Below are positions 1-64,000 of a stretch of DNA of 64,000 bases, in pieces. This stretch comes from Vicia villosa (lineage: Eukaryota > Streptophyta > Magnoliopsida > Fabales > Fabaceae): the NCBI RefSeq assembly GCF_029867415.1, contig NW_026706279.1, positions 1-64,000 of the forward strand, written 5' to 3'. Numbering within the stretch: position 1 is the first letter of the stretch; each line of letters starts with the position of its first letter. Under the pieces are notes generated by a model that was not told where the DNA came from, searched no databases, and saw nothing but the letters and a program-made list of their open reading frames with translations. Made by a program: the position numbers and the translations under genes.

Positions 1-804
1 GAGTGCTGTGATTTCAAGCCCAAGTCCAACTAGAATTAGGTTATATATATATATATGTACATCTCTAGTTGAAAGATAAGGAGAACGATCATAATGTAGT
101 CATTAGGGTTTGTTGTTTAAGTGAACCACCCAGGTTGTGGGATGGTCACTGATTTGTGCCTCGAAGCCTGTAGGTAAGAGGTTTGTTTTATTCACTCAGA
201 AGCTGTGAAGCAATGAGTGAAAATTGTGTTCTTGGAACTACGCTATTATGTATATTTAAGTTGTTGGTGATTAAGCCGTCGATGCAGTGGCTGAGTTGTT
301 GACTGCTAGACATCGTTGCGATGATTGGGAGTGGAATGGAGATATTCCATATCTAGGGAGAACCTAGGTAGAAGGGTCATTGGGTAGTGATTAAGTGAGG
401 AGTTGTAAACTGGGAGTTTAGCTCTGAATTGATACTGCTAATAGTGGACTTCATCCCTGGCTTGGTATGCCCCCAGAGTAGGTTGATTGAACCGAACTGG
501 GTGAACAATTCTGTTGTGTTATTTATGTTTCTGCATTGTTTATTTGTAAGTTCAGTTTGGATGTCATAACATCGTGCATGACATCAGTGTGTGATCTAAT
601 GACTGTGCTAACACAGAATCTCTGCAAAGCAGATTTGTTTATGTTAACTGAACTGATATGTGATCCCAACACTTCCAGACTTCTGGATGTTAGAAGTAAT
701 AAAAAAATTGGGGGATCTGTATGTACTGCCTCAGCTAAGCTGATGACAGACCAGATGTCACAACATCGTATATGACATCTGGGGTCTGTCTTACCAGAAT
801 TTCA
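1..804 (+). repeat. 3' part of a Sirevirus-like LTR, cut by the window start
   Basis: The reverse complement of this stretch matches the 1466-bp LTRs at 19378-20843 and 23782-25247, sharing the text from the 'Gly-to-UTR' stretch near 130 through TTACCAGAATTTCA at 791-804. It ends in CA at 804, the expected LTR terminus. No primer-binding site follows it, so it is a 3' LTR or a solo LTR. It differs from the copy at 19378 in many places, including a (TA)n tract near 45-56 where the younger copies have a TATTTATAACC promoter-like sequence, so it is an older family member. Two 26-bp dyads (560-585 and 754-779) are retained. Confidence 0.85.
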
Positions 805-2290
805 AAAATCCCTGGAAAGGGTCAGCCTCCAAAAAAACATGATAAAGTCAGTCTTTTAACAGACAAATTCACCAGCTAAGTCAAAATCCCTGGAAAAGGT
901 TGGCTACCAAAGAAAAACAGTCTTTTAATAAATAAAACCTCTTCAGTAGAGTCAAAACCAACAAAAACAGTTAGCCACAACCTTGGGCTTCATACAAGGC
1001 ACCCAAACAATAAAACTCCCCTGTCAAGAGTCAGCCTCAACCTTGGGCATTGTACAAGGCAGATAATAGAGTCTCCCCAGTGAGTCCTTCATCACTCAGT
1101 AGCCACAACCTTGGGCTTTGTACAAGGCAGATAAACCATATCTTTCATGTGTCAAAGATTCCTAACACTTAGGATCTTTCCCCATATAGTCATCCATACT
1201 TAATTCATTTAAGAGTCCGCCACAACCTTGGGCTTTGTACAAGGCAGAAAATAATGTTTTCCCCCTAAGTAGAGTCAGCCTCAATTCTGGGCTTTGTACA
1301 GAACACAAAAATACCCTGTAATTAATCCCCAGTGGAGTCATCTCCCAGAGTCAATAATATTAATTAATCAATCAAAAAAAGCCTCAAGCTTGGGCCTCAT
1401 ACAAGCCAGCTAAAGTCAAATCTTTTATACAGTAGATAGACATAGCTTATCTCTATAGAGAGATATTTTTACTACTCTACCACATTCAAACAAACAAACA
1501 TTTCAATTTCAATTTCAAATCAAAGTCTCCCATTTAGGACTCTGAAAGACATGCTCTGGCACATCCCCAGACTTGTACACTTTCCCTAATTTGGACGAGC
1601 ATCTTTCTTTCATTTAAAAGGCATCTGACTGGCATACTTGCACACACACAAGTAAGGTCCCCCTCTTGAATGAAATGAATCCAGTTATTCTGTCACTCTT
1701 TCAAAATGTTTGTGGTAGAATAGTACTAATACCTCTCTGTAGGGATAATTTCATGTCTCTTTACTATAAACAGAGATTTAATTCAAAGCTTCAACCTTGA
1801 GCTTCAAGCAAGGCACCAAAAAATCATTAATTTCCCTAGTTAGTTCCCCGAACTACATTAAGCTCTGACTTCCACTAGGGATATGTAGGCATGAGGTTCA
1901 CAAGGAATCTCAGCGAGCTAATAAAATACCAAAAATAGTCAGTCTGTCTATCTGTCTGTCTCTTCAAATCAATTCAATTCTCTCTCCTAACACAAAGGAG
2001 AAACTTTCCCAATCATTAGCAGCAAACACAATCACAATGACACAGAGAAGGTTCCTGTAGAGTACTACAGATATGTAGGGTGTTTAAACACTTCCCTATG
2101 TATAACCGACTTCCCGGACTCCAGAATTTCTAGTCTAGGTGAAATCCCCACACTTAGCAAACTCCTAGGGTTTAGTTGAGATCTTTTTTTCCCTTTCCTA
2201 CTCGTAGGACCAATAAGAAAGTTCGTGTGATATCGTAGGAAGAACTGAAATAAAATTCATCCCACCACGGGCGCATTCTCCTTCCAAATT
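805..2290 (+). repeat. Decayed Ogre/Tat-like LTR 3' portion, plus orientation (probable)
   Basis: There is no coding sequence here. The stretch near 2085-2130 resembles part of the plus-strand Ogre-like LTR at 61165-61215: a GGGTG...TTCCCT(A/T)TGTATAACC...GAACTC-like run in the same order, followed by a pyrimidine tract and CCTTTCCTA. Upstream, at about 1847-1895, lies a GGGATATGTAGGCA-type motif of the kind seen in Ty3/Tat LTRs. The right edge is not defined, because I cannot find a clean terminal CA with a target duplication. Assignment to Tat/Ogre is by resemblance only. Confidence 0.45.
966..1815. repeat. Dispersed short repeat around CAACCTTGGGCTTTGTACAA
   Basis: At least seven degenerate copies of a roughly 30-bp unit lie near 968, 1030, 1099, 1216, 1275, 1380 and 1788. 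Spacing is irregular, about 60-120 bp for the first six. The unit contains the palindrome TTGTACAA and CCTTG...CAAGG arms that could pair. The copies alternate with short blocks of the type 'CCCCAGTGAGTC'. This looks like a decayed tandem array inside a retroelement. Confidence 0.7.
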
Positions 2291-2754
2291 TCGCGTGAAG
2301 GGTTTAGCGTGCCGTCCTCCCAAGTGAAACGGGGAGGTAAAAGAAAACGACACCACACTCGCACGGGCCCTACCCCGCTGCCTACGTATCCTTTTCAGGA
2401 ATCAGAGTTACCGTAGCTCGGCTAAAGATTTTCTGTTTGTTTTTGTGTTTTTTAGTTGGGCGGCGTTAACGTTCGCGCTCTTGCATAAGGGATCGCCTAC
2501 GATGCGTACGAGCGGAAATAACGGTGCCCTTGGGTGCCAACCAGGCAAAAGAAAAAGAAATGATTGGTTTGTGTCTTTTAGGGTAATTCCATGATGACGA
2601 GAACCCACTACAAGGTCTCGCATCACTTCCTTACTTTTGTTTTAAGTCTGAACATTTATTAGGTGTTTTGAAGTGTTTTTGTTTAGGTGTCTTTTAAGGG
2701 AAATTAATTTGTGACTTGAATCATGCCATAAAAAGAGTTTTTTTGAATATTTAG

Positions 2755-2970
2755 AGAATGCACATCGAGGCCTACGCCACAATCGTTTCTCTAAATGAAA
2801 TACAGTTTTTGCATAATTAGAGAATGCACATCGAGGCCTACGCCACAATCGTTTCTCTAAATAGCGGTTAAGAAATACACCGAGGCCTACGCCTCAATCA
2901 TTTCTCTTCCGCTAAGCGGGAAAGAACATACATCGGGGCCTACGCCCCAATCATTTCTTTCACACTAAAA
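2755..2970. repeat. Tandem repeat with GAGGCCTACGCC core
   Basis: Four imperfect copies, at about 2757, 2820, 2870 and 2930, each hold (G/C)A(T)C(G)GGGCCTACGCC(A/C/T)CAATC followed by TTTCTCT. The unit is about 55-64 bp and the last two copies diverge more. It lies inside the decayed Tat-like LTR and has no coding role. Confidence 0.75.
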
Positions 2971-4621
2971 AAAAGGCATTAGCATGATTCGCGTCGTCCT
3001 TTATTAATGTTTTAAAAGTTGAAAAGGAAAAGAAGGGAAACTAGCCTAAAATGATCAACTAGCCTAATGTTACGGATTACGGGTCCTAAATCTATGGGAA
3101 TATACAAGTGAAGTTACAAGCAAAATTACAAGTAAGCATGATACAATATTGGTACAAAAATGACTAAAAGCATGACTTGAAAATAGTACAAAATGATTCA
3201 CAATATAATACAAAATTAGTACAAAAACGTGAGACGAAACAAGTCAAAATATGGCACGAAATGGATTAAAGGACTATTTATTTTCTATGATTTTTTATGA
3301 AGAAAAAGAATGCTAACTAAGCCAAAAAGAAGAATTAGCCTAACTAATATTTTTTATGTACATTTTTTTTTATGTGACAAAATTGTGCATCAAAGTCTAA
3401 AAATGATAGAAAAATTAGTTTTTATTTATTTAAAAAGAAATGGTAAAAAACTAATTAAAACATGAATTCAATCAAATAATATAGATGGCCTCAGGGGGTG
3501 TAAGACTGAAATGGAGGTGTAAAAAGCAAGAATGAGGCGCAGGGCCCAAAGAAGTGGCCCCATACATGTTTTTTATTACAATCATTCTGCACAAAAAACA
3601 AGATGATACCCGGGCCATAGGGGGTGTGAAATTGAATCCGGCCCAAGGAATTGTTGGTTTCAGATTTCATTATTGATCCATTTAATTATTATCAGTATTC
3701 ATAAAAAACAAATTAATTATAATAAAAGAAGTAAAAAAATAAAAGAAGCAAAATTGGATTGGGATTAGGGTTACAAACATTGGGGCGATTCGGCTTCTTC
3801 GTGAAGCTTCCTTCTCCTCACGCTCAGGCAACGCGGCGGCCGAAGATGATGCCGGAAAGATTGCTTCGGCTTCGAACCTCTCGCGCCACCGTCTCGATCT
3901 TTCGACCTCTTCTTGTCTCCGTCTCTCTTGTGTTTGTTCTCAAGATCTCTTCTCCGATCAATTCTCAACTCCGATGAACGAATCCGCCGTGATTTTCACC
4001 TTCGATCTCGTCCTCTCCTCTCCTACCTCCGCCATGAACGAAACAACTGCAAATCGGCTTCATACCTCATCTTAACCTCGAAACAATTCAATCAATTGGA
4101 GACGCTCCGGTGGTACTACGACGGCGACGGTAACACAGAGAAAACCAGAATATTCTTCACGGATTCAGGTGTATATCGTTCTCGATTCACTCTATTTTCC
4201 TTGCCTTCTCTGAGTTGTTGTTCGCGATGATATTGATCGTTGCTACATTGATGATGATTAAAGATCGTGATGTTGTTGTTGGATGTTGCAGAAAGGGAGG
4301 ATGTGCGATTGGTGATGAATCGATGAAGGTTTTGTGAAGCTTTTTCTGAGTTTTTTCCAGGTTGAAGATTGGAGAGATGAAGAGAATTTTTTGAGATTGA
4401 ATCTTGGAAACGTGAAGAAGATGAATGGGGATGATGATGATTGATGATGATGATTGAATCGTGGAGGTGAAGAGAGTGAGTAATGAAGGTTCAGAGAGAT
4501 TGTTGTGAGAAGATGAATGATGTGTGAAGTGGTGAAGTGAAGAATCAAGTATGTTGAAGAGAGAGAAGAGATTGCAAGTTATGAAAATGGTGGAGGGAAC
4601 TGATTCTGAAGAAGGAGCTCA

Positions 4622-4632
4622 AGTTATATAGA
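4622..4632 (-). promoter_or_regulatory. Putative TATA box of the minus-strand Ogre-like LTR
   Basis: CTATATAACTT on the minus strand sits just upstream of a long C/T-rich leader, as expected for the U3/R border of this LTR type. Confidence 0.4.
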
Positions 4633-6470
4633 GGTTGATCCTCAAGGTTAGTTTTTGGACTCTTCTCCTGAATTTCTGTTAACCGATTCTGTTATGACCT
4701 GTTCCCTTTTCTTCTCTGAATTCTGTTGGTGAACTGTTATACAATTCTGTTAGGGTTAGTTGAAATTCGGTTAGGAATTAGTTAGGTGCTGTTGGGGTAG
4801 TTGTGGCTTGGAAAGGTTGTTAGGATTGTAGAAAGTTTGAAGTGAAGTTGAATTTGCAGTGTGGGATTCTGTTTTGGATTGTTAGCTGCAGTGAATATGA
4901 GGTTAGTTTGGATAGTTAGTTATGGACTGAAAATTGAATATTGGTTTTTTTTTGGTGATTGAATTGAATGCAGGGCCGCTTTAATATGTATGGTATATGT
5001 TGTGAATGGATGTTGGTTTTGATTATGCAGGACAGGATTGTGGGTTTTATTTGCGCTTCTGTTCATGACTGCAGAATTGGTAGGAATAGTGCAACAATTA
5101 ACTTGCAGCGGATTCACTGGTGAGGATGGGCAGAAGATGATGTATGAAAACTTGAAGGGACATGCTCATGGATCATGAAGAATCAAAACTTGTTCTAGCA
5201 ACATTAGCACTAATGGAAGATGAGAAACACGATGAAGCTGAGAATGCGTGGATATTGAAGAGAGCTATATGTTTTTGTAACTTTATTTTTTTTGTGTAAT
5301 CTTTTCCAAATGTGAAATATAATTAGATATGTGATGTTGTAGTGACCTGTCTGGTGCCCATACATGTACTAGGAACTCATGATGAAATACAATGGTGAGC
5401 AATGCCCTTGCAAAGATTGTTTGAATTCTGTCCCGTGTAATTATCTATGAAATAATAGTCTGGGCTAATGGCTTAACTTGTAATGCTTTGGCTTGTAATG
5501 ACTTATTCCGAGTGGGGCCCTTTTTCGCCATTTCCAAATTTGCATCTTGATTGGATAGACTACAAGATATGATGAGAAATAACTGAAAACCACGTCATGG
5601 AATTTTAGTCAAAAATCAACTTTCGAAGTTTGACTTTGACTAAAAATCAAAGCTTGAATTATTGCCTTCCAATTTGAAATGATTCTCAAGACACTTTGTC
5701 TCCCCTCAAGCTCTTGTACAAAATTCAACGGATATGATTTGTAGCATAAGTGGCCAAGCAAACTAATCTCAGATTACATGATAAGACCCCGATGAACTCA
5801 TAATATGTCGAGATAGCCCATGTAGTGATCATAACAAAATCTTGCAATCCACTTGTAAACCCAAGCATCGAGGCTTAAGAGACCTATCCCTCAGTCATGT
5901 ACCAGACATCATTCTGCTCTTGATGAAAAGATAAATAAGTCTTTGTTCTAAGACTCATGTGAGACCCCAATTTGTTATGTGACCCTTGATCCCATGCTTT
6001 TAGATGCTTTATGATGCATGAGTTATGTTAGTGCCTTAATGGAGATATGCATGTGAAATGGAAAGCATAATTCAGTTAGAATTAAAGGGGTAGGACAAAT
6101 TTGGGGTATGACAATGATGAACACGTGTCTCTACGGTCAGTACGAAGCGTGCAGTTGAAAAGACGCCGACCTAGGTAACTGTTTTAAATCATTTCTTTTA
6201 CCACGATCTCTCTCCTCACGTCACTCGTCATTTAATGAAAATGATTTCTTTTGATTCTGAAACTATTCATTTTGTTTATTTATTCTTTTTCATTTTCTAT
6301 TTTATATTCGTCTCCTTATATTCTTTTCAAATCATATCATACATCTTTTTCGCTCCCTTGTCTCTCTTTCTTCTTGCATTCTCTCGTTTGAAAAGTTCTT
6401 AGCCGTTTTCTAAAACCCTAATCAAAAACCCAGTTCTCTTCTCCTGTTCGTTTTTGTTCATTCTGCATCC

Positions 6471-9161
6471 ATGGCTGCCTTCTCATCCCAAAATGTTGGT
6501 ACATCTGTTCCTCACCATCTCCAAGAAGAAATTTTGCAACTTACTCCTGTTGTTGCATGCTCTATTCCCAAGGACAAATTAGAAGTTATATGTGAACTCA
6601 TTGTTGATTTCGACAACCTTGAAGAACATGGATTTCATCTTAAAGAAGACATCATCTTTCAAGGATGGACCTTGTTGTTCGCTGAGTTCGTTGGCCCAGT
6701 TTATCCGGATCTTGTCAAGGAATTCTGGGCACATGCTGTGGTTGCTCCAAAATCAATACTTTCTTTCGTCCATGGAAAGTTTGTTGTTATTACTGAAAAC
6801 ATCCTAAGAGTGATGTTTGATCTGAAAAACCCTGAAGGGGCTTTTGAGATTGATAAAAGGGCAGTTTGGGAAGATGTTCTATCCACTCTCTATCCAAATG
6901 TCAAGAAAACAAAACACGTCAAGGATTTGAGAGATATCTACAAAATCTGGACAAAGATCATTCTTGGGTGTTTCTACCATAGGAAAGCAACACATGCTTC
7001 GGATTTCATCAGTAATGAGCAAAAGTATATTCTTTATTGCATTGCCACTGGGAAGAAGGTTGATGCGATCTACATCATCTTCAACCACTTGTGGAAAGCA
7101 GTAAAGGATTCCAGAAACGCTTTCAGAGAAAAAGGTGGAACAATCATTCCTTTTGGAAGGATTATTTCAAATCTTTTAGTGCATTCAAAGATTGTTGAAA
7201 GCTTGGAATCTGAAGGTATTGTGAAAGACCTTGCTGTCACATCTGGGGCTTGTCTGAATGCATTCACTTTGAAGAAGATGAAAGTAATTAAGACTATCAG
7301 TAAGACTCCTCAACCTCTTACTGATACAAGAATCAGAAGAGCACCTGTTCTTGCTGAGTTTGAAACCTTCTTCAACTGTGAGGTACCTGTAGTCAAAACT
7401 AGGTATCTGTTATCACAAGAAGAAAATAAATATCTCAAAAATCAAGAGAAGGGTGCTCCAATGAAAATAAATAAGAAGAAGGAAGAAAGGACTAAAAGAA
7501 AGCATGATTATCCTTCTGCTGTCTCTAAGAAACAAGATGTTTCTAAAGAGGTCATTGCAAAGGTTGCTAAGTCTGTCTCTGATGAGTTTGAGAAGAAAGG
7601 GAAAGAAGCTGTTGAGAAGAAGAAAACAAGAAAAAGGAAGATGATTCTTCAAGAGTCTGATGAAGAAAATGTCTCTCAAGAGGCTGAGAATCAACCAGAA
7701 GTTCTGGCATATGTCAGAAGGAAAGAAATCGCTAGCGGCAAAGCAAAGATTATTGAAGAGCCGAAGAGTAAGAAGCAGAAGAAGACTGAGGATGTGGCCA
7801 AAGCTTTTCTGAGAGGTTCCAAAGGTATATGCATTTCTGAACCTGATTCTGTTCCTGCTGTTCGTTCAGAAGTTGCACCAATAGAGGTTGTCCCTACACC
7901 TGAACCAGAAAAAGCCACATCAGAATCACCTGTCTTTGTCCATGTTCTTACACCTCCATCTTCTCCTATAACCATTCCTTCCTCTCCACCTACAATAAAT
8001 CCTGTTCTGGATATACCACCCCTTCAAACTCTCTTTCCATCTCAACCTTCTCTCAACGCCACCCTTGAACATACTCCCTCCACCTCTCAAAACAATCTTT
8101 GTGATTCTCCTCTTCCAACCTCTGCATCACATGAGCAGCTGCTCCGTGATTGCAACTACACTCCCAAGCCTCGTCCTGAAGCTGAAGTGGTAGTGTTAGA
8201 TTCTGATACTGAAGCAGAATCTTCTTATAGGTTGGATAGAGAACCTCATCCGTACTTCACTTCCAACCCTGCCTTTTCAAAAACCCAAATAAAATTCCGC
8301 CCTGTATATCCTATTGGTGTAGTTTTTGAAAACATAAAGAGGAATCTCAGAAGTATCTTTGATACTCTCAGAATTGCTGAAAGTTCTGGATTGAATGATG
8401 TTGCTATGCGGAACTTCTGGAGGATCTTTCGCAGAGAATCAGATGCTCTGTTTTTAGAACTTCAGGAAGCCTGTGTAGCTGCTGCCCCACGGCCTCGTGG
8501 AATTCTGAGGAATTATGAAGACTTCTGGTTTGCTAGTCTCAAAGGAAGACATCTGTTGGAAGAGAAGGCCTTCTTGGATGAGATGGAACAATTAAGACTG
8601 GCTGCTGAAATGGAAGCAAATCCATGCAGGGATATTGTTATCTTTATTCCTGATTATCCTGTTCTGCTCGGAGACTTCAAGACTCTCTTTGACTATCTGA
8701 GGGAAAACCCTTCGGAGAAAGACCCAAGCTTGGTCATTCCAGAAGTTGTTGACCCACCAGAAGTTGAAGGTCCTTCTGCTCCCAGGAATCTAGCTGCCAT
8801 TCTTCAGGCACTTGAGAATGGAGACTCGGAAATTCCTGCTGCAGAATATGGAGATGCTTCCATGCAAGAAGCAGATGCTGAAGATCATGTTGCTGAATCA
8901 GATCCTGTTGAGGACATCCCTGCAAATGATCTATCCATGGAAGCTATAGATCAAGTTGCTATTCCTGTGGTTGAAAGCATTGAAGCTTCTTCTGATGAAT
9001 CTTCTCGTCTTGCAAGGACTCTAGAAGAAATTCAGAAGAGACAGGATGAGCAAAGCTCACTCAATGCTGAGTATAGAGCTTTCATGGTGAGGCAAGATGG
9101 ACACAACAATGAGGTTCAAGAGATGCTGGCCAAGATCTTGTCAAGGCTAGGGCCATCTTAG
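6471..9161 (+). CDS. Sirevirus env-like protein (putative plant transposon protein domain)
   Basis: This is an uninterrupted 896-aa ORF. The start is the first ATG after a C/T-rich leader (CATCCATGGCT). Residues about 20-270 form a compact, mixed Trp/Phe-rich domain like the 'putative plant transposon protein' found in legume retroelements. Residues about 305-450 are strongly Lys/Glu-rich with nuclear-localisation-like clusters, 465-560 are Pro/Ser-rich, 570-730 form a second folded block, 740-860 are acidic, and the last 40 or so residues are predicted to be coiled coil. I see no clear signal peptide or membrane anchor, so an envelope function is unproven. The position after pol and before the polypurine tracts and 3' LTR matches the env-like ORF of SIRE1-type elements. 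It is intact although the rest of the element is truncated, which suggests modest age. The exact function is unknown. Confidence 0.75.
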   Translation: MAAFSSQNVGTSVPHHLQEEILQLTPVVACSIPKDKLEVICELIVDFDNLEEHGFHLKEDIIFQGWTLLFAEFVGPVYPDLVKEFWAHAVVAPKSILSFVHGKFVVITENILRVMFDLKNPEGAFEIDKRAVWEDVLSTLYPNVKKTKHVKDLRDIYKIWTKIILGCFYHRKATHASDFISNEQKYILYCIATGKKVDAIYIIFNHLWKAVKDSRNAFREKGGTIIPFGRIISNLLVHSKIVESLESEGIVKDLAVTSGACLNAFTLKKMKVIKTISKTPQPLTDTRIRRAPVLAEFETFFNCEVPVVKTRYLLSQEENKYLKNQEKGAPMKINKKKEERTKRKHDYPSAVSKKQDVSKEVIAKVAKSVSDEFEKKGKEAVEKKKTRKRKMILQESDEENVSQEAENQPEVLAYVRRKEIASGKAKIIEEPKSKKQKKTEDVAKAFLRGSKGICISEPDSVPAVRSEVAPIEVVPTPEPEKATSESPVFVHVLTPPSSPITIPSSPPTINPVLDIPPLQTLFPSQPSLNATLEHTPSTSQNNLCDSPLPTSASHEQLLRDCNYTPKPRPEAEVVVLDSDTEAESSYRLDREPHPYFTSNPAFSKTQIKFRPVYPIGVVFENIKRNLRSIFDTLRIAESSGLNDVAMRNFWRIFRRESDALFLELQEACVAAAPRPRGILRNYEDFWFASLKGRHLLEEKAFLDEMEQLRLAAEMEANPCRDIVIFIPDYPVLLGDFKTLFDYLRENPSEKDPSLVIPEVVDPPEVEGPSAPRNLAAILQALENGDSEIPAAEYGDASMQEADAEDHVAESDPVEDIPANDLSMEAIDQVAIPVVESIEASSDESSRLARTLEEIQKRQDEQSSLNAEYRAFMVRQDGHNNEVQEMLAKILSRLGPS

Positions 9162-9839
9162 ATTGAGTCTGTGTTGTTTCTTTCTTTTCGTTGCATCTGT
9201 CTTTGTGCATCTGATCTTACTTATCTTCATGTACTTCTGTACCTGCTGTTTGAACTTCAATGAAATCATTTGCCTCTGAATCTTTTTTGTTTTTTGATGA
9301 TATGACAAAAAGGGGGAGAAATATGTGATAAATGATTTGATTTAATCAGTTGCTTTTACTAACAAGAACTGCAAGTTCTATATGGTTTAAGTGTTTTGCA
9401 GGTATAAAGAAGTGAAGAGAATCTTCAAAGCAAACACAAGAAGCAAAACCATAAGAAGTGTTATTCTGTAAAAAGAATAAACTCATGGAAACTGAAGCAA
9501 GCCGAGTGCTGTCAAGCTTCAGAAATCAGAAGCAAGAAAGAAGAATGAATCAGAAGCACTGATAATAGAATTTGATCCATATTTGTCTATTTGCTTTGAC
9601 AAAATTCTATTTGCTCTGATACATTATTTTAGCCTATATGGCTCTGATACATATCATGTGTTCTCATATACATTTTATGTTCTGACTCGTTCATGCTGAC
9701 TTTTGTCGTTTAGTTTTTATTCTGTAACATTTCAGGATGTAGAGATGCTCTGATGATGCTCTGGTACATTCAACAATGTTCTGATACAAATCTAGCATGA
9801 AGTGATGTTGGTAGAAATTCAAAGCTCTGAAGCTATCCG

Positions 9840-10150
9840 AGGGAAGCAGAAATCAGAAGCTGTGAATGTTCTAAAGATCCAGAAAACTCAAGTTCTGAAG
9901 CTGTCCTAAATGGAAGCAGAAATCAGAAGCTGTGAATGATCTGAAGATCAAAGAAATTCAAGTTCTGAAGCTGTCCTAAATGGAAGCAGAAATCAGAAGC
10001 TGTGAATGTTCTGAAGATCGAAGAAATTCAAGTTCTGAAGCTGTCCTAGATGGAAGCAGGAATCAGAAGCTGTGAGTGTTCTAGGGATCTAAAGAAATTC
10101 TAGTTCTGAAGCTGTCCAATGGAAGCAGAAGTCAGAAGCTATGAATTCTC
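9840..10150 (+). repeat. 70-bp tandem repeat in Sirevirus 3' region
   Basis: Five copies begin (at AATCAGAAGC or its variant) at 9851, 9921, 9991, 10061 and 10131. The period is exactly 70 bp and the copies differ by a few substitutions. Each copy contains AGTTCTGAAGCTGTCC and GGAAGCAG. The array is non-coding and lies between the env-like stop and the polypurine tracts. Confidence 0.9.
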
Positions 10151-10229
10151 TGAAGACAGAAGCTTATGTGATCGTCTCTACCGAAATAATCAGGGAAGTC
10201 TTTTATTAAAGTTCTTCGAGTATTTATTT

Positions 10230-10393
10230 CAGGGGGAGATTATTTATCTCAGGGGGAGATTGTTAATCTCAGGGGGAGACATATTCATATGCTTATGTTA
10301 TAGCTGTGTAATTTGTCTTTTGCCGTCTGCTCTTTCTGATCGCAAATTCATATCATTTATATATGTTTTTGTCATCATCAAAAAGGGGGAGAT
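10230..10393 (+). promoter_or_regulatory. Multiple polypurine tracts of the Sirevirus
   Basis: AGGGGGAGAT or AGGGGGAGAC occurs at 10231, 10251 and 10271, and the final tract AAAAAGGGGGAGAT at 10380-10393 abuts the LTR. One more copy, AAAAAGGGGGAGAAAT, lies far upstream near 9308. These prime plus-strand DNA synthesis, and repeated copies are typical of Sireviruses. Confidence 0.85.
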
Positions 10394-11601
10394 TGTTAGA
10401 ACAAGATTTGTTCTGATCAATTATCTTAGTTTTGATGATAACAATAATATGAATTTTGCTTAAGATAATATGGTACTCTAATCCAATGCAATTTCCTTTT
10501 CAGGAAATATATAAAGAGTATGCATAATTCAGCGCTCAGAAGCTTTGTCTCAAGGGTTCAGCATGCAACATCAGAACATGGTCTGGCAAGACATCAGAAG
10601 ATGGTCGAAGCAGAATCAGAACATGGGTCTATGGAAGCATCAGAAGAACATGAGATCAGAAGCACTGAAGTTCCGATGGTATCACGCTCAGAAGCACTTC
10701 AAGGTCAGAAGATCAGAAGATGCTTTGCACCAAGCTGTTTGACTCTGATGATATTCAAACGTTGTATTCACAAACATCAGATCAGAAGGAAGTACAAGTG
10801 GCAAGCTACGCTGACTGACAAAAGGAACGTTAAAAGCTATTATAGGCAACGTCAGTAGACACAGCGTGAACAAGGCTCGAGGTAGTTGACAAAAGCGTAT
10901 AACATTAAATGCGATGCTGTACGGAACACGCAAAGCATTAAATGCACTCAACGGTCATCTTCTCCAACGCCTATAAATATGAAGTTCTGATGAGAAGCAA
11001 TGTTAACGATTCTGAACAAAATCAACGCCTATTAACTTGCTGAAACTCTGTTCTACTCAAAGCTCAGAATCTTCATCTTCATCAAAGCTCACTACATTGC
11101 TGTTGTAATATATTAGTGAGATTAAGCTTAAACGTTAAGAGAAATATCACAGTTTGTGATTATAGCTTTTAAGAAGCAATTGTAATACTCTTAGAATTGA
11201 TTACATTAAGTTGTAAGGAACTAGAGTGATCGTGTGGATCAGAATACTCTAGGAAGTCTTAGAGGTTATCTAAGCAGGTTGTAACTAGAGTGATCGTGTG
11301 GATCAGAATACTCTAGAAAAGTCTTAGAGAGTATCTAAGCAGTTGTTCCTGGAGTGATCAGTGTGTGATCAGAAGACTCTGGAAGACTTAGTTGCTGACT
11401 AAGTGGAGAACCATTGTAATCCGTGCGATTAGTGGATTAAATCCTCAGTTGAGGTAAATCATCTCTGCGGGGGTGGACTGGAGTAGTTTAGTTAACAACG
11501 AACCAGGATAAAAATAACTGTGCAATTTATTTTTATCTGTCAAGTTTTTTAAAGCTACACTTATTCAAACCCCCCCTTTCTAAGTGTTTTTCTATCCTTC
11601 A
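10394..11601 (+). repeat. Sirevirus 3' LTR (1208 bp)
   Basis: It begins TGTTAGAACAAG directly after the polypurine tract and ends CTATCCTTCA at 11601. It contains a TATA box (CTATAAATAT, 10971-10980). The first 350 bp hold many TCAGAA units with irregular spacing of about 9-37 bp. Three degenerate copies of an about 64-bp unit containing GAGTGATCGTGTGGATCAGA lie at 11222-11400. The C-run followed by TTTCTAAGTG near the end is usual for this family. Confidence 0.88.
10970..10980 (+). promoter_or_regulatory. TATA box of the Sirevirus LTR
   Basis: CCTATAAATAT lies mid-LTR, upstream of the transcribed R/U5 half, which is the usual place for the LTR promoter. Confidence 0.55.
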
Positions 11602-11620
11602 CTTGATTGATTAAATCTAA

Positions 11621-13634
11621 TCAATAAAACAACCTCAAATCAATCCTCCGACCTTCTTTAATCTCATCATTAATACCACTAGTGAGCCTCAACATACATA
11701 GCTTCACAAATTGCGATGCAACTTCACAAACCAAACTCAAATTTCTAAATTCTTCAATTAGCTCCAGCTCCTTAACCATCAATGTCGACATGTGCAACTT
11801 CTTCCGATTCAGTACATCAACCACAACATTGGCTTTACCAGGATGGTAATTCAAACCAAAATCATAACTCTTTAACAATTCGAGCCATCTCCTCAGTCTC
11901 ATATTCAACTCATTCTGATCGAATAGATACTTCAAACTCTTATGATCACTAAACACTTCAAATTTAGAGTCAAACCAATAATATCTCCACATCTTAAGCG
12001 TGAATACAATGACAACCAAACCTAAGTCGTGCGTAGGATAATTCTTCTTATGAAATTTAAATTTTCTCAAAGCATAAGCTACAAGTTGTCCATTCCGCAT
12101 CAACACACCACCCAAACCCATCTTAGAAGCATCATAATGCACAACAAAAGACTTAGTTGGACTTGGCAAAACCAACACTAGGGACGACATCAAACTTCAC
12201 TTAAGTTCTTGAAAAATCTCTACGCATTTCACATCCCAAACATAAGCGTGGCCCTTCCTAGTTAGCTGAGTTAATGGCAAGGCCAACTTTGAAAATACAT
12301 CGATAAATCTAAGATAATAACCAGCTAGCCCAAGAAAAATTTGGATCTCAGTGAGAGACTTCAGAGTCTTCCATTGCAACACAACCTCAACCTTTGACAG
12401 ATCCACCGAAATACCTTCACTAGAAATCACATGGCCTAGAAAACTCACCTTTTCCAACAAAAAATCGCACTTTGATAACTTAGCATATGATTGTGTCTCT
12501 CGCAAAAAATAAAAATCTACTCTTAGATGTTCAACATGTTTTTCATCTGTCTTCAAATAAATCAGAATATCATTTATAAACACTACCACAAACATATCCA
12601 AATACTGATGAAAAATCCTATTCATATACTCCATGAATACACCAGGTGCATTAGACACACAAAATGACATAACTGAATACTCGTAACGACCGTACCTTGT
12701 TTTGAATGCAGTCTTCAAAATATCTTGAAACTTCACTAGAATATGATGATACCCTGACCTCAAATCAATCTTACTAAATATGCAAGCAACCACTAACTGA
12801 TCCATCAAATCATCAATCTTTAGAAGTGAATACGTGTTCTTGATAGTGACTTTATTCAGCTGTCGATAATCAACATAACACCGATGCACCCCATGATGAA
12901 ACACTAGATCGAATAAACTTCTTCTCAATCAAATCCTATAATTGCTTCTTCAAATCACTCAACTTTGCATCAGACATCCGATATTGGGCCATTGGCATAG
13001 GAATCGTACCTGGTACTAGGTCGATGTCGAATTCCACCTCACGCTCTAGAGGCAAATCACTGATGTCTTCAGGAAACACTTTTGGAAATTAGTAAACGAC
13101 AAATAATTCACCAATTAATCCCTTTCCCTCGGCATTCAACGAAGCTAACACCATAAACACCATCGCACCATCTTTCACAAATTCATCTACTTGCTTAGCA
13201 GATACAAATAGATCCTTCTCTGCCACAAGCTCTGGAAATGACACTATCTTGTGGAAATAATTACTCCCTCCGTCTCATAATAAGTGTCTCATTTCCACTT
13301 TTTCTATGTCTCAAAATAAATGTCTCTTTAGAATTCCAATACAACAATTATTATTTTTTTCCACTACTATACCCCTATTTATTAACTTTCACGTTTTTCA
13401 ACTACTCTACAACCTATAATAAATAAGGGTATTTTAGTAAATGATGTTAATTTTATCATTAAAACCAATACATCTAATCATTTTCTTAAGAACTGCGCAT
13501 ATCTCAAATAAGACATTTAATTTGAGACGGAGGGAGTAATATTTACATGGATGTACTCCAACTAGTTCATACCAAAGATAACATAGATTTGATTCAACTT
13601 CTTGCAAGGACACTTCAACCTGACCGGAAGACAT
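11621..13634 (-). pseudogene. Tekay-like pol remnant: protease tail, RT, RNase H
   Basis: The RT segment (12928-12197) keeps the order of Ty3 RT blocks: CYVDYRQLNKVT, FSKIDLRSGYH, FKTRYGRYEY and FLGHVISSEG. The catalytic YxDD box has decayed to FINDIL, with Asn in place of the first Asp. RNase H (12193-11621) has an intact opening Asp (VHYDASKMGLGGVL) and ends LTSGINDEIKEG, then breaks off at the Sirevirus insertion. A stop separates the two segments. Upstream (13250-12929) is the protease-RT linker ([17 protein letters not shown]), also with stops. The protease tail continues at 13634-13540 on the far side of a MITE. It is non-functional. Confidence 0.85.
13265..13536. mobile_element. Stowaway-like MITE (272 bp) in Tekay protease
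   Basis: The terminal inverted repeats begin CTCCCTCCGTCTCA at the left and end GAGACGGAGGGAG at the right. They are flanked by TA at 13263-13264 and 13537-13538, the Tc1/mariner target duplication. It has no coding capacity. Joining the flanks at TA restores the surrounding protease-like frame. Confidence 0.92.
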
Positions 13635-13844
13635 GAATCTCGAATTCGTACTCTATTCAGGTCCGGCAAACAACACCACCTCAACAACACCTAAAACACC
13701 TAAGAGAAGTTGAAGCTTCTCCTCCACTTGTTTCAATCTCGATCCTAAGAGGTTAAAAAACAACGAGCACCAACAGTGTTTCACACACATGTCACATACC
13801 AAGGAACAAAAAAAATTACACGACCTGGCCGGATGGATCGACTT

Positions 13845-13856
13845 GCTCTAATACCA
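13845..13856 (-). other. Primer-binding site (initiator tRNA-Met type)
   Basis: The minus strand reads TGGTATTAGAGC, one base different from the standard TGGTATCAGAGC, three bases inside the LTR end. It fixes the 5'-to-3' direction of the Tekay element as minus. Confidence 0.8.
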
Positions 13857-13902
13857 CTATGTAACACTCTAAAACCTTGCGCTTATTATGATAAAGTAAA
13901 TC

Positions 13903-13904
<2 letters not shown>

Positions 13905-13941
<37 letters not shown>
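13905..13941. repeat. (TA)n microsatellite
   Basis: Pure TA dinucleotide run inside the Tekay LTR. Confidence 0.95.
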
Positions 13942-13943
<2 letters not shown>

Positions 13944-15327
13944 CACTTAGGATGTTACTCGACATCAAACACATATGCTTTGTAACACATAATCATATAA
14001 TAAGACATTTAACACATGTCATCGCATGCTCACATTCACTTAGGGCATCATTGCAGCGGAATCATAAAGATAAACATGCTTTGTAATGTCATATAAGTCT
14101 CATAAAATACTTTATTAAAACTCAACAAATACGGTAAAAATCTCCGTAAAACAACATAGTCATCACAAGAACGAGAGTATGACATCCAACTCTCTAAAAT
14201 AACATAACCAAATGAAAGAAAATAATCTTTCACCCCACCTAATGTTACAAATCAGAACAACGTAATTCTAAGAAAACACAACAAAAAGGAAATAAGAACA
14301 ACCTCATGCCATCCTCCCGCTCTAAGTAGCTACTTAATTACCTGCTAATCTGTAATTTAAGAGGAGCACATACCACGATAACAACAAATGGGCGAGAATT
14401 AAATTAATAAAGTAAGCGGTAAATACTATAAGATAAGGTAAAAATACATACATATTCTACATATAATTGCTTACAACATGTCACAATACATCCTCACTGT
14501 AACGCCCCGAATTTAATTAATTATTTAATTAAATTGATCGAGGATTTATTCATTGGAATTAGTTGGAATCGAGGTTTATCGGTATTATTCTAAAGGCGTA
14601 ATTTGGATTAATATGTTATTTTGAGCAGTTAAGTTGTGGTCGGATTTATTAGTCGGATTAGTCAGAGAAGTACAATTGCGAGTTGGTATTAATTAAGTTA
14701 AGGAGCAATTGTAGTTGGGAATATTATTGGGAATAATATTCGTTATGTTATGTGATTATTCAATTACGTGTATTATTCGGATTAATTGAGTGATTAAAGA
14801 GATGTTATGAATTGGGCCTAAGTGGAAAGAATATAACACAATGGGTGGGTTATGGGTTAAGCCCATTAGTGAGAAAAGATAGTAAGAGTTAGGGTTTTAG
14901 AGATTAAACCTCATAACTCATTTTGTGGAAAAGAAGATAAAGAAGAGAAAGAAGAGAGGAAGAGAAGAAAGCTATGGCATGAAGAAAGGGATGACTCCAT
15001 TGAAGATGAGGCTTTGCTAAGGTAAGGGTGGGGTTCTTACTCTCTAAGGGTTGGCATGATGATGTTTATGGTGGGTTAGATTGTATGTTATTCTCCATGG
15101 ATGTGTGGGTTTGAAATTGTTAAGGTTTATGATAGAATCCATGAAATTGTGTCATTAATCATGTTGTTGATGTTTGTGTGTGAGCCCATGATTAGAAATA
15201 AGTTTAGGAACCTTACATGTGTGCTAAATTTGCTTTCAAATGATGTATGGATGGTGTATGGGTTAATGGGTGTTCTATGAGGGGATTAGGGAAGAAAAAT
15301 GGTGAAATCTGAGTTTTCACGCATCTT

Positions 15328-15448
15328 AGGTCGACCTATGCAGAACCTGAGTCGACCAAACAGTACAGAAAGCCAAAAATCTATTTTTCCTTCAGTTAGG
15401 TCGACCTAGAGGAGTTTTGAGTCGACCTAAAGCAGTTTACGTCGACCT
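15328..15448. other. Phased GTCGAC palindromes in the solo Tekay LTR
   Basis: GTCGAC starts at 15330, 15351, 15400, 15421 and 15441, giving intervals of 21, 49, 21 and 20 bp. Two copies are the full 10-bp palindrome AGGTCGACCT. Between the pairs lies the text CCAAAAATCT. Confidence 0.92.
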
Positions 15449-16345
15449 AGGGGTTCAATTTTGAGCAGATTTTGTAAAGACCATAACTTTTGATCCGTAA
15501 CTCCGTTTTAGGCGCCGTTCGAAGCGTTGGAAAGCTAACGCAATGAACTATACCATGATGCAATAAAATGATCCATATGATATAGTTTCCTATTATGTTT
15601 ATTAGGATTAAGTGGTGAACTATGTTGTGTTAATATATGAAGTATGCTCTTTGCGATGAATTGACATGACTATGTTGTAGTATAACTTGATGTATGTTTT
15701 CTTATGATGATACAATGTTATTAAGATGATGATAAGTAACTTCCTTATGATGAATGAGATAATGATGTGTGTGATGATATGCATGATTAATAAAGATGTT
15801 GTATGCTATATGCGATTAATTGTGCGTATTTGATATGTATGAGTCGACGATGATGCCATGCGATGACTTAACAATATATATATGAAATTGAATATAATGT
15901 ATTATGATGATTACTTGAATTAAGGAATATGATGAATGTGTTTATGTTGTTGGCAATATGATGAATCGTTGATGTTTGTTATAATATGATGGATTTGTGG
16001 TTGTTGTGAACATGACGAATTTGTTATCATTGTCGCTAGTATGTGGAAATTGTTGTCGTTGTCGTAGACCCTATGGTCACTATTGATAAGTTGTATTATG
16101 TTGATAAGAATGAAGTTGAATAGATGTTGTATGTCGATATGATGTGATGATGTGATTGAGATGTGGTAAATTGCTATGATACGGTTATTGCCATAGAACC
16201 TTGGCATTGAGTTGATGTTGTTTAGTTTATGTGGTTATGTTGTTTAAGTTGATTATGTCATTCAAGTTGATTATGTCGTTTAAGTTGATTAAGTGGTTTA
16301 AGTTGTGTTTGTGGATGTGCATCATTTGAGTCGCATCCATTGCAT

Positions 16346-16455
16346 TGTTTGAGACGGCCCTTGTGGCAAATGTTTGAGACGGCCCTTGTGGCAAATGTTT
16401 GAGACAGCCCTTGTGGCAAATGTTTGAGACGGCCCAATGGCAAACTATTTGAGAC
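16346..16455 (+). repeat. 25-bp tandem repeat in solo LTR
   Basis: Just over four copies of TGTTTGAGACGGCCCTTGTG plus GCAAA. The first three are nearly perfect and the fourth is shortened. Read on the minus strand they give an artefactual repetitive ORF (16258-16518). Confidence 0.93.
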
Positions 16456-17851
16456 GGGAGTTTTACTCCAATGGTACCACATGCATATGCATAAGTTTGA
16501 GTCACATTCGAGTCCCATTTGAATTGTGTTTGGATTGTTGAGATGACGAGGTGTTTGTTGTGACGTGATAATGATATGTTTGTTGTGATGTATTTGATAT
16601 CATACTTGTATATTTGAATATGTGATTAATGACATCGTTTCCGTTTTCGAAAGTTGTATTATATTGATAAGTTGTTTTGCGATGAAAATATGTTGTGAGA
16701 TGTTATGTGATGTGAAGTGGTGAAATTATGTATGATCTATATCTCCTATATTATTTATCATGCATTTCTTTATATTGTAAGATATCTCACCCCTTTGCTG
16801 ATATTTCCCCTACCATGAGAAATGGGCAGGTACTCAAGATTAGTCATGGATGTTCGAGGTTATTGATGTGAAGTCTTTATGTTGCTTTATGGCAAGTCGA
16901 GTTGGTGTCCATTGCTCTGATACGTAGCACTCGGGGGGAATTAGTAGTTATTACTTGATTGTTGTATTCTATGACGATATTTGTGTTGAGTTGAATTGAA
17001 AGATGTCTATGAGTTGAAATTGGAAGTTATTGGATAAAGTTTTGTTTCCGAATGCTATGTATCTTTGTTGATTACAATATGAGTATGTTTGTTTGTTTAA
17101 GTCGAATTGTGACATCCCATCTTTGATGAATATTTTTAAATGCACTCTGATTTCCGATTATATTTGCGGGGTAGATTTGGGGTGTTACACTCACACCCAA
17201 ATCAACAATCACACACAAAGATATATTATGCACACAACTCATTTATGTAATGCAACTACATTATGCAACTCGATGCATATGCATGTGGTACCAACTCAAT
17301 ATTTGATTCTCTCAGGAATCGGGCCCCCTCTCTGAAACCACGAGCCCCCTATATTAGCTCTAAGACCTCTCTCCGAGCTTGGTACAAGCCACTAGTCCCC
17401 TCTCTGAACTAGCAAACATGGCTCTTGACTTAACTCAGATGATGCATGAATCATACATATCAAGGTCAATGCGTTAAGACCCCTCTCTGATCCTAACAGA
17501 ATGCACTGACGACTCTTGTAATTCACTCTCTAGATTACTAGGCAAACACATTCACAAATGCACAACACAACTGAAATCAGCGCAACACAATTATTAAATA
17601 ATTTCAAAGTCATTAGTACTCATCATATCCAACATAACATCAACAATCCATGTAATCCACATCAATTACTTAGGTTATCACAACACATTCAGCCCTTGAA
17701 AATAATTCTATTTGATAATAATTCAAGTTAGCTTTCCAACATTTCAAACGATAACTCATTTGAACTTACGGGTCAAAAGTTATGGCCAAAGTCGTCGGGG
17801 AATACAATTTAAGTTAAAATGATAATTTTTTTTTCAAATTATGCCCAGTAT

Positions 17852-17992
17852 GTGTCGACTCCTAAGGAGCATGCGTCGAATCTTGGGACTTATGTGTCGA
17901 CCTATGAGACTTATGTGTCAACTTCAAAAGGACAAAAAGTCTGAATTTAAAAACAACTCAGTATGGTCAACCCATACGACGTGTGTGTCGAC
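17852..17992. other. Phased GTCGA motifs in the host Tekay LTR
   Basis: GTCGA/GTCAA starts at 17854, 17875, 17896, 17917, 17966 and 17987, giving intervals of 21, 21, 21, 49 and 21 bp. The 49-bp gap is the same as in the solo LTR copy. Confidence 0.92.
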
Positions 17993-18953
17993 TCCCAACT
18001 GCAAAATGCATAATTTATGCGTTTTCTCATCATTGGAGGCCTTCTGGACCTTCGTTTTCGATTATGTAAAAAGGCTCTAGTCTCAGAATTCGATGTACTG
18101 CAATTAACTAATGAGTTAAACAACAATTTAACACATATAATTATTAATTTTCTCGAAAACATATTAACCCCAAAGCTTCAATCTTCAACAATGGTGGAAA
18201 ATATTAAGATTTCAAAATAGTAAAATCACACATAATCATACAGGAAAATTCATTATTAATTCAGCCAGTAACATCATAATAGCAAAATTGAATTCATATT
18301 AGAGTGAGTGTTCTTCCTTCTTCAAGCTATAGTCTCCTTCTCCCAAACTCCTGCTTCTTACTCTTTTTCTCAACAATTCTACATACTGATAAAACTCTTT
18401 TCTCCTAACTCCCCTTTTAAGATAAAAACCTAATTTCCTAATTAATTCCTACCTTACCCTCACATTTTTTTCTAATTTCCCCATTGTTCTCAATATCTCT
18501 ACAAACTCCTATTTTCCCTTTTATCTTACTATTTTATTTAAATAATAAAACTAAAATATTATTTTAATGATAAAATAATTCTAAATAAAATCTACCAATT
18601 TCTAATTACTCTCTACACTCCCTCCCAAGGTCACACACCCCTACCACCCAAATTAATTTAATTATTGCCACACAATAATTAAATAAACACATAAATTCAT
18701 AAATAATATAAATAATAAATAAGATAATCTAAATCTGGGGTGTTACACCCCTCACCTTACAAGCTGATTTTATATAAATGAGTTAAATATGTGATTATGT
18801 GTAAAAGATGAAAGAAAAATATTATTAATAATAATTATTGACTTATTAAAAAAAGACTCAATACTAATATCAAATATGAGGCTTTTCACTTCTTCACATC
18901 GCCATGGTCATTTTACTAGTGGGACGTAGACATCCTAAGTTCTTTTTTCGTCG

Positions 18954-19377
18954 GTGTCAAAGCAACTGAAGTTCCTTATCGTCAAAGTAGACTACTTCAC
19001 AAAGTGGGTAGAGGCAAAGGCCGTCTCCAAAATAACGATAGGGAGGATTCCACGTTTCTATTGGCAACAAATTATATTATTGGCAACAAATTATATGCAG
19101 GTTTGGTCTACCCAGAGTCATCATATCAGTCATTCAATTACATATAATTTGCTAGTTCTACCATGATGAATATTTGCCATCGCCTAGGGCTACAGACAAA
19201 GTTCATCTTACACATCCACATGCGACATATGATCCTTAATCTCAGCATCACTCGACTCCCGATTCAAAATAAAATGGTAAGTCTTGATGAAATTTCAAGT
19301 TTCTTCTCCATTCAAATTACTGACCTCTATCTTTACGGTAATCAAAGCAGGGGAGGTTGAAGCTCTTACTAACATCC
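18954..19377 (+). pseudogene. Decayed Ty3/Tat-type integrase fragment
   Basis: The start of the fragment reads KVDYFTKWVEAKAVSKIT, the integrase core signature that includes the first catalytic Asp in Tat-clade elements. Frameshifts follow. A second frame gives GLVYPESSYQ-like and LGLQTKFI-like text, matching the order of the downstream core. The segment ends at the insertion point of the retroelement at 19378. Its flank resumes at 25253-25372 and is then split again by the CACTA element. Too decayed to function. Confidence 0.65.
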
Positions 19378-20843
19378 TGAAATTCTGGTAAGACAGAACC
19401 CGGATGTCATATACGATGTCGTGACATCTGGTCTGTCATCAGTTTTAGCTGAGGCAGTACATACAGATCCCTCAATTATTTATTACTTCTAACATCCAGA
19501 AGTCTGGAAGTGTTGGAATCACAGAGATTCTGTGTTAGCACAGTCATTAAATCACACACTGATGTCAGGCACGATGTTATGACATCCAAACTGAACTTAC
19601 AAATAAACAATGCAGAAACATAAACAACACAACAGAATTGTTCACCCAGTTCGGTTCAATCAACCTACTCTGGGGGCATACCAAGCCAGGGATGAAGTCC
19701 ACTATTAGCAGTATCAATTCAGAGCTAAACTCCCAGTTTACAACTCCTCACTTAATCACTACCCAATGACCCCTCTACCTAGGTTCTCCCTAGATATGGA
19801 ATATCTCCATTCCACTCCCAATCATACCAATGATGTCTAGCAGTCAACACCTCAGCCACTGCATTGACGGCTTAATTACCAACATTCAAAACACACAAAT
19901 AAACATATCTTAGAGTTGCTTCAAAGCTTCCTCCAAGCACACAACTCCACTCATTGCTTTACAACTTCTGAGTGAATAAAACAAACCTCTTACCTACAGG
20001 CTTCGAGGCACAAATCAGTGACCTTCCCACAAACCGGGAGGTTCACCTACACGGCTAACCCTAATAGTTACATCTTTCTAAACGCCGGCTAGCTCCCTAA
20101 ACTAGGTTACAAAGTTTCCTATTTATAACCTATTCCCAACTGGACTTGGGCTTACAATCACAACATTATTTGCTGTTACAAATCACAGAAAACTTTCTGC
20201 TAAAAACAAGGTCTTCAATCATAAGTTTCCTAATTTATCTTCATAATTGGAAACTGCATAATTCTCCAATATTCTAATCTTGATTCTCTTGACCTTTAAA
20301 CCTGCCACATAGGATTGCATAATATTCCAAAGAATATTCTGCATCTTTTGAGTACTTACTGAATCTTTATAGCAGGCGCGTGACAGCTAAATATAACAGT
20401 AACTGCTGTCAAATACTGATGTCACAGAGCATGCCGTGACATTCCATAGAACATCTTGATGCTGTACCTGTTCTGCATAAATCACAGCAAACAGTATTCT
20501 TCACTTCAATTCTCTGCTTCTCACATATCAGGATGCCAAAAAGACAGCCCATGATTTGTTCTATTACTGATGTACAATCAACATAATCTTTAGTTTCCCA
20601 AAATAAAGACTAAGATAAATAAGGAAACATAATAGAAACAGAATAGAAACTGTAGCAGCTACTGCTGTCAAACACTGATGTCATGACGTCGAGCATGACA
20701 TCCAACTCACAGCATGTATTAGCTTACACAACCAGAACCTGCATAACCTTTAACACTACACACAACATGTCATGACCTTAGTCAAGACAACAGAATACAC
20801 ATGAATGTTTTCCCACAAAATGCAGCCAATCAAAACATCTACA
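19378..20843 (-). repeat. Left (3') LTR of the Sirevirus-like element
   Basis: 1466 bp with TG...CA ends. The minus strand has a TATA-like GGTTATAAATAGG at about 20119-20131. It carries four dyads GATGTCA-N12-TGACAT(C/T) at 19403-19428, 19561-19586, 20418-20443 and 20677-20702. Confidence 0.95.
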
Positions 20844-20861
20844 ATCTCCCCCTTTGGCAAA
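20844..20861 (-). other. Polypurine tract
   Basis: The minus strand reads TTTGCCAAAGGGGGAGAT immediately before the 3' LTR, the plus-strand primer of a Copia/Sirevirus element. Confidence 0.85.
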
Positions 20862-23767
20862 TTTTTGGCTAAAACATTCTGTCACCACAGCAGCACAAAA
20901 ACAACTAGCAAACTACCAGTTATGCAGAATTGCTAAAGCACATCAAAACATCAGACCTGCTGAATAAGTTCCACAAGCTACACTATCACATACCATGAAT
21001 AGAAATAACTTGTTCAATATGATCTGGGGTGACAATCTCTTCTCCCCCTGTTTGGCCATAAATGTTGCCAAAGCAACGTACAGCTCCCCCTTAAAAGTTA
21101 CTCTGCATGACATGACCACGACACACACAAAAAAAACACCATCTGATAATCTTTAGATACCACTTCGCCACCAGCTTGATTAGAATACAATAAGTCACCC
21201 TCAATGGGAGATCTATATTACAAGATGCACTCTTTCATAGATAGCTCATAACTTCTACCACAAGCTCCAAGAGGTGAATAGAAAACACCTCCTTTTTGTC
21301 TTCAACTTATTACTCTTCTGCTCAAAAGTAATTTGTCTAAGACTATCCTCAAGAATAATCAGCTGCCATATGTTGATTATCTTGATCCTTCGAACCCACT
21401 TCTGAGATGAACCAAATGTCAACACATTGTGTTTTAACATCTAGCTGTTGAATTCAGCTCCTTCTTCTGCCACTTGAAAGAACTTCCTCCCTTTACAGAA
21501 CCAGAGTTCAATGCTCTCATAGACCTGATTGTGAAACCAAGTTTGAGTACGCAACCTCCATCCTGCAGTTATGCAGTTATGTCATCCAAGCTCACACTTT
21601 TATGAATCCCTGCTTTTTTTCCAACAACATCAGACACTCTGATGCATGAGTCATCAGAAGGACTAGTTAGAGACTAATCCTCTAGCTGTACCAAGGATGC
21701 CACTTCCTTGAGCAAAGCTATTTCCATGATGTCAAGAATACTGCCACTTGTTCTTGACTTCACAGTGTGCATTAGCCAATGCACTTTCTTACCTAGATCA
21801 GAAATAAACTGATCCAAGTAACCACCATCAAGATTATGATGTCTTCTTCTTCTTGTGCACTCCAAAGCTGAACATGTTTCTTGCCAGGAAACCTTTTTCA
21901 GTGATCACATGCTTCTGCTGCCACCAAAGAGATAGATCTTAAAACAATTGCACTATCCTTCCTGTACATGGTCTTGAAGAAGAGATGTTCCAACATCTTT
22001 AAGAACATCAGTTATCTTGAACTTCCAAGGATAATCAATTAAATACTTGTACTTTGCACAAATATCAATTGATCTTAAATCCTTTCCCAGTTAGATTCAC
22101 CCTTAGGAAAGAGAGAGATGAATCTTTCCTTACAAATGTGTCACACAACAACCAGAACCCATGTGACACCGTTCAATAGCCAATTAAACACAAGGCTGAA
22201 TCAGACGTGGGGAGGTTAACCAAATCTCCCCCTCAAACAAGCAATCATGGAAACTCCACACAGCTTATCCATGCATTGTACATAAAAGTCTCATTATACA
22301 ACATCCCTACTAGAGGCAACTAACTCCATGAGTTATACCTATACATACTTCATACACCAGTTGAGGATACTATACTTACATAAACCATGGTTAACAGAGA
22401 TACCATACAGCGGAAAACAACTAAAATTTATCCTCAATAAACCTCAGGCCTAAAACAATAACCTTTGCATCAGTCAGCTACACATCATTCATGATTAAAT
22501 ATATGCCATATCTCAACAAGGTTTCTGGAACAGATTCACTTATGACATAACTCCTGAAAATACCTCAGATTCCACACAGTAATCTGACTCCCTTGAATCA
22601 TCACACAATATTCAAAACCATATTTCACTATGCACGATACACAGTATTCAGTTTTCAACACTAACTGTTCTATGGTTAAGAAAACAATTCACACATCTGG
22701 TTCCTTTGATCAAAAGGACATACCAGATACAAGCTCATCTTTGGATTTTCATAGAGGTCTTGAAAAGAAAACCTGAATGAATCCTTTCACTTACACTGAG
22801 CTCTTCTTCCAACTCCCATAAGCTTATGCCTGAAATAAACTAACATTTGGGATGGAAGGTTCAATTGATTGTATTCTGACCAATCAACACAAAAAGCAGA
22901 TGTCTCCTCTTCCAGATCAGGAGTAGGTTCCAAACAAATGTACTCACACTACATAAGTTCAGCACCAGAACATCTGTTCTTCAACTGGTAGCTGCAAACC
23001 AGTATGCCATCAGTTCCTTCTTCTTGGAACACACAATTCTTGACAATCTTGAGGATTATCAAACAACTTTGCAGATGAACATGAGGAACACTGATCATAT
23101 GAACCTCTTCAACCTCAATAACCATGCCTTTATGAGTGGACTTGAGAAAAAATCTCAAGTATCTTTGACACTTGTACTAAAGTTGAAAACAATCTGCTAC
23201 AAATTCTGTTGAAAACCATATAACCCTAGAGATCTTCTTTCAAAGATAGGATTATGCATCAGATGCTATGCAGCAGAAAATAGCCATATATCAATAGAGA
23301 TTACACAATGCTTACTCCCAGAACCAGTTGTAAGCATGACATCCAAGAATTGCAGCTGAACAATCCAACAATATGCTTGCTTCTTCTTCAAGCAACACAA
23401 CAAGACCTAACCAATATTCTGACCAGAAAGAAACAGATAAGCACAAAGAATACCTTATCATTAACTTCACTCCCGCATGAAGGTTTTGACAATCTTCTTC
23501 TCTGTACCTTGCTATATGCTGAATAAAACACCCCAAATTCTTCACTCCCGCATGAATCATTTGGATATCCTTGAAACCAGTAACACCATCTTCCCTTGCC
23601 AAGAGAATACACCTGTTTTGGTCAGTTTGGTCCAGTCTTCCACACATAGGTCCATCCTCCACTTCTAGGGACCATTCAATATGAACATGAATGTTCAAAC
23701 AATCAACTACCTCCAACAACCAGAAAGTATCTCCCATGGATCTCATCCAGAAACAGACAGGATGCCT
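20862..23767 (-). other. Non-coding interior of the Sirevirus-like element
   Basis: The longest minus-strand ORF is 144 aa (23746-23312). It starts shortly after the primer site and contains no motif I recognise; it may be a leader or a relic. Other ORFs are under 80 aa. On the minus strand the sequence is enriched in short GGGGGAG tracts. I see no retroviral enzyme motif in any frame. A captured host fragment cannot be excluded by eye. Confidence 0.6.
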
Positions 23768-23779
23768 GCTCTGATACCA
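23768..23779 (-). other. Primer-binding site (initiator tRNA-Met)
   Basis: The minus strand reads TGGTATCAGAGC, a perfect match to the standard Copia primer site, two bases inside the 5' LTR. Confidence 0.92.
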
Positions 23780-23781
23780 AT

Positions 23782-25247
23782 TGAAATTCTGGTAAGACAG
23801 AACCCGGATGTCATATACGATGTCGTGACATCTGGTCTGTCATCAGTTTTAGCTGAGGCAGTACATACAGATCCCTCAATTATTTATTACTTCTAACATC
23901 CAGAAGTCTGGAAGTGTTGGAATCACAGAGATTCTGTGTTAGCACAGTCATTAAATCACACACTGATGTCAGGCACGATGTTATGACATCCAAACTGAAC
24001 TTACAAATAAACAATGCAGAAACATAAACAACACAACAGAATTGTTCACCCAGTTCGGTTCAATCAACCTACTCTGGGGGCATACCAAGCCAGGGATGAA
24101 GTCCACTATTAGCAGTATCAATTCAGAGCTAAACTCCCAGTTTACAACTCCTCACTTAATCACTACCCAATGACCCCTCTACCTAGGTTCTCCCTAGATA
24201 TGGAATATCTCCATTCCACTCCCAATCATACCAATGATGTCTAGCAGTCAACACCTCAGCCACTGCATTGACGGCTTAATTACCAACATTCAAAACACAC
24301 AAATAAACATATCTTAGAGTTGCTTCAAAGCTTCCTCCAAGCACACAACTCCACTCATTGCTTTACAACTTCTGAGTGAATAAAACAAACCTCTTACCTA
24401 CAGGCTTCGAGGCACAAATCAGTGACCTTCCCACAAACCGGGAGGTTCACCTACACGGCTAACCCTAATAGTTACATCTTTCTAAACGCCGGCTAGCTCC
24501 CTAAACTAGGTTACAAAGTTTCCTATTTATAACCTATTCCCAACTGGACTTGGGCTTACAATCACAACATTATTTGCTGTTACAAATCACAGAAAACTTT
24601 CTGCTAAAAACAAGGTCTTCAATCATAAGTTTCCTAATTTATCTTCATAATTGGAAACTGCATAATTCTCCAATATTCTAATCTTGATTCTCTTGACCTT
24701 TAAACCTGCCACATAGGATTGCATAATATTCCAAAGAATATTCTGCATCTTTTGAGTACTTACTGAATCTTTATAGCAGGCGCGTGACAGCTAAATATAA
24801 CAGTAACTGCTGTCAAATACTGATGTCACAGAGCATGCCGTGACATTCCATAGAACATCTTGATGCTGTACCTGTTCTGCATAAATCACAGCAAACAGTA
24901 TTCTTCACTTCAATTCTCTGCTTCTCACATATCAGGATGCCAAAAAGACAGCCCATGATTTGTTCTATTACTGATGTACAATCAACATAATCTTTAGTTT
25001 CCCAAAATAAAGACTAAGATAAATAAGGAAACATAATAGAAACAGAATAGAAACTGTAGCAGCTACTGCTGTCAAACACTGATGTCATGACGTCGAGCAT
25101 GACATCCAACTCACAGCATGTATTAGCTTACACAACCAGAACCTGCATAACCTTTAACACTACACACAACATGTCATGACCTTAGTCAAGACAACAGAAT
25201 ACACATGAATGTTTTCCCACAAAATGCAGCCAATCAAAACATCTACA
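23782..25247 (-). repeat. Right (5') LTR of the Sirevirus-like element
   Basis: Same length and, as far as I can read, the same sequence as the left LTR. It is followed by the CATCC target duplicate. Confidence 0.95.
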
Positions 25248-25383
25248 CATCCTCATAAGAAAAAAGCATCATAGAAAATATCCCAAACTCAGAGTCATTA
25301 GACATCGGAATAACAACTGGAACTGAGTGATTATACACTTGGCGATGAGAATCTAAACTAGAGAACACTTCTCACTACAACAC

Positions 25384-25770
25384 GCTGGGGCTTTAAAAGC
25401 GCTTTTTATGGGCTTTAAAAGCGCTTAAAAGCGCTGTGAAAGCCAGTGCTGGCGTAGGTAACAAAAGCGCTTCAGAAAGCGCTATGGTAGGCTCCCCCTA
25501 TAAGAGCGCTTTTCTGGAAAAAGCGCTCTGGTAGGCCCCCCCTATAAGAGCGCTTTTCTGGAAAAAGCGCTCTGGTAGGCCCCCCTATAAGAGCGCTTTC
25601 CTGGAAAAAGCGCTCTGGTATCCCCCCTCTATAAGAGCGCTTTTCCAAAAGCGCTTTCGTATGTTGCGTTTTTTTTTTATGCTTTTTTATTATTCTTTGG
25701 CAGCGCTTTTACTAAGAAGCGCTTTTGTAGGTGGACCTTTAAGAGCGCTTTTCAAAAGCGTTGTCGTTGC
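25384..25770. repeat. CACTA left subterminal repeats
   Basis: AGCGCT motifs are arranged as inverted pairs, for example at 25505/25522, 25549/25566 and 25592/25609. These are 17 bp apart inside a pair and 43-44 bp from pair to pair, separated by GGTAGGCCCCCC-type linkers. In En/Spm such arrays are bound by TNPA. Confidence 0.9.
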
Positions 25771-25815
25771 TAAATGATGTATTTTAATGTGCAGCCTGTA
25801 ATTTAATCCTCCCAG

Positions 25816-25905
25816 TCGACCTGTAATATTTTCGACCTGTAATATTTTCGACCTGTAATATGTTTTCAACCTGTAATATTTTCGACCTGTAATATATTTT
25901 CGACG
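25816..25905. repeat. 18-bp tandem repeat (CGACCTGTAATATTTT)
   Basis: About five imperfect copies lie just inside the subterminal array and downstream of the Ulp1 gene stop. Possibly a transcription-end region; no known role. Confidence 0.85.
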
Positions 25906-26028
25906 ATATAATTTCAGCCATCAGTAAGACAATATATATATACTAATATAATACCATTATAATATCCAAAATTATATATATACATCATTACAACATCAAT
26001 AATATTATAGTTCAAATCGACACAAATC

Positions 26029-29000
26029 CTACATGAAAAATTGCTTAATATAAAAGTGACACAAATCCTCTTTGATTTCTTCCAACTTAAGTCTCGGGTA
26101 CCCAGCAGCACGGAATTCGTCAAGGTACTACAAAACAAAAACATAATATGAATGATATATTTAGTTAAATGTAATAAATTATATGAAATTATCTTAAGTT
26201 ATAAATTCATACCGTGAGCGGAATCTCTAATTGATTCGCCTGAAGGATTTCTTTCATAAACCTCAAAACAAAGTATCCGCAATCTGAACTGTTTCGCTGT
26301 TGCGGACACTACATAGAAAAACAAATAAGATTTTATAGTTGTCTTGTTTTATCAAGTAGCATAAATATTATAAGCAAAATTGTGAAAAATAATGTACCTG
26401 CACTTTGATCCAAGTAATGTTGTTTGATTTAGTCCGGGATACCTGTGCGTCCCGTTGACTTCGGAACACTTGTATTGATCTAATTAACAAATATATAAAA
26501 GCATATGTTTAGATCAATCCCACAAATAAGTAAATATATAAATATACACGAATATTTAGAACGATCCCACTTACAAATCAACGATTTCCTTCATAGCCGG
26601 ATAATTGGTCCAGTCACCATTTACCGAATTCAGATAATACACGACTTCTCTTATAGGGTTGATAGCAAGCAACAACCAGTGTGCTCTATAAATTAAAACA
26701 ATAGGTTATATGAAAATTTTGCTACACACAAAAGAAACAGAGATTAGATGAACCAAGAATGAGAACTAACCCTACTGGTCGGGTATTATACGCCCAAAGA
26801 TGCAGACTTTCTGAATTGCCGGTGGACATGAATCTATCGACTAAGAGCTGTCTAACTGATTCCGGTTCCGAATCAATTGCCATTCCGCTGCAATGGGCGG
26901 AAGACACGAAACGGAATCTGTTAGACAATACAGTCCCGCGCAACACTCTGTCATACAACAACCTTAAATAAAAACATAATAAACATTAGATTATTTTCAT
27001 TGAAATGTGTAAATAAATTATATTGTGGGACTAATTAAATAATATATCGGATGAGTGAATATTACCGGATGTATGAGTGCATATTACCGACGCCTAGTTG
27101 TTCATGCGTAAAAATCTCTTCCAAGTCATCAATTGCAATATGTGACTTGAATTCAATACCGAAGACACTTTCATCCATATTGATTTCACGTAAAGCACCA
27201 TCCTTCAAATCGGACATATCAACCATTGTTGCGAGCGTCGTCTGGTATCGAGGCACAAAAGCACCGCCTTTTTTTGCCGCTATCTTCGGAGGACCAGTGG
27301 GTGGTACGCTACGAACTTGCTGCGTCACTTGTTGTGACTCCCGAGCGGATGCCTAAAAATCATATAAGTTAGGTAAAATATAAAATCATGCAGATTTAGA
27401 TTCAGATTATATATTAACACTTTAAATGTACCTCTTTTAGTGATGCAACAGACTCCTCCTCCTGTAAAATCCCTTTACCCTTAATTGCGGGTTTTATAGG
27501 AGCAGTCTAAAATTAAAATGTAAAAAATAATTAATAAACGGTTTAGAATTGACATTCGAAAACTAAATGATTCATAATCGTTTTCAATATACCTCATCAC
27601 TAATGGTAATGAGCTCCGAGGGCCATGCAACAAATGATCCTATTGCATCTCGCAGCAATGTCGTCTCTGAGACCATGTCAGGTATCGGTAGCATCGCATC
27701 ATGATCTAATACAACATCCACCGATACTTTCAGGTGTCCATCCGGGAGCGGTCTATGGTGAAGTAAATCTCCCAAAGTGTTGTGCACTTTTCCCTTGCCA
27801 ACTAGTCGATAATTCGGTGACGATAAGTATAGTTGGCAAGATGAAATGCCCTAAACCAATAGTAAATATAAAGTCATTATCATTAATAAAATAGAACAAT
27901 TTGTAAGGAAAAAAATTTATAATTACCTCGGGAAATTTCCTTTGACAGTTGATACTAGCCTTATCACTAGTTTCTTTCACCGATGAAGTGTTGCACTTTT
28001 CTCTCATATACATATCTTTATCTCTTTGCAATTCAGAGACTTGTGCTTGCAATTCCTGCAACTTTTGCAACACTTCTTCATTGGTAAGATTTGATCTTCT
28101 CCTAGGACTCTTGTAAAAAGAGGTTGGAGTCACACCATGACCCTTACCCCTCACCCGACCGGGATACTCAGGAGCATCTAGTGCTCTACTAAGTACGCTC
28201 CCATCACCGGTGGATACCGATTGCGACAAGGTCTCCTGTAATTCATTTACATTTCAATAATTATTAGTGGAGATAAAAAATCATTTATATATTAAAAAAC
28301 ATTTGATTTAATTAAAGACACAGCATTATACTTACACATTCAGTATAAACTCTCTGAACATCGGGATCGACAGCTTGATTCTTGCCCACACGAACTTCCT
28401 TCCACAACACATGTACAGGAAGTGAAGTTTCCTCACTTTTAGTCTCCTCTAATTATGCATTGACACAAATGATAAAATCGTCAAATAAAACATGCACATT
28501 TAGACAATTAATTAAAACGTATTTCTATTTACTTACAATTTTATCCTCTAAGCGTGCATATCCCAAACGCCCTTTTTTGTATGGATACGCGGGTTTGGAT
28601 GCTCTCGCACTATTCGTGGCACTCCTTTTCCGAAAATCTTCATCTCTTTGCTTTACAAACTCAGCCCAATCTTTTTCATCAATGAAGATCTCATACTTTT
28701 TTGGCCGTCCCGGTGCCTCTTCAAGAAAGTTTCCATCTTTATCCTTAAGATAGGTGTTTGTCAAAAAAGCTTTCCACCCTCTATATCTTTTGCCGGCCAA
28801 ACTAAGTATGTAGCGTCTACGATCATCTGGTATCTCAAAAGTCCTCTGCAAAAAAACATACGCATAGTGTGTTAGTATAAGTAATTTAAACAATTAATCG
28901 TCAAGATAATAACAACAATTAACCATATATGATATATACCTGAAGCTCGTCCCAAATCGCTTTTTTTTTTTTTGCATCCAACTCTTCGCTTTTCAGATTC

Positions 29001-29278
29001 CATTTAGCTATGGAGACCGGAATATGCATACGAACAAGTGTACCAATATAGCTTGTCAACTTTGCAGAATTAGGACCAATTGCTTGTTTATCAGAATTCC
29101 AATCCAAATGGTATACTAATCCTTGGTCTCTATGTCGAATGATTCCCTTCATAATGGTGATGCCTCGTGCAACTTCTTTTGCTTCAGTATCAGGTGGAGC
29201 ATTTGTATCCGTGGCATCTCTTTCTTGAGCATCTCTTTCTTGTGAGTTTTCAGGTGGAGCATCTCTATCCGGAGCCAT
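26029..29278 (-). CDS. Transposase_24 / Ulp1-like cysteine protease fusion, 12 predicted exons, 755 aa
   Basis: Predicted exons (minus): 29278-28940, 28845-28537, 28446-28336, 28235-27927, 27850-27593, 27506-27432, 27352-27066, 26962-26771, 26685-26575, 26479-26398, 26308-26213, 26127-26029. Each intron is GT-AG and all phases agree, giving 2268 nt with one stop. Exons 1-3 hold the plant Transposase_24 region (SYIGTLVRMHIPVSIAKWNL, FEIPDDRRRYIL, LWKEVRVGKN). Exon 4 is a Leu/Gln-rich coiled coil, and exon 5 is a transposon-associated domain. Exons 7-12 form a Ulp1 (C48) protease: catalytic His in AHWLLLAINPIREVVYYLN, with NSVNGDW supplying the usual Asp/Asn position, and Gln/Cys in QRNSSDCGYFVLRFMKE, so the active-site set is present. 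It takes the TNPA-like place of the CACTA element. An upstream untranslated exon is likely, since CAG lies just before the ATG. Protease activity and target are inference. Confidence 0.85.
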
Positions 29279-29778
29279 TGAACCTGTATCAAACAAACTA
29301 AAGCACATTAGTACACTATTAATAAGCTAACAATCTATACAAGTCAAATGGAAGTCAAACCATGCATGTACAAGTAAATCGGAAACGAAATCGGTACAAA
29401 TCAAAATAAGCGTCAAAAAAGAAAGTTGTCGGAATTGAACGAAATTTACATGGCTATGGTAAAACGTCCCCACGGACTCAAAAATAAAGTCGGTTTTCCG
29501 AAATTCAGACCCTAAGCCCGACTTTTGATTACGGGCAGAAGCAAAACCGATAAAAAAACAGTCCCGAAATGTAAAGATAAGTGCATGAGCAACTCCGGAA
29601 TCGTCAAAATAGTATAGTTACATGTAAAGAAGTCAACAAACGGATACATGGTTCAAAAGTTATGTACAAAATGAGAATATGCACCAAAATTGAATAAGTA
29701 CTATACTATTGAATAAAACAATCGGTACAAATTGAATAAAGCAAATTAGTCGAAATATGTATACTATTACCTTTATCA

Positions 29779-32700
29779 CTAACGTCTCTTTCTTTTCTTG
29801 GTAGGATTGTGTTCTACGCGTCTCTTAACAACGCGGACGGTTGGATTGATCCAAATACCCTCATTATGATCATTTCTAGTACAAGATTCATTTTCATTTT
29901 GATCGTTTCTTGTAGAAGATTCAATGCCAACACCAATATCACCTTGATGTTCAATGTTTTCATCAACTATTTTGTTAGATAAAAGCACTATAGACCATTT
30001 CGTACTTGTCGGATCATTGACATAGAACACTTGTTTAGCTTGAGAGGCTAGAATGAAAGGCTCATCTTTGTACCCTACCCTATTGAGATCCACTTGCAAA
30101 AATCCTGACTTATCCATTCGTATGCCACTATTATTTTCAACCCACTTGCAACCAAATACAGGAATTTGAAACTTCGCGTAATCAAACACCAAAATGCGCT
30201 CGATAACCCCAAAATATGACAAATTTGCAAATTTCGGATTTAAGTCATTCGCACTTGATATGTGCATTGCTTCAGCTACCAAGGTAACACCACTATTTTG
30301 CATAGTACTTTTATCATCCTGTTCTTTGGTATAAAATGTGTATCCATTAATTGCGTATGCGCTATAAGAAAGCACAATTACACTTGGACCATAGGCTAAA
30401 CATCTCAACCTTTCTGTTACTGAAGCAGGATCTGAACAATACTTTGAATAAATATGATCCCTAAACCACGGTATGAAACTTCGATTGTGCTCTCGTACTA
30501 TCCAGTTCTCATTTCTATTTGGATTTAAATCTCGGAGAACAACCTTGTGCATTTCAACATACGACTCAACCTCAATCTCATTGTGCAGAACATACAAGTG
30601 CGCTTGATCCCGTTCGACCATTGATACTGTCACAACTTTATTTCCAATTAGCCTTTTTCCTTTTTTTTTCGACAATATGAGATTTGGGGAGTCCAATTGA
30701 TTGAACATTTGACAGATATTCAGTACAAAACTCAACCGCTTCTTCAACAATGTATCGTTCGGCAATACAACCCTCCGGTCGACTTCTGTTTTTCACGTAC
30801 CCTTTTAATATTTTCATATAACGTTCAGCAGGGTACATCCATCTCATATAAGCTGGTCCGCACAATTGTGTCTCTTTCACAAGATGAACGACTAGATGAA
30901 CCATTATGTCAAAAAACGAGGGAGGAAAATACATTTCAAGATCACATAAAGTAACAACTATCTCTTTTTGCAATGTTGGTAAGATCGCGGGATCGACCAC
31001 CTTACTGCAAATTGACCTGAAGAAGAAACACAGCTTAGTTATTGCGCTTCTTACTTTTTCTGGCAGAATAGAACGTATACCTATTGGTAAAAAGTGTTCC
31101 ATTATAACATGGCAATCATGCGTCTTCAAACTCTTTAACTTGAGGTCTTTCATGGACACAAGTCTTTTAATATCTGAAGAGTAGCCTTCTGGAACTTTAA
31201 CTTCACTGAGGAACTTACACAATGTTTTCTTCTCCTTTCTAGATAGAGTGTAAACAGCAGGTGGCAGATATGTTCGTTTTCCTTTCGTCACGGGTCCCAA
31301 TTCAGTTCTCATTCCCATGTTTACCATGTCCTTCCTTATGTTGAGGCCATCCTTAGACTTTCCTTGTATATTGAGTAACGTACCTATGACGCTGTCAAAT
31401 ACATTTTTTTCAATATGCATAACATCCAGGAAATGTCTTACGTACAACGACTTCCAATATGGAAGTTCAAAAAAAAATTGACTTCTTCTTCCACCCACCC
31501 TTGACAAGTGAATGTGCAAAAGGCTTGCCAAACTGAGTGCTCACATCTTTCACCTTTTCAAAAATTTGATCACCTGACAAAGAAGGCAGGGCTGTACCAT
31601 GTTTGGCCTTTCCATTGAATGCTTTTCTCCACCCACGGTAGTGATGATTAGAATTTAAGAATCTACGATGGCCGAGAAAGACATTCTTCTGACAAAGCTC
31701 CAATCGTGTCGTATCGGTTTCGTCTTCACAAACAGGACACGCCTTTTGACCTTTATTGCTGTACCTGGATAGATTTCCGTATGATGGAAAATCATTAATT
31801 GTTCCAAACAACATCGCCCTCAAGTTGAAACTTTCCTTCCTATACCCATCGTAAACCTCCACACCGTTCTCCCACAAAAACTTTAAATCTTCGATTAAGG
31901 GTGCCAAGTATACGTCTATGTCATTCCCTGGTTGTTTAGGCCCATAAATTAGCATAGATAACATCATGTACTTACGCTTCATACATAGCCACAGAGGTAG
32001 GTTATAAATCATAAGAATCACAGGCCATGTGCTATGCGAGATACTTTGAATACCATGCGGGTTCATTCCATCAGTAGACAATGACAACCAAAGGTTTCTT
32101 GCTTCTTTTCCAAATTCAGGATAATCAGTATCAACTTTCGACCATTGTGGTGAGTCTGCAGGATGTCGCAACTTTCCATCAATAATTCTTTCATCTGCAT
32201 GCCAAGTCAAGTGTCTTGAATCGGTCTCACTACGATACATGCGTCTAAATCTCTGAATTATAGGAAAATACCATAAGACTTTAGCAGGAGACAACTTTTT
32301 CTTATATCGAGGGGCACCACATTTAGGACACTCATTCAACGCTGCATACTCGTTTCGAAACAAAACGCAATCGTTTGGACATGCATGTATCTTATCATAG
32401 CTCATGCCAATAGAGGACAACATCTTTTTGGCCTCATACGTTCGATTGGGAAGAACATTATCATCTGGTATCATATCTTTCATAAGGGCTAATAACTCTG
32501 TGAAACTTTTATCCGACCATCCATTGTCCGCCTTTAAGTTGTACAACTTTAACACCACAGACAATCTTGTGAATTTTGTACAACCCTCATACAACGGTTT
32601 CTCTGCATCACTTACCAACCTCTCAAACATTTTGGGACAATCCGCAAGATCTTCTTCAAGCGCTTCTGCAATCTCTTCGACTCGATCGCAATCGTATGTG

Positions 32701-32990
32701 TCTGTGCAATCATCGTTTGAAGCATACTTCCTATTACAACTCGACTCAGCATTCCCGTTACTTTTCTCACCATGCATTGTCCAACATGTATAACTTCTAT
32801 CAATTCCAAACCGTAGTAAATGGGATGCCAACTTATTCCCGTCAACCTTACCCCCATAACAGCAACCCAGGCAAGGACACGGCATTCGAAGCGGGTCTTC
32901 GGAGTGCGCAACCGCAAACTCAACGAATTCCCATACCCCTTTCTCGTACTCTTTCGACAATCGGTTTGAATTCATCCATGTCTTATCCAT
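29779..32990 (-). pseudogene. CACTA TNP2 transposase, two one-base frameshifts
   Basis: Three overlapping frames (32990-31467, 31531-29779 in two steps with the join near 30660) give one TNP2 protein of about 1070 aa. The N-terminus has the transposase-associated domain (MDKTWMNSNRLSKEYEKGV; cysteines in MPCPCLGCCYGG). It is followed by a zinc-like CPNDC...CPKCGAPRY segment and the TNP2 core (STDGMNPHGIQ, PGNDIDVYLAPLIEDLK, HFLDVMHIEKN). The second segment has a DUF4218-type domain (HFLPIGIRSILPEKVR, MYPAERYMKILKG) and the third a DUF4216-type domain. The first break is a run of nine A (31469-31477 plus strand) and the second a run of nine T (30661-30669). In each the reading frame calls for eight. 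Because both breaks are in homopolymers, sequencing error is a serious alternative to real decay. Confidence 0.9.
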
Positions 32991-32999
32991 GTCTTAATT

Positions 33000-34680
33000 A
33001 AGCTAAACAAATGCTTTTTGGTTTCTCTATCAGGTACTAAGGAATTCTGTCAAGATAATAAATAGCTATCATCATTATGTTTTGATCAGAATACCTAATG
33101 AGATCCTATAAAGTGTGAATAATAGAATACCTAATCAGAATACCCGATTTCTTAAAGAAGACATTACCTTATTTCAAGGTAATATAAGTCCACAAACAAA
33201 AAAATGGATTGAGAGACACTAAATTGAAATTAAATAGAACCATAAACAATAAACTACAAGCAGAAAACAACAAACTATAAGCAAGAAGAAAGGGATAGTA
33301 ACCTGAGTTAGACTTGATGTGGGAGACGGGTAGGTTTGAAACGGCGTTGTATACAAGTAGAAACCAGAGGATTCAAAGTAACTGTAAAATTAAACACACA
33401 CGATGCAGTTAAATACACCACTACTAACACAATATCAAAAAAACCCCAATCTAAATTGAACATATTAAAGTTAGTTTCTATACTGCAAAATTCATCATAA
33501 TACAATTAATTTGAGAAAGAAATTTACTAATAAGCCAGATTCAACAATTTAGGAATTTACTGAATAAACTATTTAGGAACTCCTAACATTTGCAACACAA
33601 AAGTAAAACAATAAGGGAGACCACATGTACCTATATCAAATGGTTAAAACCAATGAAACCAGTATGACACATCCAAGGCAGATAAGTTGGTAACTATTGT
33701 TTTTCACTTCTAAATCTTCTTTTTTATTGATATTCAACTCTACTTGTTTGTGATATTTTTCTTTTTGGTAAACTTTTTAATTAAATTATTTACTTTTGAT
33801 AACTTCAGCAGAATGAATGCATAAAGAAAGTTAAGATTATATCCCTTTCTTTTGTATATCTCTCAACTCTCAAGTATATTCCAAGTTAATATGACAACTC
33901 ATCATTTAAAATTATCTAACAAATTCTACAAGAGCATATTATGAATTAGAAAAGTAAAGTCCACATAGAATAAGTAAAAACACTGGCTGCTTAATATATG
34001 CTTTGGTGGGTTTTATATTTCTCCTCTATTTCTTTTATATATTTTCTACTGCAAATGTGACAAGTAATAGAAGCTTATTTTTCTACTGCAAATTAAATGT
34101 GACAAATAACAATCATCCGTATCAGAAAGCAACAATGTGCAGTTCAAATTTCGCAACACTATAGCTCTGTACCATTGCTATTTGACAAACCATAACGCCA
34201 ATTGCAATGACTGATAAAACCTTTGCTGATTAAACAAACCATAATGCCAATTGCAATGACTGTATTCAAAATCAAAGTCGAGCATATATAAAACCCAGCT
34301 ATGCAGAATCAACATCAAAGATACCTGATGTGAAAATCAAAATCGATTCGAACTCAGCTATGCGGAATGGGAAGATATGGGTTGCAGAGTGGGAAGAATG
34401 GGAAGATATGGGAAGATACGGTGGCGAACAAGATTTGTTATCTTCGCGTGTGAACTTTGTTGCTGAGCTACGGTGGCGAAGAGAAGAAGATGATTGTAGG
34501 ATGAATGTGGTTGCAGTGAAGAGAAGGAGATGAACGTAGGGCTCTACGGCGGCGATTTCGCGTGAGAACAGTAGCAGAGCGAAGGGAGATATGGGTTTCG
34601 TTAGCTTAGAGAAGAACAGTACTGAAGGCAAATAGCGTGTTTTGTTAATTTTGTTTTAGAAATTTTAATTTTAAATTAGC
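33000..34680 (-). other. CACTA 5' region upstream of TNP2
   Basis: AT-rich and without a convincing exon. The minus-strand ORF 34631-34299 (110 aa) has low-complexity composition and no recognisable domain; it may be leader sequence of the element's transcript. The promoter should lie between here and 35037. Confidence 0.5.
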
Positions 34681-35010
34681 TACTAGAGCGCTTTTCAAAA
34701 GCGCCTTTGTATCCCCTTCTACACCAGCGCTTTTTGAATAAAAGCGCTTTCGTATCCCCCCTTTACCAGCGCTTTTGAAAGCGCTTTCGTAACCCCCCCC
34801 CCCTTTACCAGCGCTTTTTAAAAGCGCTCTCGTACCCCCCCCTTTACCAGCGCTTTTTGAAAGCGCTCTCGTACCCCCACCCTTTACCAGCGCTTTCTAG
34901 AAAGCGCTCTCGTACCCCCACCATTTACCAGCGCTTTTTCCCTTGTTTTTTTTTTGTTTTTAGCGAAATCTATAAGAGCGCTTTTTCCTAAAAGCGCTCT
35001 CGTAGGGGTG
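34681..35010. repeat. CACTA right subterminal repeats
   Basis: At least six blocks of ACCAGCGCTTT...AAAGCGCT(C/T)TCGTA separated by C-rich linkers, mirroring the left end. These are the presumed sites for the element-encoded DNA-binding protein. Confidence 0.9.
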
Positions 35011-35040
35011 CTGCTAAAGATTATATTTGTTGTAGTGTCT

Positions 35041-35514
35041 TCCCTATCTAAAGTGGAAAATCATTACTCCAAAAATTGCGAGACAAATTTACGGGAAGAT
35101 GATTTATATTGGCCATGATAAAATCAGTTATGACACAAGCTAAAGGTAAGAAGGATACTTAGAAAGAGTAGAGTATAACAAAAAAAGTAAAACTTAAATG
35201 CGAAATGGAAAACTTTGTTATGAAAAAGACAAGCGCTCAAAGAAATACTCTTGAAAAAAGAAGAAATTACTCTAACTAATAGAAAGTGACTCTCAAAATT
35301 AGCAAAACCTCTTCCAAAATATAAGTAATATTATTTGAAAATCTAAAAATTAACCCTGTTGTATCATTTATAATTGATGACTTTTTGATATGTATATAGA
35401 GAGATATTAATAAAAAACAAAATTTGATGTATACTTTATTAATATTAAGATTTGGTCTCGGAAATTTAAAAATGTGTTCAAGAACCATATTTCTAATAGT
35501 TATAGCAATAAATA
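35041..35514. other. AT-rich flank of the CACTA insertion, no gene
   Basis: It continues the pre-insertion sequence found at 25253-25372. I see only short ORFs without homology that I recognise. Confidence 0.6.
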
Positions 35515-35790
35515 CGTACAGCAAAGAGATTTTTTCCACATAACAGGTGTATCGTTTTTTCCCCTTCATCTATGACCCATTTTGTCTCTCCCATTGATTG
35601 TTTGACGTTGAAACTCATTCATAAAAAGTGTTTTATGCTTTGTATTCAATGCAACAAAAACACTCCTCATAAATTAAAAATTGCATAAATCAAATAATAT
35701 TTTTATTAATTAAATTAAATTTAATACAAATACTATTGATTAAAAATATATAATTAGCATTGTACTAAAAAAAGAAAAATCTAAAATGCT
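35515..35790 (+). repeat. Direct repeat, copy 1 (about 270 bp)
   Basis: It shares with 37628-37890 the ordered blocks AGAGATTTTTTC, CCATTTTGTCTC, ATAAATTAAAAATTGCATAA and ATATAATTAGC. Identity is perhaps four bases in five, so this is an old duplication. Confidence 0.75.
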
Positions 35791-35908
35791 TTTTATACAA
35801 ATATTTGACAGAAGGAGTAGAAAATAAATATTTTCCATTTGGTATGTTCTTAGTTCTTTCCTTAATTTTTTTTATAAGAAATCATTTTTGCCAATTACCA
35901 GTAATAAG

Positions 35909-35909
<1 letters not shown>

Positions 35910-35990
<81 letters not shown>
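35910..35990. repeat. (AT)n microsatellite, left of a MITE
   Basis: Uninterrupted AT dinucleotides over about 80 bp. Confidence 0.97.
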
Positions 35991-35991
<1 letters not shown>

Positions 35992-35995
<4 letters not shown>

Positions 35996-36162
35996 TTAGT
36001 AACACTTAGTTCAAATCCAAACTATTGATTCTTCTCAATTTAATTATTAAAAATAATAAGTAATAATTTTCTCTTTCTACATTTAATTACATATTATTTT
36101 AACAATTAGATTGAGAAAAATCAATGGTCCAGATTTAACGTAAGTGTTAATAACTTACTCTT
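35992..36162. mobile_element. MITE with about 50-bp inverted repeats between two (TA)n tracts
   Basis: The left arm (AAGTTAGTAACACTTAG... ATTGATTCTTCTCAAT) is matched in reverse complement by the right arm (ATTGAGAAAAATCAATGG...TAAGTGTTAATAACTTAC). It is non-coding. The surrounding TA makes the exact target duplication unreadable. Confidence 0.75.
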
Positions 36163-36179
36163 TGAATAAGAATATCCCT

Positions 36180-37627
<1,448 letters not shown>

Positions 37628-37890
37628 TAACAAGAGATTTTTTCAACGCAACGTTTGTAGTTTTTTTTCTTCATCTATGGTCCATTTTGTCTCGGATTGA
37701 TTTTGACGTTGATATTCACTCATGTAAAGTGTTTTATCATGTGTTGTTTTCAATTCAACAAAACACTCTTCATAAATTAAAAATTGCATAAATCAAATAA
37801 TATTTTAATTAATATACTTTTAATAAATTAAATTTAACATAAATAAAATTAATTAAAAAACATATAATTAGCCTCTATGAAAAATGGAAA
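37628..37890 (+). repeat. Direct repeat, copy 2
   Basis: Partner of 35515-35790. It ends about 240 bp upstream of the ELO gene start, so it contributes to that gene's upstream region. Confidence 0.75.
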
Positions 37891-38133
37891 AATTATAAAA
37901 TATTTTTGTATCACTTTCTTCCATTACGCATGAGGTAAACGCTTGTCAGAAAGTTCCAACGAAGCTCAGCCACATCAACACCATCCTCCTCCTCTTGTTT
38001 TTAATCTCCCTCAACCACTTTCTCACACACTATAATCTCTTTTTTTATTTCAATACTCTTCACAAAAATCCCCAACTTCCAACGCAAACACTAATGTGAA
38101 CCTAACACCACCGTCACCGCCGCAACAACCACC

Positions 38134-39075
38134 ATGGCTAAACCTAAACCATCATCACCACCGGCAACCGCAATCCGCACCCTAATTTACTACCTCTCCG
38201 AACACCCTTCCATCGTCGAATTCCGTTGGAGTCACACCCACTCATGGGGCTCCACCTGGTCCTTCCTCTTCACCTCCATAGCCACCTACCTCATCCTCTC
38301 TCTCTTCCTCCATCTCTCCCTCTCCCTCCTCTTCCCCAACCGCCGCCACATCCCTCTCGGCCCCATCCCCGCCGTCCACAGCCTCACCATGTCCCTCATC
38401 TCCGCAACAATCTTCACCGGCACACTAATCTCCGCCGTATCCGAAATCCGCGACACTCGCTGGTTCTGGCACCGTTCCAAAACCCCATTCCAATGGCTCC
38501 TCTGTTTCCCCTTAGGAACACGACCCTCCGGCCGTGTCTTCTTCTGGTCCTACATTTACTACCTCTCCCGTTTCCTCCACATGTTTCGAACAACCCTAAC
38601 CATCCTAAAACGCCGCAGGTTATCTTTTTCCCAACTCATAAACCACTCTGTCTCCACCTTTGTCTCATTCCTCTGGCTCGAATTCTCGCAATCCTTTCAA
38701 GTCCTCGCGATCCTGTTCGCGACCCTCGTTTACTCTCTGGTTTACGGTTACAGATTCTGGACCGCAATCGGACTTCGATCGGCTTGTTTTCCATTCATCT
38801 TGAACTGTCAGATTGTGTTGTTGGGGTGTAACGTGGCCTGTCATGTTGGAGTTTTCTTGATTCATTTCTTTTTCAAAGGCGGGTGTAATGGAATTGGTGC
38901 TTGGGTTTTCAATTCTGTTCTCAACACTGGTGTGCTTGTTATCTTCATCAATTTTTATGTGAGAATCTACGTTGTTGGTAAGTTTAAGAGAAGAAAAGTT
39001 GAAGAAACTGAGTCCGTGGATAATTGTAATGCGGTTTTAAATTCGGGTAGGTTGATGTTGCGACAAGATTCTTAA
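38134..39075 (+). CDS. ELO (GNS1/SUR4) family fatty-acid-elongase-like protein, 313 aa
   Basis: A single-exon ORF. The start ATG is in a good plant context (CACCATGGCT) after a CT/CA-rich leader. It matches plant ELO-like proteins (the HOS3 group, 'elongation of fatty acids protein 3-like') in length and layout. About six hydrophobic segments (near residues 42-68, 82-102, 117-127, 171-211, 218-240 and 255-280) are separated by basic loops, and the C-terminus is basic then acidic (KFKRRKVEETESV). Conserved-looking text includes WSHTHSWGSTWSF and YYLSRFLHMFRTT. The animal/yeast HxxHH box expected at the last site is not present, as in related plant proteins. The family acts in the ER on very-long-chain acyl chains, but catalysis by plant members is not settled. 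The first third is extremely C-rich at third positions, which also opens a spurious overlapping frame (38226-38831). This is the only convincing host gene here. Confidence 0.9.
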   Translation: MAKPKPSSPPATAIRTLIYYLSEHPSIVEFRWSHTHSWGSTWSFLFTSIATYLILSLFLHLSLSLLFPNRRHIPLGPIPAVHSLTMSLISATIFTGTLISAVSEIRDTRWFWHRSKTPFQWLLCFPLGTRPSGRVFFWSYIYYLSRFLHMFRTTLTILKRRRLSFSQLINHSVSTFVSFLWLEFSQSFQVLAILFATLVYSLVYGYRFWTAIGLRSACFPFILNCQIVLLGCNVACHVGVFLIHFFFKGGCNGIGAWVFNSVLNTGVLVIFINFYVRIYVVGKFKRRKVEETESVDNCNAVLNSGRLMLRQDS

Positions 39076-39723
39076 TATTGTGTTGCAGTTTGGACAACAT
39101 CAGAAGTTATTATGTTGCGGTCTAAATGGTAAAAAAATGTGTACCCTAATAGAGCAAAGTGTATATGATGATAAGAATAAGAATAATATAATAGTCATTA
39201 CTGGAAATAGAATCATTCTTCAATTGACAATTTTTTTCTATCATAGTAGAATTAGAGAAACAAGAGTATGTTTTCGTTTTGAAAAAGGTGTATAGTTAGT
39301 TTCTGTGAGCATGTCAGGATTAGTTGAGAATATTGTTGTGTTCCGTGAATGAAAATATTGATGGTAGTAATGGTACCAATTGAAGTAGGTATGGAAGCAT
39401 TAACTACTTTAGTAAAGTGCGCTCCGTTGGTGTTTACGTAACCTTTATTCAAGTTGATTTGCTAAGCTAAGTATAAGAGTATCTAACAGATTTTAATTGG
39501 AATATGCCTTCCGTAATTATATGTAATCCATTCAAATTCAATCAAATATGTTATGTTGTGGAATACATGGAAGATATTTATGAGTTAAATTTATATCTCG
39601 TTAATAAAAACCATTTTAAATATTTATTTTTTGGTATGGGTTGGATACTTACACTTTATAATTCATTTTTAAAAAGAATTTAATTTAATATATTTAAAAT
39701 TAATTAATATTACATAATGAATA
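39076..39723. other. 3' flank of the ELO gene, no further gene
   Basis: AT-rich sequence that presumably holds the 3' UTR. No unambiguous poly(A) signal can be assigned. Confidence 0.5.
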
Positions 39724-39731
39724 ACAAAGAT

Positions 39732-40291
39732 TAGACATGGCAATAAAACCCAGACCCACGGGTACCCACCCGAACCCGCCCCGAAGTTGACGCGGAAAAC
39801 CCGCTTTGACTGGGTTTGGGTTCGGGTTTGGGTTTTCCCCGATTAGAAAACATGGGGATGGGTCGGGCAATGGGGACACTAGTACCCACCCCGAACCCGT
39901 CCCGTTTATTTTAATATGTACATTATTATTTATATTTCATAATTTATATTATTAAATATGTGGCTAATGTTTTAATAATTTGATTTGTATTTATTATTTT
40001 AAATATTTGAAATATATGTATGAAATTTTTTGAGATTGTTTTATTTTGTTATTTATAATTTAATTTGATTTTTGAAAAAGAAAATATTTTTATTAAAAAA
40101 TTGATTTTACGAAATACATGGTGGCGGGGCGGGGATACCCGAACCCAACCCGAACCCGTTAAGGACGGATTTGGGTTTTAATTCCCCATCCCCGTTTGGG
40201 TTTGGGGCGGGTAACGGGGATTGCTTGGGGATTCGGGTTTGGGTTTGGGGGAGGTAAAAACCGTCCCCGACCCGCCCCGTTGCCATGCCTA
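39732..40291. mobile_element. Non-autonomous hAT-type element (560 bp)
   Basis: It begins TAGACATGGCAA and ends TTGCCATGCCTA, flanked by a perfect 8-bp duplication ACAAAGAT (39724-39731 and 40292-40299), the hAT signature. Both ends are built of ACCCGAACCCG/CGGGTTCGGG-type GC-rich repeats around an AT-rich centre. No transposase. Confidence 0.94.
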
Positions 40292-40299
40292 ACAAAGAT

Positions 40300-41218
40300 C
40301 ATGATAGTTTTTTAATAGGTTTATATAGACTACTAGACAAAATAAAAACAAAAAATATCAAGACATTGAATAAGGAATACTTCATATATGTTTGTTATAT
40401 GTCATACAATCTAACTTATACATATTGTTTTTTCCCACTATTTATATGTATCTAGCTCTACAATTAGTATTGAACCCAGATATAATAAACATATAATATA
40501 AAAAATTCTAATACGTCTTTTTAAAATCCATCTTAAAAAAGACAATTCTTTTTTATTTTCCTTGCCATGTTCACCAATTTATTCACCGCTACCATTTCAT
40601 CTACTAATAATTTGTTTTTAAGAAATGTCAAGTGATTTGGAGAGATGAGGTTATTCATAACCTCTACAAGTCTAACGTACAACTAAAGCAATCAAATCCT
40701 TACTAAAAATTATTTAGGGTGTTGTTAGAAACATAATCAAATCATTACTAAAAATTATTTAGGGTGTTGTTACAAACATAGTGCATGTAAGGTTAAAGCA
40801 ATCAAAGCCTCACAGTCTTAACGCACATACAAAGACAATAAACCACAAAGTGACGATTAATGATTCACTCCCTTTTTGGTAGCTAGCCATACTAGAGACA
40901 AAGATGAGTCAACATTACTTACACCTCAAACCAGGTTCTCACTAGGAGCAGGAAAGGGGAGTCGACCCTTGATCAGACTCGTTTTCTAGAGATGTCCAAT
41001 AAAACTTCAAGCACGACCTCGAAGAACAAACTATCTTCCAAAGAAACAAACTCTAAACTTAAAGCAATGTCGTAAAAGGTAAAAATAACGTTAAGTAATA
41101 GAAATTAAAATATACATTGCCAAGAAAGAACAATAATGTTAACATATTTATAAAAGTTACACTGAGTACAGACACCACAAACAAAAAATAACAAAAACCA
41201 CAACAAGAGATTACACAT
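40300..41218. repeat. Intergenic, with a 45-bp tandem duplication at 40691-40780
   Basis: ATCAAA(T/C)C(C/A)TTACTAAAAA followed by TTATTTAGGGTGTTGTTA occurs at 40691 and again at 40736. The remainder shows no gene or repeat I can name. Confidence 0.7.
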
Positions 41219-42300
41219 TCAGCTCATCACTAACAGGAATTGATTTCCCATCCCCCATTTCTTGATCTCGACGAACTTTCTCTCGTGAAATATCTACTTG
41301 AAGACAACAATATTCCACCTACTGCAATCCATTCTCGAAAGACATGTGCAAGACGGAGAAATCGTCTTCCACTGGCGCCGCATACTCTTTAGCCAATGAA
41401 ATATTTTTAAGACGCATATTCAGGAGGTCGTCCTTGATTTTCTTCCAATCTTCTCAGGCTTCTTTCAAAGAGACCTCCAACTCTTCTATCGTTATACGAG
41501 AAAAGTCCAATGCCTTTTTGGCCTTAGAGAAAGTGATCTCGGGCTTGGTCAGTGTTACCTGTACTAGGGCCAAAGCTTTGTCCTCCTTCTTCATCGCCTG
41601 AACCAGCGACTACACCTTCTCGACCACTATGTCCGGATACTCAAAAAGCTATACATTGGACCAGATCCCCAAAGTAAGAGAAGTTCCCTTTGAAGCTCCT
41701 CAAAATATCAATCTCGCTTTATTGTGAGAGCATTCACATGTTCTAAAAGCATTTCCTTTTCCTTTCAAAGACTGTTAGGAAGAAAAACTTCTCTCCTCCC
41801 AACAGCACCAAATCCCAAAATGGCTAATGCGCGACAAGTATGGTACTTCAAGTCTACTAACTCCTTATGGCGAATAACTCCAACCTTAATCGAGAAGTAG
41901 GTGCAGTCCTCTTCAAAAATAAGAGCTTAAAATTCCCCGACTGTTCGTGCACTAGGGAGGGAAAGGAGTGAATGGGGCACAACCACTAGAGTCGATTAAG
42001 TTCATCACATAGAGCCATGTCTCCCAAGTCTTGTTCAATCATCCAACGCAGGTGGACAAACGGGCTTTCCTCCTAAGGCTTCTCGAGCTCAAGACTAATG
42101 TTTAGACTCCTCTTAGCCAAAAGCGACGATGAAGGAAAAGCAGATGCCATTACGAACCAGTTAAGAGAATCAAGAACCTCCGCATGCACTAGGAAAGGTG
42201 AGTAGAGAGTAATCGACCCAATAGGAGGCCATGCATTATGAACTCCCTCAGTAGCACCCAACATAAGAAGTACGATCTGAAGAGTCCTTTTCATCTGCTC
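41219..42300 (-). pseudogene. Decayed retroelement-like coding remnant, minus strand
   Basis: On the minus strand, 41601-41344 and its continuation give a Lys/Glu-rich, coiled-coil-like text (MKKEDKALALVQVTLTKPEI, ISLAKEYAAPVEDDF) with in-frame stops. Further upstream, 42294-42073 gives a 73-aa open segment. The style resembles the long coiled-coil ORFs of plant retroelements, but I do not recognise the family. There is no intact frame. Confidence 0.4.
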
Positions 42301-42603
42301 AATTGTTTTGTTAAATTTAATTTTATCTACAAACCAATAATATACAAGTTAGAAAGTAAAACACTAAAAGGCTATTCAAGAATAATGGGCTTCCCATGAT
42401 GCTTACCAAAAATGATACGTCTATCCTCTTTCGACCCAACATCCATAAGCAAGTGTGTCTCTATGTACTGTTTCCCTTCTTTCCTTTTCTATGCACCAAA
42501 CATCGGTAGGATGCCCTAGGCTCTATAGTTCATATGTTGACACGAGGCACCTCTTTGAGGAGTGTAGACAAGAAGTAATGATCTTTGAAGTGTTCCATGC
42601 TAT

Positions 42604-43955
42604 CTGATGTGAGTATGAAGTGTGCTTAAGAGGGGGGTGAATTAGGTTCTTAAAATTTTTATCGGTTTTCGGTGATGTTTGGAATATTTTTTCGGTATAT
42701 GGTGAGTTTATGTAAGTAGTAAATTGCATAAAAATAAATGACACAAGGATATATTTATGTACCCCTCACAATCCAAGAGTACTCTAGTCCCCTTACGCAG
42801 TAAGAGATTTCAATATAGTTGGTAACTTGTACAAGACAAATCAAAAACACCAAGAACAATCCTCTTGGATTTTACACTAAGCCCACTAAGAGAACAATTC
42901 TCTCAAAGTGACTCTCTTGCTTCCAACAATCCTGGACAACAAGGTTACAAACAAACAATCTTATTTTCAACAATTCTAAAAAATAAGATATGGATATAAT
43001 AAGAACTTTTTGAATAGAAATTTATAGAACAATGATCACTTTGAGTGAATTATCAATTAAATTGATCTTCTATTCCAATAACAATAATTCACAAGTACTT
43101 AAAGTAATAGATTGCTCAAGTATTGTTTGGTTTGGATAATATAAAAGTGTGCAGAAAATATCTTGAATAAAGGTTGAAGAATGACAATGTGAATTCTAAA
43201 AATTTCTAAAATTTTGATTGGAAGAGGTAATTTGTGATTTGAAATTCTTTGTATTTATATGTGCATAACACCTTTTTGAAACATGGCAAGAGAATGGAGA
43301 ATTACCATGAATAAATGTCAAGTTGAAATGAAATGGTTCCATGAAGTGGTGCATGAAAGGGTGTTGAAAAAGCTACTTTTTCAAATTCGTACAGGGTGCA
43401 ATCGATTTCACAAAAACAACAATTGATTGCACAAGGGCCAACAACTATATTTTTTCAAAAAGTTTTAGTGGGCAATCGATTGCACCAATACAGCAATCGA
43501 TTGCACAAAGAAGACCAAAAATCTGCTAAGTGTTTTTAGGCAATATTTTTGAAAATGCTCCAGTGAGCAATTGATTGCACCCTAGTAGCAATCAATTGCA
43601 TGGATAAGGCAAAGGCATATTTTGGAAACTGGAAGAGAGAACAATCGATTACTTTAAATGTGCGATCGATTGTACATAGTGAAAAATGGAATTTTTGTCT
43701 AAGTATTTAGTGTTATGGTTATGGCAGAGGTATGTAATGATTTTTGATGTTTTGAGCAACTAAGACTTAAGTATTTAGTGAGAGTTATTGTTATACCTTC
43801 TTTTTTATGTTTGAACAATAGTCTTGACTAAAAATGCTTTATGTTTGAATAACATCCTTGCCTTCTTGATACTAAGAGATTTGTCTTCATCAAAACAAAG
43901 TTCTTCATTCAGAAGCTTGAGTTCACATATGAGTAGAACTCAAAAATCTTGGTAC
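42604..43955 (+). repeat. Unclassified LTR-like sequence (possible solo LTR)
   Basis: It begins near TGTGAGTATGAAGTGTGC, followed by TTAAGAGGGGGGTGAATTAG, text common at the start of certain legume retroelement LTRs. It may end near GAGTTCACA (about 43932). The flanks TCTGA and TATGA differ by one base, so the duplication is only suggestive. It carries eight ATCGAT-type palindromes in four pairs (43399-43673). Confidence 0.45.
43399..43674. other. Four pairs of ATCGAT-type palindromes, each pair 21 bp apart
   Basis: Cores start at 43401/43422, 43475/43496, 43570/43591 and 43644/43665. Each pair is separated by exactly 21 bp, and the pairs begin 74, 95 and 74 bp apart. Several copies are the full CAATCGATTG. 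Some have decayed to CAATTGATTG while keeping position. Confidence 0.93.
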
Positions 43956-43959
43956 ATTT

Positions 43960-44990
43960 CTTTAGAGATATTAGACCTTGGCCATGTGCTGAATTAGGAG
44001 AGTTACGTTGATATTTAAAGATATGTAAGAAGAGCGGTGTGGTCGGCACACCCTTATTGCATTCACTAAAATACTGGAAGATATTGATGTAAGCCCAACA
44101 TATTAAGGAGAATCAACGTTCTTAAATGGGCACGAAACATCTGTCATATTTACTGCATGTCCTATTGTCTTCTTCACGGGGAATCACCCTCAATCTTTAA
44201 AAGATCATGCTGCCATGAAGGTATGGTCTAGAAGACCATTATGAACAAAAGTAGAGAGAATATCGAGCATTTCTTAGTTAACCCACACCGGTGAGTTGTC
44301 CTCGGTGGCTTTCTAAACTTTAGGTGGGATATCCTCTATTTTAAGGGATCCTATTAACATATGAAAGAAGTGAATACAGATAGCAACGCGAAACAAGTTT
44401 AAAGCCAAGCCTAGTGTTCATACTAAAATATAGGTGAAATAAACCACTGATTAGTAACAATCTCCTCCATCAAACCCCATGACCTTCTTCTCTAAAAAGC
44501 CTGAATCGCGAAGGATTCCATCCAGCCACAGGTTCCCCAATCGAAGACCCCATCGTGGTATGTGTCTATAAGACCACTAAAAGCCTTTGTGGCACTAGTG
44601 GTACAAAAAAGTCATGGTAAAGAAAGCAAGATTGAAAGAAAGGGAAGTCTATATGTTACCATAAAAAGGAAAATTTGGGAGCTTACACCTGAAAGAAGGG
44701 GCATGAACTTGTCCAGGATGAAGGCATGCGCAAGAAATTGGAAACAACGACAGAAACCACAAATGAGGAAAAAGAATCAGGGTTTCTCAAATCCAAAAGT
44801 AGCGGAAAAAATATAAGATTAGTAATCCAAGAACTTCTTATATGCATTTCCACAACAATGAACCGTGTGATTTACCATATTGGGAAATGTGAATCACGCC
44901 ACCAACAATCAAGATCTCATCAGGGACTATTCTGACCACTAGAGTACCCTAGGATAGAGGGAATATCATTACTGTAAGATATAGGGACAC
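43960..44990 (-). pseudogene. Decayed coding remnant, minus strand, unknown family
   Basis: Minus-strand text between 44500 and 43980 reads as a broken ORF with several stops, probably the continuation of the remnant at 41219-42300 on the other side of the LTR-like insertion. No domain is recognised. Confidence 0.3.
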
Positions 44991-45545
44991 ACGTCGGAGC
45001 CTCTCGCGAAACGTCGTTAATCAAGAGAAAAATTTAATGTATTTTTTCTCGCAATGTTAATAACGTTCTGTCAAGGCTTTTCACTTATTTCTATTAAATA
45101 GTCGACTTAAAGATGAACATTGCAAAGCGCCCATTCTATAGAATAGAACAAGGGCATGGGGACTAGTGTTCTGGTTCATTGCAAAGCCCAAAGAAAAGGC
45201 CCAAAAGCAAACCTCGAGTTGAAAGGCACGCAGAGCAAGTGGACCTTCGCTATAACCAAAATGGGTAATTCTGCAGTTCAGTGCATTAATCATCTGATCC
45301 AATCTGATGGATGTCCATATAACACAACGCATCATATGGGAGTAGTTTCAACCACTCTTGGTATATAAAAATAAAATGCACCATTTCAGGTATTCCAATT
45401 CATTCTCACTCACACATTATTTCTGATCCATTTCACTGACTTGGACGTTGGAGTGCTAACCTTGTAAATCAACACCCTTCCGTCGCACCAAAATACATAT
45501 CTACCGCAAGAAGACACAATTTTACCATCTCACCTTTCGTTCATA
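44990..45545 (+). repeat. Probable Ty3-type LTR fragment with TATA box
   Basis: TTGGTATATAAAAAT (45358-45372) is followed by a C/T-rich leader and CACTGACTTGGACGTTGGAG...GCTAACC. This text occurs downstream of the promoter in several Ty3 LTRs. Ends not found. Confidence 0.45.
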
Positions 45546-45733
45546 TTCGAACAAAAAATATTTTTGTTATTTATATATTTAATCAACAATTTATTCAACT
45601 CTTTTAATATAATATATATTTTCATTAAATAATTTCTCTTTCTTAAAATATTGTACTGAACTCTTAAATTTAATTATTTATTGATTTTAATCGATTTATT
45701 TTATATATATAGGGTTTAATAGATATGCACTGA

Positions 45734-45756
45734 CAGTGTAAAATAGTTTTACACTG
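45734..45756. other. Perfect hairpin CAGTGTAAAA-TAG-TTTTACACTG
   Basis: A 10-bp stem with a 3-base loop, in text (ATGCACTGACAGTG) common to the ends of a legume MITE type. The matching far end is not clear. Confidence 0.6.
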
Positions 45757-45861
45757 TTTTCCAATAGAAAACAAACAATCTGCCATATCATTAAAAAAAA
45801 ATTTAAAATAAAAGTCTGGCGTAATTAGATACATGAGTGTGATTGGTTGACAGTATCATCC

Positions 45862-45867
<6 letters not shown>

Positions 45868-45915
<48 letters not shown>
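45868..45915. repeat. (TA)n microsatellite
   Basis: About 45 bp of TA dinucleotides. Confidence 0.95.
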
Positions 45916-45918
<3 letters not shown>

Positions 45919-46436
45919 ATATATTTTATATTACTAATTGTAATAAAATTTTATCATATACAATATAACTTAGCAATTAGTTTTTAGTTTTTATTATTTA
46001 AAAATTAATAATTACGGAATGATTTTAATTTTATTTTTAAATTATTATTTTAAAAATAAAATAGCTTCTAGGTTCAAAAAGTTATAGGTCAAACATACAT
46101 TAATACTGTGATGCAGTAATTTCATCTTAAATTCAAATATTAATGCATTGATGTTAAGAGATTTGAACTTTAAATTAGTGGTCAAAAGTTTTATTTTGAA
46201 TTCTGACGTATGAAAGAATGTTTGAAAACAAGAAAAACTCACTTAGTGTATTTAACATATTCTTTTGATGGAGATTAGTTATTATTAAAATATTTACAAA
46301 ATATTAATTTAATAAGACAGCTCAAATTCGTTTTAGACCAAATAATTGTCGGTGGGAGATAAACAAGTACTCAATTGATTCATTAAATTTGCTATTTCAG
46401 AGATTTCTTGTATGCACACCAAAGTAACTAAGAAAA
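45916..46436. other. AT-rich intergenic sequence
   Basis: I see no gene or identifiable repeat here. Confidence 0.6.
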
Positions 46437-46438
46437 TA

Positions 46439-46696
46439 CTCCCTCCGTTCTCAAATATAAAGCAGAAAAAAAAAAACTATGGTCTTATATTTAAGAAAAA
46501 AAAAATATTTATTACATTTAATGTCACTATTCCAAATATACCCCTACAATTTTTTAGATTTTAAATGTTTGCAACAATTTCCAAAGCAAAAAATAGGGGT
46601 AGAATTAGAAAGAGAGTAAAAATTAAATGCATTAAGACATTCTTCTTAAAGGGTGAGCTTCTTTGCAAATTTGTTTATATTTGAGACCGGAGGGAG
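46439..46696. mobile_element. Stowaway-like MITE (258 bp)
   Basis: CTCCCTCCGTTCTCAAATAT at the left and ATATTTGAGACCGGAGGGAG at the right form inverted repeats flanked by TA (46437-46438 and 46697-46698). Same family as the MITE at 13265-13536. Confidence 0.92.
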
Positions 46697-46698
46697 TA

Positions 46699-47320
46699 GT
46701 GTAAATAAGAGTAGGTAGAGGAAGGTTGATGGTGATGGCAGGTGATGCACATCTTAATTAAATGCAGTAGTTAATAAAGACACCATTCATTCATGGTTGT
46801 TAATAAATCAATACTGCTTACTCTCATTTTCTTTTCCAGCACACCAAAGTAGTAAATACTGTATTTATTTGGCCTAGTAACATGACAGAGACACATTAAG
46901 GTTGTTATTGGTTTTTGTTTACAAATGGCAAAATACTGAAAGTGAATGTGGATGAAAAATAAAGGAGTTATTTAAAACAAGGGTAATGCTAACATGTGTC
47001 CTAAGAGTACATATTAAAAAATCTACATTTAAAAAGTTTGTCTTGAATAAAATAAAAAATAAAATTAATTATTGCATAAATAGCACTATAATCTGTCTGG
47101 TACAATCAACTAGGAGTGGACGGACATTGGTCAGTTTGGGTTGGATTCGGATATAATATATCAAACCGGCATAAACCATGGATGCAATTATTAGATCTAA
47201 TTCCGACTGATTTTTACTTCGGTTTGATCGGTTTTGGATAGATCGATATATCGGTTAACATGGATCGGTTTGTTCGATTAATTGATCCTAAATGTTTGTT
47301 TTAAAAACCTATATTGTTAA
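46699..47320. other. Intergenic, decayed repeat-like text only
   Basis: Contains GGTTTGATCGGTTTTGG-type text near 47220 typical of non-autonomous DNA elements, but no inverted ends or target duplication could be defined. Confidence 0.4.
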
Positions 47321-49761
47321 TCTCGGAAAGCGGCGCGGAGCGGCCTACTCTAAAATGGGAGCGGCGCAGGCGCTATTTCAGTGGTGCGGACACTAAAAAA
47401 TAGGCACTTACAAGCCGATAACATACTAATAAATACAAAAAATGAACTCAAACTTCATATGTCTTAAGCAATAAAATACTTTCAAATAAATAATACCATA
47501 CTTCCCATTCCAAATACCATTAAAAGGCATGTCTTAATCAAAAGTGCAAAACATTGTTACAAACTTTCAAATATTAATAAAATTTATCAAAATAAACACT
47601 TACGCATCTAAATCTTAAATTAACTAAACATGAAAACTCTAATAAAAATTCACAAATCATTAAAAGTTAAGTCTTCATCATCTCTTCCTTCCTCACTAGC
47701 ATCCTCTTCATCCTCTTCATACTCTTCATCCTCTCCAATATATTCTCCATCATCAAATTCATCATCTACTACTATCACTTCCTTTGCTTTTGGCTTAGAT
47801 CTAGATGAAGAAGGCGGTGGAGGTGCAGCCGCGTTCTTTTGCAATGCTGCTTGGCTCATAGTGTTGATTGCAGGCTCAGCAGCACCACTTGCAATTTCAA
47901 CATCTAGCCAAGACAAATCCTCACCATCAAACACCATATCATTATCAGGTTCAGGTTGAGTCTCATCTTCACCTCCCGACAACCATAGGCTACGAGTATC
48001 AAAATCATCTTCCATTACCACAAGATCAATCAAATCATCACTGTCAAAGCGCTCTTTCAAATTTTGACTGTACTTGATAAAAACCAAGTCTTGCAACATT
48101 TGATGTTCAAATCTATTTCTCTTCTTGGAGTGAATCTATATTATAATTTTAATTTTAGTTAAAAGAAATAAATATACCAAAGAAATAAGAATTAATTTGA
48201 ATCTATAACTTAATAACAACTACTTACATGCTCAAAAGTACTCTGATTCCTCTCACAACCCGATGAACTACAAGTAAGACTCAATATTTTAATAGCAATG
48301 AGTTGCAAATTTGGTGTTCTTGCTCCATACCTCCTCCACCACTCAGCTGCAATGCAACAATTATTTGTATTAACATATATAAACAAATGGTTATGTAATT
48401 AATTTATTGTGAAATAGACATAGTTACTTACTAGGAGCTACATCGACTCTTTGCCTTACCGCTTCATTCAATCCAAAGTGGCCTGCACCCATCTTATATT
48501 TCACCAATTCTCCATGGATGTCATCAATAACTTTATCACTTGCAGAAAGCTTATTAATGCATGCATAAAAGCCATCCAACAACTTATCGTCATTCTCAAT
48601 CATTGGATTTCTATAAAAGTACTTCAGATTAAGATAATACCCAGCTGCATGTAACGGATGATGAAGTTGAATACTCCATCTTCTATCAATAATATCAATG
48701 ACTTCTTTGTACTTGGCTTCATTATTGTTGAAGTTTTTTTAATTAACTCCTTGGCTTCCAACATTGCATGATAGATGCTTCCCATGCTTCTTCTCATTGT
48801 CAACAAGCCTAAGTACTTTTACAAGAGGCCCCATGGTTTTAAGAGCAAACACAATATCCTCCCAAAATGAGACTTGAAGAACAATAGCAGCCACCTTCTT
48901 TCCTTTCACCTCCTTACTTGCATTCAAGTTCAACCATTCTTCCGAAGTGAGCATGGGTCTAATTTTTGACTTTAGAGAGTGCAGTCTGTGCAGAGTAAGA
49001 AAGTTTATGGCAAACCTTGTAACTCCACTTCTAACCTACTCACTTTCTAGTTTCTCCCTCATTTAGTTTAAAACCAAAGAATGGTTGTAAATGAAGCCCA
49101 CGAGAGTCATTCCTTTTTATATAACCTTCTTGACTCTTGCAATTTTTCTGATATCTTCTAGCATCAAGTCTAGACAATGAGCAGCACATGGAGTCCTAAA
49201 TATCTTTGGCCTCAATACTTGAAATTTCCAGCCAAGACATAGTTGCTTCTATTATCGGTAACAAGTTGTACAACATTACTTTCACCAATCTCTTCTACAA
49301 AGCTATCCAAAAGTTCAAATAACTTTTGTCTAATTTTCATGTAAGCAGATACATCAACACTTTTAACAAACATTATACCTGCAGGAGAATTCACCAAAAA
49401 GTTGATCAATGTTCTTCCCTTTGTATCGGTCCAACCATCATACATTATAGAGCGACCATACTTTTCTTGTTCTTTCTTATTAGTACTCAACATCTCATGT
49501 GTAAGTTTCAACTCTTCTTGAAGCATAGGAACTATCAACTCATAGTAGCTCGAAGGCTTCAAATGTGCACCATACATACCAATTGCTTCAACATTCAATT
49601 TTAAACTTTTAGAATTTGCAACATTGAAAGCAATTCCATTACGATAAAATAAACGAGCTATGTATTTGCAACAACTCGATCTTGCTTTCTTATCACATGC
49701 ATAATTCAATCTTGTTTGTTTTCCTTTTTTAAAGTTTCCTAGGGTTTTCTATAGTAAATTA
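47320..49761 (-). mobile_element. hAT transposon remnant
   Basis: A GC-rich stretch (AGCGGCGCGGAGCGGCC near 47331) like the subterminal part of some plant hAT elements precedes the transposase pseudogene on the left. The right part is cut off at 49761 by an Athila-like LTR. The terminal inverted repeat and 8-bp duplication cannot be assigned. Confidence 0.6.
47650..49737 (-). pseudogene. hAT transposase (DUF659 and dimerisation regions), broken
   Basis: From the right: KKGKQTRLNYACDKK then CKYIARLFYRNGIAFNVAN (N-terminal linker), then the DUF659-type core SIMYDGWTDTKGRTLINFL and NVVQLVTDNRSNYVLAG with the catalytic-type Asp residues (49709-49212). Next is PCAAHCLDLMLEDI-like text with a stop, SEEWLNL...FWEDIVFALKTMGPLVKVLRL (48954-48739), a frameshift, MGSIYHAMLEAKELI, WWRRYGARTPNLQLIAIKIL (hAT dimerisation region), an intron-like gap, and an acidic C-terminus (48099-47650). 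At least two frameshifts and several stops. Its N-terminal zinc-finger part is missing beyond the Athila insertion. Confidence 0.88.
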
Positions 49762-50383
49762 TGATCGCGACTTTACGTGTCTCTTAGTCGGAAAACTGCA
49801 AGTGCACAGTCGTGTCATGTAGTTTTAAAAGATATCGAATTCACAAGGACTATAAATCGATCTACCGTTATATAAAGTTACTATGTAAAGCTAAGGCTAA
49901 TGAATATTTTTTTGGAGGGAAATTAATTAACGGGAAATAAAACTTAGATCTAGATGAAATATTAATGGGCGGATATCGGTATGTAATTCGTCTAGCTTAG
50001 GTGATCCGAAGTTCCATTGGCCAGGTTCTTTATCAAATAAAAAATCTTTATTAAATATGTCCGTTTAAAAGTCCTACTCTCAAACTCTCGCTCTATTGAC
50101 TTAGACTACGATCCTAGCTCATAATGTACGCTCTCGCTGTCCCATCAGATTTAGAAACGCCTTTGGAAAACAACATAATTAATAAAATACCTTTTTCATG
50201 TAAATATTATTTACTTAAAAACCCTTGTCTCAAACTCTCGCTCTATTGACTTAGATTATGCTAATAATCCCTAACGTACGCTCTCGTTGTCCCACCGAGT
50301 TTAAAAACACTTTTTGAAAATAAATAATATCTAATTAGTTTTAATACGCTCTCACTGTCCTTAAAACTAATGTTCTGTGTCTA

Positions 50384-51554
50384 TGTTGAAAGTATTTGTG
50401 GGTAAATATTTTCGGTAATATATCGTATCCACAGGGATTGGTTAATATCACTGCCGTTCTATAGTTGTTTATTTTGAGTTAAGAAATTTGGTTTGGTTTG
50501 TTTTATACTAATAGTAATATCAAAAGCAAATAATAAAATAAAAGCAAGTAAAGGACTTTGTGTTAACAATTAAAGAAAGATGTTGAGTCTTTAGGGTTCA
50601 TCAACCTAATCCTATACAATTATCAATTAATTCTCAATAGAACAATCCTTTGAATCATTATCTTCACTTATCCTCAAATAAGATTCCATGTCTGCAAATC
50701 AAATTAGATAACTTTTACCGGTATGAGATCCGATCTCTCCAAATCACAATAACGATAATAGTAATTAAGAACGATAATTATGAAAACCCAATTACAATTC
50801 CATCTCTGCAAATTGCAATTGAATCAATATAGTAACCTAGGGCAAAAGTTAAATCCTTTCTTTCGATCAAAGATTCAACAATGATGTAAATTAAAAGCAA
50901 GGTTTCTTATTGATAATAAATTCAAACAATTGTTCACAGGAATTAATCAATGGTAATGTATATTCATAGGTTAACTACTACCTTAGACTCAACAAGAGGG
51001 ATTTAGCTCTCCATAGACATGAAGAACATACAAGAATCAATGGAGGAATTCATCTTCATCAATAGAATGTCTTCGATTGGTAAAGAATCCACCTTCAATT
51101 GTTGTTCTCAGCTTCAGAATCAGATAGCTCTCCTAATTTCGCTCCCACAAAGTATATCACCACTTGGAAAACTAGGGCTTTAAAACAGAACTTTTGGGCT
51201 TTTAACGCCGAGGCCGCGGCGCGGCAACGGGCTGGCGCGGCGCGCCCCTCAAACAGAAGTATTTTCGCGGCGCGCCTAGGAACTCTCGCGGCGCGCCCTT
51301 TGTACTTTCCATCTTTTTCTTCACCCTTTGAGACTTCCAGCTTTCTTTCCTCCTCATGTTCTTCTTAAGTTCTTATTCAGCTCAAAACCTGCAACAATAA
51401 CACCCACAAGTGATTCGATTTGCTTTACGCACGAACTAAACTTATTCAGTTCAATTCTTAATAAAAACCTATGGATTCATCACATTTTTGCATTGGTTTA
51501 GAGAAGAAATCACTTATATTAACACATGAATTTACCATTAATTTACTCCTAACA
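50384..51554 (-). repeat. Left (3') LTR of element B
   Basis: 1171 bp. Near 51210-51298 it is GC-rich, with four CGCGGCGCG motifs. Small ORFs inside are duplicated exactly in the right LTR and are not genes. Confidence 0.95.
51213..51298. other. Phased CGCGGCGCGCC motifs in Athila-type LTR
   Basis: Starts at 51215, 51236, 51266 and 51287: pairs spaced exactly 21 bp, 30 bp between pairs. The last three contain the palindrome GGCGCGCC. Confidence 0.92.
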
Positions 51555-51573
51555 AACTCTCCCCAACTTAGAG
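51555..51573 (-). other. Polypurine tract of element B
   Basis: On the minus strand, CTAAGTTGGGGAGAGTT lies directly before the LTR start TGTTAGGAG. Confidence 0.8.
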
Positions 51574-53106
51574 TTTTGTTTGTCCCTAAACAAAATTACT
51601 TACCTCCAGCAAAGTTTACTGACAATCAAGCAACAAGTTTTTCAAAAAGTTTTTCTCAAGTGGTTCAATCCAGTAACCAAGTCAAATACTCCTCTTCTAC
51701 CTGCAAACTCAGAACATCCACATGAAACAAACGTTGAAAGCAAATTACCTCCAGAAGTTCAAAACACTACACAATTGTAATTGAATCAGCACTAATCACT
51801 CTCATCAAAAAGTATGATGAATAAAAGAGGGGTTAAACACTCATCCAAACAATTAAATCAACAAAGATCCATATCATACGTTCACCAAATTGCTAGCATC
51901 AAGTCTTGTGGAATCTGAGAATCAGAAGGTCTTTCTATGGTTGTAATGTGATTTAGATTCAAAGAAAAGAAGATAATCAAGGGTTGTTCCTAATATAGGG
52001 AAGCATCCAATTCATAACTTATTTCTTTTTCTCTAAAACTCTACTTCCTTTACCTGTCCATCTTTTTTTCATTCATTCGTAGCTTGATTCTTCTTTTTCA
52101 CTTTTTTTTTCAACAATATTTATATTCAAACGTTGTTACTTCTCCTTTTTTTTTTTTCAAGCTACGACTTCTTTTATCTTTCACCGATTACCACAAGTAC
52201 TTACTCTTCTTTTAAATGTGACTCTCCCCAACTTGGAGATCAACCTGTATTCAGATTATATGAATGCTCCCCTACTTTCTAAAAAGGTCAAAGAGAAAAC
52301 ACATCACCAAATTTTATGGTTGATGGTCCAGAAAAAAACTTTTTATTGAGATCAAAACTCACCAGATATTTTCCTTGGTGTATATTATAATGCTTACCTT
52401 GACCTCAGGCTCAAAGAATGGTTAGCAAAGGATCACACTCTCACAGAAGAAAATAAGTTGTGCATTAGAATAGGCTAAAAGAACTCTCAGATTCAAACAA
52501 GTGCCTAAATCACTTTCACCGATTTCCACAGACGATGCAACAAATGGTTTAGCATGATACAAACAAGTCAAAACAATTGATGGTCTCCTGCATATAGTAA
52601 ACAATGGAAAGCTTTCCTCACAATGGTTAAGGCTAAGCTGATCCAACAAACAATGTACCATAAAGAACTTCTGACAGTATTTACTAACACCTTAAGTTTC
52701 ATTGCACACATTAAAAGTTTGAGTTCAAAAATTCATACCTGCTATGTCACTTTTATTGAAAAAGAAGGTGAAAAATTAATTTTTCAAAAAAATTCACTCA
52801 CTACCACTTTCATGCATGTTGCTCCATTGTTGGTACTTTGCTTGAGATTTTCACTATGCTGTAGAAACTACTCATTCTAAACTGGGGATAAAAGAAACAA
52901 TAAACAAAAAATTGAAAAATGCAAAAGAGTAAATCCACCCCCAAACTTGAACTAAACATTGACCTCAATGTTTCGTAACAAGCCCGAGAGGGTTGACTCA
53001 CAGAGGGTATTGCAATATCAATTGCCTCTTCCTAGCTTTCACCAGAAAGATTCCCTTATTATTTCCTGAAATAAAAATAAACAAAACAAAATAAAACATT
53101 AGAAGC
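51574..53106 (-). other. Non-coding 3' interior of element B
   Basis: No ORF of note. On the minus strand the CATTGAGGTCAATGTTTAG and AAGTTTGGGGGTGG text at 52965-52930 is the usual Athila-type marker after the coding region. Confidence 0.7.
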
Positions 53107-53155
53107 ATGGTTTGCCTCCCACGAAGCGCTTCGTTTAACGTCGCATGGCTCGACG
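53107..53155 (-). other. Conserved Athila-type block after the coding region
   Basis: The minus strand has CGTCGAGCCATGCGACGTTA then AACGAAGCGCTTCGTGGGAG and GCAAACC. A sister copy is at 58238-58285 in element A. The block includes the palindrome GAAGCGCTTC. It is a recurrent, strongly conserved feature of this retroelement group; role unknown. Confidence 0.75.
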
Positions 53156-53171
53156 GTTCATGGTTGAATCA

Positions 53172-54365
53172 TCAACCATTGTCTCGTTTTCTTGGCACCT
53201 TTCTTACCAATGTGAAGCCCCAAAAGTATTTCATGTTTGCTTGTTTGGTTTCTTCATCCTTAATTCGTACCATTTCAACTCGCGATCTTTCTTCCTTCAT
53301 TTGTTTTTTCCTCTCCTCAAGAGAGATAACCTCCTTATCCGTTAATTTCTTCGTCGGTGAGAACCTATCCTTGATGAATTTGACAAATTTTGGCTTTAAC
53401 TCTAAACCTTCTAAAGATGGGATGGTGATTTGCAAACGGCTAAACATTTCCATTGGCTGAAAGTAATGACTCTCATTCCCTTCTTTATTAGGAACCTGTA
53501 GAGAAAGTAATTCCAATGAGAGTTTATGCTCCTTTGCATTACTACTCTTCTTCAACTCTAAGTCCATCATATTATCTTTTGAAACAGTTTCAACTTTTGA
53601 AGTTTCTAACTCATTCACGACTTCTTTGATTATATCCTCCTTTTTTGTTCCTTCGACTAACACTTCATCTACTTTTTTAGGAGGTCTTGGATAAGGTAGC
53701 TTCATTGAGAGCTCATACTTAACTTCTAGATTTTTCTTGATGTTTACATACTCTATGTTATCCTTTTCAACAACATCTTCTTTGTCATCAACTTCCTCCT
53801 CCACTCTCTTCTTTCCAACATCCTCACCAATCACTTTTACACTCCTTATAGAAGTAGCATTGCAAGTTTCTACATAAGTCGTAGGATTTTGAAAAGTTGA
53901 GACTTGACTTACGTTTTGCTCGGTTAAGAATTTGGTAAGTTGAGCATCTTGAGTTTCCCGGTTTTGTTGAATGGTTAAAGAGAATTGCATGAATTGATTC
54001 ATGGTTTCCTCTAACTCAGATGGTCCACTTTGATAACCTTGGTTATAATGTGAAAGCCCTTGTTGTTGATTTGTCATTGACATTTGTATGAACTGATTCA
54101 TGGTCTCTTCCAACTTAGATTGTCCTCCTTGTTGTTGTGGCGACGATTGCGTGTAAGGTTGAAAGACTTGTTGTTGATATTCATGGTTAGCCATATGATA
54201 CCCCATCGTATCTTCCGGTGTGCCCCATCTGCTATCATAAAACTCACTGACTTGAGGTGTGAACTGTGACACACTTTGAAGGAGGTACTCCATTTGTTGG
54301 AATAGGATCTCGTTATGAGCATGAATCCCGGCATTTATGTTTGGGTCAAACATGCCGACAAACAA
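53172..54365 (-). CDS. Truncated Athila-type Gag-related ORF, 397 aa
   Basis: It starts about 100 bp after the primer site. The N-terminal third is Gln/Tyr-rich with two copies of LEETMNQF(I/M)Q (near residues 85 and 117). The middle (about 185-240) is Lys/Glu/Asp-rich and coiled-coil-like. The C-terminal part resembles the end of Athila Gag before the protease: KLPYPRPPKK, then MEMFSRLQITIPSLEGLELK and PKFVKFIKDRFSPTKKLTDK. No protease Asp motif, RT or integrase follows. The capsid core that normally precedes this region is absent, so it is an internally deleted Gag tail joined to an N-terminal segment. The frame is uninterrupted, consistent with recent insertion. Function unknown; it could help in packaging or simply be a relic. 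Confidence 0.75.
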   Translation of the reverse strand: MFVGMFDPNINAGIHAHNEILFQQMEYLLQSVSQFTPQVSEFYDSRWGTPEDTMGYHMANHEYQQQVFQPYTQSSPQQQGGQSKLEETMNQFIQMSMTNQQQGLSHYNQGYQSGPSELEETMNQFMQFSLTIQQNRETQDAQLTKFLTEQNVSQVSTFQNPTTYVETCNATSIRSVKVIGEDVGKKRVEEEVDDKEDVVEKDNIEYVNIKKNLEVKYELSMKLPYPRPPKKVDEVLVEGTKKEDIIKEVVNELETSKVETVSKDNMMDLELKKSSNAKEHKLSLELLSLQVPNKEGNESHYFQPMEMFSRLQITIPSLEGLELKPKFVKFIKDRFSPTKKLTDKEVISLEERKKQMKEERSRVEMVRIKDEETKQANMKYFWGFTLVRKVPRKRDNG

Positions 54366-54468
54366 AAATCTACAAAACTAGCAAACACGTGAAACAACCG
54401 AATAGAGAAAATAAAAATTAAAACTCAAAATAAGAACTATTGCAATGCATGCAATATTGACACCAATT

Positions 54469-54486
54469 CCCCGGCAACGGCGCCAA
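54469..54486 (-). other. Primer-binding site (tRNA-Asp type)
   Basis: Minus strand TTGGCGCCGTTGCCGGGG, two bases from the 5' LTR end; the standard Athila primer site. Confidence 0.93.
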
Positions 54487-54488
54487 TT

Positions 54489-55659
54489 TGTTGAAAGTAT
54501 TTGTGGGTAAATATTTTCGGTAATATATCGTATCCACAGGGATTGGTTAATATCACTGCCGTTCTATAGTTGTTTATTTTGAGTTAAGAAATTTGGTTTG
54601 GTTTGTTTTATACTAATAGTAATATCAAAAGCAAATAATAAAATAAAAGCAAGTAAAGGACTTTGTGTTAACAATTAAAGAAAGATGTTGAGTCTTTAGG
54701 GTTCATCAACCTAATCCTATACAATTATCAATTAATTCTCAATAGAACAATCCTTTGAATCATTATCTTCACTTATCCTCAAATAAGATTCCATGTCTGC
54801 AAATCAAATTAGATAACTTTTACCGGTATGAGATCCGATCTCTCCAAATCACAATAACGATAATAGTAATTAAGAACGATAATTATGAAAACCCAATTAC
54901 AATTCCATCTCTGCAAATTGCAATTGAATCAATATAGTAACCTAGGGCAAAAGTTAAATCCTTTCTTTCGATCAAAGATTCAACAATGATGTAAATTAAA
55001 AGCAAGGTTTCTTATTGATAATAAATTCAAACAATTGTTCACAGGAATTAATCAATGGTAATGTATATTCATAGGTTAACTACTACCTTAGACTCAACAA
55101 GAGGGATTTAGCTCTCCATAGACATGAAGAACATACAAGAATCAATGGAGGAATTCATCTTCATCAATAGAATGTCTTCGATTGGTAAAGAATCCACCTT
55201 CAATTGTTGTTCTCAGCTTCAGAATCAGATAGCTCTCCTAATTTCGCTCCCACAAAGTATATCACCACTTGGAAAACTAGGGCTTTAAAACAGAACTTTT
55301 GGGCTTTTAACGCCGAGGCCGCGGCGCGGCAACGGGCTGGCGCGGCGCGCCCCTCAAACAGAAGTATTTTCGCGGCGCGCCTAGGAACTCTCGCGGCGCG
55401 CCCTTTGTACTTTCCATCTTTTTCTTCACCCTTTGAGACTTCCAGCTTTCTTTCCTCCTCATGTTCTTCTTAAGTTCTTATTCAGCTCAAAACCTGCAAC
55501 AATAACACCCACAAGTGATTCGATTTGCTTTACGCACGAACTAAACTTATTCAGTTCAATTCTTAATAAAAACCTATGGATTCATCACATTTTTGCATTG
55601 GTTTAGAGAAGAAATCACTTATATTAACACATGAATTTACCATTAATTTACTCCTAACA
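54489..55659 (-). repeat. Right (5') LTR of element B
   Basis: 1171 bp, same as the left LTR. The GC-rich phased motifs recur at 55320, 55341, 55371 and 55392. Confidence 0.95.
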
Positions 55660-56502
55660 GTCTACTATCCGGTTAAATATCTCAAACTCTCGCTCTGTTG
55701 ATTTCTAACCTTAGTCTGTTTTAAAATCTCAAACGTCCGCTTTGCTGATTTTAAAAACTTTTAATAAATTCAATTAGACACTAAAACCAGAAAAAGTGAT
55801 TTTCAATAAAAAATTATTTAAGCCAATTTATTTCGGATGCCTTCGGCTAGACTAATTTACATACCGGCACATGATTAATTTAGCTAAACATACTTATTAA
55901 ATTAAACATGCATAAACAATAATAATTCATATATTTAGGCATATTCAATAATTTATAAACGAGAAACATAAAACTATAAATTAAATAAATGATAGAAATA
56001 AAAACCTGAAAATATAACTTGAATTAATTCTTGAACTTGAAATAGAGAACACTCCACCACAAGCCGGTTGGATTTGTTCTTAAAATTCTTCGATCAAATA
56101 ATGAAAACAAGGAATTAAAATACTATGATCTAATATAATGTTAGATCCAGTAAAAATTACAAAATAGTTTCCGGTGTAGAAACTATTGTGATAAAACAAA
56201 ATATATGCCTAGAACTATGAAAAGAATATGGAAATAATAACTTGAAATTGAATGCTGGAATCGAAAATAGGAAAACTAGACGTGAGAAACTGTGGATGGG
56301 ACTAAAACTTGTCCAACCTCGTTTTACATGAATACTCCCCTCTTTATATAATGGAAATTGTTGGAAGTTATCATGTGAGAGGTAGTGGAGATAGAGAAGA
56401 TCATGGTTGGAGAAGTTGACAAAATATAGTAAACGAATGAAAACTTAGAATTGTCCATGAAAATAGTGGAGAAAATGGTTAAGTGACGAGTCCCACATGC
56501 TT

Positions 56503-56662
56503 TTGAGACGGGCGTCTTAGTAGGTTTGGGGCTTGGAGACGAGAGTCTCCACTATTGAAGACGTGGCAGTGGACTGGAGACGGGCGTCTCCACTATTGGA
56601 GATGTGGGCATTGTGGGCCTTGGAGGCGGGCACCTCCACTTTTGAGGTGGGCTTCCACTTTG
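56503..56662. other. Palindromic GGAGACGGGCGTCTCC-type array in LTR A
   Basis: GAGAC/GAGGC-type half sites at about 56507, 56538, 56560, 56579, 56601, 56625 and 56646 are separated by 31, 22, 19, 22, 24 and 21 bp. Full palindromes are GGAGACGGGCGTCTCC (56576-56591) and a decayed copy GGAGACGAGAGTCTCC (56535-56550). The spacing is near, but not exactly, 21 bp. Confidence 0.75.
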
Positions 56663-56923
56663 TTCTTGGGCCTTCATCTTGTAGTTTGTTCTACTTCTTC
56701 AACACCCCTCCTTTGCTATTTATACCAACTTTCATTTCTTTGGATTTTTGAACGATTTCTTCTCGATTTCTTTCCTTTTCTCAATCGATCTTCGAATAAC
56801 CTAATTAATCTGAAACAATGAAAATACCAGTATAATACTAAAATAAAATAAAATAATTAAAATAAAATACAAACATTATTTATGTAAATCAAATCAAATA
56901 TACTATATAATTTCGTGTTATCA

Positions 56924-58776
56924 ATCTCCCCCACACTTAAACCATTGCTTGTCCTCAAGCAATCATCCAACATGGTAGAAATAATTAAGTGCGATTTGAA
57001 ACAAGGGTACGACACAACTCCTAATCATACGTGGCCGTAGGCTAATGTTAGATCGATAGGTACTAAGTGTTCAATTCCAAGGACACCGAACGACACAATG
57101 TTTCAGAGACTCCCTCTTTATGCAAACCAGTTCGAATTATGCCATTATAACTCAACCTATATCTCTCGTTTTTCTTTCGCTTTTTTCATTCAAGTGAAAT
57201 CACATTAAGCCCGTTATCTGTACACTCACCTAGTTGGGGAAATCGTTTAGCGACTATGATCCTTATTCTTTAGCACGAGGTTCTGGTTTTTAAGTGGTGC
57301 AACCCCATTTTTTCCTAACTGCGGTTGCAGGGAATCAGACCGAAGTCCGTCCTACCAAGTCCAGTGCCAGTGACCTCTGGGCCAACCAACAATTGGTGCT
57401 TATTATTAAATCCTTATTGGCTTAACAACCGTTGGGCTAAATGACCGGGTGAGGGTCCCCTAATTTAGAAGGTTATTTTTCAATTAAATCATTTATTTAT
57501 TAAAAACAAGATCATTCACTTATATTCATCAACTCCCTACGTAGTTTGTGCTTAAGATGGTGCCGATTGCTAATAGGAACTACTTAAGAGCTACTTTGAA
57601 AACTTGAGCCTAAGATCTCGACATAATGGGCATCCAAATTGATCTCACATAATGAGGGGGTTTAGGTTGTCAGGAAGGTATCGATGTTGTTGAAACGTCC
57701 CCAAGTCTTTCAAACAAAGCCTAAAGTGTGACAACCTCTATACTTTTAGAGTGTGTATGCCATGCGTCAAAATTCAAATTTTTGTTGGAGGTTAAAATTT
57801 TCAATTTTTTTCAAATTTTGGGGAAATTCAATAGCAACCGAAAATCATGTATAAAGACTTGAAAACATAACTAGAAAACAATAAAGCAACAAATGAAAGC
57901 GGTAAAGTTCCTCCCCCCACACTTAAACCAAACATTGTCCTCAATGTTTTGATCAGAGGTGGAAAAGGAAAGACATAACCTATATGGATGCTACTGGCGG
58001 GCTATCATGACCAAATCTGCCCCGCGTACGGAGGAAATACCTTCTCCTATCATACTCATCAATTGTGACACCACCAGCAGCAACATTCGTAGGAATGTGC
58101 ATGGAGACCCGCTCATCTTTGAGATGATCAACTATAGATTTTTCGCCTAGATATGGTCGAGATGTGACAAGCTATCCATATTTTTTTTCCTGCAAGTTCA
58201 AACAGTAAAAATAAAACATTAAAATGAAAGCTCGTGGGTTGCCTCCCACGCATCGTTTTGTTTAACGTCGATAGCTCGACGGCTTAAGAGTGCAAGCACT
58301 CAAGGTGGTTCTCTCGAGAATGACTCCTCGGTTGAACTTTTAGTAATCGTCATTTTCCATGGCCATTTATCGATCCATATCACGTACCCTCACCTCTTCT
58401 TTTCTTTCTTCTGTGGGGTGGTTCATTCTTTTTAACTCGTGGTGGTGGTTCTAGATCTATCCTAAGTATAAGCTTTTCAAGCTTGGGCTTTGTGATATTA
58501 TCCACCACCTCAAAGGTTAATCTTACCCTCTTAACATAAATGATATCCCTAGTTTCGTGGTCCTCTAACTTTCTCTTTTTATGGGAGACTTCAAACAAGC
58601 GTGTATTGGTGTCGATATTTTCCAATACCTCCACATACGTTTTAGATTGGGATTCTACCTTAGCTTCCATAAAACTTTGCGGAAAAGGAATCGGTGGGAT
58701 ATAGGGAGGAGGAACAACAATAGGTGCTTCCTTCTCTACATCTTCTACAACCTCTCTTTCAGTTGGTTTTGGTGGA
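56924..58776 (-). other. 3' interior of Athila element A
   Basis: On the minus strand the order is a 96-aa ORF (58670-58380) that is basic and ends KKNEPPHRRKKRRGEG, the conserved CGACGTTAAAC block (58285-58238), AGGACAATGTTTGGTTTAAG (about 57948-57915), a long non-coding stretch, and the polypurine tract at 56940-56924. The 96-aa ORF has the place, but not clearly the sequence, of the end of the 397-aa ORF in element B. Confidence 0.65.
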
Positions 58777-61333
58777 TGTCATACCCCAAAATTTGCCCAC
58801 ACTATTTCTCCTATTCAAGTTTCAAATCCATATGCAAAGCTCCTATACAAATTCTCCTATACAAAGTTCTGAACTAAGGGTTTGGTTCTTTCAAAGGAAA
58901 ATCACTGAATCAATGGCTCAAGGTGGTTCCATAGGGTCAGCAACATCCTCTTAACCCTAAAATCATCATTTGATCAAGGGTTGATCATGATGATACAAGG
59001 AAAGATCAGAAAAGTCAAAAGTCAAAAGTTACTAGTTTGGGCATAAACTGAAAAAGTTAACGAAACTTTGAAAATTCACCAAATATTCATACTTCATTAG
59101 AAAAATTCCCACCAAAGCTCATTTTGAAGGGAATTCATTCCTCTATCCAATGATCCAAGAATTAAAGCTCATAGGTCAATAATCTAAGAGATATGGCTTC
59201 ATACATTATAGGTCCTTTTCAAAAGTCAACAAGAAGACACTTTTTCCAAAAGGGTATAAAATGAGAATGGAAAATAATTTTGATATGGAACCAAAGACAC
59301 TGGTTAGAGGACTCCCTAAGGTTTCCAAAAAGTTCACAATCTTGAAAAAATATGGAGATATGAAGAAATGGCAGGGTGTAGAAGTTCATCTATTTTCAAG
59401 GGTGTATATGAGGGAAAAAGACCAAAAATTCAAAAGACTTCTAAAATGGGCTTGATTTCTTTTGGTTCTAATATCATCTTAAGCCCATCCACGACCATGG
59501 AATACATCTCTTACATTCTTATTAGTTTTATTTATTATTTTATAGATTTTATCCATTAAAATCATAATTTAATTAAATAAAATTATAAAAATAATAGAAG
59601 ATTTGATTTTGCTTTAAATTTGATTCAATTAAATATCAAATAAACATTCCAAAATCGTGGCAAGAGAGATTGGAAAGAGATGATCAAAATTTGAGCCAAA
59701 ATAAGAAAGATTCTATTCAAAATTCAATAAAATATTTTCATATTTTTAAGCCATCAATCACACGATTTGTCCAAGAATATTTGACCTAATCCCAACCCTT
59801 ATATATATTGGAGCTCATTCAGAATAAAGGGGACGAAAAAGAGGGGAGGAAAAGCTAGGGTTCTTGCAAGGAGAAATTTCAAGAAACAAACAAATTCGTA
59901 TCAACTCATTCCAGCCATTTGCAGTGTAAACCAATCGTCCACTTCTCTTCCTAAGGGTTAATCAACAATCCTTCAGCCACGCGCCTTACCCACTAAAAAG
60001 CTAAGTTTCTAACTCTTTCTTGGCTCAAATACTATTTTAATTTTTATCTTTTGCTTTTATTTAATTTCTGCTTTGAACATCTTATTTTATTTTTATCTTT
60101 TATTTTCGCGCCCAATTCTTTCCCTTTCTCTTCTTCATTTTTCAGGGTTAATCAAGATTCTCCGACTACGCGCCATCAGAGCTAAGTTTCCAATCCTTAT
60201 TTATTTTATTTAAAATATTATTTTCTTTTTGCCTTTCGCCTAAAATAGGGTTTGTCTCGAATAATCAATGCACTCACCCTTATTTTACCTTCCTTTTAAT
60301 TTTCAGGGTTCGAGGAAGATCAAAGCGTCGATGTTTAAAATTAATTATTGACCCTTCTTATTTTTTGTCTTTTAATTTTCCCCATCCCCGCAGGTGTTTA
60401 TTGTAATAGCGTAGGATTTTCATTCTGCCTTTATTTTTTCTGCTGTGGTTAGTAATCTTAGGGAGTGCAAGCCTTTAATTAACATAGATTACTAATTATA
60501 AGATAATATATCTGAATTGAACCACCTGATTGTGCCACACACTCACCTTTAGGGTAATCCCTCTGGTTGCCTTGTTGCCTTATTGTTGCCTTATTGTTGC
60601 CTTATTGTTGCCTGTTGCCTCTAAACGTATTAATAGTCAAAGTCCCTCGATTCCGAGGATACCTAAAGCAATGTTGCCTGTCGCCTTCAGAGTTATTGAA
60701 ACTCCCTCGATGTTGCCTTATAAGATGATTGTCCCAATTGCTAAAGGTATCCTCGCCTGATGCCTAAAAGATTAATGACTATTATATCCTTCCCTTAGAC
60801 TACCTGCCCTCTTAATGGCAAGGGACAGTCTTATGGCGAATAAATTCTCGATGACCCTTAAACATCCAATTGAAAGACTTCTTACCCTTTATGGTATGGA
60901 TAGACCCTTTCGTCCGAAAGACTTAAAGAACACGAAAGACAAACTTAGGGTAGGTAGCTATTAATTGCTTGCTCACACTCAAATCAAATTCAAATGCTTT
61001 TCACACCTCTCTTTCAAAACAATTTCAAAACAAGGCTACGCTTATTTACAAGCTAAAGTCCTTAACGAAGTTTTTACTATTCACACACGACACTTCAAAA
61101 TCTTTTCAAACAAACAAACAAAGTGAGCTATGCAATTAAGAGCCCATGGATAACCATGGATGCAAAGGGTGCCTTACACCTTCCCTTTGTATAACTTACC
61201 CCCCGAACTCAAAATCTTTCAATAGGTTTTTCCTGTTCTTTTTTGCCTTTCCTAATTGGATAAAATAAAAGTCGGTGGCGACTCTTGCTTACCGCGACAT
61301 TTTCGATTATAAAAGTCAGTTCACCGTATTACA
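58777..61333 (+). repeat. Ogre-like 5' LTR (2557 bp)
   Basis: TGTCATACCCC...CACCGTATTACA. A TATA box (TTATATATATTGG, 59799-59811) precedes the leader. At 60555-60620 there is a run of TTGCCTTATTG units of about 12 bp. Near the end stands the typical block GTCGGTGGCGACTCTTG. Confidence 0.9.
59798..59811 (+). promoter_or_regulatory. TATA box of the Ogre-like LTR
   Basis: CTTATATATATTGG lies about 30 bp upstream of a purine-rich leader (GGGGACGAAAAAGAGGGG). Confidence 0.6.
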
Positions 61334-61337
61334 GAAC

Positions 61338-61355
61338 TGGCGACTCTGCTGGGGA
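61338..61355 (+). other. Primer-binding site (tRNA-Arg)
   Basis: TGGCGACTCTGCTGGGGA, four bases after the LTR end; the primer site used by Ogre elements. Confidence 0.94.
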
Positions 61356-62536
61356 TATTCGATTAAAAAAGAGGGGTTACCTTAAAAGTTTAGGATTCGC
61401 TTAAATGTTTTCTATTGTTTGTTTTGCTTGCTTTACTTTTGCAGGGCTGTTTTGGGTATTCTGCTGTGTGAAAGGTCCTACACCCGGATCTAGTGTACCT
61501 TAAGTATGTGGCATGAGACCAGGGAGGCTGTACGACATGTATCGTTACGGTTGAACTGGTGGCCACCGTTAGTGCGACGCTTTGGTTTGTCCTGATGGCC
61601 CTTGAATCTGATCGAGGAGACATTTGGCTACCGCGTGGTGTCACAAGCACTAATTCGCCCTTAGAACCTTAGTTGAACTTAACTTTGGCCTATAGGAAGT
61701 AGCGAGATAGCTGGCTTTGGATTCCTGACCGGAGCCGGTTGATACTCGATGCTACACTCATTGAGATTGGACTCTAGGGATGCTTTTGGCTGGCCGATTG
61801 TGCGCTATGTTGAGACAATGCCCACGAGAAAGATCAGGGATATGAGCACCATAGAACCTGGTTACTTTTTAGGACAGGATGAACCAACTAAACGAAAGGA
61901 AGAAGGGTACATACCTCTAGACCACGTGCAAGCCTAACCATAAGGCAAAATTGTGTGACTTGTGTGACTTGCGTAACTTGTTGGTGTTTGCTACTAACCT
62001 TCGTTTCCTTGCAGGTTTTGTTAAAAGGACTTGTTTGTCCTTACTACCCCACACTATGCCTAATGAACTGCATTCGCATAACATCATGACATCATAAGCA
62101 TAACATGATTTAACTAACCCTTTCAAGGATCTTAGGAATTTAGGGCGCACAATTTCAGGTGCCTCTATCAAAGGTTGATTTCCCAATCAAGGGGCAAGAG
62201 GATTTATTTTCCTCTGGCCACATACCTTCCAATTCTAAGACACAGTACCAATCAAGGGGCAAGAGGATTTATTTTCCTCTAGCCAAGCATTTTCAAATTC
62301 AGAAGTATCCCGAATCAGAGGCGATGACCCACTCGATATGGTGAGCTTGATTCTCAAAGAAGGACGTTCAAAGACAAAATTTAGAATCCTTCAAACAAAG
62401 ACGTGACCAACTCATTTTCTAATGTTGCTATCTAAATTCCTAAAGATCCTTGAAAAACATTGCACCTGCATTCATAACATCACATCACAGGTTTCCACCA
62501 CAGGTTCCTCACCTCCTCGCTGTTTATTTCAGCATC
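61356..62536 (+). other. Ogre-like leader region
   Basis: No long ORF. CAATCAAGGGGCAAGAGG followed by ATTTATTTTCCTCT occurs twice, near 62183 and 62249, a short tandem duplication. TTTATTTCAG just before the Gag ATG could be a splice acceptor. Confidence 0.6.
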
Positions 62537-63694
62537 ATGAATCTCGAGCAATCAGTCAAAAATCTTCAGGCTCAGAACAACCAGTTCCAGAAAATAATCT
62601 TTCACTTGGCCAAGGGGCAAGAAGAATTAAAGGCACTTCTGTCCGAGAAGGAGAAAGACCAACAAAGGGAGCAAGGTGTGCAAGATAAATGGAAGTCCAA
62701 GCCTAAGCGGTCATTCACTCCGTTACCCATGCCGCTGTCTCAAGCTCTGCAACAACTGCTCAATCAGAACTTGATAACTCTATTGCCTCCATATTCACTT
62801 CCTGCTAATCCCACTCCTGGGTACAAGTACCATGCAAGATGTGCTTATCATTCAAACAGTCCTGGTCACGATACAGAGGATTGTGGACCATTGAAGCACA
62901 TGATCCAAGACCTCATTGATTGCAAGATCATTGACGTCATTTCACCTGAGAAACCTCATATGGTCAATACTGGGTACAATCGGAAAGGTCACAATGAACC
63001 CAACCAATCTGTGGGGACAATTCTGACCTTTACACCAGTTCCACAACAAAGACACAAGTCAGATACACCTAAGCGCCAATTCGCAAAGATCAATATGACT
63101 CTGGCCGAAGCGTTGCAACAATTGCTGAAAAAAGGGCTAATCACTTTGAAGGACCCTCCGAGGAATCCCAGTACTTCCTCTTCTCGTTATAATCCTAATG
63201 CAAGGTGTGCGTATCACTCTGATAGTCCTGGACATGACACTAATAACTGTTGGACATTGAAGAATAAGATCCAAGACTTAATCGATGACAAGATCATTGA
63301 CTGCCACCCTCCTGAGGAACCTCACGTTGTGTACGACCAGAAAGATCACGATGAACCCAAACAATCTACATTAGCTCCGCAACAAAGACGCAGGTCAGAA
63401 CGTCAGTTTACAAAGATCAATATGTCACTGGCTCAGGCATTACAACATTTGCTGAGAGAGAACTTGATTACTTTAAGAGATCCTCCTGTAAAGCCCAACA
63501 CCTCCGCCCCTAGCTACAAGCCCAATGCAAGGTGCGCATATCACTCCAATAGCCCTGGGCATGATACGAATGATTGTTGGCCATTGAAGAACAAGATTCA
63601 AGACATGATTGATGCTGGTGAAATTGAATTCTATCATCCCAAGACCCCTGTGGTGATCACTACTCCTATGCCTAATCACAAAAAGATTGATTAA
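62537..63694 (+). CDS. Ogre/Tat Gag-like ORF with three CHHC zinc-knuckle modules
   Basis: The preferred start is ATG 62537 (MNLEQSVKNLQAQ), giving 385 aa; the open frame begins earlier. The N-terminus is a short coiled coil (about 40 aa). A module then repeats three times: a helical part (PLSQALQQLLNQNLITL and variants), a linker ending N/HARC, and CAYHS(N/D)SPGHDT(E/N)(D/N)C, a C-X2-H-X5-H-X4-C arrangement, followed by LKxxIQDxIDxxxI. First Cys codons are at 62840, 63206 and 63533. Tat/Ogre Gag normally has this region once, near its C-terminus. The usual large capsid domain before it is missing. The ORF stops at 63694 and no protease follows within 300 bp. It therefore looks like a Gag-tail protein of a non-autonomous Ogre derivative that has amplified its presumed nucleic-acid-binding module. 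Confidence 0.8.
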   Translation: MNLEQSVKNLQAQNNQFQKIIFHLAKGQEELKALLSEKEKDQQREQGVQDKWKSKPKRSFTPLPMPLSQALQQLLNQNLITLLPPYSLPANPTPGYKYHARCAYHSNSPGHDTEDCGPLKHMIQDLIDCKIIDVISPEKPHMVNTGYNRKGHNEPNQSVGTILTFTPVPQQRHKSDTPKRQFAKINMTLAEALQQLLKKGLITLKDPPRNPSTSSSRYNPNARCAYHSDSPGHDTNNCWTLKNKIQDLIDDKIIDCHPPEEPHVVYDQKDHDEPKQSTLAPQQRRRSERQFTKINMSLAQALQHLLRENLITLRDPPVKPNTSAPSYKPNARCAYHSNSPGHDTNDCWPLKNKIQDMIDAGEIEFYHPKTPVVITTPMPNHKKID

Positions 63695-64000
63695 TACCTA
63701 GAAGGATGAACTTTTGGATCATTAGATCTACTTTCATTTGCAAGTTCTTTCCTGTTTGTTTAAACATCTGACTCATGATAGACATTATCTGTTTTAATAA
63801 TCATCATCAGTGCATTGCATATGTTTGTCTTGAATAAATTATTTCGTTATCACTCATTTTAAATTATGTCTTTATTCTGCATATGTTTCTGTGACACTCA
63901 ACTCCTGCTAAAGCTGTATGCCTTTTAAGGGAGGATGACGAAAACGATATCGCAACCTTATACAGTATGCTTTTGAACGGACTATGCTGACGATGTACAG

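What the first reader, a model, noticed from the sequence alone, without database searches (positions are those of the whole stretch)
15328..51298. A shared LTR design: family-specific palindromes, common 21-bp phase
At least three LTR lineages (Tekay-like, an unclassified LTR, Athila-derived; loosely also Athila A at 56503-56662) show different palindrome cores (GTCGAC, ATCGAT, GGCGCGCC, GGAGAC..GTCTCC) in the same geometry. Sequence homology cannot explain it, since the cores are unlike. This suggests convergent selection, for example for binding of a multimeric host factor, for pairing or hairpin formation in the leader RNA, or for a family-specific address that must differ between families. 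To my knowledge this is not a standard LTR annotation.
Basis: partly seen in the sequence, partly recalled or inferred. Interest (0 to 1): 0.88.

Follow-up and report, generated by a model that had tools for sequence, protein, structure and literature searches.

The report
Paired palindromes, fixed 21-base spacing, LTRs
Several unlike families of plant jumping genes carry, near their control switch, pairs of mirror-image DNA words set almost exactly 21 bases (two turns of the helix) apart, which looks like a shared docking layout whose recognition word changes from family to family.

Summary
In the window GTCGAC, ATCGAT and GGCGCGCC palindromes recur at 21 bp; "Athila A" does not fit, and the window alone gives modest support (P 0.012-0.031, families counted once). 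The window lies in a 2.03-Gb plant genome that could be searched. There ATCGAT pairs number 22,119 (control 125), 46 of 50 listed places at exactly 21 bp. GTCGAC pairs number 50,332 (control 1,316), 58 of 63 listed at 21-22 or 39-40. ACCGGT, found in a sample drawn without regard to palindromes, numbers 3,177 (control 2), 67 of 71 listed at 21-22. Pairs recur every 72-74 bp, in GTCGAC also 61. A TATA-like box follows the array closely in 4 of 7 GTCGAC loci. Partner sites show no hairpin covariation. Family-specific palindromic boxes upstream of the TATA box are published for Sireviruses (2010), and much of this is that feature: an exact Sirevirus junction lies beside one GTCGAC array. What I did not find in print is the fixed two-turn spacing shared by unlike palindromes, or arrays in probable Ty3 LTRs. 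Most likely reading: cooperative sites for dimeric proteins. The protein is unknown.

The parts
14498..17189 (+). solo LTR 'Tekay A' (TGTAAC...GTTACA, target duplication CTCAC), holds GTCGAC array A
15327..15446 (+). GTCGAC array A, five palindromes, spacing 21, 49, 21, 20
15481..15539 (+). 59-bp box (ATAACTTTTGATCCG...GGAAAGCTAAC) after array A, 76% identical to the one after array B
   Evidence: blastn E 1.6e-07
17190..18747 (-). part of a second LTR of minus orientation ('Tekay B'), interrupted by LTR A; holds array B
   Evidence: its far end left of 14497 was not fixed
17854..17992 (-). GTCGAC array B, six sites (two GTCAAC, one GTCGAA), spacing 21, 21, 21, 49, 21
11624..12928 (-). Ty3-type reverse transcriptase and RNase H remnants on the strand of LTR B; that they belong to LTR B's element is inferred from position
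   Evidence: Pfam RVT_1 and RT_RNaseH
43399..43676 (-). ATCGAT array: eight sites in four pairs, 21 bp inside each pair, pairs 74, 95, 74 apart
43253..43265 (-). TATA-like box ATATAAATAC about 140 bp downstream of the ATCGAT array on the minus strand
50384..51554 (-). 3' LTR (minus orientation) with GGCGCGCC sites; identical to 54489-55659; target duplication GTCTA
   Evidence: (100% identity over 1171 bp)
54489..55659 (-). 5' LTR of the same element; primer-binding-site-like stretch at about 54470-54488
51239..51297 (-). GGCGCGCC array, three sites, spacing 30, 21 (second copy 55344-55402)
56503..56662 (-). GGAGACG..CGTCTCC dyads, centres 31, 41, 47 apart: does not share the 21-bp spacing
19378..20843 (-). 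3' LTR of a Sirevirus element (19378-25247) with GATGTCA-N12-TGACATC-type dyads at 19403, 19561, 20418, 20677
   Evidence: polypurine tract and junction

Best explanation
The arrays are enhancer-type binding platforms in LTR promoters. Each palindrome is read as double-stranded DNA by a protein dimer. Two palindromes two helical turns apart (21-22 bp centre to centre) put two dimers on one face of the helix, so they bind cooperatively. Pairs are repeated at 61 or 72-74 bp. The layout is kept while the recognised word changes between families. Shown: palindromes, spacing, genome-wide excess, a TATA-like box close by in part of the loci, lack of partner covariation. Inferred: dimer binding, cooperativity, activation of transcription.
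For: Spacing: ATCGAT 46 of 50 listed places at exactly 21 bp when 11-41 was allowed (counted); ACCGGT 44 at 21 and 23 at 22 of 71; GTCGAC 29 at 21, 12 at 22, 15 at 40, 2 at 39 of 63. Excess over the reversed pattern: 22,119 vs 125, 3,177 vs 2, 50,332 vs 1,316, and 1,002 vs 16 for GGCGCGCC. Blind sample: 40 Sirevirus junctions, 19 families, 5 with palindrome arrays (1 of 380 shuffled); 3 of the 5 have 21-22 as nearest spacing. Between-pair distances in GTCGAC families fall in steps of about 10.5 bp (39-40, 49-51, 61): R 0.91, p 0.0004 against uniform, eight family values; p 0.002 if two outlying distances, 42 and 63, to one-mismatch sites are added. Spacer letters differ between pairs while length holds. 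In 4 of 7 GTCGAC array loci a TATA-like match lies within about 65 bp of the array; in three of these four the match reads on both strands, and its chance rate was not measured. In a relative of the window's Sirevirus LTR the dyad arms are unchanged in 28 of 28 bases against 22 of 24 in spacers and 576 of 644 elsewhere.
Against: No protein, expression or occupancy data. Many listed places are copies of the same elements and all lie on contig 1, so the counts are not independent events. Not showing 21: ACGCGT in L051 (11, 19, 51, 40, 43, 11, 42), the SIRE dyads, Athila A (31, 41, 47), the GGCGCGCC relative L040 (26, 45). In 14 of the 19 sampled Sirevirus families no array was called, and in the family of 21 loci only one member has one. 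In the two GTCGAC LTRs of the window no TATA-like match lies just downstream of the array, and in the Sirevirus LTR of the window two of four dyads lie downstream of its TATA-like box. In a random 200 kb, 2 of 210 palindrome pairs were at 21 bp, with 5 at 19 and 4 at 22; no such array lay in it.
Confidence: 0.6

Rival explanations
1. Inherited layout without present selection: an ancestral Sirevirus array spread by tandem duplication and its geometry persists because insertions and deletions are rare, while palindromes turn over by concerted change.
For: Tandem units are plain: ACCGGT unit about 73 bp in L047, ATCGAT and ACCGGT pairs 71-74 bp apart, window ATCGAT array repeats at 169 bp; a GTCGAC array, ACCGGT and two ATCGAT loci lie beside Sirevirus junctions.
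Against: Spacers diverge in letters but not in length; unit length varies (61, 71-74, 85) while the 21-bp pair hardly does; GGCGCGCC elements have no Sirevirus sign that I saw, though they were not compared with Sirevirus LTRs by alignment outside the window.
Confidence: 0.15
2. Hairpins: the two self-complementary words of a pair, with a short loop between them, fold in RNA or single-stranded DNA and feed small-RNA silencing or leader function, as proposed for maize Sireviruses.
For: Predicted folds are better than shuffles for the two ATCGAT halves (z -3.75, -4.09), Athila A (-3.34), GTCGAC array A (-2.48) and one of three SIRE dyads (-2.16); three control stretches gave -0.90, -1.16, 0.56. 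Small RNAs map to palindrome-rich Sirevirus LTR regions (PMC10760457 and PMC5311732, passages read). In one window ATCGAT pair two decayed sites remain complementary to each other, 12 of 12.
Against: Over all pairs partners do not covary: GTCGAC intra 9.44, inter 9.38, non-partner 9.56 of 14 (39 distinct pairs); ATCGAT intra 12.92, inter 12.2, non-partner 11.68 of 18 (25 pairs). Folds of GGCGCGCC (0.22), array B (-1.27) and two SIRE dyads (-1.70, -0.83) are not unusual. A hairpin does not need an exact two-turn spacing.
Confidence: 0.12
3. An element-encoded DNA-binding protein (for example from the extra ORF) reads the array and protects its own family from silencing, as VANC proteins do for VANDAL transposons.
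For: VANC targets are short motifs in tandem repeats that differ between related elements (PMC5735166, passages read). At one locus a GTCGAC array with a TATA-like box stands between a copia reverse transcriptase and an extra ORF (L042, L033, L043).
Against: GTCGAC is used by several families, probably including Ty3 LTRs, which fits a host factor better; the extra ORF has only a sub-threshold Pfam match (26.5 bits, cut-off 45) and no DNA-binding domain was shown.
Confidence: 0.15
4. Nucleosome placement: the arrays are rotational or boundary signals, like the QuinCent stretch of a wheat LTR.
For: Steps of about 10.5 bp; PMC11302176 (passages read) reports such a stretch in an LTR and its likely exchange between a gypsy and a copia family.
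Against: From general knowledge, rotational signals are spread dinucleotides, not long exact palindromes; a unit of 72-74 bp is half a nucleosome.
Confidence: 0.05

Closest known systems
Sirevirus repeated-motif (RM) boxes (PMC2829016)
   Same: Family-specific palindromes, many copies, clustered in the upper LTR upstream of the TATA box and before the ENV-like gene; two listed words, ACAATCGATTGT and CGGTCGACCG, are close to two words here.
   Different: In the sections and term passages I read (9, 10, first part of 15) no spacing between boxes is given and they are reported as Sirevirus-specific among the Ty1/copia elements compared; here the spacing is fixed and similar arrays lie in probable Ty3 LTRs.
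Palindrome-rich cis region of maize Sireviruses (Bousios 2016, not held; seen through passages of PMC10760457 and PMC5311732)
   Same: Palindromes in the LTR regulatory region.
   Different: There studied as small-RNA hotspot; no spacing rule in the passages read.
VANC target repeats of VANDAL transposons (PMC5735166, passages)
   Same: Short binding words in tandem repeats that change between related elements.
   Different: DNA transposons; 'palindrom' and 'spacing' occur 0 times in that paper's main text.
Tnt1/Retrolyc1 U3 repeats (reference titles in PMC10760457, papers not read)
   Same: Subfamilies differ by their U3 regulatory regions.
   Different: Not compared; no palindrome pair geometry known to me.
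CACTA subterminal repeats in this window (25390-25750, 34685-35000)
   Same: Dense AGCGCT palindromes in a transposon end.
   Different: Adjacent spacings mostly 10-17 and 25-27 bp, none at 21.

Membership tests
Sirevirus RM boxes | palindromic repeated word with dyad symmetry | tested here: met
Sirevirus RM boxes | at least eight copies per element, clustered in the LTR | tested here: met
   window ATCGAT eight sites; L030 twelve array sites, L038 ten. Not met by GGCGCGCC (three per LTR) or GTCGAC arrays A (five) and B (six).
Sirevirus RM boxes | short distance upstream of a TATA box | tested here: inconclusive
   met in 4 of 7 GTCGAC loci (L030, L033, L037, L038); no TATAWAW match in L031, L034; L035 ambiguous. 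Window ATCGAT about 140 bp. Not found just downstream of arrays A and B.
Sirevirus RM boxes | CGG-CCG core | tested here: not met
   GTCGAC words mostly read AGGTCGACCT, ATCGAT words lack it (as does Tnd-1 in the paper), ACCGGT words hold CCGG
Sirevirus RM boxes | further copies before the ENV-like gene | tested here: inconclusive
   one locus: RVT_2 (E 3.9e-56), array, TATA-like box, ORF with sub-threshold PF20167; that the ORF is ENV-like was not shown
Sirevirus element | 5' junction CA/ATTGGTATCAGAGC | tested here: met
   window element 19378-25247; junction C1:1099521 (minus) 1.1-1.4 kb from GTCGAC array C1:1100638-1100941, on the LTR side. Not established for the window's ATCGAT LTR, whose ends were not fixed.
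Sirevirus element | Ty1/copia reverse transcriptase | tested here: inconclusive
   met for L042 (RVT_2). The polymerase nearest the window's GTCGAC LTRs is Ty3-type (RVT_1, RT_RNaseH), so those LTRs are not filed as Sirevirus; the link of polymerase and LTR is by position only.
VANC-type anti-silencing target | bound by a protein of the same element | not testable with these tools
   no binding data

The most novel reading that the evidence does not exclude
A general promoter code of plant LTR retrotransposons, in Ty1/copia and Ty3 alike: a fixed two-helical-turn pair of palindromes whose word is free to change. The binding protein belongs to one fast-changing dimeric family, of host or element origin, so that families wear different addresses on one common socket.
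Probability: 0.25. Interest if true: 0.9.

Novelty: new variant of a known kind. Interest (0 to 1): 0.74.

Why it matters
LTR promoters are usually compared by sequence, and U3 regions look unrelated between families. A conserved geometry with a changing word would show that they obey a rule that sequence alignment cannot see. It gives a simple, testable prediction (dimers two turns apart), a way to find control regions of silent elements, and an entry to the open question of which proteins switch the most abundant plant retrotransposons on or off.

Tried and rejected
Hairpin pairing by covariation: not supported for GTCGAC and not favoured for ATCGAT. Word unique to a family: rejected, GTCGAC and ATCGAT recur in several arrays with different flanks. 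'Athila A' as a 21-bp case: rejected (31, 41, 47). Viral contigs as a source of relatives: 5 loci (L001-L005) with spacings 22, 13, 30, 27, 23 read from match lengths, taken as chance; no relatives for the reverse transcriptase or, in viral and in prokaryote genome contigs, for the LTR box. Protein search with the ATCGAT stretch: nothing; with the GGCGCGCC stretch: three proteins, two of which (P0001, P0003) by my codon reading imply 22 instead of 21 bp. Random 200 kb: 2 of 210 pairs at 21 bp, no excess. Ends of the window's ATCGAT LTR: three target-duplication candidates, none convincing. CpG observed/expected: arrays A, B, ATCGAT and GGCGCGCC are richer than the rest of the LTR, Athila A and SIRE are not. 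The array finder asked for two exact copies, that did not; one search also printed two weak cases (L052, L055) that the later rule dropped.


Full report
Check of the observation. Same-palindrome pairs (six bases, at least two G or C, within 150 bp) number 208 in the window against a mean of 27.0 in 200 block shuffles. Much of this excess is the CACTA subterminal AGCGCT repeats. The commonest distance is 21 bp: 7 pairs against mean 0.165 and maximum 2. The seven include the GGCGCGCC pair twice, once per LTR, and one TTGCAA pair outside any array. With four LTR families counted once (GTCGAC, ATCGAT, GGCGCGCC, Athila A; the Sirevirus dyads not included), the sharing of a distance by three of them has a chance probability of 0.012-0.031, depending on the range allowed. 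From the window alone the claim would have been only suggestive.

Anatomy in the window. GTCGAC array A lies in a solo LTR, 14498-17189, with target duplication CTCAC; array B lies in a minus-strand LTR that the solo LTR interrupts. Blastn between them finds little: a 59-bp box (76% identity, E 1.6e-07), which follows both arrays, and a 21-bp exact stretch. The GGCGCGCC element has two identical LTRs of 1171 bp and the duplication GTCTA; the name Athila rests on a recalled primer-site resemblance. The ATCGAT array has eight sites in four pairs; two pairs carry sites in which the central CG has become TG or CA, as expected where cytosine is methylated. Its dyads are GATGTCA-N12-TGACATC. Their arms are unchanged in 28 of 28 bases in an LTR relative, against 22 of 24 in the spacers and 576 of 644 elsewhere; this is suggestive only.

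Genome-wide test. The window is contig 1356 of a 2.03-Gb assembly. Pattern searches give whole counts and list the first places. GGCGCGCC pairs: 1,002 against 16 for the reversed word; by reading, the listed distances are 21 or 30 but for one 29 and one 26. GTCGAC pairs: 50,332 against 1,316; of 63 unique listed places 29 are at 21 bp, 12 at 22, 15 at 40, 2 at 39, and one each at 12, 18, 19, 20 and 24. AATCGATT pairs with any distance from 11 to 41: 22,119 against 125; of 50 unique listed places at 23 loci 46 are at exactly 21, 2 at 22, one at 16, one at 34. The listed places all lie on contig 1 and include copies of the same elements, so they are not independent.

Arrays read in full. In nine GTCGAC arrays (window A and B, L030, L031, L033, L034, L035, L037, L038; L032, a satellite-like repeat with 40-46 bp, and L036, without an array, were set aside) adjacent distances are 19 once, 20 three times, 21 29 times, 22 nine times, 39 once, 40 eight times, 42 once, 49 twice, 50 five times, 51 nine times, 61 and 63 once. 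In twelve ATCGAT loci: 21 24 times, 22 once, 50 once, 51 four times, 52 four times, 53 twice, 35, 64 and 123 once. Pair-to-pair distances below 200 are 71-74 (18), 85 and 144 for ATCGAT and 72-74 (14), 143 and 145 for ACCGGT, and by addition 61 or about 72 for GTCGAC. Between-pair distances of GTCGAC families cluster at one phase of a 10.5-bp period (eight values, two of them averages of 50 and 51: R 0.91, p 0.0004; with 42 and 63 added R 0.78, p 0.002); periods from 10 to 12 fit about as well.

Blind sample. The Sirevirus junction occurs 4,823 times (2,435 + 2,388, control 0). I fetched a 1,151-bp piece upstream of 40 of the first 100 listed junctions. They form 19 families by blastn. Palindrome arrays were called in 5 families, and in 1 of 380 shuffled representatives. 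The five: L047, ACCGGT, 22, 51, 22, 51, 21; L064 and L066, TAATCGATTA-type, one pair each at 21; L051, ACGCGT, 11, 19, 51, 40, 43, 11, 42; L071, the SIRE-type dyad. In L064's family of 21 loci only this one member was called. Three of five families with nearest spacing 21-22 has a chance of 5e-05 to 0.009, depending on the null. The ACCGGT word was then searched in the whole genome: 3,177 and 3,131 against 2 and 4; of 71 unique listed places 44 are at 21 bp, 23 at 22, one at 23, three at 41. So the third word, found without looking for 21, obeys it. Fourteen of 19 families had no array called in the piece read, so arrays are not shown to be universal.

Relation to known things. PMC2829016 (sections 9, 10, first part of 15 and term passages read) describes palindromic repeated boxes in 13 Sireviruses, in the LTR upstream of the TATA box and before the ENV-like gene. 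Two of its words resemble words here. One GTCGAC array lies 1.1 to 1.4 kb from an exact Sirevirus junction, on the LTR side. At another locus a copia reverse transcriptase is followed by a GTCGAC array, a TATA-like box, an ORF with a sub-threshold PF20167 match, and a second array. So much of the pattern is a known kind. In the passages found, '21 bp' in that paper is a distance of another motif and no box-to-box spacing is given. Searches for palindromes with Sirevirus, Tekay or Athila, siRNA and hairpin, the words themselves, U3, tandem repeats and 21 bp, LTR promoter and dimer and helical turn listed no title or abstract that reports the spacing; most listed papers were not opened, most subscription journals are not held, and Bousios 2016 was not available.

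Mechanism. If partner sites paired as a hairpin, a change in one should be matched in the other. Over all pairs it is not: GTCGAC sites are as complementary to non-partners (9.56 of 14) as to partners (9.38), and ATCGAT flanks are more symmetric within a site (2.46 of 5) than between partners (2.32 outer, 1.88 inner). Two facts lean the other way: ATCGAT partners are slightly more complementary (12.2 of 18) than non-partners (11.68), which family-specific flanks can explain, and one decayed window pair is still complementary in 12 of 12, which opposite CpG decay gives half the time. Folding is better than shuffled for some arrays and not for others. Site-wise symmetry, two-turn distance, free spacer letters and position before a TATA-like box in part of the loci point to dimers binding double-stranded DNA side by side. 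This is inference; no binding was tested. That GTCGAC serves a copia element and probably Ty3 LTRs favours a host factor; several words on one layout leave room for a fast-changing protein of the elements.

Limits. One genome; copies are not independent; the Ty3 cases rest on two GTCGAC LTRs in the window and on the GGCGCGCC group (window 30, 21; L039 21, 29, 20; L040 26, 45), none assigned to Ty3 by its own polymerase. Exact per-gap counts did not complete.

Noticed in passing
window 19378-25247, and 94-805: Sirevirus with identical LTRs (1466 bp) and target duplication CATCC; an 86% identical LTR piece lies at 94-805. Dyads GATGTCA-N12-TGACATC have half-sites 19 bp apart.
   Followed up: partly
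window 15481-15539 and 17727-17785: A box ATAACTTTTGAYCCG...GGAAAGCTAAC follows both GTCGAC arrays in two otherwise barely alike LTRs.
   Followed up: partly
L033 with L042, L043 (C1:845000-849000): GTCGAC array with a TATA-like box between a copia reverse transcriptase and an extra ORF: looks like an internal promoter for the extra gene.
   Followed up: partly
window 25390-25750 and 34685-35000: CACTA-type subterminal arrays of AGCGCT palindromes on both sides of a Transposase_21 gene (31470-32993, minus).
   Followed up: no
L023 6755-6860: GCGCGTCGCGC-like palindromes in pairs about 19-20 bp apart in a stretch chosen at regular steps, perhaps another LTR array.
   Followed up: no
L051 58-282: TACGCGTA eight exact copies upstream of a Sirevirus junction with spacing 11, 19, 51, 40, 43, 11, 42: a related but different layout.
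   Followed up: no
window 6414-9158 plus strand: 915-codon open frame with a Transposase_32 (PF20167) domain; no palindrome array seen by eye in the 1 kb upstream.
   Followed up: no
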